A stretch of 64,000 nucleotides of DNA, taken from NCBI GenBank assembly GCA_963930775.1, contig OZ005689.1:8754854-8818853 (forward strand), given 5' to 3'. Positions 1 to 64,000 of this stretch are shown here, one piece after another; the stretch's first letter is position 1; each line of letters starts with the position of its first letter. Under the pieces are notes generated by a model. It saw nothing but the letters and a program-made list of their open reading frames with translations. It did not search any database and was not told the origin of the DNA. This DNA is from Cliona cf. orientalis. Taxonomy: Eukaryota > Porifera > Demospongiae > Clionaida > Clionaidae. The translations under genes were made by a program, and so were the position numbers.

Positions 1-24
1 TTTTTAGAGACATTCTTGGTCTTT
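1..24 (-). CDS. Possible next exon of the Ig/FN3 gene, cut by the window edge
   Basis: On the minus strand a pyrimidine-rich stretch ends in CTATCCAG and is followed by an open frame that fits phase 1, the phase left by the exon ending at 231. Only about eight codons are inside the window, so no domain can be named. Weak support, resting on the splice site and phase alone. Confidence 0.35.
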
Positions 25-99
25 CTGGATAGGAAATCAGCCAAAAATCACGCTTATGTATACCTATAAAACCATGAAACAGTACCTATGCCATGATTA

Positions 100-190
100 C
101 TGCCCTTTTATTATGTATTACATACACATGTATATGGGAGTGTCCGGCCCATCCATACTTACTGAGTCTACTGACTCTATGATGATTGTA
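100..190 (+). repeat. Terminal fragment of an interspersed repeat (AGAGTCTACCGACTCT family)
   Basis: Contains TATTACATA, then CCGGCCCATCC, then a degenerate palindrome around GAGTCTACTGACTC. The same order occurs at 16415-16482 (plus) and 61797-61878 (minus), where the palindrome is intact. Only the end of the element is kept here. It lies in the intron after the exon ending at 231. Confidence 0.65.
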
Positions 191-230
191 ATGCCCCATA
201 ATCATAATTGTTGCATCATTCAGTGCCTAC

Positions 231-650
231 CTGTTGATTGGGGCGCCGGGATACCACAACTTTCACTGGGAACAAATAATATATCAAAAAGCAGATAATA
301 TGTATCCAGCAATTGGTAATATCCTCCAAATAGGCAGACAGCGCCTGGAAGCAGTGGTCCTACTTCAAAGTTGAATACCTCATCGTCCTTAAAGAAATGT
401 CCAGCAAGCAGCTCATCCTACAAATATAAAGACAGTACTTGAATATGAAAATAGTATATCAACAAAACATATACCTCTTGTATGGTGCTGCTTTGGAGAC
501 AGACGCTCCTAAGAAGGACAACGTTAATACCAAGAATGTTAGGGGATTTCACTGGACTTATCCACTTCACCGGAATGGTAATGTTATCACTGTGATCATC
601 AGAGGGGATGGACTCTGGGCAAGATACCATAAGCCTCCGAGGAACTGCAG
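231..650 (-). CDS. Gene A exons 8-9: second FN3-like region
   Basis: Exon 650-475 (phase 1 to 0) and exon 417-231 (phase 0 to 1) join cleanly. The first reads ITIPVKWISPVKSPNILG with one Trp; the second reads ELLAGHFFKDDEVFNFEVG and ends in PAPQST. An FN3 fold is likely but the match is looser than exon 7. Confidence 0.65.
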
Positions 651-3600
651 CTGTACATGCAATGAACAGGATCTATGTAAGAGGAGTCTGGATAGCTATC
701 CTCATTAATTAAACTACACAGGTACTTTGTAGCATAGGTTCATTAACTGATCTTACTTCTTCGAATGAAAGTATCATTTTTGCATTCTGAAATAGCTGTT
801 ATGGGGAACTGCTCATCGTTATGATCAAAGTAGACCCAGAACGTATACTGGCCATCCATTGGGAGATCAATAAGAGTTGTAGTGTTTTTAGCATCAACAA
901 TGCTTGAGTTATTAACGCCATTAGCTTCATAAACGATCACATAGGAGCCTCCCTGAGGTGGCACTGCAAAGCCATCACTATTCACATTATACGCATGAAG
1001 TGTTGGTTGTTCCCAGCTCAGAATAACACTTGGTAGAGAAATATTTGAGGTTTGATCAACCGCCTGACATGTAAAATTCCCAGGAGCATTAGTGAAACCT
1101 ACAATCATTACAGATGCACATCAAATTTTTTGCCAGTGAGTCAAATACCTAATTACACAGGATGAGAAAGAGAGTCACCTTTTCTGAGAACCCTGACTGT
1201 ATCGTAGCTCGTTCCAGCTGGTGTCACGGCAAAGCACTGGTATATCCCCAGCAGATCATCAGAGGTACCACCTCTGTATCTTAGTGTATTGTCCCTCGAG
1301 TACATGGTGAAGTTTTGGCCATTTTTGTACCAGTGGATAGATGCAAGTGGGTCAGAAGTGCTACACGTGAGTGTAATGCTACGTTCGAAATAAGTCTTTG
1401 GTCTGATGGCATCATAACCACAGGGTTGCTCTGGATAGAGTTCCCTACAACCGCTAAGTTCAACAACTGGTTTATCTGTTGGATAACAAGTATTAGGTCA
1501 TAATGCATATCTAGGCCATTCAACATTAGGTAGTAGGTATAGTACCTAGACCATTTAAACAATCCCAGGCAAACTTACTTGCAACGATAATATTGAAGTC
1601 ACTGGTTGCCAGGACAGCTGCTGATGAGATAAGCTGACAACTATACGTGCCCGAGTCCTGTACGCTGGCTCTCATGGCAAGCAATTCTATTGGTAGGAAA
1701 GGATCGTCAAATACAGTAACTTAACAGGTAAAGGTCGTCAGAATTACTGGCTTACTGTCAGTCACAGAGAGCATTTGACCATCTTTGAGCCACTGCACCT
1801 GTAGTTTCTCAGAGTTCAGTATGTAGCATGTCAGGTTGACCCACTCTCCACCCTCTATTGCCCCAGCAGGGCCATCAATAATGACAACTGGATCAGTACC
1901 AGACCCACCTGCAATTGGTCACGCAATTTAAACACTGAGATACACAGAGCAACCTCCAGAGTAACATGATGACTGGAAGTGCAATATAGGTTAGTAGCAG
2001 CCAAGATGATAATACCTTGCGAGGCTTGTGATAGGGATACATTGTAAGTGGTACTATTTAAAGGCTCATGGTTGTAGTAGCCAGTACACTGGTAGCTTCC
2101 TTCAGTCTCCTCCACAGCTACCAGGATAAGGAGACTGCCATTACCAAGTATAACTTCATTCTGCATAGGGTTACAATTAGCAACTCAGTGCAGTTAAGGA
2201 CTGTCTCACCTGTGTTCGTCGATGAAAATATGCACATTTTCAGGAGCTAATACTAGTGCCTTGTGTGACAATTGAGTACTGATCATGATATTGAAATTGA
2301 AGCCCAACTCTAGTACTTTCATAATATGAAACAGTAATTTAAAACCATAAATATCTAATCAATTAAGTGGTATAACCGCAATTAACCACGCCCTCTGAAA
2401 CACTATTTGTAGTTTTCCAACATTGTTCCTGTCAAATTTTTGTTACCTTAAGTAGACAAGGTTAAATCTAAGCTGCTTTTCTTGTTTTTTACCGAGGGAT
2501 ATTCAGAAGAAACATCGTAGTAAGAAAAAAATCGCAAAAAACACCAATACAGCTACGCTGATGGGACAATCTTTCGCACACGCCCACAAAGCGGAGCGAG
2601 CAGTCAACTTATTCCTCAGCAGATCCTCGATAAATGTCTCGAAGTTTAGCTTTCCACCATTCAAACTGTGAAACAACCCCTGGAACAATGTTGGAACTCG
2701 CAGAACAAAAACAATCGCTCGAATGCTGCAACTATGCAGCTACGTAGCCGTATGCCACTATCGGGTGACGTCACGTCTAACCGCTAATTGGCCACAAATT
2801 TGCACGCTAAGTGGCAGTTAGTACGGTGCGCACAATAAGATTTGAGACAGTCCTTAAACGCACTGAGAAGAGTCACCGGTGCAAAGCTGTCAGCGAAGTC
2901 TAGACAGATAGTAAACAATCTCATCATCCATCCGAGTAATAATATTAATGCACATCCACTAAAATACAATTATTAACTACTAACAAGTATGTTTAATGTC
3001 ACAATCATGGGATAATGTGACTGAATACTACTAACAGCATGCTATTGTACAATCGAGTGCCAGTTAGTACAGCGTATGCGCAGATGAAGACCACACCCCT
3101 CACTGCAGGCCAAGAGTAGCTGCTCGTGTAATGGCAACGTTCTCACTCCGCTCGAACGTCGAATCTACCACCAGACCATGACAAAGAGCAGACATCGCCT
3201 CTCGCTTCGCTCGAGGCTCGGTGGCCTGCCGAGCAGGCCTGTCAAAACGCGCGGCGCTTGCGCCGCTCGCTTGAGCTCAAGCACTCGAGAATGCATCTCT
3301 ATGGCCCCTAGGCCCTGGCAACCTTGTTTGTGCACACGGCACAACAATTCTGACCAATCATGAGTCTTCTAAACTTGTAGGAGAGCGCATCTTTTATGCT
3401 CTCCAGGTTAGGACACGGACTATATAAGAAAATTGATCATCTGAAAAATATTTTTCGTAAAATTTCGTTGTATATATATAATGATTGAACGCAGTTAGCA
3501 TTGATGCTCACCTCATTCCCAGTGACTTCAACGCCATCTTTCATCCAGGTTGACTGTTCTGGTGGATTCACTGCACCAGTCTTACAGGGCAGAAGGAGAT

Positions 3601-5306
3601 GCTGCCCCACGGCAACACTCACTGTCTCCACCCCCTCACATACATTCAGATCTACATCTGTATTATAGCAAATTAAAAACAGAATACATAATATTATTGT
3701 ATAATACAAGTCAATTCAAATAGCATGTCATAGATATGTACCAGTGGCGTATCCAGGATTTGAAGGAGGGAGGTGCGCAAAATTTTTAGCCACGCCCCCC
3801 AAACGTTGACCACGCCCCTCATTCACGCGTTCTTGAAGATAGCTGGCTGACAAAGAAGGCTGTTTTAGGCCTAGTGACGATGAGAAAACGCTATTTAAGG
3901 AGCGAATTTTAGAGGCCAGTAAGTTTATTGTTGGTAGGAGCTGCCAGTTATCGATTATCGTTGACAATATTTGTGCTGAGGTACTGAGCTGGCTGTTGTG
4001 CCAGAGCTGAGGGGGGTGCTCCAGCACCCTGAGCTCCATGCTAGATACGCCACTGTGTACCATAATATTATTATAGGATGGGATCGCGATGAGCTTTCAT
4101 ATGCTACACTGGCCCTCTCAACAGGAGGGGAATTATTTAACAAGGCCAATCACAAAAGTAACAGACTGTTTTTAGTCATCATCCCCAGATGAATCCAAAC
4201 AAAAGTGACTCTGCAGTGTATACACCCTTTGGAGGGCAAGCCAAACATTCTACCATAAAGAGAAAGTGGGATTCCTGGAAGTCCTGCAAGTAAGACATGC
4301 TAGGGATTCTTCTGAGGAAATTCCCATAAGCTCAAGCTCCACAATAGTGATGTGTGCACAGTGTCATGATATGAGATGGATCAAATGCTCTAGTCAAGGA
4401 TGATTCTGCTATATTTCTATTTTATTATTTCCTAGTTGATAATGAAATGCACCTATTAACCACTAATAAGCCCAAAAGGTTCAATTTCATAATCACAAGT
4501 ATTATTTGTTTGTCCACCAATCGCTCTATAGAATATTATGTCAGTGGGCTAGATCTTTTCCCCATAACAATGATTTCAGTAGGCGTGATCAATAGTTATG
4601 TATTGGCATTATTAATCACAAACTACAATAGCTTTGTAGCATTCCTGATTATATCAAACATAGCAACTCCATCCACTTCAGTTAAGCCTCTCATCTCATA
4701 CACATACATTGAAGCTGATCATGATTGTATTTCTTAAAGGTGTTTCCTCAAACCACTATACCCACACTGTCACAGTAGGGTACCCCCTGAGATGTTGAGG
4801 TCCAGGCAAAACAGATGGGAGAGGAATATTTCCTCATCACAGCCACCAGGCTGAGGTACAAAATTAATGGCAAACATACCAATAACTTTCAATTGAGCTG
4901 CCTGGCTTGCTATAATATAGAAGTAAGATGCATCACCATCCTCTAGTAAGTGATAGCCATCACGAGCAACACACTCATAGTATCCATTGTTTTCCTGGGA
5001 AACTCCCACAATAGTGAGCTCGCTTCTGCTGTTATTGGGGTGAGTCGTGATGAAGTGAGAGGGGTGGTTACCATCAAGTAATTGTCCATTATAACGCCAT
5101 ATCAGCTCAGGTAACTTGTAGTTGTCGTTCCACAGGATGGTTGTGTTGCAGCTAAGGGTGACAGTTGTCCCTTGCAGAACTGACATTGACTCTGGCTCCT
5201 CTGTGAATGCTATGGGAGTGGCATGCAGCGTATATGGAAAGGCTGTGTGTGCAAGTTGGAGGAAAGAAGATATTGATATCAGCATGTGTAGTAATTCAAT
5301 ATCCAT
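231..5306 (-). CDS. Spliced Ig/FN3 cell-surface or secreted protein (gene A, 3' end outside window)
   Basis: Exons in transcript order: 5306-4880, 3657-3512, 2160-2016, 1908-1756, 1719-1579, 1475-1179, 1098-757, 650-475, 417-231, probably continuing at 24. All junctions use GT/AG, and the phases agree at every join (1,0,1,1,1,1,1,0,1), giving about 671 residues so far. Order: signal peptide (about residues 1-22), Ig1 to about 140, Ig2 (exons 2-3), Ig3 (exons 4-5), Ig4 (exon 6), FN3 (exon 7), a second FN3-like region (exons 8-9). The Ig folds show paired Cys, the central Trp (for example IHWYKNG) and the DSGTYSC/EGSYQC motif. N-glycosylation sequons are frequent. No TM helix is seen before the edge, so membrane anchoring is open. 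Intron 4 is only 36 bp. The domain type is confident; ligand and role are unknown. Confidence 0.85.
757..1098 (-). CDS. Gene A exon 7: FN3-type domain
   Basis: 342 nt, phase 1 to 1. VILSWEQP, GSYVIVYEANG and GQYTFWVYF follow the FN3 pattern of a strand-B Trp and a Tyr-rich C strand. Ends at AGAA/GTAAGA. Confidence 0.75.
1179..1475 (-). CDS. Gene A exon 6: complete Ig4 domain
   Basis: 297 nt, phase 1 to 1, after the acceptor TTATCCAACAG. It holds one whole Ig domain: ITLTCSTS, IHWYKNG and GIYQCFAV supply Cys, Trp and Cys. The frame has no stop and fits both neighbours. Confidence 0.8.
1579..1719 (-). CDS. Gene A exon 5: second half of Ig3
   Basis: After the acceptor CCTGTTAAG the frame reads ITVFDDPFLPIELLAM then DSGTYSC, completing the Ig fold begun in exon 4. 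The donor is GCAA/GTAAGT, phase 1. Too short to be found as a stand-alone ORF. Confidence 0.75.
1756..1908 (-). CDS. Gene A exon 4: first half of Ig3
   Basis: The acceptor ACCAATTGCAG is followed by 153 nt in phase 1 to 1. EGGEWVNLTCYIL and VQWLKDGQMLS give the first Cys and the Trp. The donor GACA/GTAAGC opens an intron of only 36 bp. Confidence 0.75.
2016..2160 (-). CDS. Gene A exon 3: second half of Ig2
   Basis: Begins after CCCTATGCAG in phase 0, matching exon 2, and ends at GCAAG/GTATT in phase 1. GNGSLLILVAVEETEGSYQC is the E-F strand part with the second Cys. Confidence 0.8.
2161..3511. other. Gene A intron 2, no other gene seen
   Basis: AT-rich filler with a GC-rich block around 3100-3330. 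Short open frames exist there on both strands, but none shows a recognisable domain or a splice context. Confidence 0.6.
3512..3657 (-). CDS. Gene A exon 2: first half of Ig2
   Basis: The acceptor ...TATAATACAG and donor GAG/GTGAGC bound 146 nt. The codon split with exon 1 gives Asp, so the protein reads KVI-DVDLNVCEG. The LLLPC and STWMKDG motifs are the B and C strands of an Ig fold. Confidence 0.8.
3742..4055. mobile_element. Non-autonomous hAT-like MITE (CAGTGGCG ends)
   Basis: Ends CAGTGGCGTATCCAGG and CTAGATACGCCACTG are inverted repeats, flanked by the 5-bp direct repeat TGTAC. The interior has the CCACGCCC motifs shared with 36736-37069 and with relics at 15780-15955 and about 34640-34925. 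It lies in intron 1 of gene A. A 5-bp duplication with CAG...CTG ends suggests a hAT5-like group (inference). Confidence 0.8.
4056..4769. other. Gene A intron 1, unremarkable sequence
   Basis: No domain-bearing frame and no clear repeat was seen between the MITE and exon 1, on either strand. Confidence 0.5.
4880..5306 (-). CDS. Gene A exon 1: signal peptide plus first Ig domain
   Basis: Starts at the ATG of MDIELLHMLIS, a good hydrophobic leader ending near HTA. The Ig domain follows with VTLSC, LIWRYNG and NNGYYEC, the two Cys and the Trp of the fold. The exon ends after KVI at GTATGTTTG in phase 1. A polypyrimidine tract followed by CACACAG inside this exon could act as an internal acceptor, also phase 1, just after the leader. 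Confidence 0.85.
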
Positions 5307-5994
5307 AATTATACTGCTTCATATTGTGAGGAAAGTGGTTAGTGGTAATTAAGAGAAGGCAAACAACCACATATACAGTCCATTTTGCTAAACAGTGCAT
5401 AAAAACTAGTGTAATGTGAGCCGTCCGAAGCGCTCCCGCACAAACATAGCTCTCAGTCTATAGCTAACTCACTCATGGCGAGAAGGAAACGCTTACTACT
5501 AATCCATGCAGCATGCAGCTTCTTCAACAGAACCTGCAGTTTTCTTGAAAAGTGACAGTTAAATAAACAGCTTTATTTTCAACAACGTCAAGGTACCTTT
5601 GGTCATTTCTGCTATCAGGTTAGCAGGAATAAAGTATTCAAGGCTTCCATGCGTACTACAGTGGCATCAATGATAATCAACAGTCAGAAGAATAATGCTG
5701 CACAATGAGCTAAAAGAAGCAGCTAGGTTAGTGGGTGGTTTGAGAATTGAACCTGCAGTAGACCACACTAGCAGGAACAGAGCAAATTGTGGTCACATCC
5801 TTACCCACAATACTACAACAGCAGGTGTGGCTGCTTTATCCCCCTTCTGTTTAGACCCTAAACCGGTAGATGATAGGAGGTACATAGCTACTTTCAGTTA
5901 ACTTATGTGGCAGGCAATAAAGAAGCACAACTGACACCAAACAACTAGCTACCTAACACTAAAAATTACCATCTTTCCAGTAGTTCACACATTT
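5307..5994. other. Upstream region of gene A
   Basis: No coding frame with a known domain. No TATA box stands out at the right distance from the ATG at 5306. Confidence 0.5.
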
Positions 5995-6149
5995 TTAAGT
6001 GGTCAATATTGCAATAATCATTAAGCTTGATGAGGGAGTCCATTTAGGAGTAGCTAGTCTGTGCAATATTCCCAGAGAGAATGAGCCTGTGAAGGAAACA
6101 GAGCCTAAACAGGGGAACGGCACTCCGCTCTGCAGTACCTGCGCGAGTG

Positions 6150-6420
6150 TGAGGGGGTACAGATCTTTCTTAGTCAGGGCGTTTAGCTTCCTAAAGTCAG
6201 CACAAAATCGCAAGGATCCGTCTTTCTTTGGCACAAGAATGACAGGACTAGCCCATGGGCTCATAGACGGTTGCACTATCCCCCTCTCCTGCATCTCCAT
6301 TACCATTTCTGTTATCTTCTCTCGGTAATATCATTGGAGCACGGTAAGGAGGCTGTTTCACAGGCAGTTTGTCACCAGTGTCGATATTTTGTGACACTAC
6401 GTCAGTAGCTACAGCCCAAT
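6150..6420 (-). pseudogene. Inverted 5' piece of a Ty3/gypsy reverse transcriptase
   Basis: On the minus strand, in two frames, it reads IDTGDKLPVKQPPYR and then SPWASPVILVPKKDGSLRFC with the DFRKLNALTKKDLYPL block. These are the first conserved blocks of a gypsy RT. The continuation of the same domain (DDILDTLGDAKYFSTLDLAS) lies on the opposite strand from about 6548, so this piece was inverted after insertion. The frame change near 6300 shows decay. Below 6150 the frame carries on with no match I recognise. Confidence 0.8.
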
Positions 6421-6539
6421 TCACTGTCATTTAGGGCAAATACATCAGTTGATTTCATTAACAATTGTTTAAAATTTTTAATTTGGTGAGCATCCAACGT
6501 ATCAGGAAAGTCCAACACACTTTATAATCGCTCGTAACG

Positions 6540-8190
6540 CTCAGGGCCCTGGAGTTGATGACATTTTAGACACTCTGGGGGATGCTAAGTATTTCAGCAC
6601 ATTGGATCTAGCTTCGGGATAGCTACTAGCAGATTCCTCTGGATGCTAATGAAATAGTGTTTACTACCCATCAAGAACTTTTTGAATTTGTTCGTATGCC
6701 TTTCGGCTTATATAACGCCCCGGCTACCTTTCAGAGGGCAATGCAGACTGTTTTAGCTGGTCTAGAAAGGCGTGACTGTTTTGTTTACATAGATGATCAT
6801 GACATTCTTGTTGTATCCTGTACGTTTGAGGAGCATCTCCGACACTTGGAGCAGATTTTTGATCGGTTAAGGAATGCCAATTTGCGATTAAAGCCGAAAA
6901 AGTGTAGCTTTCTTTGTAATAAAGTGACTTACCTTGGAAATGTTATTTCAGTTGAGGGAGTGCATCCTGATCCGGAGAAAATGGAGAAAGTTAAATCTTT
7001 TCCTGTGCCCCATTATGTGACACAAGTTCGTCAATTCATAGGCTTAGCCTCTTGCTATAAATGGTTCATGCCGAAATTTGCATGAATTGCTTCTCCTTTG
7101 CATGCCTTGCTAAAGAAAGATAATACTTTTCAGTGGTCTGTGGAATGTCCCAGTGCTTTTCAGCAACTTAAGGATTTGCTAACTTCTTCACCAGTTTTAG
7201 TCTTCCCCAAGTTTGGCCCCGGGTGTGAATTTATCTTGTAGACGGATGCGAGCTACGTGGGACTGGGAGCAGTTCTTTCCCAGTAGCAGGAAGATGGTAG
7301 TGTTCATCCAATTGCATATGCGTCAAGGTCTCTCGATCAACATGAATGAAACTATATGGAGTCACTGAGCTCGAAACTCTTGGTTTGGTGTGGGCTGTCA
7401 GGTACTTTCGCTCTTATCTCTTGGGCCACCGTACAATTGTTTATACAGATCACTCAGTTTGCTTATCACTTTTGAATCATCCAAGACCCTCTGGAAAATT
7501 AGCCAGATGGGCTATGACTATCCAAGAAATGGATTTGATAATAAAGCACCAATCGGGAAAATCCAACACCAATGCTGACGTGCGGTCGCGAAACCCAGTT
7601 TGTTTGAATCCCACCAATATCAATGTAAATTCTTGTATTGATGCTAATGCCCAGCCCCAGAAAGTTAACCCTAGGCTGAGTTATATGAATAAGCGCGATC
7701 CTAGTAGCAGTGATGGTAACCAACCCAAGGAGAGTGCCCTCAAACCCACGCAGCGTGCGGGCGATAGCAATAGTGACGGTGGCCATCCTGCTAGAGCCCT
7801 GTCCTGTGTAATAGGTGAGACCCTTCCTAGGCCAACTTTCAATAAGAAATGCCCTGCTGATGCAGTGGCTGATCATGAATTTGAAAAGAATTATCATACA
7901 GAAAATAAAAAGAAATTTATATTTGATTCTATTTCTGACTGTGACTGTATTCAAAAAGCCTCACATGAAATCCATGAGTTGCAGATCAAAAATAATGACT
8001 TGCTGCCGTATTTTTAGTATTTTGAGGAAGGAACCCTACCAGAGAACGAGCGAGATGCCCGCCATATTGTGTTCGAGAGTGAGAAGATGGAAGTAATTGA
8101 CAGAGTCCTTCGACACGATAGTGCTGCTGATCAACTGCAGTGGTGTATTGCAATGCCAAATCACCAAGTCTCAACCCAATTGAAAAGGAA
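6540..8190 (+). pseudogene. Decayed Ty3/gypsy pol: RT, RNase H and start of integrase
   Basis: RT continues with FSTLDLAS (frame shift and stop just after), FVRMPFGLYNAPATFQRAM, a YIDD box followed by two extra residues, and VTYLGNVIS. A stop ends the frame at 7083-7085. RNase H follows with TDASYVGLGAVLS, interrupted by stops, then YTDHS and the KSNTNAD motif near 7575. After a TAG at 8015-8017 the frame continues with YFEEGTLPENERDARHIV, the usual linker to integrase, and then fades out by 8190. No LTRs were found. This is a dead, truncated copy unrelated in age to the young element at 37.2 kb. Confidence 0.88.
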
Positions 8191-8417
8191 CTGAGTAGCA
8201 CTTGTATCATCGAAAAAAGGAAGATTTGATAATTATTACATCAGCTGAGAGATTAAGTAGGTACATATTTATGACAATTAATTAGCTAATCATCTGGGTG
8301 GCTGCATGATATCTCCATGGTACTTATAATATTGATTTTCCACTTTTGACCGTACTTTTTCTTTCCCGATTCAAGGCAGATTCAAATCAGCTTGAAGCTA
8401 GGACATGACCGAGACCA

Positions 8418-8945
8418 ATTTGGGGGCAGAGTAAGGCATCAAGGCTTTATCCAGTATGGAGTATTATGTTTTACTGTATTGACCTCAAGAATGTAATCTA
8501 ATTATAGTATCGCCCACCCACAGTAGTTCAAGGATACTGCCTGCAATCACTAGAAACTACACAAAATCATATATCACAGCGTATCAACAATGCAAAATTG
8601 TAGGTACATGTATTTGATGACACATAACCAATCTATATCAGTTACTGTTTTGGGATAATTACCATGCACAAGGGGTAAAGCAATTGGTTTATCCGTCTAT
8701 TGTTGTTGTCATTGGCACGAAACTTGCCAGATCTCGCGTTCTAGGTATCCGTGTGTGCTGTAAGCACAACCAATCGGTAGATATCAGTGAATAGCTGGTT
8801 TGTATGCGCTTCGAATTGCTCAATAGGCTTACTAGTGGGGGCGGAGTAAGGCCTCAAGGCTGTATCCAGTGTGGAGTATGACTGACCTCAAGAATGTAAT
8901 CTAATCATAGTATACCGCCCACCCGCATGTAGTTCAAGGATGTGG
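8418..8945 (+). repeat. Two diverged copies of a ~115-bp repeat
   Basis: 8425-8540 and 8838-8945 both read GCAGAGTAAGGC/GCGGAGTAAGGC, then TATCCAGTATGG, CCTCAAGAATGTAATC and GCCCACC. Same orientation, with about 300 bp between them. No coding potential seen. Confidence 0.75.
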
Positions 8946-9140
8946 CTGATGCTAAACTATGAATGTAGTTTGCCTGGCCATATCTAGTGTGTACATGTTG
9001 CCCCAATCACAGGGAGATGGAGTCTGAGACCAATTCTTGACCTCGAAAGTAAATGCTTCGATCATAGAGATGAACTCGACAGCGCAGCACAGCTTCTAAA
9101 CTTCAGATCGCTTAGGTCCTGGATGGTGTGCTACACAGTA

Positions 9141-9344
9141 TACCGTATAGCCGGAAAATTTGGCAGTTTTGTGGTCTATATTGCAACCGCCAAATTAAAA
9201 TCCGCCCAAATTTCCTACTTGCATATATATGTATGCCAATCCCGTACCGAACCATCAAATTCAAATCAGCTAATATTCTTGCAATAGCAATTTTGGGCTC
9301 AACTGCTTGATTTAATTCCCGCCAATATTTCCGGTTATATGGTA
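9141..9344. mobile_element. Short pogo-like MITE, TA target site
   Basis: 204 bp with ends TACCGTATAGCCGG and CCGGTTATATGGTA, flanked by TA on both sides. The interior is rich in CGCCAAATT and TTTGGC, like the 660-bp copy at 46430-47089, which carries a transposase-like fragment. Read as an internal-deletion derivative of that element. Confidence 0.8.
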
Positions 9345-9412
9345 TAGCATAGCTATAATATTATTTTATGTACTGGATTACGTAAGCCAAGAACTTTGAT
9401 CGGCCATACTTA

Positions 9413-9628
9413 CATACCTGCCAACCTGCGGATAGTCTTGTGCTTGAAATTTGTTTAAAATGTGCTTGATGTGGGGCATTTTTGCTTGAGAATGCTACTA
9501 GCTTCTCCAAAATGTATTAGCATATATGGGCCAGGTTCTCACAAAAAATGAGGGATTTAGTGATTTTGTGAGGGATGGGTACCATTTTTGCTTGAAACCA
9601 AGCAGAAGCTGGATGGTTGGTAGGTATG
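9413..9628. mobile_element. MITE with CATACCTGCCAACC ends and 6-bp target duplication
   Basis: 216 bp. Left end CATACCTGCCAACC, right end GGTTGGTAGGTATG. Direct repeats TACTTA flank it at 9407-9412 and 9629-9634. A second copy, inverted, is at 21075-21296 with its own 6-bp duplication. Confidence 0.88.
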
Positions 9629-9868
9629 TACTTATCAGAAAAAGCAGTACGCAGCTTATAAGGTATTCGTTGGATACGGATACTCTACACACTTACTTAA
9701 TTCAAGTCTTAGAAAGGCTCCATTGAGGCCCTGAATTTTCTCATGAATATCTAGGTTACACTATTATCACAGAAAAGTGAATTACTACTGGGGATATATT
9801 AATTTATATTATGTGCCTCATATGCACGTGCACAATGATAGGCCTAAATACTAATACTAAGCACTTAC

Positions 9869-9926
9869 CCTCTGCAAAGTAAGCGGCAAACTGCACTAGG
9901 AAAACGGTAATAGCCACTTTATTCAT
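9869..9926 (-). CDS. Isolated signal-peptide exon (58 nt)
   Basis: The minus strand reads MNKVAITVFLVQFAAYFAEG followed at once by the donor GTAAGTGC, phase 1. Length and phase are identical to exon 1 of gene C (57656-57599). No Ig exon of its own was found between here and the gypsy relic. It could be an alternative first exon of gene A, joining the internal phase-1 acceptor in exon 1, or the leftover head of a lost paralogue. The leader is convincing; its partner is not known. Confidence 0.55.
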
Positions 9927-10526
9927 ATTGTTTTTGTTTCACAAATCACAGCCATAGAAGTTCAATCTAAGTACTCTGCGGCATTAAGGACTGGGAGATC
10001 GGCCTGCAGTTGAAGACATGTTTTGTTGTGCATGTGTAATACTATATCTTCATATCATTGAACATAAATCAAACTTGAAAGCATGGATGTAAACTATAGA
10101 CCAGAATAATTAAATTTAATTAAGGTGGGCATGCCCTTGATATAACGTCATTATACTCATCATAATAATCTATGACTCCAGCTCACTCTCCATGCGGCCG
10201 TTTGCATGTTAATTATATTCACAGATGTCAGTATTACCACAGATCTAATTCGAACTGTGGCTTAATATGAGGCTGTGAACGTACAAGCACAGTTGAAAAT
10301 TTAATTGGTTTCTATTTACATCATTGTGGGTAAAAGATTTTAATAGTAGTGAAGCACCGCATAAACGTACAGTATTATAGCTATATATTATACCCAGACA
10401 GTCCTTAACCTTGCTGAGTATCTCAATGTGCAGCCTGTCTGGGTAATAGCATACACAATAATAGTTACTGAAGGTATTTTCAGGTTCAGTAGAGAGGTTC
10501 ATGCAGGGCTAATGACTATACATTAT

Positions 10527-10561
10527 CAAGGGATTATAGACCCGGGGTCTATAAGCCCTTG
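10527..10561. repeat. 35-bp near-perfect palindrome centred on CCCGGG
   Basis: The arms CAAGGG-A-TTATAGACC and GGTCTATAA-G-CCCTTG meet at the centre with no loop. It stands alone in AT-rich DNA. Confidence 0.75.
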
Positions 10562-10848
10562 ACGTTATAAAGATACTTAGACAATGCCAGTATTAAAATT
10601 CCTAGGCTAGAAAACTACTGTAGAACTATGCAGGAAAAGGTATACTTAATAATGTACTAAAACTTAGTGCTTTCTCTCAATTAGCTAGCTACTCCAGGGG
10701 AAAATGGAAGGAGATCGATAGCTAATTATATGCGACAGCTACTGTATCACTGTATTGGCTCTAAAGAAATTCATATTAAATACACTGATAACTACTTTGA
10801 TACCTGTACCTGTCCGTCGTCAAGGGCTTATTCTAGCCTTCGCCTTTG

Positions 10849-11201
10849 CATAGGCGTCGGAACCGGGGGGGCCAGGGGGGCCATGGCCCCCCCACTTTTT
10901 CAGGCTGACACACCCACTCTTGCCTTGTGCTAAGCAAAATCAGTGAACTTGTCAATTTTACCAGTCTGCAATAGCCTTCTGTCATCTCTGAGTCAAAATC
11001 ATGCTAGTTTCTTTGCTTCTCTCCTTGAAATTGACTGTTTTTTTCCTATTATCCATCGTTGTTTCTTCATTTTCGCCATCAGTGTCACGAACGCGTTACC
11101 GTTAATTAGTGGGCGTGGCTTAAAATTTTGCGCGCGCGCTTCGCGCGCGTACTGTACTAACTCCTGGCCCCCTCACATTCAAAATGCTTCCGGCGCCTAT
11201 G
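10849..11201. mobile_element. MITE with CATAGGCG ends
   Basis: 353 bp with ends CATAGGCGTCGGAA and TTCCGGCGCCTATG, flanked by CTTTG on both sides. G-runs and C-runs lie near one end and a GCGCGCGC block near the other. A second, inverted copy is nested in an array unit at 30498-30837. Confidence 0.82.
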
Positions 11202-11607
11202 CTTTGTATTAAAACAGAACACATCATGGTTATGTAGCTTTGATAATAATATTAATTAAAAGGCAAAGATCATAGTATTAAAATATGACGAATTTCCTAG
11301 GTATAGCTGTTAAATAGAGCTAATCATGGCTGGTAATTTTTGTGGGGTGTTTAATACTTGTTGTTATGGTTTACCGTAGTGTCGCGAACCGTGGCAAAGC
11401 TCCCATGGCCAACTATCCCGTTCTTACCGGAAATATCCCGTCTCTGTTCCGCTCTTTTCCACCAGCTTTAGCTAAGATCTCCAGAACATGTGTCTCATGT
11501 AGCTATCATAGTATGAACACTAACGAGTCAATACGTGAGCGAAATCGTAGAGATCCTAAATAGATTATTGGCGCGTGGTTATGACGCAATCACGCGCGCG
11601 TGTATAT

Positions 11608-11665
11608 GAAGTACCGCTGAAGCCCCGCGACCTTTGACCTCACGTTAACCCCTTCAGCGCTCAAA
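11608..11665 (+). repeat. Short interspersed repeat shared with 30338-30378
   Basis: CGCGACCTTTGACC, CACGTTAACC and CCTTCAGCGC occur in the same order here and inverted at 30338-30378. The surrounding DNA shows little further similarity. Confidence 0.6.
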
Positions 11666-11996
11666 ATGGGGGAAGTAGATGCATCAAAAGATCACCTCTG
11701 CAGCTGGCTTTGATGAGCAACTTAACAGAACTGACACAGGAGAGCACTGAGCTTACCCATAGGCAGCCAACAGAGAGGAAGGTGCTTATTTAGACGTTTA
11801 TGGCTCAATGTCGGAGGAGAATGGTTGTAAATCGCTAGCATAGGCTTTCGTGAAGGTTTTTATCAGGGAAGAAAGCAAAGTGCCTTATAGGTATGAGGGT
11901 GTTCAACTCTTATTATTAATATGAACCAACTTAGCTATTAGAACTCCAGGCTATGGCTTGGAGCCACATGTACTAAGGAATGAGCAGAAAAGAGCC

Positions 11997-12224
11997 TACC
12001 ATATCCGATCTAATTAACGCGCCTCTCTAATAGATGCGCCACCTCGGCCTGAAGTGCAATTTTCATGCTCTATTTAAATGCGCCCACCCACGCGTCCCTA
12101 TACTTTTGTGTACAAAATTTTGTGCGCCACCTGGTCGCGAAGGATAATTTTCACGCTCTAATGGCGTGCCACCCAGCACTCGTAATTATTTTTTCATGGC
12201 GCGTTAATTAGATCGGATACGGTA
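11997..12224. mobile_element. MITE with 27-bp terminal inverted repeats
   Basis: Left TACCATATCCGATC followed by TAATTAACGCGCC; the right end is its reverse complement with one mismatch. 228 bp in all, non-coding, with several GCGCCACC blocks. No clear target duplication. The TACC/GGTA ends recall the other TACCGTA elements here. Confidence 0.85.
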
Positions 12225-12789
12225 TCACGAACAGATCATGAGGTAGCTAATCCAAACAAGTGGCTACTAGGAAACTAGCTACCTTATTTGGGTACTGTGT
12301 GCCATGTGAAGATGACCAAACTGAGTCATCGTATATGTACTGACACTGTTTGGCTAATTTTGATAAAAATTTAGTAATAATAGGCTGCAATGGCAATGGA
12401 TATCATGGATTCATTACTTCTGTATTCATAATGTAAAATTCTTATACAACAAGAGTCTGTCTGATCCTACTGAAAATTAATTAATAGTGCTACTAATAGA
12501 AAATTGGAAGGCTTGGTACGCATAGTATGAGAATTACTATGCACAATCATGTTGAGAACTGCCAAGATCCATAGCTCCATTATGAGGAAGAGAGGTGGCT
12601 GTAGATGTGCATGTGTGTATACATGTGTGTATAGAGTGAGTGTATTATGTGCAGTGTACGTGTGTATGAGTGTGTAAAATGTGCATGAAGTAATGTGTAA
12701 GTAGCTATGCATGTCAAAGAGGATAGTACGTACTAAGTGCATGCGCAGATAATTATCATTATGCCATGATTAAGAATTTGTGAACATAC
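12225..12789. other. Region downstream of gene B, TG-rich stretch
   Basis: 12600-12710 is a degenerate TG/TGTA microsatellite. No TM or tail exon matching gene C was found here, although gene B should need one if it were membrane-bound. Confidence 0.5.
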
Positions 12790-13154
12790 TGAAATTCACT
12801 GCTGTTGACACCTCGATTTCAAGGTCTTCTTCAACAACAGTTATGGTAAGAGTGTAGTTGTAGTTAATTTGTAGTCCAGTTGTAATGACTTCCACGACTG
12901 ATCTATTCCATCCTGTGTAAACAGACTGCCTATTAATCACTGGCTGCAATTCAACACCGGTAGTGGCTTGAATTGTAAGCATGTAGCTTGCTCTCTGATA
13001 GTCACAAATAAAAGGAGCCTGTACACATATTATTGATGATTGTAACACTATTATAGTGAATTCTTGCAAACCGTAAAGCTAATGTTAGCCATTGGAGTTC
13101 CATCATTTGAAAATGTCACTACGACAGTGACATCTGACTGAAACAGCTGTGGTG
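12790..13154 (-). CDS. Gene B last two exons: lineage-specific CDYQRA domain
   Basis: Exon 13154-13072 (phase 1 to 0) and exon 13018-12790 (phase 0 to 1). Motifs GTPMANISF, APFICDYQRASY and NYTLTITVVE match gene C exons 4-5 closely. I do not recognise the domain by name. It is beta-rich and may be a diverged FN3. Confidence 0.8.
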
Positions 13155-14301
13155 CTGCAAATGCATGATCAGTAATAATGAGCCATGTGACGATTGTCAT
13201 GGATACATAGTACTATTACTGAGAATCATACCAATAGGAAATCCTGCAGTCACTGATGCAGGAATACTTAGACCCACATCACTCACTGCCGTAACATTGA
13301 CAGTGATGATCTGACAGTACTGCATACCATCCTCAAAGGTGTGGACATAGCTAGTCTCAACATATTCAAGCAGATTTTCAAGTACATCCCCAGAGCATTT
13401 ATTCATTATTTGAATGTTGTAGCTCTCTACAGGATATTTCTGGTGGGAATACGGAGTTTTCCACTGAATTATCAGCTTTGATGAATTATTGAAGACTAGA
13501 ACTGGCTNNNNNNNNNNNNNNNNNNNNNNNNNNNNNNNNNNNNNNNNNNNNNNNNNNNNNNNNNNNNNNNNNNNNNNNNNNNNNNNNNNNNNNNNNNNNN
13601 NNNNNNNNNNNNNNNNNNNNNNNNNNNNNNNNNNNNNNNNNNNNNNNNNNNNNNNNNNNNNNNNNNNNNNNNNNNNNNNNNNNNNNNNNNNNNNNNNNNN
13701 NNNNNNNTCTATGACAGTCAAAATCACAGAAGCAGGTCCCAACACGGCAGAAACTGTTGCAGCATCCTGTAAATCCAGCTGCTACACAAGTACCATTTAG
13801 AGGAGGTGGCGTAGTCATGGAGGGACCTAGGGAGGGATCGAGAGAGGAAAGCACACCATGGCTTCTGCAATTACAAACTATATGGTTTTGATGATCTTAC
13901 TTGGTGAAATTTTCATACGGATCGAGGCAGGTAATAAAGGTTGCGTGCAAAGCGCACGCGATTTTTTTAGCCACACCCCCTCAGAAGCAAACCACGCCCA
14001 TTTTTGGGTGTTCTATCGCGATCATAGCAACGTAGCAAGTCTTCTTGTGTCCAGAACGGTGCGCAAACCCCTTTTATCAAGATCATGACATTACTTACAT
14101 CATCTCTGAGAGAGACATCTGTCTAGCTCTCTTAGATTGGAGCTATACCTTCTGCTAACAAACAGCATGCACGCTGCACGGTGAGTGTTCTGATGACCGA
14201 GGCTGCCTCAATTGTACATACTCCCTTGTAGCTACTTGTAGGAATAGTGGTTGGGGTGGGAACAATAGTCGAGGTAGTTGTGGTAGTAGCAAAAGTGAAA
14301 G
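12790..14301 (-). CDS. Spliced SMB/FN3 surface protein, paralogue of gene C (gene B, interrupted by an assembly gap)
   Basis: Exons in order: 14301-14149 (Thr-rich, TFATTTTTSTIVPTPTT), 13826 to the gap at 13708 (somatomedin-B-like: NGTCVAAGFTGCC, CFCDFDC), from the gap to 13232 (FN3: LIIQWKTPY, YPVESYNI, QIITVNVTAVSD), 13154-13072 and 13018-12790. The last two encode the domain NGTPMAxI-CDYQRAxYxLTI-YNYTLTITVVE that also forms exons 4-5 of gene C; exon lengths (83/229 versus 80/220 nt) and phases correspond. Phases fit at all visible joins. No signal peptide exon upstream and no TM exon downstream were found. If the last donor is ignored, translation ends nine residues later at 12770, giving a secreted form. 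Confidence 0.75.
13232..13507 (-). CDS. Gene B exon: FN3 domain
   Basis: Open from the gap to the donor at CCTATTG/GTATGA, phase 1. It shares YPVESYNI, QI(I/L)TVNVTAVS and GFPIG with gene C exon 3, so the two exons are direct paralogues. Confidence 0.8.
13508..13707. other. Assembly gap of 200 N
   Basis: A run of exactly 200 N, probably a placeholder of unknown true size. It interrupts gene B between the Cys module and the FN3 domain, so one or more exons may be hidden. Confidence 0.99.
13708..13826 (-). CDS. Gene B exon: somatomedin-B-like Cys module, cut by the gap
   Basis: After the acceptor CCCTCCCTAG the frame reads SMTTPPPLNGTC and then a C-x6-CC-x3-C-x4-C-x-C-x3-C pattern typical of SMB-like repeats in invertebrate surface proteins. 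The rest of the module lies in the run of N. Confidence 0.65.
14149..14301 (-). CDS. Gene B exon: Thr-rich linker with Cys pair
   Basis: 153 nt, phase 1 to 1, between CATGTACAG and GAAG/GTATAG. The Thr run looks mucin-like and the end reads RACCLLAEG. No domain is named. Support is the splice sites and the open frame. Confidence 0.5.
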
Positions 14302-14460
14302 CTGTACATGTACACAGAAAGAGAGCTGGAACCTACCATTATATGTACCAACAAACAAGCTTATATGATTCAGTGGTAGGGGCATAGCCAGAATTTTAGA
14401 AAAAAAGGGGGCAAGATTGCGCCTAAAGCGCACTAGACTGGAAAACATTAAATCACATAC

Positions 14461-14600
14461 TCTGGAGTGGAATCTCATTATATACAGACTTTCTCATTCG
14501 TATTTAATCACAGGGGTTCCCCCAACCCACCAGAAGCATCAACATTAACCCCTTTTGTATAAAATTCCACGCACTTGCGCTCACTCTCACTGTGACACGA
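14461..14600. repeat. Inverted copy of 17790-17940
   Basis: GGAATCTC, ATACAGACT, CTCATTCGTATTTA, TTCCCCCAACCCACC and AATTCCACGC run here in one direction and reverse-complemented at 17790-17940. The two copies enclose about 3.2 kb that holds several other elements. Confidence 0.8.
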
Positions 14601-14639
14601 TGTATGTTCAATAGGTTGCTATACAGAACAATTATTATT

Positions 14640-14945
14640 AATAAAGTATAAAAAATAATTGAAAATTAAAATATGAAGTAGGGATGGCATGCAGGGCCAA
14701 AAAGTACACAAACAAGATTTGTAGGGATAATCAAATCCACTATACATCCCTACGCTTGCTTCTAGACCACTTAGTGATCAACATAATCAGGTGCACACAT
14801 GATAATAATAATAAAGGAAAGCAAGCGTAGGGATGTATAGTGGATTTGATTATCCCTACAAATCTTGTTTGTGTACTTTTTGGCCCTGCATGCCATCCCT
14901 ACTTCATATTTTAATTTTCAATTCTTTTTTATACTTGTTATTGTT
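14640..14945. mobile_element. Foldback element, ~130-bp arms
   Basis: Arms 14640-14770 and 14815-14945 are near-perfect reverse complements (GAAGTAGGGATGGCATGCAG, CATCCCTACGCTTGC). The apex is about 45 bp. The same family recurs at 62801-63181 and as a single arm at 19790-19860. The open frames here are by-products of the repeat. Confidence 0.9.
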
Positions 14946-15779
14946 CCTTTTTTTACTGCTCTCTGGGCAACTAATGATTTGTATGTTGTTTCAGCAATTA
15001 TACCACCTCACATGGTTTGCCCATTCAATTATTTAACTTCATTGTCTATGGTTAAGACTACCGTCAATCAGACTCAATCTCAATGTTTTCTTTCTTTTCC
15101 TGCATCTTGTATAATTGGTCTATGATATATTAAGTTATATTTATAATGTGTGCGAGTAGTGTGTAATAGCCTCGGATAGTTGTGTTCAGGAGAATCGGGC
15201 AACTTTTGAAGCATAATATATCGTTCCTGCATACACCCCCATCAGCATCAAAAGGTTGGTCTAGTACTGCATCTATAAATATACCTTTGATTTCAGGTTA
15301 CAGGACCGCCGGAAGACCCTGGATTGCATGCCATGGTAGCCCAAACATTAACTTTAATGCTGATGGTATATATTGAACTGACTGGACACAATCTAGTACC
15401 ATGCAGGCTAGTTTATAATGCATGACTATGAACAGAACCCGTGTTGAAGAACAAAGGTCACATGCTGGATTGATATCGCTACACCATTAATTTTACTTCA
15501 ATGCCAATAATAATACAAATTTAATATTAGAGGGTTGAACAAACAACGTCAAAATATCCAAGTGAGCTTTATGATGAAGGTATCAGTGAATTATTTGAAT
15601 AGTCAGAAGGAGGGATGGGATCTAGCATCGGACTCTGCCTATCAAGTGCAAACCCAGTCTTTTGATGGCCGGAATGTCTTCATTCAATGTACCATAATAC
15701 AATTGAACATGCATCGGTACAGTGGGACTCTCGAAAGACATAGCTGCAGGTAACCAGTGTGTGCCATTGCAGTCTAGTA
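14946..15779. other. Intergenic, nothing recognised
   Basis: Short frames without domains. A minus-strand frame at 15622-15849 begins inside the MITE relic that follows and is not credible as a gene. Confidence 0.5.
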
Positions 15780-15955
15780 CATCTGATGCAACGCAGTAGC
15801 CACGCCCCTCGATCTCACAATTGCTTGTTCCTGAAGATAGCTGGGACAAATCTAAAAGGAGGCTGCTTCACGCCGAGTAGCGATGAAAAGATTCATATTA
15901 GGGAGGCCAGTAAGTCTATTGTTGATAGTAGCCACCATTATCGATAGTTCACTGA
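15780..15955 (+). repeat. Relic of the CAGTGGCG MITE
   Basis: AGCCACGCCCCTC, CTGAAGATAGCTGG and GAGGCCAGTAAGT with TATTGTTG match the interior of 3742-4055. The terminal repeats are gone. Confidence 0.65.
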
Positions 15956-15959
15956 GCAT

Positions 15960-16482
15960 GAGCTAAGCGCTCGAGTGCGCGCGAGTGCCATGGCCTATGG
16001 GCGGTCACATGACTTCACCATGGCAACAGTGTAGGAGCATGCGCATTATATGACAAAATGGCGTGTCAGACACACCCACTTTTTAGATGCGCTGCGTAAA
16101 TTCCACGATTCACCCACTGTCACGATAGCAAAGGTAGCGCGCCGTGGACCTACGCTCAACAAAATGGAGTAGATTTATACTTAAACTAAGGTGAGGAGTG
16201 ATGCTAGTCTTGAGCTAGCCCTGGATAAGATGAAAGAAAGAAGAATGAGGAATTGCACTTTTTTTACAAACTTGAAAACGGCTGGTTCATGCGTATCTGA
16301 TTGTTTCCATGGATGTGTTGGGGCTTGCTAGATAGATATTTTGGCGTAGATCACGAATATGAAAGTTAAAAATCTTAAAATTCAAGTCGTTCTGAGTTAT
16401 TAACATTTTTGTTTTGTATTACATATATGGCATATCCGGGCCATCCCTACTTATAGAGTCTACCGACTCTATGATTATGTCC
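15960..16482 (+). repeat. Interspersed ~520-bp repeat, copy 1
   Basis: The blocks ACATGACTTCACCATGG, GGAGCATGCGCATTATAT, GTCTTGAGCTAGCCC and ACATATATGGCATATCCGGG plus the palindrome AGAGTCTACCGACTCT appear in the same order, inverted, at 61797-62300. The termini are not resolved. Confidence 0.75.
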
Positions 16483-16583
16483 CTACAAAACTCATTTATT
16501 ATTATGTCCATATAAGATTCAATAGTTGCACAACAAGCTAGCCTTAGCTTGCAAAAGTTGCCTCAAGATAGCTGAGCTCTTAA

Positions 16584-17243
16584 GGTTACGGGATAGTGTT
16601 CCGCCCACGCATGGTCAAAAGTCACATGAATAATAAATGAGACAGTTATATTTGTCCACGTTCTTTGCACAGTCAAGGCACAGCTAGGTAAGTAACTCTC
16701 CTGATGCCTGCCGCATGGTCCACAAAAACGAAAAGCAAACCTGCCACTGTTTGTCTGTAAGTTTTGCAATTTTCTGCGTCACTTTTTGCCAAGGTAAACA
16801 GCTTCTATGTACTGATATACAAACGAAACGATAGCTTACGAGTCTCTATAGGGCCAGGTATAGCGTTTGAACTCTGTCGAGTTACACGAACAGAAAGCGA
16901 ACATAAAAGCTTACTGCTCAGCTGCCATGTGACTCACTTAATGGCGGCCCTCCAGGAAAAAACCCTGTCTGACGACTCACCATCTTGGAGTTTTCGAAAA
17001 AGCACTATTATAATAGCTAGCTACTTGGCCCTGCTCCGATCGATGGACTATCGTGAACGACAGCAAAGTCAGTTCATTCAAGTCTCTGGCCTTCAAAAGT
17101 TGACGCAGGAACTTGGGACTTCGTCTACATCTGGAAATGGTCAACGTTCGTCTGGGTTTCCGACTAAACCGCATTAAAACATACGTGAATTGTGTCCGTG
17201 CGCAATCATTTATAAATTGCGCGTCAAATACTATCCCGTAACC
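16584..17243. mobile_element. TTAA-flanked non-autonomous element
   Basis: 660 bp with ends GGTTACGGGATAGT and ACTATCCCGTAACC, flanked on both sides by TTAA (16580-16583, 17244-17247), as for piggyBac-like or Kolobok-like elements. Inside is a short plus-strand frame with an ATGGCGGCC start at 16938 and a stop at 17175-17177. It has no recognisable transposase motif. Confidence 0.85.
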
Positions 17244-17425
17244 TTAAAGAGTCCCGATCCAACAGATTATAGCTAGGTTGTGCCTCAGTCCACCTACTAG
17301 TATTCAAATAGCTACATGTAGCTAGCCACTATGTTGCTACCCAGGTTCTTTAGAAGTTCTCATGTCACGTTCACTCTCAAGGACGTCCTGTGGACACCAT
17401 GCTTTGAGTCCTGGTGGTATTAAAT

Positions 17426-17616
17426 TACCGTAAATCTGGCCATTTTCGTTGTAAGAATATTTTCGTAGTCGATGGTGGCTACGAAAATTAATCTTACGAA
17501 AATTAGCATGCACTATTAACGCTAATGTGGAAAGGGGTCGTTCCTACGAAATATTTTTTATACGAAAATTTATCATACGAAAGTTTCTTTACACGAAAAT
17601 TTCCAGATCTACGGTA
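17426..17616. mobile_element. Short MITE with TACCGTAAATCTGG ends
   Basis: Left TACCGTAAATCTGG, right CCAGATCTACGGTA, 191 bp. The interior is a series of TACGAAAAT and ATTTTCGTA blocks, so most of it folds on itself. Confidence 0.82.
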
Positions 17617-17789
17617 ACTGTCTTTTTATCAGAGCTGTCTCAGAGTCCAAGGTACTATTTGCTCAGGAGGTTTTGTATCTTACTTTAATAACTGTCCGTC
17701 CGTCTACTTAACAAAATCCTAGATAGCTAGCTACTATAATCTACAGATGCATATAATTTCTATTGAGTACATAGACTCTAGCTACATGC

Positions 17790-17940
17790 ACTGTCAGAGT
17801 GCAAGGGCGTGGAATTCCATGCGAAAGTGGTTAAACTTGATGCTCCTTCAGTTGGTGGGTTGGGGGAAACCCTGTGACTAAATACGAATGAGTAAGACTT
17901 AGTCTGTACATAACGAGATTCCTGGAGTGTTCCCAGTTTG
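17790..17940. repeat. Inverted partner of 14461-14600
   Basis: Reverse complement of the earlier block. The shared core is GGTGGGTTGGGGGAA with AATACGAATGAG. About 180 bp further on, CCCCTGGCTACGCCCCTG (18148-18165) is the probable end of a CAGKGGCG-type element. Confidence 0.75.
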
Positions 17941-18169
17941 TATCCTTTGAACTCGGCAAAATCTTGAAACTCGAGACCAGTACCGCTCAATTAAAGCACA
18001 GCTCGAAAGTTTGTTTAGAAATTATAGCTTTATAGTCAGCCTTTCTGTTATCCTGAAGACTACTGCAACAACTTGGTAGCGGTATTTATAGGGTAAGCAG
18101 TAGTAAATATTACATGACTCTGGGGGGCAAATGCCCCATGCTCTCCCCTGGCTACGCCCCTGTTTAGCA

Positions 18170-18410
18170 TTAATAATTTGTTAGATGTGTGTCTAACCAT
18201 GGGGAGGATTTACGCATTTCTCATTAAATACCATTCCCATGTATGAAACTTTAAAAGAGAGATGTAAATCCTTCCCATGAATGACTTATGGGAAAAGTGA
18301 TGTAAATCAATCCCATGAGTCACTCATGGGTTTGATGACGTAAATCCGGCCTTTCCACGAGTCACAGACACTCATGGGATTTTCTTCCATTTTAGCTACG
18401 TATTTTCTAT
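18170..18410. repeat. Repeat with CCCATGAGTCACTCATGGG palindromes, copy 1
   Basis: Several 17-19-bp palindromes centred on TGAGTCA or TGAATGA alternate with TGACGTAAAT or TGATGTAAAT at ~40-bp spacing. The whole block is an inverted copy of 24370-24665. Confidence 0.85.
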
Positions 18411-18699
18411 CTGACTGCAAGGCAGATTTGGCATAAAACTTTCCATTGATGCAGTAAGCAGGGATTGGCATAAAAATCTCCCTTTGTGCAGCAAGACAAA
18501 ACTTCCTACTTTAAGCCATTGTCTGCATGACCTTTAATACTGCAATCTTTTTGCGATTTTTGACCGTCCGTCTGAACCCTCCTGTATTAAATGGTAAGGG
18601 TCGTCTGAGATAAAGTATGCATTCGAGGCACAAAGTTCTAGCCGGCCAGCCAGTGGTGTAGTAGTGTGTGATATTGCCAGTCTGTGTTTACCAATTGCC

Positions 18700-19760
18700 A
18701 TGAATGTGAGTGCATGTAAAAATTCTCATACTCACATGTGTACAGAACATGCTTCAAGCACATCGTCAGTCAATGAAACTCAGAAATAATTTACTGATGT
18801 CAAGATAAAGGTAGCTACTGATCGAATTTGGAATTTTAGAGATGATGTGTGTAGAATCGAGATCTAAAAAGCTATTTATGTACTAATTGCTGTGAATGTG
18901 TGCACATAGAAAATTCTTAGTACACATACACACAGACGTCACTAATACCATGTCCATTGTTTACACATCTCTAGATACTATTATTATAGACAAAAGATAA
19001 AGGTACTGGTCTGGTTTTGGTACTTAAAAAGTGTGGGGTGTACAATGAGACCAAAAAAGCTATAAGAGATGTCGCAGCTGTACCGATTAACATTGAAGTA
19101 CACACTAAGTGCTCATCCTCACATGCCATATCCACTGTTTACACCACTCTAGATTACGAGTACAGACACAAGAACAAAGGTACGTATACTGATCAAGTTT
19201 GGTACTCCAGAGATGTTGTATGTGGAATTGAGGGCTAAAAAGCTATGAAAATTGTACCAATTATATTACTGAGAATGCATGCAGTGCATAGGAAATTCTC
19301 ATACTCATGCACATGTATAGAACATGTCTCAACCACATCGCCAGTCAACGAAACTAGGAGAGATGATTGTTAATATCAAGTCAATGGATACTAATCAAAT
19401 TTGGTACTTCAGGAATGTTGTGTGTAGAATTGAGAGCTAAAAAGCTATGAAATATAATATTATACTGATTACCGTATATTATAATGACAATAAATATATG
19501 CTCCGTAAAAACAATGAAAGTGAATATCACGATTTGGTAGTGACATCTGTGGCAAAATGTAGTGACCGTCACTACATTTTGCCACAGATATCACTACCAA
19601 GTAGTGATGTTCACTATTCACTTATTACAGTGACATGTACGCATATGGAAAATTCTTAGCATATTATTATACACACACACACACAAGTCACCAATACCAT
19701 ATCCACTGTTTACACCACTTTCAATTATGAATACAGACACAAGAACAAAGGAACTGGTCT
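18700..19760 (+). repeat. Degenerate tandem repeat, period 186-199 bp
   Basis: The unit core (TTTGGTACTTCAGAGATGTT, GAATTGAGAGCTAAAAAGCT) recurs with starts near 18818, 19004, 19190 and 19389. A second block (CCATATCCACTGTTTACACC) recurs out of step with it. Confidence 0.82.
19533..19600. repeat. Loop-less 33-bp hairpin
   Basis: The arms TTGGTAGTGACATCTGTGGC and its complement, extended through AAAATGTAGTGAC, meet with almost no loop and one mismatch. It lies inside the tandem-repeat element. Confidence 0.85.
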
Positions 19761-20330
19761 GGTATTGCGGTGAGGGTTAATAAAATTGAAGGGTGGAGTA
19801 GGGATGGCAGGTTGAAAAAGTATGCATACAAGGGTTATAAGGATGTACTACGTATATTATAATAATGAATGCACAGGAGTGCAGAACCCTCACCGCTACA
19901 CGCATGCATGACTCATGCACATGTAGATCTATAGCATGTCTCAATGTGTATGCCTGCTCAATATCAGGAGTATTGAACCTATAGCTACATATACCCTGCA
20001 CCTGAGGTAGCTACTCGGGTTTTCTTCAGAGTCTGTGCATGATATAGGCGTAGGGGGAAGGCACCTGGCTATGTCACTGAAAGCCTCTGTGACTACTTTG
20101 CACTTGAGAGCCACTGCCTTAAATTTACACTGTCACTGCATTGACAACTAACCAGCAAGGCACACAATGGCAACCACAGCTGCACACTACTACACCACTG
20201 GGCAGGACGTAACGTGACCATTCTTCCTTGATGCCGGGTAATCCTCGGATGCGTACTTTCTCTCAGACGACCCTTACCGTACGGATGGACGGATGGACAA
20301 AAATCGCCAAACAATTGCAGTAACCCTCCG

Positions 20331-20903
20331 CCTACGCTTTGCGGCGAGGATTAATAATATTATATACCTTGTTATCCCTGCTACCCTATCAAGCCTAATA
20401 TATTAGCTATAAACGCTGTGTCTAGAGTCCCGGCACCGGAACCCAAGATTTAGTGCTTGGAGTACTGGCAGTGTATATATAAAGCTATAATATTGAGCGC
20501 AAGACGGCTAGTGAGGCTAGTAGCGGGGGTTTGCATATGCTCACAGATTTGCGTTGTTGGAGACGTACGCGTGTAGTAATGTTAGCAACTTTTCATTACA
20601 ATTCTGTTATGACTTTATCTGTATACATTAGTGCCAAGCGTACAATAATAGGCTAGATAACACCTCCGAGACAAGATATTAATAGCTAATAGTGAACGCT
20701 AGTCTCGCTAACCACACCCTTCAATCTCAAGGGGGGGGTGGCGCGCTAGACTATGTGAATAGCAAATTATGTATTAACGTAAGACCATCAACTCTCGACC
20801 GTGTAAGACATTCGGAATTGTGACTCGGGGTCTGTACGTGCTAAAAACTTGGAATAAAATCCATTTAGTAGATAATAAACAACCGCTGTGAGCTTACTAT
20901 TAC
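20331..20903. other. Intergenic, nothing recognised
   Basis: No domain-bearing frame. A poly-G run sits at about 20730. The DNA just before 20904 may be the upstream continuation of the LINE interrupted by the next element, but the frame is not readable. Confidence 0.4.
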
Positions 20904-22219
20904 GGGAGTCTAGATTCAATGGAACGTGGAACGGTGGAATGGAATAGTGGAATGTGAAATACTGGAATGGCATTAACGATCCTGTACCGTTTTTACTTGT
21001 ATAAGTGGACCAATTGGGCATGCGCACTAGAAATTGACAGTGGGATGCGAGGCTACCTGCAAGTTGAAAGAGTGCATACCTACCAACCATCCAGCTTTCT
21101 GCTTGATTTCAAGCAAAAATGGTACCCATCCCTCACAAAAATCACTAAATCCCTCATTTTTGTGAGAACCTGCCATGGCCGATATATGCTAATACATTTT
21201 GGAGAAGCTAGTAGCATTTTCAAGCAAAAATGCCCCAAATCAAGCACATTTTATACAAATTTTAAGCACAAGACTATCCACAGGTTGGCAGGTATGAGAG
21301 TGCATCAAAAGGAGCCTGTGCATGTGTTGTTTAATATATTACGCATAGCTATAGCTATCTGACTGACAAATTATTCTTAGCAGTGGAGTAAGCCATATCA
21401 ACCCCTGGCACACCTAGCCTGTGATAGCTAGCTACAGAAGCATTGAATGACTCATCAGCCACCATTGGACCCTGGCTAAAGGAGGAAGGAAGGGGACCAC
21501 ATTCAGAGAGATCAAAGTATGCTATACAGTGGAGAATTATTAAAGGAACCCTTGCACACACATGCACATAGTCACTGTACTGTCATACACTCACACAAAT
21601 TATTAGGACTTGACGGTAGTGAATATTAATAAACAACAATGCATTTTATCAAATACAATACTCAAGTGGTAGTATAATATACTTCATGAATATTTGATCG
21701 ACTATGGCATCCAGCCGAGTGCCACAGGTGACATGATTGTCACCCAGGGAACTAGCATTCTGATAGCTTCTATTATTTTAATAACTTGATGTAATGGGCA
21801 TCATGACCAACAGAACTACCCAGACCTTGATCCCAGACAGTGCCAGGGATATAGCATTCAAGGCCATATGACATGGCAACAAGCTGAGCAACAAATAGGG
21901 GGTAGTACCATATTACGGCAGATATTCTATCTGTACTAGAAGTAGGTCCTGGAGTAGATCTAGATCTATAGCTGATTATCAGCATGTGCTCTGTGCTTTT
22001 GCCTCTCTGAGTCTCTGTTTTTCTGCGAGTTTATATCCCTGACTATTCTTCTCTGTCACCTTTCTGACTCTGCTAAAGCTGAGCTGCATAGTGTGCACGC
22101 TCGAATAGGTTTGGTGTGGTACGGGGTCGTTAGTCATAGTTGCCCATTCCACTATTCCACCGTTCCACCATTCCATTCCACCGTTCCACCGTTCCACTTT
22201 CCAGTGAATCTAGACTCCC
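20904..22219. mobile_element. 1.3-kb element with GGGAGTCTAGATTC ends
   Basis: Ends GGGAGTCTAGATTC and GAATCTAGACTCCC. Next to each end is a mini-satellite of GGAACGGTGGAAT-type units, inverted at the far side. Flanks TACTATTAC and TACTATCAC make a 9-bp target duplication with one mismatch. It carries a nested MITE (21075-21296) and no transposase. It lies directly before the LINE relic. Confidence 0.82.
21075..21296. mobile_element. Nested CATACCTNCCAACC MITE, copy 2
   Basis: 222 bp, inverted relative to 9413-9628, flanked by the 6-bp direct repeat AGAGTG at 21069-21074 and 21297-21302. The interior repeats the AAGCAAAAATG and AAATCCCTCATTTTTG blocks. Confidence 0.88.
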
Positions 22220-22225
22220 TACTAT

Positions 22226-23990
22226 CACTGTTTTGTGCGGGTCATTATATGCTAATAACCCTCCAGACGAGATTCTTTGCAATGAAGATACAATATTATG
22301 TGAGCTTCTGACTGGTTTGGATGTCTCCAAATCTAGTGGCCCAGACGGGATTTCGGCTAAGATGCTCAAATATACTGCAGTAAGCATTACCCCTTCTGTC
22401 ACACAGCTCTTCAACTTGTCCATCAGTAGTGGCAGAGTAGCTACCTAGGGACTGGAAATTATCATCAGTTGTACCTATTCCCAAATCGGGAAGGTCTCAT
22501 TCACCTGACAACTACAGGCCAATATCCTTGCTAAGCATTCTGAGTAAAGTGTTGGAGAAACATATTCATGTCCTAATTTTCAGTCATCTGAAACAGCACC
22601 ATCCACTTTCCGACTCCCAGTGGGGCTTTCAAAATGGTCGGTCTACAGTATCTGCTCTTCTTCTGACCATAAATCACTGGCTGCAGTTAATGGAGTCTGG
22701 TAAGGATATTTGTGCTGTCTTCCTCGAGATCGATCGACTATCGTAAGGCATTTGATAGTGTGCCACATGCACCCCTGATGAGGAAACTGCAGGATATGGA
22801 GTTGCCTACAGATCTTCTAGCGTGGATCTCAGACTACTTAACTTTCAGAAAGCAGCAGGTTATTGTGGATGGAACAACCTCCAGCCAATGTTCAGTCGCC
22901 TCAGGTGTTCCTCAAGGCTCGCGCGGTGCTGGGACCTTTGCTCTTTTCAATCTATTACTGAAGTTAGCATTTCAGCAAACTCTTACCGTGTTCTCTATGC
23001 TGACGATGTTTTGTTGTACCGTGGGATATCGATACCAGAGGAAGATATTCACATGGTGCAGTCAGATAACAACGAGGTGCAAAAGTGGTCTGAAGAACAG
23101 TTATTGCAGATGAATCCAAGCAAATGCAAGTAGCTATATGATTATATATTTCAAAGAAGTGCAGAACAAATCTCAGTGATTGTGTCCTACATCTCAGAGG
23201 AACAACTCTTGGAGAGGTGGAATCCTTCAAGTACCTGGGTGTTCTTCTCCATAAACACTTGACGTGGTCTGAACACATCTGGGCATTTGCAACAAAGCTA
23301 AACAAATTCTTGGATTAATTTACAGACAATTTTATAACCACTCCTCTCCCTTGACGGTGAAGCAGCTTTACTTGAGCCTTGTTCGGCCCCACTTGGAGTA
23401 CGCTTGTCAGCTCTGGGATCCATACACCCAGAACGATGTCAACAAGCTTAAATTTATCCAGAAATTTGCCTTGAAACTCGTTTCTCATCGCTGGGATGCA
23501 GGCTATGAGGAGCTAACTAGGCTGGTAAATGTCCCCATGCTGAGCGAGAGGAGACTACACTTGAAGCTTGTGCAAGTTTACAAGATTCTTCATGGATTGT
23601 GTGACTTTCCCGATGATATTCTACAAATCCAATTGGCACATTCAAGCAGACTGGCCAGGGCACAAACTCTGCACTGTCCCTTTGCACGAACTAACTATTA
23701 TTATAATTCATTTGTCCCCAGTAGCATCAGAGCTTGGAACTCGCTATATAGAGGAGGACCTAGTACTTACCCCAAGTCTCCAGTCATTAATTTTAAGCTG
23801 GCTCTTAAAAGCAACTCAACTTGACTTTTAAACTATTATGTTTAGCTATACCTGTTTTTATATATTCCTTTCTGTCACTGTATTTACACACCAGGGTGCA
23901 CACTCGATTAGCCTTAGTTTAGCATATACTTCTGGCTATTGTGTATCCTTTGCTATTATTAAGAAGCAAGAAATAAAAATAAATTGGTGA
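22226..23990 (+). pseudogene. 5'-truncated CR1/Jockey-like LINE with broken RT
   Basis: RT blocks in order over several frames: LDVSKSSGPDGISAKMLK (22320), VVPIPKSGRSHSPDNYRPIS, LSDSQWGFQNGRSTVSALL, DYRKAFDSVPH, QCSVASGVPQGS, YADDVLLYRG near 22995, and the C-terminal LYLSLVRPHLEYACQLWDP. Stops and frame shifts near 22446, 22735, 22930 and 23133 make it inactive. The 3' end has A-rich AATAAAAATAAATTGG near 23975. It is fused at its left to the right end of the 20904-22219 element. Confidence 0.9.
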
Positions 23991-24364
23991 CATTTACCAC
24001 CAGTTGTTGATCACGAGTAAATCGTTTGAATGCTAGAAGGAAAATATTCTTTTATGACGAGATTCTATATAGCTATCCAAGTTAATTTATTGCCCCATGT
24101 CTCAGTATTTTTATTTGAGTAGCTATAGCTATCATAACATTAATTATTATGCAGCTCTACTGCAACTTGCTGAGCTGATCAGAGATCTAGCTACTTGACC
24201 AGACTAGACCTGGCACTCTCTAAATGGACAGAAACCCCCACCCCATTTTTATTACCAGGGATGTTGTAATTACTTTTCTTTTCGGGCTTTTCCCATGGGT
24301 ATAATATTATATAGTTGGCCACATACCCTAAAAATGTGTACAGACTATATTGGTCGTGGTGGAA
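23991..24364. other. Intergenic, nothing recognised
   Basis: AT-rich sequence between the LINE tail and the palindrome repeat. No frame or repeat stands out. Confidence 0.5.
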
Positions 24365-24935
24365 ATTACGTAAAATGGAAGAAAATCCCATGAGTGACTC
24401 ATGGGAAGGATTTACGTCACCAAACCCATGAGTGACTCATGGGATTGATTTACGTCACTTTTCCCATGAGTCATTCATGGGAAGGATTTACGTCTCTCTT
24501 GAATGGCGTAAATTCCCCGAAAGATAATCTTTTAAAGTTTATATACATGGGGATGATTTACGTACTTTTCATTAAAGAGTAAAACCCCATCTGACTGGTA
24601 GCTATTTAACAAGAAATGCGTAAATCCTCCCCATGTATAGACACACATCCAACAAATTATTAAGGAAGGATTTACTCCATGAGGTGCCCCTATAATTAGG
24701 TGAATTTGATGTAATTCATTCCCATGTGTATAACAAAGGACCAAGGATTTCCAAGCATATGCATAGAAAATTTCATAACAAGAAGTGTGTAAATCCTCCC
24801 CATGTATAGACACACACCAAGCAGTTTTATTAAGGAAGGATTTACGCAGTGAGGAGTTCCTGTAATTAGGTGAAATTGACGTAATTCATTCCCATGTATC
24901 ATCACAAAGGAGCAAGGATTTACAGGATACAACAT
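24365..24935. repeat. Palindrome repeat, copy 2, plus two tandem ~170-bp units
   Basis: 24370-24480 holds three palindromes of the type CCCATGAGTGACTCATGGG spaced by GATTTACGTCA. From 24605 two tandem copies share GTAAATCCTCCCCATGTATA, AAGGAAGGATTTAC and ATTCATTCCCATGT. Inverted with respect to 18170-18410. Confidence 0.85.
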
Positions 24936-25164
24936 TAGTATGCGCAGAAAGCACATTAAACTAATACAATCATTATGGACATCGCCAATTAATCATAGAT
25001 TGAATTAAATAAGCATAATTATTACATTATGACAGGTTTGCTCAATAACATTGTATGGCTTAGTCCGTTGAGCAGGAGAAAAGAGAGAATGGTCGAGTTA
25101 ATCATGCATGTATGCCCATATACTGGGGAATTTTTTGGGGGGGGGGGGGGGGTCCAATTTTATA

Positions 25165-25300
25165 TATGGCATCAAGCAGCTTTGTGAAAATGCCATCTGG
25201 GCTAGTAAATTTGTTGGGATCAAGATCAACACTTCTATCAGGTCATACACCTCAACTTCATTGCAAAGCAGTTCTGAGGGGCAAATATCATGCAGAACCT
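25165..25300 (-). pseudogene. LINE RT relic
   Basis: On the minus strand, with one frame change, it reads SELLCNEVEVYDLIEVL then LDPNKFTSPDGIFTKLL. This lines up with the EILCNED...SKSSGPDGISAKMLK block of the LINE at 22226. A G-run of about 17 (25136-25152) adjoins it. Confidence 0.55.
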
Positions 25301-26424
25301 GGTAGCTAGGTTCAATGGAGTGTTGGCAAGTGGAGGAGATTTGGTGTTGAAGCAATTGGAGAAGAAGTTATATTCAAAAGAGATGCCTTTTACGGTTCAT
25401 TGGAGACTTCTGCACCGTTAGAGAGCAATTTTTTTAAGGATTTCCACTGAGAAGTGATTGAATTATAAGACCTCAACTTGTGAAAGTAGTACTTAGTAGG
25501 CTTTACTAGGATGCAACGTAGCAGTGACTTGATTGATTTCTGGCAGCTCGGTATTTTTAATGCGTTGAAGTGCTCTTAGACCATTTGTTAGTTTTAAACA
25601 ATTTGCGCCATCTGATTGCCTAAATGATGGACTTGGTAGCTAAGCCTGAGTCAGTTTCATCTTGCTCGTAGGATAGCTAGACCAGGGGATACACTCCACC
25701 ATCAATCACTTCCAGGAATCTAGCTTTCCAATTGGACCAGCGGATATTCATTTCTCTTGAAGTAAATAGCATGTCCCAGTCAATCTCATCAAGATGTTCA
25801 CAAGCGCTTTCGAATTAAATAGTGAAACTGTATCACAAATATTACTAGCTATCATGATTTTTAGATGCACTATCTATAGACCTAGCCTGTTGTGCGCATG
25901 AGCAGAAAGTTCATGGCCTGCATTCAACGGTAGGCAATATTGATAATTACTTTTCTCGATTATTCCAGCATAATAATATTTACCTTAGTAATTACCTCTA
26001 TAGACACATTGAAACAAAACTTGCCATCATAAGTTTAGAGAAGCGAAACATGATGGACCACACTAAACTATTACTAAATGCACCATGCATGTCCACTGCG
26101 CGTGCATGCATGCCTGTATAGACTACTAATGCCCTATGTCAATCTTCGATACCCATATATTTATTATTTTTTCTGATAGCTAATCGCTCTGATTGGCATT
26201 AATTTTTATGCAACGACATTAATTTTTCCTCCTTGAATGTGAATCTGTCAACGAGAGTGGATATCTTAGCTAATTTGAGGACAATAGAATGACAGTCACA
26301 GCTAGTGGTAATGATGAGCAGGATATAGCTACCCACTGATGAAGATGATTCTAAAGAAGAGGGTGGGAGCAATGTCTTATTAATGAAGGCGCCAACTAAG
26401 AATAGTTATATGAACAATTTCAAT
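25301..26424. other. Intergenic, nothing recognised
   Basis: No domain-bearing frame on either strand and no repeat shared with the rest of the window. Confidence 0.5.
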
Positions 26425-26560
26425 CAGAGAAGTCCATGGATGGGACCAAACTAGAGAAGGCCATGAATGGGAACACCTCAGAAGGCTGTGGATGGGAGTC
26501 CACCAGAGAAGGCCATGCATGGATGGGTACACACCAAAGATTCTGAAGGCATTGGACGGG
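26425..26560 (+). repeat. Degenerate mini-satellite, ~30-bp units
   Basis: About four units of the form AGAGAAGGCCATGGATGGGA, with variable spacing. Confidence 0.7.
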
Positions 26561-26994
26561 TACGATAATATATATGGCTTAGAAAGGCGACCACAAAGAA
26601 CGCCTTAGGTTGGAACAACCTAAAAAACCTCATGAAACAAGAGAGGCTATTCAGAGACACTATGTATACAAATCAATTAGAGATTGAAAAAAGACCCATT
26701 GATATTAAGGCAAATCAAGAATGGAGTCATGAGAATGTACCGGGTATGTGTGTGGGGTAGCTATGTGATATTATAAAGGTTTTCTATCAGTGAAGACAAA
26801 AAGGCTGTGGGTAACCGGTTGCAACTGTAATTTGCCCACGTTAGTTTCGCAGTACATGTGTAAGAGCAACGATAATTATGAACGACTGCTCATTTTATTA
26901 ATATTAATTGCCATATTATACTCTTGACTAACAATAAAATGTACATTATAGTTCATGTAATTATTGTTGGGCGTAAATGGCTACATACTGCCAT

Positions 26995-28010
26995 ATGTAA
27001 GGATTTTTCTCTTGTGTAAGGATTTTTTTAAGGACACTTGTCACTGGGACTCTTGTCTCATAGCCCCATTGTATACATGTAGCTACAACAACTATGTATG
27101 TGTAAGGAAATTTCAGTTGTGTAAGGATTTTCACCATACATGTAGATAGCTATGAACCCCATACTACCAACACAGAGAATAATTACAATAATATGTAAGG
27201 CTTTTTCTCTTGTGTAAGACTTTTTGAGGGCACATGGGCGCTCCTATCTGTCCCTACACAGCCCCCACTGAACATGGAAATAATGTGTAAGGATTTTTCT
27301 CTTGTGTAAGACTTTTTGAGGGCACATGGGCGCTCCTATCTGTCCCTGCACAGCCCCACTGAACATGGAAATAATGTGTAAGGATTTTTCTCTTGTGTAA
27401 GACTTTTTGAGGGCACATGGGCGCTCCTATCTGTCCCTGCACAGCCCCACTGAACATGGAAATAATGTGTAAGGATTTTTCTTTTGTGTAAGACTTTTTG
27501 AGGGCACATGGGCGCTCCTATCTGTCCCTGCACAGCCCCACTGAACATAGAAATAATGTGTAAGGATTTTTCTCTTGTGTAAGACTTTTTGAGGGCACAT
27601 GGGCGCTCCTATCTGTCCCTGCACAGCCCCACTGAACATGGAAATAATGTGTAAGGATTTTTCTTTTGTGTAAGACTTTTTGAGGGCACATGGGCGCTCC
27701 TATCTGTCCCTGCACAGCCCCACTGAACATGGAAATAATGTGTAAGGATTTTTCTCTTGTGTAAGACTTTTTGAGGGCACATGGGCGCTCCTATCTGTCC
27801 CTGCACAGCCCCACTGAACATGGAAATAATGTGTAAGGATTTTTCTCTTGTGTAAGATTTTTTAAGGGCACATGGGCACTTCTAGCCATCTCAATACTAC
27901 ATTGTCTAGCTAAGGACTTTTCTCTTGTGTATATAAGATTTTTGAAGGGATACATATAAAACTTACGGAGGGCACAATCATATATACAGAAGTGTAAGGA
28001 TGTTTTTCCT
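26995..28010 (+). repeat. 91-bp tandem array with degenerate edges
   Basis: Seven near-identical units start at 27194, 27286, 27377, 27468, 27559, 27650 and 27741. A diverged unit begins at 27832, and looser TGTAAGGATTTTTCTCTTG blocks extend the array on both sides. Units differ by single bases. 91 is not a multiple of three and each frame closes within about 70 codons, so the array is not coding. Confidence 0.95.
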
Positions 28011-28345
28011 GTGAATAGGTTCTGAACATATTATTATGCACTCATAAATATTTTATACTAGTAATGTATGATTATCGCTCTTGCATGTTACAGTAATGAG
28101 CTCGAGGACATGCCCGAACTACTGGCTCAGTATAGCTATATTAGTAAACTTAGAGAAGAAAATTTTAATGATGGAGCTATTTTGTTGCAATAGCATCTCA
28201 ACTCTAAATACAAAATTTAATATTTCTCTACTTCTGGCATTACTTGCATACTCCACCCAGAATCAGAAAACGCAAATGTGTGATTATATCGGGGTTTAGG
28301 TTCCGATAAACAGTTGGATACGAGGGGTTTGGGTTTCGGCTACGG

Positions 28346-28520
28346 TTGGTGACGAGGGTTAGTATTATAGTGGCAAGGTGTACAATGTATAAATTTGGCA
28401 AAAAACGGCATCCATCAGTGGCGAGCTGGGTGGCTGAGCAGACTAGGGCTTGGGCTGGTGGTACGGTGGTTATGGATCGATTCGAAATCTGCTTAATCTA
28501 TGAATTTTTTTCTTTCTCTC
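28346..28520 (+). repeat. SINE-like repeat, copy 1
   Basis: GAGGGTTAGTATTATAG, GGCAAAAAACGGCATCCA and GGCGAGCTGGGT recur at 58460-58565, where GGTTCGAATCG (a B-box) follows. Probably tRNA-derived. Confidence 0.6.
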
Positions 28521-28984
28521 ACTTTCGAAAAATTTCTAATTTTTTGGCAGGCTTAGTTGCCGGTACTCGAAGTGCAAAATTTCCGGTACTGGTGCCAGGA
28601 CTGACATGTAGACACAGCCTATTGTAAGATCCTGCAATCAAAGAAAGTCACTCTAAATTCAGACTGTCGTTGCTTCCACTGAACCTATACAAAGTAAGAT
28701 TTCCTTTATGTCGTGCTTACCAAAACATGAGCTTTCCGACACCTGTTTGGCAGAGGATAGGGCAGAGTTTTTGCAAAATAAATGAAATGTGTAGAAAATT
28801 TTACCCTATCCTATACATTTCCTACATGCATGCATGAAATCTGTCTAGTGTTCTAGCTTGCGGTTCATAATAATTATTATTAGACTGTTTCATTTGTAGT
28901 TATGTCAAGAACCATGTGTGTTTTCTTCCTGCATTCGACGTATTTACTTCATTTTTTATTGCAAATATTTCACTTGCCCGTAAC

Positions 28985-29075
28985 CATAATTAAGTTCTGT
29001 GACAATACGCACACCAGTTCGAATCCTACCTGGACCCATTTTTTTCCAATTTTTTTCATTGATGCTGTGGAAGAT
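28985..29075 (+). repeat. tRNA-derived SINE relic
   Basis: CCAGTTCGAATCCTACC resembles a pol III B-box and is followed by TTTTTTTCCAATTTTTTTC and GATGCT. The same tail follows the B-box at 36650-36725. The A-box half is missing here. Confidence 0.55.
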
Positions 29076-29365
29076 TGTCTACATGAAATTGTATTTTACA
29101 AGATTCAAGTATCTATATAGGCAAAGCCATGGCACATTGTGGTCAGTAGATACTGTAACAATTATGAAGCTATAATATTATGCAAAAACATTAAAATGAC
29201 CAGTGCATAGGTAATCATCAACAAGATTTCTTCACAGATAGAGGCTAATATTATGAGTCAGTTTCAATTATAGTAATAAATGGCCAGCCTAATGCAAATT
29301 AATAACTATGAACGCTTATAGGATGCGGTTAGTTTTTTGTAAAATGCAGAGTTTGCACTATAATT

Positions 29366-29800
29366 ATTAAGGACTGGCACATCGACTATCAGAGATTGCT
29401 GGATGATCTACACAATCCATCACTGGAAGCTATATACGTATACAAGAGGAGCCATAATCAGACTTTGCTTCATGACATTGTATAAACTTATCGATAATAC
29501 TGAACACACAAATTCTTCCCACAAGCCAGAGAAGTTGTCCACACAATTCATTCTACTCTACGAGTCACTCAAAACAGCTAGAGAATATAGCTAGCTAATT
29601 ATTTATTAACATGCCATATTCCTCACAGTATTCAAATTCTTACTTCCCCGAAACCATCACTGACTGGAAAAACCCTCCAGCATCCATTGTATCATGTTAT
29701 AATATTGTTAGCTTTAAATGTCAACTATATACAAGTTTATGTTATTTTATTCTTTATACATTAAGTATTAGCTATTTGCAATGCATGCTATTTTGAACGT
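29366..29800 (+). pseudogene. 3' end relic of a LINE ORF
   Basis: TRGAIIRLCFMTLYKLIDNT and, in a later frame, NSYFPETITDWKNPPASIV followed by SFK. This is the usual C-terminal tail of CR1/L2-type ORF2. Stops and frame changes are present. No RT core is left. Confidence 0.55.
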
Positions 29801-30049
29801 TAATTAATTTTAATAATTATGGGAACTATCAAGCATCATGTACTAGCTACAAGGTGAATCAAATTCTCTCAATGACATGTCAAAACTCTACTTTTGAGCT
29901 ATCGATCCATTTTCATGCCCGTGATAAAAATTATATCCTCAAGTGCCCCAAAATTTACTTAGCTATATAGCTAATTAGTGCATGCGATATACAATTAATA
30001 TTTGCGAAACTTTGGACCGACACGGTAATGTTCGGTACTAACCTTGGGC
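29801..30049. other. AT-rich, nothing recognised
   Basis: Between the LINE relic and the signal-like ORF. No frame or repeat seen. Confidence 0.5.
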
Positions 30050-30391
30050 GGAGATAGCGGGGAGTGCTGACGCAAAAAAGAGCAGGGCTTCCAATGGAAC
30101 TCGGAAAAATTTGTGAGAAACCGGAGAAATATCACTACCAGGAGCGCCGAGGATGAGCAACATCTTCGATCCTTGAAATTTACAGGATGTGTCACGTTTA
30201 TACTTCAACATGGTAGGGTAGGACAGCAGAATAACTAGGAGTCTGGTGGATTGAGGCGTAATCGCAGCGAGGGCGAAACGAAGTGAGCCCTGACGAGGAC
30301 GAGGATGAGGATGGTACTTCCTCCGCATTTCGTGCGCTGAAGGGGTTAACGTGAGGTCAAAGGTCGCGGGACTTCTTGGTACATAGTGCAA
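30050..30391 (-). CDS. ORF with a signal-like hydrophobic end and a splice donor
   Basis: The minus strand is open and ends VPLEALLFFASALPAISAQG followed by GTTAGT, phase 1 like the other leader exons here. No downstream exon was found, and part of the frame (30338-30378) is a repeat shared with 11608-11665. Could be chance. Kept as a weak candidate for a first exon. Confidence 0.25.
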
Positions 30392-30396
30392 TTTTA

Positions 30397-31141
30397 CACA
30401 CTAAATAGAAAAAAAAAATAAGCAAATTAAATAAATAATATCATTATTGGAGCTCTGGGCAGAATCTAAGGATACAAATTTATATTGGCATGCAGAGCAT
30501 AGGCGGCAGAAGCATATTGAATGTGAGGGGGCCAAGACGTGAAACGACGCGCGCGCAAAAATTTAATCCACGCCCACTAATTAGCGATACCGCGTCCGTG
30601 AAATTGAAGAAACAATGATGGACAAAAGGCAAAAAAAAAGTCGATTTCAAGGAGAGCAGCAATGAAACTAGCATGTTTTTGATTCAAAACTGATGGAAGG
30701 CTATTGCAAACTGGTAAATTCACACGTTTATTGTTTTATTGCTTAGCACAAGGCAAAAGTGGGTGTCAGCCTTGAAAAAGTGGGGGGGGGGGGGATGGCC
30801 TCCCCCCCCCCCGGCCCCTCCGTTTCCGCCGCCTATGATGCACACGGAGTGGCATGAATCTAGAAAGATGACAATGCCGGATTTTTTTTATTCATAGCGC
30901 TCCCTACAATATCGGATTGCACAGGGAAGCCATACATTTGCAATGTTTTATGCGCATGCGCTACGTGAAAGGGGGGGGGGATACCCGTTTTGTACGCGCA
31001 TATATTGCGCTGATGACCTTTACCCGATTTGATCAAAATTACTTTTGACGGTATAGGCTGCCTGCTCGCATTGAATGGCTCTACTATGCATCCAGCTCAA
31101 CTATGTGGAGGTTTCTGGGCATTTTTTTTCCTGCTTAGTGT
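30397..31141 (+). mobile_element. Array-family unit A, split by a nested MITE
   Basis: Starts CACTAAATAGAAAAAAA and ends CTGCTTAGTG. The body matches the 33.6-50.2 kb units (GCATACATTTGCAATG, ATGCATCCAGCTCAACTATG with TGG). The CATAGGCG MITE at 30498-30837 interrupts it near the usual GGGCACGCAGAATGG position. Confidence 0.82.
30498..30837. mobile_element. Nested CATAGGCG MITE, copy 2
   Basis: Ends CATAGGCGGCAG and GCCGCCTATG, inverted relative to 10849-11201. It contains G/C homopolymer runs and the GACGCGCGCGC block. Flanks GCATGCAGAG and GCACACGGAG look like a diverged target duplication. Confidence 0.82.
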
Positions 31142-31289
31142 GATTAAGCCTATAATTATGCTTCGATGTAATATAATTATGCTGAAATGAGAAAAGATCT
31201 ATATACATGCCAGTATGCGCTATACCGTGCACTAACCTTTTATATGAATCCCGTTATGTACCGAGAAACCCGGGCGCGCCTCCCTCACT

Positions 31290-31330
31290 CTCTTACCACT
31301 GAGCTACTGAACCTGGATGGCAGAGGCAGC
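31290..31330 (-). repeat. tRNA-like A-box half, minus strand
   Basis: On the minus strand TAGCTCAGTGGTAAGAG reads as a tRNA D-arm/A-box, without a matching anticodon arm. It sits head-to-head with the fuller tRNA-like unit at 31413. Confidence 0.5.
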
Positions 31331-31412
31331 CTACACTTCTAAGAGGAGAGAAGTTTAGCCTTGATTTGAATGAGGCCCTATAGGGAAATACCATCACCCT
31401 ACACTCCACCGC

Positions 31413-31494
31413 CATCTGCGTGCAATAGCTCAGTGGCAAGAATGTCTGATTAGTAATCAGAAGGTCCCGAGTTCGAATCTCGGCTGGAATCTGG
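31413..31494 (+). tRNA. tRNA-Thr(AGT)-like pseudogene or SINE head
   Basis: D-arm TAGCTCAGTGGCAAGA, anticodon arm TCTGA-TTAGTAA-TCAGA (anticodon AGT) and T-arm CCGAG-TTCGAAT-CTCGG are all intact. The acceptor stem does not pair: the seven bases before the D-arm do not match CTGGAAT after the T-arm. So a tRNA-derived SINE or pseudogene is more likely than a working tRNA. Confidence 0.5.
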
Positions 31495-31862
31495 ATATCT
31501 AAATACTCGGGCTGACCACTCAGATGCCTGCTCTTCGTTTTTAATAAATTGTTATGATCGCCAGCCTCATAAAGATCTATAGCATCTGGTTGGTCAGAAC
31601 GCATGGTAGGGACAACCCCAACCGTTTATTGAACAAGAAGAGTGGGCCTCTGATTTGTCGGCCTGCATACCAGTAGCCACACAATATTAGTGGTGACGTG
31701 GAGTGATCTGATTGGGCTGCACTCCTGGCTGCAGCGGTACAAGTCACGTATAGGCATGACACCAGACCCTTCCTCCCTCTTGCGAAGGGGCTGGCCCGCC
31801 AGACTACTCTCCAGACACCACATTTCAAGAGCCATTTGTGCTGAGTCAGCAGAGCAATTGAC

Positions 31863-31925
31863 TTTTAAGGTACCATTAAATTTCGTGGGCGTGAGCGTGA
31901 GGATTGGCTAATTCAATTAGCGAAT
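31863..31925 (+). repeat. Module shared with 49405-49470
   Basis: TTAAGGTACCATTAAATT, CGTGGGCGTGAGCGTGAGG and TTGGCTAATTCAATTAGCG are the same at both places apart from one base. Here the Merlin element follows after about 20 bp. Confidence 0.85.
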
Positions 31926-32125
31926 CAGGTTAGGTTTACTTTTAGATACTACCGCCGTCGGAATTTCACAGCTTTACAGCACTACATTAACACTTCCTGC
32001 AACTGCGCATGACAACACGCCCTTTCAATTAATTACTGATTTACTGCGCATACCATCGCGCGCAGGTTGTTGTCATTAATTATATTTCATCTCTGAAATA
32101 ATAAAAAAAAAGCGGGAATGTAGGC

Positions 32126-32135
32126 TATATATAGG
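32126..32135 (+). promoter_or_regulatory. TATA box of the Merlin transposase
   Basis: TATATATAGG lies 68 bp upstream of the transposase ATG, within the element. Confidence 0.55.
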
Positions 32136-32202
32136 GGGGTGCATCAACATCCATCACAAAATTCAATCACAATCTTCTCCTATCAACTATCCTCAACCAG
32201 TT

Positions 32203-32982
32203 ATGGCCGCTGCTGCTGCTTCATCCACTTCCTCGTCTTCTTGGACCCACAAGAAACTTGTTAAGACCGTCATCAATGATGAACCAACACTCATCCACTG
32301 GCTCCAGACCAAGAGCCTTCTTGCACCAGACATGACATGCCTTAAGTGTGGCAGTCAGTGTCGTATGGTGCGGAGGCGCAGCTCTTACTCTTGGAGGTGC
32401 CCTACCAAAGGCTGCCAGGCGATCAAGAGCATCAGAGAAGGCAGTTTCTTTGGCAGGAGTCACCTAGGGCTAGATGTTATAGTGGAGTTAATGTATTTTT
32501 GGAGTAAGAAGGTGAGGTCATCATTACTACAATTCATAATGCATAATAACAGAGGGAGGGCGGTGGATGGGCACTGGGTTTTTGGAGGAATCGAGCGTGG
32601 CACAACTAAATCATTCATGGTTGTTGTTGAGGATCGGAGCGCTGCAACCCTGATCCCAATAATTCAGCAATACATCCGGCCAGGCAGTGTCATAATCTCT
32701 GATGAGTGGCGAGCTTACAGCACACTATCTTCGCTTGGTTACACTCATCAGACAGTGAACCACTCCCGTAACTTCGTGGACCCAGGCACAGGTGCACACA
32801 CAAACAGCATTGAAGGCTACTGGTCCGTGGTAAAGAGACAGATGAGAAGACAAGGGGTAATGAATACCACCAATGATCTCTTCCCAACTTATTTATTGGA
32901 AAGCTTGTGGAGGAAACGTTTCTGTGGAGAGGAATTTTTTGAAAAATTACTTAGTTGTATAAGTGAACAATACCCTCTATAG
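32203..32982 (+). CDS. Merlin transposase, ISXO2-like, internally deleted
   Basis: 259 aa. The start is the ATG after CAGTT at 32203. Ser/Ala-rich head, then a zinc ribbon (Cys46, Cys49, Cys53, Cys66, Cys71), then the DDE domain: GRAVDGHWVFGGIERG, the second Asp in IISDEWRAY (Asp167), THQTVNHSRNFVDP, and NSIEGYWS (Glu204). Family members have a helix-turn-helix and a first catalytic Asp (IDE-type motif) just before the NRGR motif. Here KKVRSSLLQF runs directly into IMHNNRGRA, so that stretch, some 40-60 residues, is missing with the frame kept open. The protein should bind DNA but not cut it. A minus-strand frame at 32221-32463 is a shadow. Confidence 0.9.
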   Translation: MAAAAASSTSSSSWTHKKLVKTVINDEPTLIHWLQTKSLLAPDMTCLKCGSQCRMVRRRSSYSWRCPTKGCQAIKSIREGSFFGRSHLGLDVIVELMYFWSKKVRSSLLQFIMHNNRGRAVDGHWVFGGIERGTTKSFMVVVEDRSAATLIPIIQQYIRPGSVIISDEWRAYSTLSSLGYTHQTVNHSRNFVDPGTGAHTNSIEGYWSVVKRQMRRQGVMNTTNDLFPTYLLESLWRKRFCGEEFFEKLLSCISEQYPL

Positions 32983-33161
32983 ATTACTTTTACTTACATG
33001 TACTTTAACAACATTCACTTGACTTTCTGTCTCTTGATCATCCCAATCTTGGGGGGGTTAATTGGAACGAGGTGAGCGTTAATTGGAGCGAGGGCAAATC
33101 CCGAAGTGTTAATGTAGTGCTGAAATTCCAACGGCGGTAGTACCTAGCATTCTTTCTTAAC

Positions 33162-33575
33162 TACCGTATTTCCTCGATCAGACGCCGCCCTCGAATAGAC
33201 GCCGCACTCGAATAGTCGCCGCTACCTACACATGCCCGATCTTTACTGTCGCCGCCCTCGAATTATCGCCGCACCCTCTAATTAGAGCCCACTTGCCACG
33301 CCCTTAAACTGTGTCCACGTGCTTATGAGCGGTGCTATTGTACGCAAGAAAGCAATCAAGAGACTAGTAAAGCTTCTGACGAAGGTAGCTAGACGGTGAA
33401 AGCAGCTAGGTATTGAAGCGTAGAACAAACCTTTTCATTATTCTTGTATGCAGTTCTACTACTATGAAACTTTTTGTCGCCGCCCTCGAGTAGTCGCCAC
33501 CCTCGAATAGTCGCCGCTAGTTTCAGCAGAAGGAAAAGATTAGTCGCCGCGGCGTCTACTCGAGGAAATACGGTA
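33162..33575. mobile_element. MITE with TACCGTATTTCCTCGA ends
   Basis: 414 bp with ends TACCGTATTTCCTCGA and TCGAGGAAATACGGTA. The subterminal blocks are GCCGCCCTCGAATA repeats. It splits a sequence that is continuous at 49617-49645 (AGCATTCTTTCTTAA...TTAACCGCAACGAC), which acts as an empty site. Confidence 0.9.
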
Positions 33576-33588
33576 TTAACCGCAACGA

Positions 33589-35770
33589 CACTAAGTAGAA
33601 AAAAAGCAAATTTAAATAATTAAATAAATAATTAAATAATCTAATTCATGGGGGGTTTGGGAGCACTTGGGGGGATAATTTTTATATGAGCACGCAGAAT
33701 GCGTCGAAACTAGAGATTTGATAAGACAGATTTTTGATTCACACCTTACAATTAAAGTTATGGCCCTTTGAAGTTTTCCCATGTTTGTATAGGAAGCCAT
33801 TCATTTGCAATGTTTTCCGCCCACGCGCTACGTGAGGGGCGTGGCCAAGCGCGCACATCAACGTGACGACCATTACCCACTTTTGTCAAAATGGATGTAT
33901 AGGCTGCCTGCTTGCACTGTGTGACTATACTATGCTCAATTATGTGGTGATTTTCGGACAATTTTTTTCTGCTTAGTGTGTGGTCTTGTTACACACTAAT
34001 TAATTAAACACTAAGTAGAAAAAAAAGCAAATTTAAATAATTAAAAAAATAATCTAATTCATGGGGGATTTGGGAGCACTTGGGGGGATAACTTTTACAT
34101 GGGCACGCAGAATGGGTCGAAACTAGAGATTTGATCCTGGGGAATTTTGATTCACGCCTTAGAATTAAAGTTACAGCCCTTTGAAGTTCTCCCATGTTTG
34201 TATAGGAAGCCATGCATTTGCAATGTTTTCCGCCCACGCGCTACGTGAGGGGCGGGGCCACGCGCGCACATTAACGTGACGACCATTACCCACTTAGATC
34301 AAAATTGATGTAGAGGCTGCCTGCTTGCATTGTATGGCTCTACTATGCATCCAGCTCAACTATGTGGCGGTTTTCAAACAATTTTTTTCTGCTTAGTGTT
34401 CTGGTCGCCTTGATAGAAAAAAAAAAAAAAAGATTTTAATTATTGGGACTCTGGGGAGCGGTTGGGACCATAAGTTTTATATGGGCATGCAGAATGGCTC
34501 AAATTACGAACTTTGATCGAGAGACTTTTTTTATTCACGCCCTAGAATTAAAGTTATGGCTCTTTGAAGTTTGTATAGGAAGCCATTCACTTGCAATGTT
34601 TGCCAAAAAATTTTTACGGGCAAACGGGATAAATTAATTTTTAGGCCACGCCCACTTCGCTCGTTGACCACGCCCATTTCTCGCTAGATTGCATGTTCGA
34701 GGTCTTGTGATGCGCTCCAAGACTTCAAATCAACCAAATATTCACTAAGAAACGTCCAAGTAGGTGAGCTAAAGACAGAGGCTTTAGTACTGTAGCTAGC
34801 TAAAGGCATGGGGGATTCTATGAAACCTAGATTTTACACTACTATACAGGCTAAGTATCAGACAGCTAGTCAGAAAGGGGGGTTCATTCGAGCCCATCGA
34901 ACCCCCTCTGGATCCGCCCCTGGACTGTGTGGTGCTTTTCGGACCATTTTTTTCTGCTTAGTGTGTGGTCCCCTTGTTAAACACTAAGTAGAAAAAAAAT
35001 AATAATAATAATTCATGGGGGGTTTGGGAGCACTTGGGGAGATAATTTTTACATGGGCACGCAGAATGGGTCGAAACTAGAGATTTGACCCTGGAGAATT
35101 TTGATTCACGCCTTAGAATTAAAGTTACGGCCCTTTGAAGTTACCCCATATGTTTGTATAGGAAGCCATACATTTGCAATGTTTTCTACGCTAGGGGCGG
35201 GGCCACGCGCGCACATTAACGTGACGACCATTACCCACTTTGGTCAAAATTGATGTACAGGCTGCCTGCTTGCATTGTATGGCTCTACTATGCATCCAGC
35301 TCAACTATGAGGTGGTTTTCGGACATTTTTTTTTCTGCTTAGTGTTCTGGTCTCCTTGTTACACACTAAATAGAAAAAAAATAAATAAAATAATTCGTGG
35401 GGGAACTGGGAGTAGTTGGGGACATAATTTTTACATGGGAACGCAGAATGGGTCAAAACACGAAATTTGATGGCGTAGAATTTTGAATCACGCCTTAGAA
35501 TTAAAGTTACGGCCCTTTAAAGTTTATCCATATGTTTGTATAGGGAACCCATGTGTTTGCAATGTTTTCCGTCCACGCGCTACGTGAAAAACGGGGAATC
35601 CCGTGGTGTGCGTTATTTAGAAAAAAATTCTCAAAATTGGAGTATAGGTTGTTTGCTTGCTTTGTATGGCTCTACTGTGCATCCTAGGTTGTTTACTTGC
35701 TTTGTATGGCTCTATTATGCATCTTAGGTGTATTATGTGGTTTTCTGGACAATTTTTTTCTGCTTAGTGT
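33589..35770 (+). repeat. Array of ~390-bp MITE units B-F
   Basis: Five units in the same orientation, about 33589-33979, 34008-34398, 34408-34961, 34982-35344 and 35365-35770. Each has CACTAAGTAGAAAAAA or an A-run at the start, CATGGGCACGCAGAATGG, TTAGAATTAAAGTTACGGCC, GCCCACGCGCTACGTGA and TTTTTTTCTGCTTAGTG at the end. They are joined by a constant ~22-bp spacer (TCTCCTTGTTACACA). Unit D is split by a relic of a CAGTGGCG-type MITE (about 34640-34925). Frames such as CIVWLYYA on the plus strand come from the repeat. Confidence 0.92.
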
Positions 35771-35817
35771 GCACGCTAGCTTGTTATAACCTAAGATAAA
35801 AGAATATGTGAGTGTGT

Positions 35818-35865
35818 AATATAATGTAATCAATGTAATGTAATGTAATGTAATGTAATGTAAAT
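35818..35865 (+). repeat. TAATG microsatellite
   Basis: About eight AATGT repeats just after array unit F. Confidence 0.85.
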
Positions 35866-35869
35866 AATT

Positions 35870-36595
35870 CATTTGAAGCACAGGAAAAGGTATTGTGCAA
35901 TAATTTTTATATCAGCATGTAGAGTGGATCAAAAATAATAATTGAATCGTCTCAAATTTTTGATTTTCACTTTCAGTTTTGAAATACATATCAAAAGGTT
36001 TTGTACTACCAGTGATCATGCTTACTAGTGTGCTAATACGATAAAGATGGTGTGAGTAGGCGTGACTGGCTGTGATTGACGCCTCCGTTCTACGTATCCT
36101 CCACTACGAAGGAAGATTTCCGAATGTCCCAGGTTCTGAACGAATCGGCAGAAAGGCCATAATAGATGAGATCACCGCTCCTGTTCCCTGTGAATCTCCG
36201 TTCTTTCAGGTTCCTGATGGTGCCCTATTTTTTTTCTTGCAAGCCTCTGTACTCGAGATATTAACGCGGAAAAGCGGGACACTCCCGATTTTTCCATATA
36301 TGCTAATATTAAATTTTTGCGCAAAATCGGCAGAGAGACAAAGCTCCTCCTACTTGTATGCTTGGTATTGGTGCATAGCTAGTGATGCAAAGAAAGTGAT
36401 GCTGGCCTATTTTTTTTTATATGGTGCACCTGGAAGCAGAAAATGGCAAAGAACAAATCTATTTCCATAGAGATAATACATTGACTGAATGTGTCATTTG
36501 TGTGAAAAAGTGTGAGCTTGAGCAAATGATCACCAACTTCTTGATATGCGAGTCGTAGTAGTTTCTGACCACTAAAGTATGAAGGAAATGACTAC
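35870..36595. other. Intergenic with one unrecognised ORF
   Basis: A 132-codon plus-strand frame at 36072-36470 (SERIGRKAIIDEITAPVPC) shows no domain, leader or splice context that I recognise. Its TTTTTTTT runs argue against a gene. Confidence 0.35.
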
Positions 36596-36599
36596 TGTC

Positions 36600-36725
36600 C
36601 AGATGGTGCAATGGTTAAGCTCAGTGTCTGCCAACCAGTGTCAAATGCGTGCACTGGTTCGAATCCCACCCACGGCCAATTTTTTTCCATCTTTTTTTTC
36701 ACTGCCAGTGATGCTAGGATGCTAG
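36600..36725 (+). repeat. tRNA-derived SINE
   Basis: GGTGCAATGGTTAAGCTCAG (A-box region) and CTGGTTCGAATCCCACC (B-box) are spaced like a pol III promoter, followed by a T-rich tail shared with 29035-29070. Confidence 0.6.
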
Positions 36726-36735
36726 GAAGGCAGTC

Positions 36736-37069
36736 CAGTGGCGGATCCAGGATTTCTGAAGGGGGTTGTAGTACACTCTTGCGCGCGAAGCGTGAGCGAA
36801 TTTTGAGAAGCCACGCCCACTTTGGGGCAAAACCACGCCCATTTTTGATCGTTTTTGAGGCAAACTGCCAGCTCCGCCAGTCCAATCGATCCGTTTTCGA
36901 ACGAATTTTCTTCTAAAGCATTCTAACGTGAGCCATAGTAGGAGTTTTTCTTAGTTCTATAGCCAGAAAGGGGAGTTCCATTTAGTTCATCATCAGTACT
37001 TTTTAGTGTTAGATGCAGCCCAAAGGGGGGTACACTTGCACCCCGCTTACCCCCCTGGATCCGCCACTG
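36736..37069. mobile_element. Non-autonomous hAT-like MITE, second copy
   Basis: 334 bp with ends CAGTGGCGGATCCAGG and CCTGGATCCGCCACTG, flanked by the 5-bp repeat CAGTC. The interior has CCACGCCCA blocks, as in 3742-4055. Confidence 0.9.
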
Positions 37070-37180
37070 CAGTCTACATACACCAACAACATTCTATGGG
37101 CAATGCTCCTTATGTTGGATCTAGACTAGGGGATGATTACGTATACAAGCCCCAAGTCACTCTCAGATGTTACGCATTAG

Positions 37181-37392
37181 TGTAATAACTGTGTTTCCTG
37201 ATCTGTTTAATTAGTTGAGTTGTGTTCCTGATTTAGTGATGTAATTGTTAGGTTTATTAATGACGTAATCGTATTGCATAATGCTGTTCTACTTATTGTG
37301 TATGCTCATGTGATATGATCAGTCTGTGCTAAGTCAGTAAAAGACACAAGTACAATAAGACTCAGACTACGCTAGCCCACAGCGGCGTTGCA
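37181..37392 (+). repeat. 5' LTR
   Basis: 212 bp, TGTAATAACTGTG to GCGGCGTTGCA. No strong TATA box is seen. It lacks the 7-bp stretch (GTGGTTT) present in the 3' LTR. Confidence 0.95.
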
Positions 37393-37393
37393 T

Positions 37394-37411
37394 TTGGAGG
37401 TCCCGCCGAGA
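37394..37411 (+). promoter_or_regulatory. Primer binding site
   Basis: TTGGAGGTCCCGCCGAG begins just after the 5' LTR and opens with TGG, as expected for pairing with a tRNA 3' CCA end. The tRNA was not identified. Confidence 0.65.
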
Positions 37412-37458
37412 CCAAAGGTGGCCAAAATACGCAGTGGGACTGTGTTCGTTCGGTTATT

Positions 37459-40400
37459 ATGCCACCTAAGCAAAAGACGAAGGCTGATTTAAAGCAAGCC
37501 GTTGATCAGCTAACAGAGAAGCTCCGAGCCGCTGAGGCGCGTCTCGATGTCGACGTTGAAGCCGAAAGAGACGAGGCTCTGGAGAGAGCCGATGAGGCAG
37601 AGCGGCGTGTGCTCGATCTTGAGCAGGAGATTGGACAGCTCAAGAAAGATCTCGAAGGTACTACGGACCACGTGGCGTCCGAGGTCGAACGCGAGGTCAA
37701 GACAAGATTGAAAAGGGCGGAGTCTGACCTCGCGGGGTCAGAGGAGCATGTGCGTCAATTAGAACTCGAACTTGGCGATGCTCGCGACGAAGTTGACCGC
37801 TTGGAGTGGAAACTCGAGAGCGCCGAGAGAGATGCTGAGCTACAAGCTGCTAGGGTGAGAGAGCAGGCTCAGAGAGACCACAGGAAAGAGCTTGAGGCCA
37901 GAGATGAGCTCATAGCTCTACTGAAAGAGAAGCTGAGTCGGCAGAATGAGCCAAAGGCTATGGATACGGAAGCACCCCCACCGTCCTCAAGCACAGGGAG
38001 CGGGTGTACCCCCGACCCACAGCATAAGAAGGAGACTGTACCTGTGGCCAACAGTGGACGAACGGTACGCCTATCACTACCTACTCTGCCTACATTTTCG
38101 GGTGAAGAGTGTAGGGATGACGAGGACTTGTTTGAGCGATGGGTGCGTAAGTTAGAGAAGTATGCTGAGTTGGAAAGTTGGAGTGACAGGGAGAAGCTAG
38201 TACAGCTCGAGCTACGCTTAAAGGGTAGAGCGGAGCGCCTGTTTGAAGTACTACCTTCAGAGTCAAAGAGCTCCTTCAAGTCTGCTGTAGAAGGCCTGAA
38301 GAAGCGTCTGGCACCTGCCAGGAGAGATGCACTCCTCTCTGCTCAGCTAATGAAAAGGAAGCAGCTGCCATCCGAGTCTGTTGACCAGTATGCGCAGGAA
38401 TTTGAAACACTTTTTGATCGCAGCTATGGTCGTCGATCCGGGATGGACCAAGAGTCGAAGGACCTATTGAAGCGTGACCTATTTGTGCTTGGGCTAAAGA
38501 TGAAGTGGCAGGAAAAAGTTCTTCCATCAGCGAAGACGTTTGCAGACAGCCTGCACCAAGCGAGGGCAGCCGAGGAGCAGGAGCGACAACTGAATGAGCT
38601 CCACAAGCCGCAAGGTAGCAGCAGCAGTGCTGCAACGCCCTCCAATTCAGCTGATCGTGGATCAAGCACTAGTCGTACAGGTCACTCGTCAAACTCCTCC
38701 CGGTATCCTCGCTGCCGAGAATGTGGGAGTACCCGCCACAAGCAGAGGGACTGTCCACAGAGACGACCGCCATCTGAGACACCCGCAAGGGAGAATACTC
38801 GATCTGGCTCGAGTTCAGCAGTCAAGGCTGCACGTGTCACTAGGGGAGAGGAGAGCCTCGATGACCAATGTCGTCGGCTGGCTGATCAGCTTGCAGAAGC
38901 CGAGTACCAAAGGATGAGTAAGTCATACTCCTCCAATGCCGCAGTCGACGCCGTCACAGGTTCGCTTGGCCCCCTCTACTATGCCACTGTTACTGTTGGT
39001 GGTGTTCCTGTGGAAGGCATGGTTGATCCTGGCTCATCAGCAACCATAATGTCATTCAATTTGTTTCAGAAAATTGGACGGAGAGCTGGCATTTTGAAGG
39101 AGGCATTGAAGCCACTCGACTCAGGCCTCGTGCTGCGAGACTACAGCCAGCGACCGATACCAATTGGGGCGTGTGTTGAGCTCACTTTTGAGTGGGGAGG
39201 CAAATCAGTCACCTCAACTGTCTTCCTCCGTTCTGACCTTGGAGTGGGAGGAGAGCCGTGCTTGCTAGGCACGAACGTGGTGATTCTGTTGGGACTGATG
39301 GTGCCAGGTCCTGGAGTGGAACCACGAGGAGGAGATCGAAGCCCAACTGTTTGTTTCGTACAACCCAAACGAGTTCCAGGCGGAGGTGCTGTCATTGTCA
39401 AAGCAAAGTTGCCTAACAGTACTCCTTCAACTGATTCTGTGTTCTTCCAACCAAACCAACGTTGGATGGCAGATACTGGTCTAAAGATCGAAGAGTCCGT
39501 GGTTCAACCTGATGACGAAGGGTGTGTGCATTTGTTGGTCCAGAATCCAAGTCGTGACACGCACAAATTATCCATTGGGACACCTGTGGGACAACTTGAG
39601 CCATGTGTTGAGATATCACCAGGGGAACTGGTTAATGACGAAACGAACGAGGAACCAGTGGGACTGGTAAATCGAATCGATGATAATGTTCAAAAAGAAA
39701 GAGTAGAAAAGTTGAAAGAAATGTTGAGAGTAAGCGAGGAAGGACTGACGCAAGATGAACAAACGAGGGTGCGTGACTTTGTTTTGGAAGCTCATGATGT
39801 GTTTGCACTCTCTGAATTGGAAAGAGGCGAGGTGGAAGGAATCAGGCACGAAATCGACACTGGAGACAGTCCTCCTATACGCCAACCACCTAGGAGAGTT
39901 CCATTCTCCCTCAGGCCAACGATTAAAGGGCTAGTGGACAACATGCTCAAGACCAAGGTAGTGCAAGAGTCGAACAGCCCCTGGAGTAGTCCGGTGGTGC
40001 TGGTGAAAAAGAAGAGTGGCGAGTACCGATTCTGTGTTGATTATCGGGCGCTTAATGCGGTTACTCGGAAAGACGTCTTCCCAATGCCTCGCATCGACGA
40101 CATGTTGGATCAACTTGGTGGCAAGAAGATCTTTACCACTCTCGACGCTCGCTCAGGATACTGGCAGATTAAGATGGGATCTGAATCGCAGGAGAAGACG
40201 GCCTTTTCGACACATGATGGGCTATACGAGTTTCGGGTCATGCCGTTTGGAGTGTGCAATGGGCCGGCAACATTCCAGCGTTTAATGCACCATGCGTTAC
40301 GGGGGTTTGGTGAGTTTTGTAATGTCTATATTGATGATATGATTGTTTTCTCCAGTTCGGTGGGTGAACATCTGGAGCACCTGCAGCTGGTCTTTGATCG

Positions 40401-42507
40401 ATTGAGGGAGGTTGGAGTGAGACTACACCCGGCAAAGTGTGAGTTTGCATCCCCTAAAGTACACTATTTGGGGCATGTTATCACAGCTGAGGGAATCTTA
40501 CCCAATCCTGACAAGGTTAAGGCAGTGAAGGAATTTAGGAATCCCACAAATGTGAAGGAGGTCCGGGAGTTCTTAGGCCTTGCTGGGTACTATCGTCGGT
40601 TTGTACCCAACTTTGCACGGGTAGCTGGGCCGTTGCATTCCCTGACTAGGCAGGAGGTACCATTTCACTGGACCAGGGAATGTCAACAATCTTTTGACAG
40701 TTTGAAACAGTTGCTATCAGAGCCACCTGTACTAGCTTACCCTGATTTTGCTCGCCCGTTCACTTTGCACACTGATGCTAGCGGGAAAGGGTTGGGGGCA
40801 GTGCTAGAACAGGAGGGTGAGGAAGGCAAAAATCACCCTGTGGCTTATGCTAGCCGTACTTTGTCGAAGCATGAGAAAAATTATGGGATCACTGATTTGG
40901 AGGCCTTGGGGGTTGTGTGGGCGCTCAGACACTTTAGAGCGTACCTATTGGGTCATGCTTGTGTGGTTGTCACTGATCATGCTCCACTCCGTGCTCTGCT
41001 TAAGGCTAAGCACCAGTCTGGGAAGCTGGCTAGGTGGGGTCAGACGATTGCTGAGTTCAATGTGGAAATTAAGTATCGTCCGGGTCGTCAGCATAGCAAT
41101 GCGGATGCCCTTTCCAGAGCCCCTCTGGAGTCTGTAAACTCGGTACAGGCAGATGAGACAACCACTAATACGGTTGCTACTGACAATATGGCTAGTCAGC
41201 AGCGAGATGATCCCCAATTAAAGGCTATTATTGAATATCTGGATGGTGGAATATTGCCCACTGACGAGAAGCTTGCCAAGCGTCTGGTTTTGGAGCGGTC
41301 TCGATTCACAATACAAGATGGTGTTTTGTTTTATGTAGATGTGGCTCGTGAGAATTCACTCCGAGTAGCTGTATCTTCCAACTCTCAGAGGAAGTTGTTG
41401 GAGGAAATTCATGGTGGTAGTCTTTCTGGTCATTTTGCTGCTAGGAGTATGTATAATACCCTGGCTAGGCGGTATTAGTGGGAAGGGATGTATGGGGATG
41501 TACATCGTTACTGCCGTGCTTGCCTCACCTGTGCTTCTCACAATGGTACTGGCCGTCGGCACAGAGCTCCACTGCAGCCAATTCCAGTTTCTGGACCCTT
41601 TGAAAGGGTAGGAGTCGACATTATGAAGATGCCGCTGACGGAAAGGGGGAACCAGTACGTGATAGTCTTCATGGATTATCTTACGAAGTGGGTGGAGGCC
41701 TATGCCACTGAGGATCAAACCAGTGAGACTATAGCCAGGTTACTAGTTGATAACATTGTCTGCCGGCATGGGGTACCTGCCGAGTTGTTGTCAGACAGGG
41801 GTCAGAACTTACTATCAGGTCTTATGCAGGAGGTATGCGACTTGCTCGGCATGCACAAGATCAATACCACCGCATACCATCCTCAGTGCGATGGACTCGT
41901 GGAAAACTTTAATAGGACTCTGCAAACAATGTTAGCCAAGCATGCTAAGGAGTTCGGTCCATCATGGGATGTGCACCTCCAGCAGGTGTTATTTGCTTAT
42001 CGGGCTAGACCACACTCTTCAACTGGGGAGTCACCATTCTACATGGTTTATGGTCGTGATCCACGTTTGCCGACCGAAACTGCATTCTCTGAAACCCGCA
42101 CTCAGTATCAGGTCGATGCAGAAGACTATTGTGCAGAATTGACTCGAGGTTTAACGAAAACGTGGCAAGTGGCGAAACAGAACATTGGTAAGGCACAACA
42201 ACGTCAGAAGGTTCAATACGACAAGCATTCGAAGGAGCCCAAGTACCAGGTGGCAGGCAGGGTCATGGTGTTTATGCCTCACGAGAAGACAGACAAACTT
42301 TCACTTCCATATCATGGGCCGTACAGAATTATCGAGGTGTTGACGAATGGATTGTCTGTCAGACCGGTTGACAAGCCTAATGTGAAACCAATACTTGTGA
42401 ATGTTGACCGAGTCACTCCCTGCCCACCTGAGTTGGCCGACGAATCGTGGCTTGGGCCAAAGAAAGAGCGAAAGCGAGCTCGAACTCGCTACAATCTTCG
42501 AAAGTAA
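37459..42507 (+). CDS. Ty3/gypsy gag-pol polyprotein with one internal TAG
   Basis: One frame of 1,683 codons, broken only by TAG at 41476-41478. Gag: long acidic coiled coil (about residues 10-165), capsid-like region from LPTFSGEECRDDED (about 215-380) and a CCHC knuckle CRECGSTRHKQRDC (about 419-432). Protease: VDPGSSATIM near 521, with DPG in place of the usual D-S/T-G. RT: IDTGDSPPIRQPPRR (about 798) to the YIDD box at 957. RNase H: HTDASGKGLGAVL near 1102 and the HSNADALS motif. Integrase: HHCC zinc site (HGGSLSGH ... CRACLTC) with the TAG between its His and Cys pairs, catalytic core VDIMKMP, LSDRG and LVENFNRT, then the GPY motif HGPYRIIEV and a basic tail. Gag and Pol share one frame with no shift. 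The TAG probably inactivates integration, unless it is read through. Confidence 0.95.
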
Positions 42508-42530
42508 ACTTTGAACACCCGAGGACGTGT

Positions 42531-42548
42531 GAGATAGGGAGCGGGTGA
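42531..42548 (+). promoter_or_regulatory. Polypurine tract
   Basis: GAGATAGGGAGCGGG just before the 3' LTR, the expected plus-strand primer site. Confidence 0.7.
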
Positions 42549-42767
42549 TGTAATAACTGTGTTTCCTGATCTGTTTAATTAGTTGAGTTGTGTTCCTGAT
42601 TTGTGGTTTAGTGATGTAATTGTTAGGTTTATTAATGACGTAATCGTATTGCATAATGCTGTTCTACTTATTGTGTATGCTCATGTGATATGATCAGTCT
42701 GTGCTAAGTCAGTAAAAGACACAAGTACAATAAGACTCAGACTACGCTAGCCCACAGCGGCGTTGCA
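42549..42767 (+). repeat. 3' LTR
   Basis: 219 bp, identical to the 5' LTR by eye except for a 7-bp insertion about 60 bp from its start. Confidence 0.95.
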
Positions 42768-42935
42768 TTAGTATTATGACATTATAGTAATCAATGTTTG
42801 CAACTTGAGATTTTCTGCCTTACCACATACCTGACCTATTATAGCAGACATGTATGATAGAAAATGGTGACATACCGTTAACTAATTACTGCTTGATAAA
42901 ATTCTTTTTTCTTAGGTTGTGGTTTAGCTTGTTAC

Positions 42936-43175
42936 ACACTAAGTAGAAAAGAAAAAACTAAATTAATTTGTGGAGGAATTGGGAGCACTTGGGAACGTAA
43001 TTTTTACATGGGCACGCAGAATGGGTCGAAAAACGAGATTTGATATGAGAAAATTTTGATTCACGCCTTAGAATTAAAGTTACGGCCCTTTAAAGTTTAC
43101 CCATATGCTTGTATAGGGAAGCCATGTGTTTGCAATGTTTTGAGTCCCGGTGTGCGTTATTTAGAAAATCGCTAG
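42936..43175 (+). repeat. Array unit G, 3'-truncated
   Basis: Begins CACTAAGTAGAAAAG and follows the unit through CATGTGTTTGCAATGTTTTG, then leaves the consensus. A further scrap with CATCCAGCTCAACTATGTGG lies at 44400-44445. Confidence 0.8.
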
Positions 43176-43379
43176 TCCAGTACATGCATAGGCTACCATG
43201 GAGCTGGTATTGCATCCAGAGACTTGCTGAATGGATGAAGAATCAGCCACAACAGTAACTCTCCCGTTTTTGCTGAGAGGTGGGTGGGGTAATACAGCTA
43301 TAGTTTTACATTATGTATGTGTGGATGTGTGGGAAAGTACATCTAGTTGAGAAACATAACTATAATTGTTTTGTGCTTT

Positions 43380-43550
43380 TCCCCTAGCCTTGTGTGTGTG
43401 CTGTGGTGATCTTGAGTACTAGTACGAAGTACCGTGTTGCAGGGGCCACAGGTACTGAACCTCTTCCCCTAGACTTGTGTGTGTGTGCTGTGGTGATCTT
43501 GAGTACTAGTAGGAAGTAACATATTGTAGCGGCCACTGGTACTGAATCTC
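43380..43550 (+). repeat. Tandem duplication of ~85 bp
   Basis: CCCCTAGMCTTGTGTGTG, GGTGATCTTGAGTACTAGTA and GGTACTGAA occur twice in a row with a few differences. Confidence 0.88.
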
Positions 43551-43618
43551 AACACTGATCATAATATATTATACTCTGAGTTTCTAGGCTCTATTAGGAG
43601 CATACTCAGGCGCATTAA

Positions 43619-44358
43619 GGACTGGGACCCGCACGATAATGATATTCATAGCAGGGTCCCCGCCCACCGTACAGCTATCTCCCAGATCGACGAATTTTAC
43701 ACCGAAAATCCAGTACATACGTGATAATCCTTTGACCTTATCAATGATTTATCCATGTATAGCCAGTAGGAGACCTTCTGAATAGCAATTCTGGAGCAGC
43801 TAACTGACAGGTCATGTGACCTAAGCCACACCCGCTAGTAGTGAAGTATAGGAATAGGTAGACTGTGCTAGGCGGGGTGTTGGAACAAGATGGTTCGACG
43901 AGTTCTGTCGCTCATAGTACTTATGTAAGTAATATCTAAAGATCTGTCGTTCGCAATTTTTAACTTACCCCTCCAATTTCTCAAAAGAAGGCTTTAAATA
44001 GAAAGTGGGAGTGGCACTTTTGTTGATTTTCACCTCTCTGCCAAATGAACGGTCATTTTAAAAATTGCAAACGACAAAAATGTTATAAATCAAAGTAAGA
44101 AACTACGACTATGGCTATCTAGCTCATCCATGGCTGAGAAGTTCACCGCCTAGGTGATCCATGTTGACTGAAGTGCTTTCACGAAAATGGAGGTGTGGCC
44201 GTTGCGGTTTGATGGGCGGGGCTAAAAGAGGTGTCATTAGCCACATCAAAGGTTGAAGAACCTGGGATAACTGTCACATTACTTCATTACTTTTCATTTT
44301 GCTGTAACTATGCTTACAAGACATTGTAAAAACAGTAAAATTTAGCTGGTCCCAGTCC
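43619..44358. mobile_element. Second TTAA-flanked non-autonomous element
   Basis: 740 bp with ends GGACTGGGACC and GGTCCCAGTCC, directly flanked by TTAA at 43615-43618 and 44359-44362. No transposase frame. The ends differ from those of the 16584-17243 element. Confidence 0.85.
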
Positions 44359-44555
44359 TTAACTAGCCTGAGTAGACGGCCTTGCTTCCGATTGTATGGG
44401 CATCCAGCTCAACTATGTGGTGGTTTCTGGACAATTTTTTACAGTAATACTCGGGATGACTATAATAATAATATTATACTGTAGCGTTTGAATATTTTAT
44501 ACATGCATGTTTCTAATTATGTGGCACTTTTATCTGCTTTGTGTGCATGGTAGCT

Positions 44556-44625
44556 CCTTAGATGATTTCCAACAAGCTCTAACTGCGCTGCAGGCGCAGT
44601 TAGAGCGAGTGGAAATCATCTAAGG
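44556..44625. repeat. 70-bp imperfect hairpin
   Basis: Outer stem CCTTAGATGATTTCC/GGAAATCATCTAAGG (15 bp), a 5-6-nt internal bulge on each side, inner stem CTCTAACTGCGC/GCGCAGTTAGAG (12 bp) and a 4-nt loop. Confidence 0.85.
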
Positions 44626-46429
44626 TACTAGGTATTGTTACCATGGTATACCAATGCTAAATCGTACAGGCACTGTACATTGATTAAATTATTGTGGGCT
44701 AGGGTAGCTATTTTGAACATGACTTGACAATGGAAGAATGGTTTTAGTGACATTAGATGTTGTTACCGTAGTAATATATAGCAAATGTACATAAAGTATT
44801 GCAGTGTATGTATCTACAAGGTAAACGATCAATACAAAGTAAGCCTAAGTGCATATTAATTTGTGCGAACCTATACAATGCAGGTACGTATACTTATGTA
44901 CCGCAGTTTGTTTTTTTTCTGCTTAGTGCGGCATGGTAGCTTGAAAAAAAAAATTATAATAATTAATTAATGTTTGGGGGGTTTGGGAGCACTTGGGGAG
45001 ATAATTTTTACATGGGCACGCAGAATGGGTCGAAACTAGAGATTTGACGGCAGGGAATTTTGATTCATGCCTTAAAACTAAAGTTACGGCCCTTTGAAGT
45101 TCTCCCATATGTTTGTATAGGAAGCCATGCATTTGCAATGTTTTCCGCCCACGCGCTACGTGAGGGGCGGGGTCACGCGCGCACATTAACGTGACGACCA
45201 TTACCCACTTTGATCAAAATTGATGAATAGGGTGCCTGCTTGCATTGTATGGCTCTACTAAGCATCCAGCTCAACTATGTTGGTGGTTTTGGACAATTTT
45301 TTTTCTGCTTAGTGTTCTGGTCTCCTTGTTACACACTAAGTAGAAAAAAAAAAAGATTTCCATTATTGGGACTCTGGGGAGCGGTTGGGACCGTAAGTTT
45401 TATATGGGCACGCAGAATGGCTCAAATTACGAACTTTGATCGAGAGACTTTTTTGATTCACGCCCTAGAATTAAAGTTATGGCTCTTTGAAGTTTGTATA
45501 GGAAGCCATTCACTTGCAATGTTTGCCAAAAAATTTTTAAGGGTGCGCGGAATAAATTTTACGGGCGCGCGGGGTACGTTGACGACCCTTTACCAAACAT
45601 TGTGCATACTGCTGTTTGGGTGCCTGCTTGCATTGTATGGCTCTACTATGCATCCAGCTCGACTGTGTAGTGGTTTTCGGACCATTTTTTCTGCTTAGTG
45701 TGTGGTCCCCTTGTTATACACTACTAAGTAGAAATTACACACTAAGTAGTTACACACTAAGTAGAAAAAATAATAATAATAATTCGTGGGGGAACTGGGA
45801 ACACTTGGGGATGTAATTTTTACATGGGTACGCAGAATGGGTCGAAACACGAAATTTGATGGCGTAGAATTTTGATTCACGCCTTAGAATTAAAGTTACG
45901 GCCCTTTAAAGTTTTCCCATATGTTTGTATAGGGAAGCCATGCGTTTGCAATGTTTTCCGCCCACGCGCTACGTGAAAAACGGGGAATACCCATGATGTG
46001 CGTTATTTAGAAAATTTCTTAAATTGGAGTATAGGTAGTTTGCTTGCTTTTTATGGCTCTGCTGTGCATCCTAGGTTATTTGCTTGCTTTGTATGGCTCC
46101 ACTGTGCATCCTAGGTGTATTGTGGTTTTCTGGACTATTTTTTTCCTGCTTAGTGTGCACGCTAGCTTGAAAAAAAGAATTTAAATAATTAATGTAATTC
46201 ACTGAGGACTTGGGAGCACTTGGGGAGATATTTTTTACATGGGCACGCAGAATGGGTCAAAACTAGAAATTTGATGGCAGGGAATTTTGATTCACACCTT
46301 AGAATTAAAGTTATGGCACTTTGAAGTATTCCCATATGTTTATATAGGAAGCCATTCACTTGCAATGTTTGCCCATAAAAAAATTACAGGCGCGCGGGGT
46401 ACGTTGACGACCCTTTGCCAAACATTGTA

Positions 46430-47089
46430 TACCGTATAGCGGGAAACTTTGGCGAGGTTTTTAATTTGGCGATTTGGCGAATTTTGAAGAAAATCGCCAA
46501 ATTAAAACTCGCCAATATTTAAATAACGTATTTTTATGACGTAATGACTACGTGTGCGCATGCGCATGTGAACGAGAGCAATGCGAATTCAGCAAAATTT
46601 AATAGATTGATTGCTCGCAACGTAACCTTGGTGTAGCTATAACAAAATCGTTTGTCAGGAATCAATGTCGCTGCTCAAGTTCTTTCAGGTTAAACATCCG
46701 ACGCTACCTTCATCATCAACATGTGCCTACTTGTCTCTCAGCAGAAGGACCTCGACCACGCGAACAAAGAAGTGAAGCGCGTTCTTGCTGTAGAGAACTC
46801 AGGTGAGAAAGAAGCACTGACACCTAGAGGCAAGTACAATAGTTACTCACCAGAAGAAAGGGCTCAGATAGGTAAATTCTCCATTTTTGACAGCTGCTAG
46901 CTAGCTCGGCGAATTGAGTGCCCGACCGGCCATGGGCCAGCTGATCCATGCATTACGTCACTTGTTTATCGCATCATGCGCTTGCGCGCACAATTTGTCA
47001 AGTCGCCAAATTTAAAATTCGCCAATATCTTTAAGGGAGCCTGTGATTCGCCAAATTTAATGCTCGCCAAATTTACCCGCTATACGGTA
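46430..47089. mobile_element. 660-bp pogo-like element nested in array unit L
   Basis: Ends TACCGTATAGCGGG and CCCGCTATACGGTA, flanked by TA on each side. Other array units run through this point uninterrupted (AACATTGTGCATACTGC in unit J). The subterminal AAATTNGCGA/TCGCCAAATT blocks match 9141-9344. It contains a perfect TGCGCATGCGCA palindrome near 46556 and a transposase-like fragment. Confidence 0.9.
46665..46871 (+). pseudogene. N-terminal fragment of a pogo/DDE_1-like transposase
   Basis: Opens MSLLKFFQVKHPTLPSSS, then after a one-base frame change reads LDHANKEVKRVLAVENSG and RGKYNSYSPEERAQIG, ending at GTAAAT. From memory of such proteins, this order (MSLLxFF leader, linker, then a YSPExRAxIGKY DNA-binding start) is typical of uncharacterised sponge and cnidarian proteins with a DDE_1 domain. 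The TA target site agrees. The catalytic part has been deleted, so the element depends on another copy. Confidence 0.55.
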
Positions 47090-48409
47090 TATGGCTATTT
47101 GGATGCCTGCTTGCATTGTATGGCTCTACTATGCATCCAGCTTGACTGTGAGGTGGTTTTCGGACCATTTTTTTCTGCTTAGTGTGTGGTCCCCTTGTTA
47201 TACATACACTAAGTAGAAAAAAACAAACTATTAAATAAATAATCTAATTCATGGGGGGTTTGGGAACACTTGGGGGGATAATTTTTACATGGGCACGCAG
47301 AATGGGTCGAAATTAGAGATTTGACCTGAAAAATTTTTATTCATGCCTTACAATTAAAGTTATGGCCCTTTAAAGTTTACCCATATGTTTGTATAGGAAG
47401 CCATGCGTTTGCAATGTTTTCCGCCCACGCGCTACGTGAGGGGCGGGGCTACGCGCGCACATGAATGTGACGACCATTACCCATTTTTGTCAAAATTGAC
47501 ATTTAAGCTGCCTGCTTGCATTGTATGGGACTGTAGTGCATCCAGCTCAACTATGTGGTGGTTTCTGGACTGTTTTTTTTTCTGCTTAGTGTGTCCGCTT
47601 CTTGAAAAAAAAAAAAGAATTTAAACAATTAATGTAATTCATGGGGGGTTTGGGAGCACTTGGGGGGATAATTTTTACATGGGCACACAGAATGGCTTGA
47701 AACTAGAGATTTGACCAGAAAGAATTTTGATTCACGCCTTAGAAATGAAGTTACGGCCCTTGAAGTTTTACCATGTTTGTATAGGAAGCCATGCATTTGC
47801 AATGTTTTCCGCCCACGTGCTACGTAAAAAACGGGGAAAACCCTTCATGCACGCGTATATATTATGTTGACGACCTTTACCTGATTTGCTTAAAATTGCT
47901 GTATGGGCTGCCTGCTTGCATTGTATGGCTCTACTATGCATCCATCTCAACTATGTGGTGGTTTTCGGATAATTTTTTTTCTGCTTAGTGTGTGGTCTCC
48001 TTGTTACACAATTACACAATAAAATAAGTAGAAAAAAAGAAAAAAGGAATAGGGAAAAAGAAAAGTCTTAGGGGTCTATAAAGCATATTATGCCACAATT
48101 TTTGTATGGGCACGCAGAATGAGTCGAAACTAAGGATTTGATCTTGGGGAATTTTGATTCACACCTTAGAATTAAAGTTATGGCCCTTTGAAGTTATCCC
48201 ATATGTTTGTATAGGAAGCCATGCGTTTGCAATGTTTTCCCGCTACGTGAGGGGCGGGGCCATGCGCGCACATCAACGTGACGACCATTACCCACTTTTG
48301 TCAAAATTGATGTATAGGCTGCCTGCTTGCATTGTATGGCTCTACTATGCATCCAGCTCAACTATGTGGTGGTTTTCGGATAACTTTTTTCTGCTTAGTG
48401 TGTGGTCTG

Positions 48410-49120
48410 CTTGAAAAAAAAAAAAAAGCTAATTAAGCATGTGGGCATGTTCCTGTCACTGTGTGGAATGTGTGCGTGTGCGTTAATGCAGGTTTTATTG
48501 CTTCCGATTGGGCGTGGCTTCACGGGCCAGTGCTTGGACATCGGCGCCTGGGACTTGGCCGTGGCGATAGGTGGGCGTATCCCGGAAGCAGTGGTGACCT
48601 TTGAACCCCGTGAGAAGGCTTTGGGGGCGTGGCAGGAGGTCAAAGGTGAGGCCATGTCAGTTAATGAGGCACTGTACGCCGGTGCGATCGAGGGGACCGT
48701 ACGGCTGGACGGAAGCTGACGATGGTTTGAAGCGGATGTGGTTGCGATGACGTGTTGCTACCCCGCCCATACAGGAAATGAGGTGAGCCCTTGTGTGGGC
48801 GGTGTGGCAGAACGGCTTTGAAGTGTTTGTGTGTGTTTTGGCCTTGAGGAAGCTATGTGTTTTAATTGGGATTGATTGTGGGCTTCCGGTGGACATCCGG
48901 TGGCCAGTCGGCACTTGATTGAGAATGGTGGTCCTTGAGGTACAGGGTGGTGCCGTTTTGGGCGTGGCCTGGCCCCTCCCTTCCGGCTCGGCTTCCGGTC
49001 CATTGAGGATATTAAATGAACACTTCCGGCTCTAGCAGCCACACCCCTGAGACCTGGGCAATTAAAAGGGCGTGGTTACACAGCATGCACCTCACTTATG
49101 ACTTTGATGTGGTTTAGGTG
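48410..49120. other. GC-rich block with repeated CTTCCGG motifs, no gene assigned
   Basis: GC-richer than its surroundings, with seven or so CTTCCGG/CCGGAAG motifs (ETS-like). Open frames exist on both strands (48402-48719 plus, 48758-49042 minus) without any domain that I recognise. Interpreted as part of the module shared with 31.8 kb rather than as a gene. Confidence 0.4.
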
Positions 49121-49122
49121 TC

Positions 49123-49470
49123 ATATTCCCCACCTCACGCCCACGCAATTTAATGGTACCTTAAGGCTTAATTAATGCAAAAATTAGTGGAGGGCACCAT
49201 GTTGGCAGGTACGGTTACCGCAAATGAGCCATTTACAATCATTCTGTAATTAATGCTCTAGTCTTGCTCCCAGATCCCACCTCAAAAGAGTCTGGGGATA
49301 TTGCAGGCCTTTTCTTGGTTTTGCACACCATCACGTGGGAGGGGGCCCGGGGGGGGGGGGCACATCATGCCAGGATAGTGCCGTATTAGGCCACACAAAC
49401 TAAATTCACTCTTAAGGTACCATTAAATTGCGTGGGCGTGAGCGTGAGGATTGGCTAATTCAATTAGCGA
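49123..49470. repeat. Inverted arms of the GGTACCATTAAATT module
   Basis: 49128-49163 is the reverse complement of 49402-49435 (TTAAGGTACCATTAAATT then GCGTGGGCGTGA), with about 240 bp between. The right arm continues as in 31863-31925. A long G-run lies at about 49345. Confidence 0.85.
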
Positions 49471-49654
49471 ATCGTGAGGGGGCGTGACCGAAGAGGCCAT
49501 ACGAGTGCTTTTGGTCGAAGGTGGGCGTGTCCAGAATCGGCCACGGATGAATATGCGCGTGTAATTAGCGACCGGAAGTGGCCCCTGAAGAAAAGACCGG
49601 CAATTGCCCACATCAAAAGCATTCTTTCTTAATTATTAACCGCAACGACTTCAA

Positions 49655-50213
49655 TTACACACTAAGTAGAAAAAAAGCATATTTAAATAATTAAATAAAT
49701 AATCTAATTCATGGGGGGGTGGGAACACTTGGGGGGATAATTTTTACATGGGCACGCAGAATGGGTCAAAACTAGATATTTGATCCTGGGGAATTTTGAT
49801 TCACGCCTTAGAATTAAAGTTACGGCCCTTTAAAGTTTTCCCATATGTTTGTATAGGGAAGCCATGCGTTTGCAATGTTTTCCGCCCACGCGCTACATGA
49901 AAAACAGGGAATCCCCATTAGGCACGTGCACACAAACGTGACGACCTTTATCCTACTTGGTCAAAATTGGAGTATAGGGTGCCTGCTTGCATTGTATGGC
50001 TCTACTAAGCATCCAGCTCAACTATGTGGTGGTTTTGGACAATTTTTTTTTTCTGCTTAGTGTTCTGGTCTCCTTGTTACACACTAAGTTACACACCAAA
50101 TAGAAAAAAAAGACAAAATTAATTCATGGAGGGATTGGGAGCACTTGGGAACGTAAGTTTTACATGAGCATGCAGAATGGGTCAAAAAACGAGATTTGAT
50201 ATGAGAAAATTTT
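49655..50213 (+). repeat. Array units P and Q (Q truncated)
   Basis: Unit P is complete (49665-50060). Unit Q starts near 50083 and stops abruptly in GAGAAAATTTTGG, where the Kelch fragment begins. Confidence 0.88.
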
Positions 50214-50423
50214 GGTGGGAAGGAATCTAACGACGAACCCAGCACAGCTGTTCATATGTACCAGCCAACCACTAACTCCTGGGAGGTCATCAGTCACATG
50301 ACAATACCTAGGAGTGGATGCTCATCAGCTGTCCTCCCCGATGACCAACTAATGGTAGTGGGAGGGTGGACCAGCGGCCATGAAAGGGCCACTGATTCAG
50401 TCGAATTTGGAATAGTGTTTTAA
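50214..50423 (+). pseudogene. C-terminal fragment of a Kelch-repeat protein
   Basis: An open frame of 69 codons plus stop reads GGKESNDEPSTAVHMYQP, TTNSWEVISHMTIPRSGC, SSAVLPDDQLMVVGGW and ends SVEFGIVF. This is a classic Kelch pattern (GG ... Y-x-P-x(4)-W ... R ... VGG) covering the end of one blade and a second blade. It begins exactly where array unit Q is broken, so the 5' part was lost or lies elsewhere. No promoter, no start codon in context, no acceptor seen. Probably a gene relic, or a terminal exon if a splice partner exists. Confidence 0.7.
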
Positions 50424-51637
50424 ACTTTCCCTCTTGACAATTATTATATAATTCAGTCAAGTTTGGAATAGCATTAAATCTATCTTGATACTATCAACAA
50501 GCCTTCACACCAAATGAGAAAATTAATGTATTTCAAATTATATGTATGTGTGTATAATACTAATTAGTATGTGGTGATGTAACTTACAACTGTGTCAGAT
50601 AAGGGTTAAAATTTAAATGAGCATATGCATAATATTATGGCTACAGCGCTATAGTGTACCTTAAACAGCGGCTGTAGTTGCATCAGTAAAATTAATAGCT
50701 ATACAGAGGGTAGTAGTGATGAGAATTGATTCTTGACTCACCCATAATAATATTATTATACTATAGCTAGCTTATGTTGAGGAGAATAATTGAATATTAA
50801 GGCACAGTATGAACAATTATTACATCACTGGCAAGGCTACGTAGGATCATCCGTACAATGTCATGGTTCATGTAGATGTATAGACTATCGACACGCATTA
50901 TGCTACAAACAATATTAATATATGCATCCACCTCTGCAGTGACCATCAACTTCACCATAGCTTGCACTGATGCAAAATCAAAGTTTTAGTGGGGGACTCC
51001 AATTAAGCTTCCCCCTCCCCCCCCCCCCCCCCTTCAGCCATGCACTGGATGAAACAGCTATCTTCAAATTCAGTTTTGTATGGTTAAGTATAGCGATGTC
51101 CCTGTAGCTAGGTAGTTGTTTTTAACACTAAACAATAAGCCTAACTTTCAACTATATATTAGAAGCAATCCGGAGGAGTTCATGTCTAGATCTCCTAGAT
51201 GATCACTAGATGAAACCCTGTTTGGTATTTGCACAAATAAATCCACTGATCAAGCTTAGTACTCATAACACTAATTTTGACTTCCTTGTTAGTAGTTTTC
51301 TCTGAGGCTCAGAAATTCATCATTGCCACATAATATGACATATAGCTCCTTTACAGATTCTAGAATCCTGATCCTAGAGAATCATTATCCAAATTTAAAG
51401 GAAAAGTGGCTGTCTCAGACTCTATATTCATACACAATCATACAAAAAGAATGAGTATGTGCATCAGTAATTAACTGTGTGAAGAAACTTACAAAATCAG
51501 CAGCAGTGTAACAATTAATTCATATGACAAAGCTAGCTAGCTGTAGCACACATAAAAATTATGTTATACAAAAATTTAATATTTAGCTAATTATTGTACA
51601 TTCAAAGAGTAGCTATGAAGTGTGTGTAGATGTAGTG
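50424..51637. other. Intergenic, 3' flank of gene C
   Basis: AT-rich with a C-run at about 51015. No canonical AATAAA stands out close to the stop of gene C. No frame with a domain. Confidence 0.45.
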
Positions 51638-52290
51638 TCAGCATTCGGTGGTCATAGTTTGTGGCTTAGATTTTTCACCCTTATTCACAACGCTGTACAT
51701 GGGAAGGGCCGCATTTCCACTGGCATCACTTGCACCTTGCGATTGGCCTTGGCTCTGCTCCTGCTGAGTCAGCGTGGCAGTCCCTACAGCTCGATTACTC
51801 TGCTGGCTAGTCAGCGTCCCAGCCTGACTCATTTCAGTGTACTCATCCTCAAGAAATGTAACACCGCCATCTTGCACCATGATCCGCATCGTTGGTGAGA
51901 GTTGAGCTGTATGAGTCACGGTGATGTAGTCAAACACAGGACTTGCAGAGGAGCCAGCTGCAGCAGGGCATGGTTGTTGGGTGTAAGCATTGCCAACTCT
52001 CGATGACTGCTGCTGGTTACCCGCAGCGAAAGGTGGGTAGGTGAAGTTGGTGGTGACGGCTTCACTGCGGGTTGTGGCACTACTGCTCATCATCGCCTGG
52101 TAAGAATCATCCATAGAAGGTTGGGGTTCCCTCCCTCCATGTTGGCAATGCTGCACTTTCCAAAGGTATTCTTGCTGCTGTGGTGAGAGGTGTATTTTTG
52201 GCTTTACCTCTTGCTGTATCTGATAGTCGTTGATGGTCTCGTAGACAGATGCCTGCGAGGCACGAACATCATTACCACCGCCACGAGAAA
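51638..52290 (-). CDS. Gene C exon 7: cytoplasmic tail
   Basis: Acceptor TGTATCTTTCAG, phase 1, stop TGA at 51640-51638. 217 codons, Gln/Ser/Thr-rich and likely disordered, with five YxxI/V/M motifs. The joining phase to exon 6 fits, but the 3.5-kb intron between them is long for this genome, so linkage rests on phase and content. Confidence 0.75.
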
Positions 52291-55200
52291 CTGAAAGATA
52301 CATGTTACATCCTTTAATGGAGTGGTACTTTATTCTTTTTTTCCCGAAATAAGCAAATAATCCTTCACTAAATAATATAATTGTTCTTGAGCTTTGCAAT
52401 TGGAGGCAAATAAGAATTTGCTAGCTTCTATTGATGATCTTTAGTCTCATCCCCAAGGAGGAAAAGGGTCTGGCCGGAATCCTTGAGCCTAGCTGCTCTG
52501 AGGAATTTCCATGCGACAATGAAATCGCAGCTCCGTCACTATTACATATCAAACTTAGGCCAGACCAATTTAATTTGTTGTTGCTCGGATATTGTGAGAT
52601 AAAAATTGGACTGAGAAATCGAAAAAAAAAAGAAAAAAGCAATTAATTGGGGTGTGGTTATAGACCACAATCTAATTAAGACAGACTAATGCAACTATCT
52701 AGGACCAGAGAATCAAGATAAAATACAAAAACTACTCTACTGTACATAAGCTCCACCCAACTTAATTTATTTTCTGTTTGCCCAAAAATTGGAGCGAGCG
52801 AATCCGTGCAACAACTTAATTGATCTGGCCTTATTGCAGGAATGCAATGTCTCTATACTTGCTGTACTGTAGCTATATAGCTATATATACTGATCAATCA
52901 GATTCAAACTGATCACGTGCACACGCAGCAATAATATATTATAGACCAATAACTGAAGATTCAGCCAAAATTCACCAGACCCTTTTCCCTCCTCGAGAGG
53001 ACGACACTATATATAGATGATCGTTGGAATTAGGTTCGGTAAAGGGTGCTTGATTTAAGTTACTATTGTATTAGTTCCAACAGTTTGGCTCAGATATTAT
53101 AATATAGATACCAGTTACTTAACCAACTATTTTCAATTAGGTCACCTAAGGTCCTTGTAAACACGTGAATACTTAATGCTACTTACATACAAAGTGACCC
53201 TTTACCATAATATTATGACCTTGTATTGGGCACTGATTATCAGTCGATATCAGAATGATTTAATAAATTACCAGGGTATACTGGAAAAGCTAGCGCCGCT
53301 TAACTTCCTACAGTGAATGTTATAGAGGGTTAAATTGCATTGATGGACTAGGGATCCTAAAGCATGTACACTATAACACTATTATTACGTCCAGAGTCCC
53401 AATCAACAAATCGCTATTCGGCCTCGCGATGAGGTAATTATGATGAAATGATGATGAAATGATGATGAAACCTATGATGAAATTGGGGTGAAAACTGCTT
53501 CAAAATGTTTAGCGCGCATGCATGTCAGGGTGTTGAGACCCAGAATTCGAACCAAGCGTAGAAGAGATCGTGGACTATCGATGAGATAATATTATGGCGA
53601 TTCCCTCAGTTCGCTTTCTTTGGCGAGCTCGCACTCGGGGGGATTTCCCTATTCAGTCTAGCACATGGCAGGCAGGTGGAGGTCACGTCCGGGTCAACCG
53701 GCTCAAGCCGCGCGCCCCAATATTCGCGTATACGGAGCATGCGCAGTTTGTCAAAGTGTCCTGTAGTTCGAATTATGGCGGCGTATTCATGAGGGACTCT
53801 GGACGTAGTCTCTAAGTTTTTACATCCCGAGTCCCAATTCACAAATCGAAATTCGGCCGCTCGATGAGGTAATTGTGACGAAACCTATGATGAAACCTAT
53901 GATGAAACCTATGATGAAATGATGATGAAATTATGATGAAATTGGGGTGAAGACTGCTTCAAAATGTTTAGCGCGCATGACAGGGTGTTGGGACCCAGAA
54001 TTCGAACCTAGCGTACAAGAGATCGTGGACTATCAATGACATATGGCGATTCTCTCAGTTCGCTTTCTTTGGCGAGCGAGCTCTCTGGGGGGATTTCCCT
54101 ATACAGTCTAGCACATGGCAGTGGAGGTCACGTTCGGGTCAACCGGCTCAACCCGCGCGCCCCAATATACTGCGTGTACGGAGCATGCGCAGTTTGTCGA
54201 TGTGTCCAAGTTCGAATTATGGCGGCGTACAGTAAGCGCGGTGCAATACTTATGAGGGACTCGGGATGTAGTCTCTAAGTTGTTCATTACATCCCGAGTC
54301 CCAATTCACAAATCGAAATTCGGCCGCTCGATGTGGTAATTATGACGAAACCTATGATGAAACCTATGATGAAACCTATGATGAAATTATGATGAAATTA
54401 TGATGAAATTGGGGTGAAGACTGCTTCAAAATGTTTAGCGCGCATGACAGGGTGTTGGGACCCAGAATTCGAACCTAGCGTACAAGAGATCGTGGACTAT
54501 CGATGACATATGGCGATTCTCTCAGTTCGCTTTCTTTGGCGAGCGAGCTCTCTGGGGGGATTTCCCTATGCAGTCTAGCACATGGCAGTGGAGGTCACGT
54601 TCGGGTCAACCGGCTCAACCCGCGCGCCCCAATACTGCGTGTACGGAGCATGCGCAATTTGTCGATGTGTCCAAGTTCGAATTATGGCGGCGTACAGTAA
54701 GCGCGGTGCAATACTTATGAGGGACTCGGGATGTAGTCTCTAAGTCGTTCATTCATTATTACTCACCGAGTCCCAATTACAAACTCTCAACTTTGCTGTT
54801 ATGAGGTAATTATGAGTAATGATGATGAAACCTATGAGGTAATTCTCTTCAAAATTCACAGCGTTCAAGAAACCTTCTCGAAGCACGAAAATCTAGCCTA
54901 GCGCTTAGAGACACGACGGACTATCCATCGAAATTCTTGGCGTCTCCCGCCTCACGTTGATTGTCGACTTCGCCTGCGAAGGTCAGAGAAAAGGGGGATT
55001 TCCCTCACCGTTCTCCAACACGCGGATGCGCGCATATGCGCAGGCGCCTTACAACTCTAAGAGCGGTCATTTTGAATGGCTATAGCATTGAGTTTTTAGT
55101 GGCGAGGAACACTGACGGGGACGAGGTGAGTGTTAAGTTTTTCATTATCTCCCCAGTAGCAATTTACTTTTCTGTGGTTATGAGGTAATTATACGTTAAT

Positions 55201-57656
55201 TATGATGAAACCTATGGTGTAATCTCTTAGGTAATCTATGAGGTAATTATGAGAAATTTCAGGGCCTCGTTGGAGCCTTGCTGAGACTTGAAAATCAGTA
55301 AATATGTAGAGTATCTTACGCGTGTATCCAGCGAATAGATTATAAGCTGAGCGCTACTTTCTCTAATAAGCACTGTTGGTTGAACTTCACGTGTTTTCTT
55401 GGCTTACGTAATGCCGTGGATAAATAAAGCTAGCCTTGCGCTATATATAGCACGCATCACTGTCACAAGGGGCTGGCCCGCGCGCGACTGCAGCAGCGTG
55501 ACCAACCTGAAGTTCGGAAGGAATACTGTGCTGTCGAGTTCGTCTCTGTGATTGAAGCATCGAAACTTGTCGCTATCAAGGTTGAGAGTCGATCTTAGAC
55601 GCCATCTCCATGATTTCTGGGGCGAGCATCGATCGATGTGTACGCATTCTATTGACGACCTTTTACCACATGCACCATTATACTATGCAGCTACTGGGGA
55701 GATGGTCAAGGGTTCATAGGTAATATACAATCCAAACTCCTATGACATTGTAGCTAGCTAGCTAAATATATTATAATACCACAGTTCCTCCCAGGCCATT
55801 GAAGGTTAACGTATAAAGTTGGGTACTCACGTCTCCACTCTTTCTTCTTTCTTACAATTGAGACAACAAGAATGGCTACAATGATAATGGCAGTCAATAG
55901 AAGGAACACCAGAATACCAACTGGCACTCCGATATAGACGGCAAGTTCATGTCGCGAGTGGCCTAATGGTAAAGCATCAGAGTTTCAAGTATTAAAGGTG
56001 ATGTCACTTTCGAGACATACCTGAAGACGTACCTGAGGCTCCATGCCGGAACAGCGTCGCTGCAGTTAGTTATGATAATATGTATGAATTTTGTGTATGT
56101 GTGTATAAGGGTATGCATGCATGGACGTGCGTATGTGTGCTTGTGATTGTGTGTGTGTGTGTGTGTATGCGCTGGAGTATGACATTGTGCATGTGTAGGA
56201 CATTGTATGTGAGTGGGTGTGTTCTCCACCTAGCTGAAAGAAAAGATCAGAATGTTACATAAATTAGACGTACTGAAATTTTTTGACTTTGAGACTTCGA
56301 TTTTGAAGTGATTTTCGACGACAGATATGAAGAGTGTGTAGTTGTGATCGATTATCAGCATTACCACCTCCATAATATTTCTATCACTTCCAGTGTAAGT
56401 GGACTGAATGGGCTCTACTACTACATTTGGGTCAGTAGTATCCTCTATTGTGAGCACATAGTTTGCTCTCTGATAGTCACAAATAAGTGGGGCCTGCAAA
56501 AGTTATTCACAGTAGTAAATTTTTGTTACAGCATAAAGTCTATAATGGTCTCATAGACTATAATCAGTATTCACGGTTGAAATTTGAATTTTGCTTGGGG
56601 AGAACATTAGACTAACCTGAAAGGTGATGCTAGCCATTGGAGTGCCATTTCTTAGAAAAGTCACATCAACATCAATGTCGTTGAATTGGTGAGGTGCTAA
56701 CATAAAGAATAATAATAATAATGGTTATCAGATTTTTTGTCTGATACGTGTACAACTACAATTTCCATGAAAACATAACCTTTTAAAATTAATTTACCTA
56801 TTGGGAAACCCATGGCTGCTGATCCTGGTAGACTCGATCCCAGAGCACTCACAGCCGTCACATTGACAGTGAGGATCTGACAGTACTCCACATCGCCATC
56901 AAAGTCGTGGACAAAACTAGTCTCATTGTACATTTGGGCATTACTGAGCACATCAGATTCTGTTGAACTCGTGTTCACAAGTAGAATGTTGTAGCTCTCT
57001 ACAGGATACTGCTCATTTGAATATGGAACTTCCCAGTAAATATCCAGCTGAGATGAACTGTTAATCGCTAGAACAGGATCAGGAGGAAGAGGGGGACCTG
57101 AATAAAATTAAGAGGATTGCTTAATCTCGAAAATGAATGGATCACCCATTCTATCACCTGTGAGATGATCTAGTTAATTCTGACTCACCAATGACGATCA
57201 GTTCAGCTGGATCACTGAATTCGGTACCAGAAAGAAATGCACCACAGCTTATCATAGTGTCATTGTTTTCCACTGTGGCTGGAATGGTGATGAATGCTTC
57301 TGTACTAGAACTGCTGTAAGTTATGCCCCGCTCAGCAAAGCTGTCCTCGTCATTACTGTTTTCCATGGTTGTAATTGTGACTCCTTCATGATTAACTAGA
57401 CTCCAGAATGGTGGACTGCAGCCAATACCGAGTATACATTCACAAGTAAAATTTGCAGCATTCATTTGATTCAAAGGGATACTAATTTTACCAACTGGTC
57501 GAATAATGAGGTCCTGCATAACTAACAGATTGTATTTCAGAAAGAAATTATTGGTTCAAATTATAGTCAACATTAATTTTTGATTATAAGTGACTTACCA
57601 CCAGGTTCAATGAAGTATACCAAGAAAAGCGTCAGCACACTCAAATAATACATCAT
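51638..57656 (-). CDS. Complete type I Ig/FN3 receptor with tyrosine-motif tail (gene C)
   Basis: Exons: 57656-57599, 57521-57189, 57097-56798, 56696-56617, 56493-56274, 55962-55831, 52290-51638. All GT/AG, all phases agree, total 1,776 nt = 591 aa. Signal peptide MMYYLSVLTLFLVYFIEPG; Ig-like domain (20-130, FTCECILG ... ISCGAF); FN3 (131-230, LDIYWEVPY); CDYQRA domain (231-330) shared with gene B; juxtamembrane SHSRHELA; TM helix about 339-367 (VYIGVPVGILVFLLLTAIII onward), stop-transfer RKKK; tail 372-591, Gln/Ser-rich, with Tyr391 (SVYETI, ITIM-like), Tyr438 (YQAM), Tyr496 (YITV), Tyr525 (YTEM) and Tyr573 (YSVV). These look like SH2-docking sites (inference). The last intron, 3.5 kb, holds the promoter-like tandem array. 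The start lies 1.27 kb from divergent gene D. Confidence 0.88.
52400..53390. other. Part of gene C last intron, nothing further seen
   Basis: Short frames without domains. No repeat from elsewhere in the window. Confidence 0.45.
53391..55200 (+). repeat. Tandem array of 430-475-bp CpG-rich, promoter-like units
   Basis: Units begin at about 53396, 53827, 54293, 54768 and 55145 (diverged). Each has GAGTCCCAATT, a (GATGAAACCTAT)n micro-repeat, TTCGCTTTCTTTGGCGAG, GTCAACCGGCTCAA, GAGCATGCGCA (NRF-1-like) and AATTATGGCGGCGTA (YY1-like) followed by a short ATG frame and GGGACTCGGGATGTAG. Units 2 and 3 are almost identical. It lies antisense within the last intron of gene C. Confidence 0.9.
55831..55962 (-). 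CDS. Gene C exon 6: transmembrane helix
   Basis: 44 codons, phase 1 to 1, after the acceptor TTACCATTAG. About 29 hydrophobic residues, then RKKKEWR. The plus strand here resembles a tRNA A-box by chance. Confidence 0.87.
56085..56175 (+). repeat. TG microsatellite
   Basis: GTGTGTG runs in the intron between gene C exons 5 and 6. Confidence 0.85.
56274..56696 (-). CDS. Gene C exons 4-5: CDYQRA domain
   Basis: 56696-56617 and 56493-56274. NGTPMASITF, APLICDYQRANYVLTI and HNYTLFISVVE. The exon break falls at the same codon and phase as in gene B. Confidence 0.85.
56798..57097 (-). CDS. Gene C exon 3: FN3 domain
   Basis: Exactly 100 codons, phase 1 to 1. YPVESYNILLVN, QILTVNVTAVSA and GFPIG match the gene B FN3 exon. 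Confidence 0.87.
57189..57521 (-). CDS. Gene C exon 2: Ig-like domain
   Basis: Acceptor ATCTGTTAG, phase 1. A downstream TATGCAG could also serve but is out of phase. 111 codons with the two fold Cys and a Trp in PPFWSLVNHEG. Confidence 0.82.
57599..57656 (-). CDS. Gene C exon 1: signal peptide
   Basis: 58 nt from ATG to the donor GGTG/GTAAGT, phase 1. An in-frame second ATG follows directly. The same length as the isolated leader exon at 9869-9926. Confidence 0.82.
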
Positions 57657-58194
57657 GATGATTGATTTAATAGTCCTCAGACTTGACTAGAAGCAATGCT
57701 AGTACGGGAATTATTACCTATATTAGAATAAAATTAAGTATTGGCAAGTGAGAGTTGGAATAGCTACTAAAAACATGACTTGTAATTATGACATCCTGAC
57801 ACAATGTCATAGTGAATGGGTACCTGTATGTTCTACATTTCATACAATGACCACAATTGAAGAGATAATTAATATAAAGGATCAAAGTAATTTAGAAATT
57901 AATGTTGAGTATCAAGATACTCTAGCAAATTGATAACACAGAGAGAGGGTGACCTGTGTCAATACGTTAAATTGGTAATTAAGGTGACAGTCGCAGTCAT
58001 GGCACAGCTGGCTTCCAGGTACCATTAACTAAATGTATAGGTAGTTATCAGTAATGGTGACGGTTTTAGTTATTGAGGTTAGGTCAACTGCTTAGCTGGT
58101 TCACTATATACACAATATTGTGTTACATTGCATTGCGCTCCTACAAGCGTGGACACGAAGGTGTTGCATTAACGCAATGCAGCTAGAATAGACT

Positions 58195-58298
58195 CAGATA
58201 CTATTATGTTGCATTCCTTTGTATTATGTGTTCCATAATAGTATTTCAGATACTATTATGTTGCATTCCTTTGTATTATGTGTTCCATAATAGTATTT
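58195..58298 (+). repeat. 52-bp perfect tandem pair
   Basis: Two identical 52-bp units, each with inverted ends ATACTATTATG/CATAATAGTAT. Confidence 0.92.
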
Positions 58299-58459
58299 CG
58301 CAAAAGTGACACAAGGTTTGCTTCGATTTATGACTTGGCCTTTAGTGTACAGGCATGCATAGATTGCTGTCAAACTTAATACTCTTGATAATAACTGCTA
58401 AGAGAATGTGATATTTACCTTATTGTATCCAGAATCTTTTATTAAATCAGTTTTTGTGA

Positions 58460-58565
58460 GGGTTAGTATTATAGCGACAAGGTGTATAAAGGTGGCAAAA
58501 AAACGGCATCCAGCAGCGGCGAGCTGGGTTCGAATCGCCCCGCTTGATCTTTTCTAAGTTTTATT
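58460..58565 (+). repeat. SINE-like repeat, copy 2
   Basis: Matches 28360-28420 and then has GGTTCGAATCGCCCCG, a good B-box. Confidence 0.6.
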
Positions 58566-58922
58566 ATCATCCTGGATTTCTGCAACTTAATTAACACATA
58601 CAGCCTAGGCTGCGAGGTGCGAAATTTCGATGGCAGGTAGGCACTCTCGTATAACCTAACCCAAATTTATATGTAAGCTCAGACTAATGTCCAAGTCATC
58701 AGCATTGTGAAGCCACTTCACACGCGCATGAGTACGACCGCAGCGCGCTAGCGGGCACTGATCGTGCATAGTGCAAAACCACACACGCGTCACTGCAGAC
58801 ATTCCAGAGCTAATTATCGAGTACTAGACCGCAAGCGGCTTATAAGCAGCTTGCCTCGTGCTCACTGAAAAGCGCCGCCCAGAAGACAATCTCTTCGAGG
58901 ACTACTGTGTTCACTTGAGGCA

Positions 58923-61900
58923 ATGGCTGGACTGAAAGAACTAACCTTTCCGTCTTCTGCGACGAAGAAACTCAGAGTCCTACAGTTTTTGTTGCAGCTA
59001 CTGCTGTTCAGTTGTTTGGAGACGGTAGCGCGAGGTATGTTGACAAACGGCTTGACCTTCCCTCTTCTGTAAGCGAAAGTGGATGCATTTGAAAGTGAAC
59101 GGTGTATTTGAGGCAGTATACTAACGCTCGGTTCCGCAAATCGGCCATACTATTTCGTGCGCGCGGTACACAAATAAAACTGGTATCACATGCGTGTGGC
59201 ATGCATGGTTGTAGCTGTAGCATGCATTTTGCATGCATGCAGCTAGCTATAGCGTTGATGAATATACGGATAAGGTTGCTTGCTCTACAGCCTAGACGGC
59301 TAGGTTATCAGGCAGGACAATAGGATGACCGGAGAGGTGCAGCCCTCCAGTGCTTTTGGGATCATTGCCAGTTCACAGATTGTGTGTCAAAATTTCCGGT
59401 AAACTTAATGCAGCTGCACACATGCAGTACGTGAGTTTGAGCGTATTGATCATGAGCTATCCAGATCCGTAGCAATATCATAGAAGTTGTCGACCAAACC
59501 TTCCTGGTGTTACGTATATTATTATACTGTCATGCGAAGATAATAGTAGAAGCCAATTCCACATTATGTGACATATACATCCTAGTAACCTAAAAATCTA
59601 ATCTTTGAGAGAAAAGATACATATGCAATCAGACTTTATGGCATAGATACCAGACCTTGGAAGTTTGCACTGAAAATACTTAACTATACTGTCCAATTTA
59701 AATTAATAATAATAAATTATGCATACACACAGGAACAAATGTGAGGTTACAGCCAACGGACCTGACAGTGGACGTCGGAACATGGGCCACCTTTAACTGC
59801 ACCATATCGTGCGAGTTTCGAGACACACACACGGTCAGATGGTTTGTTGGACACAGCCCCAATAATAGAAGACTGGTTGATGCAAACTTTCATGATAGAA
59901 CTGGAATACAAGTCGAACTCAGAAATATTGTAGACTGTGGTGAATCGGAAACTGGTGACCAAGTTGTGACTGCCCAGCAACAACAGCTAAATGTGAATGT
60001 CACTTCAGTGGAAAGATTTAATAGAACGGCCATTCAGTGTGCAGCACTGAGAAAGGGACCCAATGACTCAGATCTCTACAGTCATTATGGAGTGATACTT
60101 GTCAATGGTATGCATTAGATCATCTATACAATACTTGTAATTTCTCAGTCCTATTAGATACTTTATGGATGTGGATGGTGATAATTAACTTTAAGTGGCA
60201 TTCCTACTTGAGTGCAAACCACAAATTGTGGCTCTCTAAAATAATTAATCCGAAAATCTTAATGGAGAAAGTAAATATTAAGACAAACCTTTCCCTCATA
60301 ATAGTAATGTAGTGATGGGCAAGGTGGCAATAAGGAGAGATCGATATCTTTTATTGATATCCAATATCGTAATAATAATAGTAATGTATACGAAGTAATG
60401 GGCAATGTAGCAATAAGGAGAGATATCCCTTAATTAATATTCAATGTCATGATATGTTGTTGCTGGAATTTCAAACTGTTTAATGGAAAGAGTTATATAA
60501 CAATAGTATGTTATGTACATCTAGTGAGATCCCCCATTAATCCTTGGCTGTCACTGAGGGGGGTAGGGACTGTAGGGTTCAAATTACTAAGATTCTTGGA
60601 TACACTGAATATTATTACGGTAACCATGGTGTGGAACTCTACTTAGTCTAGTGAATATGGATACCCCTTACCCCAGCTTCCCTATAGCTCTACTGAGTAG
60701 CTAGTTTCACACTTTATGAGCAGAGTGAAATTCAGATGGTCATCTATAGTCTGCCGTACGTAAATTGAGATAAATTGTTGGTCTAATGAAATAAATTAGA
60801 GTGGTGTAGCCCCTTCTAGACCAGCATGTACTTACAGGCACAGCATAGGTTTCCCTTGTTTACCACATACACCTTACAGAAAAAGGATTCAAATAATCTC
60901 CTTCCCCAAAGAATAATTCAGTGATACATTTACAAGGAGTAGTGACAATAGTCCTTTAGCGAGTACCACAGATAATAATTTCCATGAGAAACTAGCTTAC
61001 CTCATCTATTGTCCCTACTACCCCAGTAGCTATATACCACAAGGATCAAACGCACGGTTGAATTTTAGTGTACCTGGCCTTTTTTGGCGTGTTGCATATG
61101 AGCAACACATGTCGGATACCGTACATTATCTGCATTAGAAATGCTTCTGTTTTTTGCATAATAATAACATGATAAGCAGTGGCCATGGCACGATCCAATC
61201 CATACTGTATATGTACGTGACTTCATGGCATGAGACTGGGAATCACATAATAATGTCCATGTATGGCCTACTCCAATCACTGTAGCCAATATCTAATGTA
61301 TGTATACCTGATATCACATCCTAATACATATAGAGCTGCTGCCAGGAATTGTAATTAACTTTCAGTACTAGTATTGACATTAAATTTTTTTGACCACAAT
61401 TGTGTTCTTCTGGGAATAAAAATTAATGTTACTTCATAACAATGACAAAAGAGTGCGCTTTTAGGATTGAATTTAAATTCCCATAGTTCCTATTCAGTAG
61501 CCTTTGTACAAACACCTATTTTCCAAGAAATGAAGCACTTGATATGGCGATCATGTATGCATACAATGTTACTCCCAGGTGAGTTTCGATGTGCATCGGG
61601 GAACACAGTGTAATCCTTGTCAATGACAACTATTTTATTAGATAGCAGTAACACAGTATGATCATGTTTTATTCTGATGTTAGTCACTAAAGAGTGCATG
61701 GGCTGTCTTCATCTTTAAATTATAACTCCCACCCATTCAAATAGCCATTGTGCAAACACCATTTATCTGAGAATTTAATAAGAACATGATATGATGATTG
61801 TAATACCATATCATAGAGTCGGTAGACTCTATAAGTAGGGATGGCCCGGATATGCCATATATGTAATACATTACAAATACCCAAATATCTCAAAATCGGT

Positions 61901-63541
61901 AATTTTGTGAAATTTCTAAGTGTGAAAATCAGAATCTCCAGCAAATTGTGCATCTAACAAGACCAAGATCATTCATCAAAACAGTTGTACACGTCAGAAC
62001 CAGATGTTCAAAAAATAGGCCATTTCTCATTCTTTCTTTCTTCTTTCTTTCTTTCTAGTTTCTTGGGCTAGCTCAAGACTGCCTCCACCGCTCATCAAAC
62101 TTAGAGTATAAATCCACTCTATTTTGTAGCGCGCAGTGCAGTGGCACGCTAGTTAGTCGTTATCTCGATAGGACGTAATAGTGGGCGTGTACAGCGCATT
62201 ATCGAATGGGTGTGTCTGATACGCCATTTTTATGATATAATGCGCATGCTCGGAATATGTTGCCATGGTGAAGTCATGTGACAGCGCCTGGAGGCTAGCT
62301 GCGATACTAGCTCGTACATCGCTAGCTCGTGCAATGGCGCGCTGGACCGATCATGGATATGAAGGTTCAAGGCTCGAGGAGCGGTATATAAGGCGCTAGG
62401 CATAGGCGAGCTACTCGCTAGCGCTTGCAGCACTAGTGCTATGCTGGATCGATCATAGATATCATATATACCATCGCGATACGAAGGCGCAAGGCTCGAG
62501 CAGCGGTATTTTAATAACGTACAGATCATAAAATTATGCCGGGTAGCTAGCTGCTGCCGACAGTAAAACTTATAACTTAGTTTTCTTCCTAAGCGTTAAG
62601 TCTCATCACTACTTGGGCCACCTAAAGCACTGAGCCTTCTTGGTCATCCTGTTCATTGTCATAATAATTATGAACGCAAGTTAATGAGGGGCATGGCAAA
62701 GAATTTTGTGCACCTCCCATCTTCCACTTAATCAGAAATATGAGCAAACCATGTAAGATGACATTGATAAATTTCACTAAGTGCAATAAAAAAGAACAGA
62801 AACAAGTATAAAAACAATTGAATAAAATTGAAGAATGAAGTAGGGATGGCAGGATCAAAAAGTACACAAACAAGAGATAATTGCATCTACTATACATCCC
62901 TACGCTTGCTTTTTGAGGGGTGCAAATATGACCAGTAGTAATGCAATTGACTCAAAACTGATAAACTCGAACCATCGTGACAACTAGGGAACAACCTGCA
63001 CGAATGTTTCCCACATACTGCACTCAACAAACACATCAACCATGATTAATAGGTGTACAGTAGTCGAGAAAAGTAAGCGTAGGGATGTATAGTAGATGCA
63101 ATTATCTCTTGTTTGTGTACTTTTTGATCCTGCCATCCCTACTTCATTCTTCAATTTTATTCAATTGTTTTTATACTTGTATTATTGTTATGTTGGTTCT
63201 CTACAATAATCCTCAGATGAGATACATACGTGTGTAGATGTGCCAATGTCTGCAGGGAAAACATGATATTATCAACACACAAAAACATTGTACTATTATG
63301 GTTTTCTGAGAATGAAGTGTTTGTCAAAAATGGGTGCGCTAGCTGTCTGTTCTGATATCTAACCCACTTTGCCACAACTCCACATTCTATATTAGCTAGC
63401 CTAGTAATTTTCTGAGAAATAAATGAAATCTATAATATTATAGCTAGATATGACCGTTTTCATACTTTTCAGATGAGTTGGAGGAGCCAACGCCAACATC
63501 AGAGAGTTCCATATCCTCGTCCGTTCATCCCTCACAAGCAG
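58923..63541 (+). CDS. Ig-domain surface or secreted protein (gene D, 3' end outside window)
   Basis: Exon 1 58923-59034: ATG, polar head, then LQFLLQLLLFSCLETVARG, a clear signal peptide; donor CGAG/GTATGT, phase 1. Exon 2 59733-60107: 125 codons, one Ig-like domain (WATFNCTISCEF, VRWFVGHS, RTAIQCAAL), phase 1 to 1. Exon 3 63473-63541: 23 codons, Ser/Thr/Pro-rich linker (PTPTSESSISSSVHPSQ), phase 1 to 1. More exons may lie in the 3.4-kb intron or beyond the window. Same architecture style as genes A-C, opposite orientation. Confidence 0.78.
60298..60455 (+). repeat. Tandem duplication of ~78 bp in gene D intron
   Basis: TAATAGTAATGTA, GTAATGGGCAA or GTGATGGGCAA, and GCAATAAGGAGAGAT occur twice in a row. 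Confidence 0.85.
61468..61815 (+). repeat. Diverged ~240-bp direct duplication
   Basis: AATTCCCATAGTTCCTATTCAGTAGCC... at 61468 and AACTCCCACCCATTCAAATAGCC... at 61709 share the order CAAACACC, GAACATGATATG or GCACTTGATATG, and GATCATG/GATTG. Confidence 0.55.
61797..62300 (-). repeat. Interspersed ~520-bp repeat, copy 2
   Basis: Reverse complement of 15960-16482: AGAGTCGGTAGACTCT palindrome, ATGGCCCGGATATGCC, GGGCTAGCTCAAGACTG, ATAATGCGCATGCTC and CCATGGTGAAGTCATGTGAC. Confidence 0.78.
62339..62515 (+). repeat. Imperfect tandem duplication, ~110 bp
   Basis: GCTGGACCGATCATGGATAT...AAGGCTCGAGGAGCGGTAT and GCTGGATCGATCATAGATAT...AAGGCTCGAGCAGCGGTAT. Confidence 0.8.
62801..63181. mobile_element. 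Foldback element, second copy
   Basis: Arms 62801-62913 and 63070-63181 are near-perfect reverse complements (GAAGTAGGGATGGCAGGATC, CATCCCTACGCTTGC), with about 155 bp of unique apex. Same family as 14640-14945. Lies in an intron of gene D. Confidence 0.9.
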
Positions 63542-63751
63542 GTATAGACCGACCCGTACGTAACAAGATCTTAATTTTATATGCATAACAATTCTCTAGA
63601 GTTTCACATACATACATAGTTACTATAGCTGCAGCTTAATAAGCAACCACTGTTACAGTAGCCTGTGTATGACATACAAAACCAATGGAGTATATAATTA
63701 TTATGTGCCTCTCTTTATAGCCTGACACACAATAAGATTATAACACATATG

Positions 63752-64000
63752 GCTTGATAATTAAATTTTTGTGTGGGTAATTTTTGTGTTAAGGCCGACA
63801 CGATCACCCCCATTAGTTACTATAATATGCAATCAGCCCAACTATTATTGCTTACCCATCCACAAACATTGTAATATCTGTTTCTACCCTACTACTTTGA
63901 GCACTGAGTGAAGCTTGATAATTAGGTAATTTTTGTGTTTAAAGGCCCACACGATCACCTCCATTAGTTACTATGCAATCCACCTGACTATTATTGCTTA
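63752..64000 (+). repeat. Direct duplication at the right edge
   Basis: GCTTGATAATTA, TAATTTTTGTGTT, ACACGATCACC, CATTAGTTACTAT and CTATTATTGCTTA occur at 63752-63853 and 63912-64000. Confidence 0.85.

Follow-up and report, generated by a model that had tools for sequence, protein, structure and literature searches.

Paired Ig/FN3 receptor-like and V-type Ig genes in a tandemly duplicated cluster of the sponge Cliona cf. orientalis: a candidate paired-receptor complex

Sponge aggregation factors and the Geodia Ig adhesion molecules and RTK are candidate recognition molecules of sponges, and in vertebrates the paired ITIM receptors and CEACAM-type families hold ITIM-like-tailed membrane forms beside GPI-like forms in one cluster. 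At the fuhc locus of Botryllus schlosseri, members of the fester family (FF) are described as adjoining their cognate FcoR members, with multiple pairs clustered and the pairing supported by expression and haplotype data; one partner has a long tail that contains motifs of the ITIM type or other YxxI/L/V motifs, and the FcoR ectodomain is given as one variable-type Ig, one sushi and two C2-type Ig domains (PMC12065747). The Alr proteins of Hydractinia are described as clustered, polymorphic Ig-superfamily proteins (PMC11067881), Alr1 and Alr2 showing high polymorphism and a genetic link to fusion (PMC11067881; PMC11999971). In an account of grafting in Amphimedon, genes for cell adhesion and for aggregation-factor-mediated adhesion were reported as not significantly enriched, and that account of the grafts names no Ig candidates (PMC5450542).

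Here we analyse a window, by which we mean the whole stretch of 64,000 nucleotides at C1:8754854-8818853 (OZ005689.1, Cliona cf. orientalis), in which a complete receptor-like gene (C) stands beside an Ig gene of another family (D). Gene models were built from genomic sequence alone, by splice sites and phase match to paralogs, and relatives of C and D were collected by whole-genome search of a single assembly (216.8 Mb, 149 contigs). By description, the nearest published layout that we found is that of Botryllus FF and FcoR: adjacent cognate pairs from two Ig-type families occur at four of the six C-type genes here, a likeness of layout only, and gene C bears a long tail with tyrosine motifs on one partner. 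The ectodomain of gene C comprises an Ig-like module, an FN3-like module and one further module, in contrast to the variable-type Ig, sushi and two C2-type Ig domains described for FcoR, and its partner has just one Ig exon and ends in a hydrophobic segment. With Hydractinia Alr the locus shares clustered Ig-superfamily single-pass membrane proteins of low mutual identity, putative pseudogenes within the cluster and a V-set-like fold evident from structure rather than sequence; it differs in the FN3-like modules of gene C, and the Alr accounts describe no divergent partner family (PMC11067881; PMC11999971). We do not class the C/D complex as a member of the FF/FcoR or the Alr family. The likeness to the vertebrate paired ITIM and CEACAM-type families, compared only at the level of the Ig fold, lies in ITIM-like tails and GPI-like forms within a cluster. 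Aggregation factors belong to a different gene family from the Ig types of C and D and resemble them as candidate recognition molecules, as do, by description, the Geodia molecules. In the literature on sponge Ig/FN3 clusters and sponge receptor kinases we found no description of the present layout.

Gene C is complete, its seven exons giving a predicted 591-residue product whose sole stop is at the end. In order, they encode a leader, one Ig-like and one FN3-like domain, a second module split over two exons, a membrane span and a tyrosine-rich tail:

57599..57656, minus strand: exon 1, signal-peptide leader, ending in phase 1 (donor score 5.2)
57189..57521, minus strand: exon 2, Ig-like domain, phases 1-1
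56798..57097, minus strand: exon 3, FN3-like domain (FN3-1), phases 1-1
56617..56696, minus strand: exon 4, first half of the second module (FN2a), phases 1-0
56274..56493, minus strand: exon 5, latter half of the second module (FN2b), phases 0-1
55831..55962, minus strand: exon 6, transmembrane span, phases 1-1
51638..52290, minus strand: exon 7, cytoplasmic tail with motifs SVYETI, YQAM and YTEM

With the chosen boundaries every junction carries GT/AG, and the intron phases are 1,1,1,0,1,1, in agreement with the modular, mostly phase-1 exons reported in a preliminary description of this DNA. The paralogs P1, P4 and P5 repeat these boundaries and phases, and the acceptor of exon 2 was picked by phase match with them; that of exon 7 was our choice. 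Candidate leaders were seen at the matching position in P1 and P4, while a scan of the corresponding place in P5 found none. Of 10 family members, 8 had a Pfam fn3 match in FN3-1 at E of 1 or less (the best at 2.6e-4), gene C's own exon being without a match, and the spliced second module (FN2a plus FN2b) of C and of P1 gave no Pfam match, fn3 included.

Gene D lies about 2.1 kb from gene C and runs in the opposite direction. Two of its exons lie in the window:

59733..60107, plus strand: Ig exon, V-type fold, phases 1-1, divergent from gene C
63473..63541, plus strand: Ser/Thr/Pro stalk exon

The Ig exon is V-type in that it combines an Ig fold with paired Cys and a core Trp, and its 1-1 phases follow the same modular pattern as gene C. 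Past the window, in L027, gene D continues with a second stalk exon near window coordinate 70065 and a hydrophobic C-terminus at 70385-70461, both with counterparts in L076; this terminus, whose last residues are LRRL, could be a membrane span with a short tail. A search for a leader of gene D found none.

Searched against the genome, FN3-1 of gene C gave 11 matches, six at C1:8.63-8.92 Mb (minus strand) and five at C1:16.38-16.48 Mb (plus strand). The Ig-like exon of gene C gave eight, namely itself, P1, P4 and P5, a match on C18, and three weak matches at 16.4 Mb. The D Ig exon likewise gave eight: itself, two weaker ones elsewhere, and the following five in the C1 cluster:

8691932, plus strand: strong D-type Ig match
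8932214, plus strand: strong D-type Ig match
8870060, plus strand: strong D-type Ig match
8858469, minus strand: strong D-type Ig match
8643371, plus strand: weak D-type Ig match (D643)

The 302 kb of C1:8.63-8.93 Mb contain six members of the C family and six of the D family, among which four pairs stand head to head: C/D, P4/D870, P5/D932 and P6/D643, the evidence for the last being one FN3 exon and a weak match of the Ig exon. The exceptions are D692, which is convergent with P1, and D858, which lies on P4's strand; further, gene B has no D-type neighbour within 15 kb, and the whole-genome D Ig search gave no D-type match near the C-type group at 16.4 Mb. A plus-strand D stands at most 15 kb to the right in four of six C-types, against a mean of 1.2 under random placement (P = 0.007, with the 15-kb limit set post hoc).

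The two families have also diverged to a similar extent. Mutual identities are 53, 47 and 42% among C, P5 and P4, against 52, 48 and 42% among D, D932 and D870, and with P6/D643 included the divergence of the pairs correlates at r 0.95, a value reached by only 1 of 24 pairings, although four pairs are a small number. This co-divergence fits a pair duplicated as one unit. Within gene C the Ig-like exon is the faster-diverging part: compared with P1, P5 and P4 it is 50, 42 and 35% identical and FN3-1 58, 53 and 47%, that is, 8-12 points lower in three of three comparisons. The extent of homology varies among the copies, and some blocks stop at or near exon ends. L017 and L018 share the FN3-1 exon and little more (92.7% identical), and in L014 and L016 the homology spans the Ig-to-FN3-1 stretch. 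At C1:16.47-16.48 Mb, L018 and L019 hold two 3,321-bp stretches, 10.1 kb apart and 100% identical, which point either to duplication in the very recent past or to an artefact of the assembly.

When the tail of gene C was used as a genome query it retrieved itself, P5 (1.6e-5) and P4 (0.027). Common to the three tails are S[VL]YETI[ND]xYQ and YQxM, and C and P5 also share YTxMSQAGTLT, the P4 locus ending before the corresponding point. All three contain a predicted ITIM-type pattern, [ILVS]xYxx[ILV], as SVYETI in C and P5 and SLYETI in P4. In other C-types, P1 and members at 16.4 Mb such as L018, a hydrophobic end without a tail takes the place of the signalling tail; the same kind of end is seen in D870 and in the single-Ig gene on C18, all of these ends being GPI-like as judged by eye. 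That C18 gene (L066, C18:5.549 Mb) has one Ig exon of C-type and, after it, a short exon with the hydrophobic end. A TM similar to the lone TM exon near gene A (L025:6247-6369, described below) occurs with a YESIND tail at C1:12.17 Mb, at a distance of 2.8 kb from a weak Ig match of D-like type.

The preliminary description had recognised four spliced genes, A to D. The complete gene C and the supported genes D and A uphold three of them, whereas gene B, which had been described as joining an SMB module to FN3 exons, is not supported in that form:

13708..13826, minus strand: SMB-like Cys exon, truncated at the gap, belonging with a Cys-module array family
13508..13707, no strand: run of exactly 200 N, a scaffold-gap length or else sequence withheld, inside 'gene B'
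13232..13507, minus strand: FN3-1 of gene B, cut by the gap, 57% identical to C and 88% to P1
13072..13154, minus strand: FN2a of gene B
12790..13018, minus strand: FN2b of gene B
12532..12587, minus strand: remnant of a C-terminal anchor exon like that of P1, interrupted by two in-frame stops

The 200-N run splits the two halves, and the SMB-like exon together with its surrounding intron shares 86% identity with an array of Cys modules at C1:7.63 Mb, so a gene B composed of SMB and FN3 was rejected. Pfam does not call the exon in the window SMB; a distant relative matches Somatomedin_B at 0.023. The SMB-like Cys-module arrays at C1:6.57 and 7.63 Mb (L054-L059) have Calx-beta-like frames nearby (PF03160 at 0.028 on L059, others by eye) and form a separate surface or secreted family. 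From FN3-1 to FN2b, gene B and P1 share 92% identity; at one end their match reaches the N run, and at the other it stops within a few bases of where the FN2b exon ends. P1 has a hydrophobic C-terminus where the anchor exon of B carries its stops, and because of these stops B is perhaps a pseudogene or encodes a secreted form.

Gene A is a separate Ig/FN3 gene on the minus strand, with seven exons in the window and 550 open residues:

4880..5306, minus strand: exon 1, leader and Ig1
3512..3657, minus strand: first half of Ig2
2016..2160, minus strand: latter half of Ig2, a frame alone without Pfam match
1756..1908, minus strand: first half of Ig3
1579..1719, minus strand: latter half of Ig3
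1179..1475, minus strand: Ig4
757..1098, minus strand: FN3

On another chromosome, at C8:4.943-4.948 Mb, there is a 90-96% identical copy of its ectodomain segment, which on C1 extends from some 760 bases outside the left edge of the window as far as position 6023; the copy lacks three repeat-like stretches present on C1. Since the match ends on both sides and C1 has these three extra stretches, the copy is less likely to be a plain haplotype; it should be noted that the unmatched flanks of the alignment are short (442 bases of L033 and 772 of L021). Near the expected 3' end of gene A lies a lone TM exon (L025:6247-6369), 56% identical to that of gene C and upstream of the exons of an IRAK/RLK-like kinase gene (L025:12-1393 and L024:9446-9667; C1:8.734-8.736 Mb, minus strand; best PDB matches IRAK4, 2.8e-10, and plant receptor kinases), of which an exon copy, partly 91% identical, is found at C1:24.27 Mb. 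This gene also encodes an N-terminal domain and a basic linker. As an unlinked relative, L049, has the same arrangement, a fusion of gene A or of a C-type receptor to the kinase was rejected, and the kinase is read as a probable separate gene. Retroelement copies lie between the receptor genes at 5998-8014, 22140-23821 and 37333-42504 of the window (reverse-transcriptase and gag-pol-like frames, named by eye). The window also holds an ISXO2/IS1595-type transposase domain in a 300-residue open frame (32080-32979, 8.1e-23) and tandem repeats of 91 bp x 7.7 (27187-27884) and 467 bp x 2.8 (53439-54753).

We tentatively read the window as one unit of a tandemly duplicated paired-receptor complex with D as partner or ligand of a signalling C, and would put this reading somewhat short of an even chance. 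On its sequence the C-type gene encodes a type I membrane receptor with Ig-like, FN3-like and split modules, a membrane span and a long tail, and the D-type protein might meet it in cis or between touching cells. Upon engagement, the tyrosines of the SxYETI (ITIM-like) and YxxM (p85-type) motifs could become phosphorylated and recruit SH2 proteins, with the GPI-like members serving perhaps as non-signalling adhesion or decoy forms. Judged from sequence, the role may be self/non-self or microbe recognition, or plain cell adhesion; the pairing of receptor and partner, which the preliminary description did not mention, makes recognition more plausible. The wider proposal, an independent paired-receptor complex in a non-bilaterian, in which a co-duplicated signalling Ig/FN3 receptor, a V-type partner and GPI-like decoys would serve contact-dependent self/non-self recognition, we consider unlikely.

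An ordinary adhesion or developmental Ig/FN3 family grown by tandem duplication, with C and D sharing a duplicated block and functionally unlinked, is a serious alternative, if on the improbable side. It gains from the selection analysis, as dN/dS (computed with a Nei-Gojobori script written for this analysis) came to 0.22 in B/P1, 0.35 in L014/L016, 0.46 in L017/L018 and 0.48 between gene A and its copy, with no sign of gene-wide positive selection in these four recent duplicate pairs. FN3-rich clusters are moreover common in the genome, the 150 scored FN3 matches bunching at several other sites with none in the window, and I-set and V-set are reported among the most abundant domains in the sponges studied (PMC12909245). 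What an adhesion family accounts for less readily is the recurrence of signalling motifs and opposed orientation across strongly diverged copies. The ITIM-like and YxxM motifs and GPI-like forms would suit a family sensing microbes or symbionts through inhibitory and activating outputs, and not a self/non-self system, but no feature here indicates a microbial ligand and we regard this as distinctly unlikely. For the recognition-type family first suggested for this DNA, the modular, mostly phase-1 exons, the tandem families, the homology blocks that stop at or near exon ends, the tyrosine motifs of the tails and the faster Ig exon speak in favour, whereas the lack of gene-wide positive selection and the unplaced SMB module do not.

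That the pattern is largely an artefact of assembly or annotation, through mis-scaffolding, collapsed or duplicated haplotypes or pseudogenes, seems very improbable. The N run and the anchor-exon stops of gene B and the identical L018/L019 stretches point that way, but gene C is intact across its 591 residues and the family copies differ by tens of percent; because of that divergence the C family copies are not haplotypes of one locus. A comparison of haplotypes had been proposed as a check; no alternative haplotype of the cluster was among the genome search matches in the one assembly, which counts against the recognition-type reading.

One chimeric gene model, that of B, is corrected by this work. 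Even as plain adhesion genes, C and D would provide a clear example of duplication and concerted divergence in two Ig families that are unrelated. If the pair functions in the way we infer, the cluster would offer a compact, genetically tractable candidate locus for sponge recognition, and linked receptor/partner pairs with tyrosine-based tails would have arisen or persisted outside tunicates and vertebrates.
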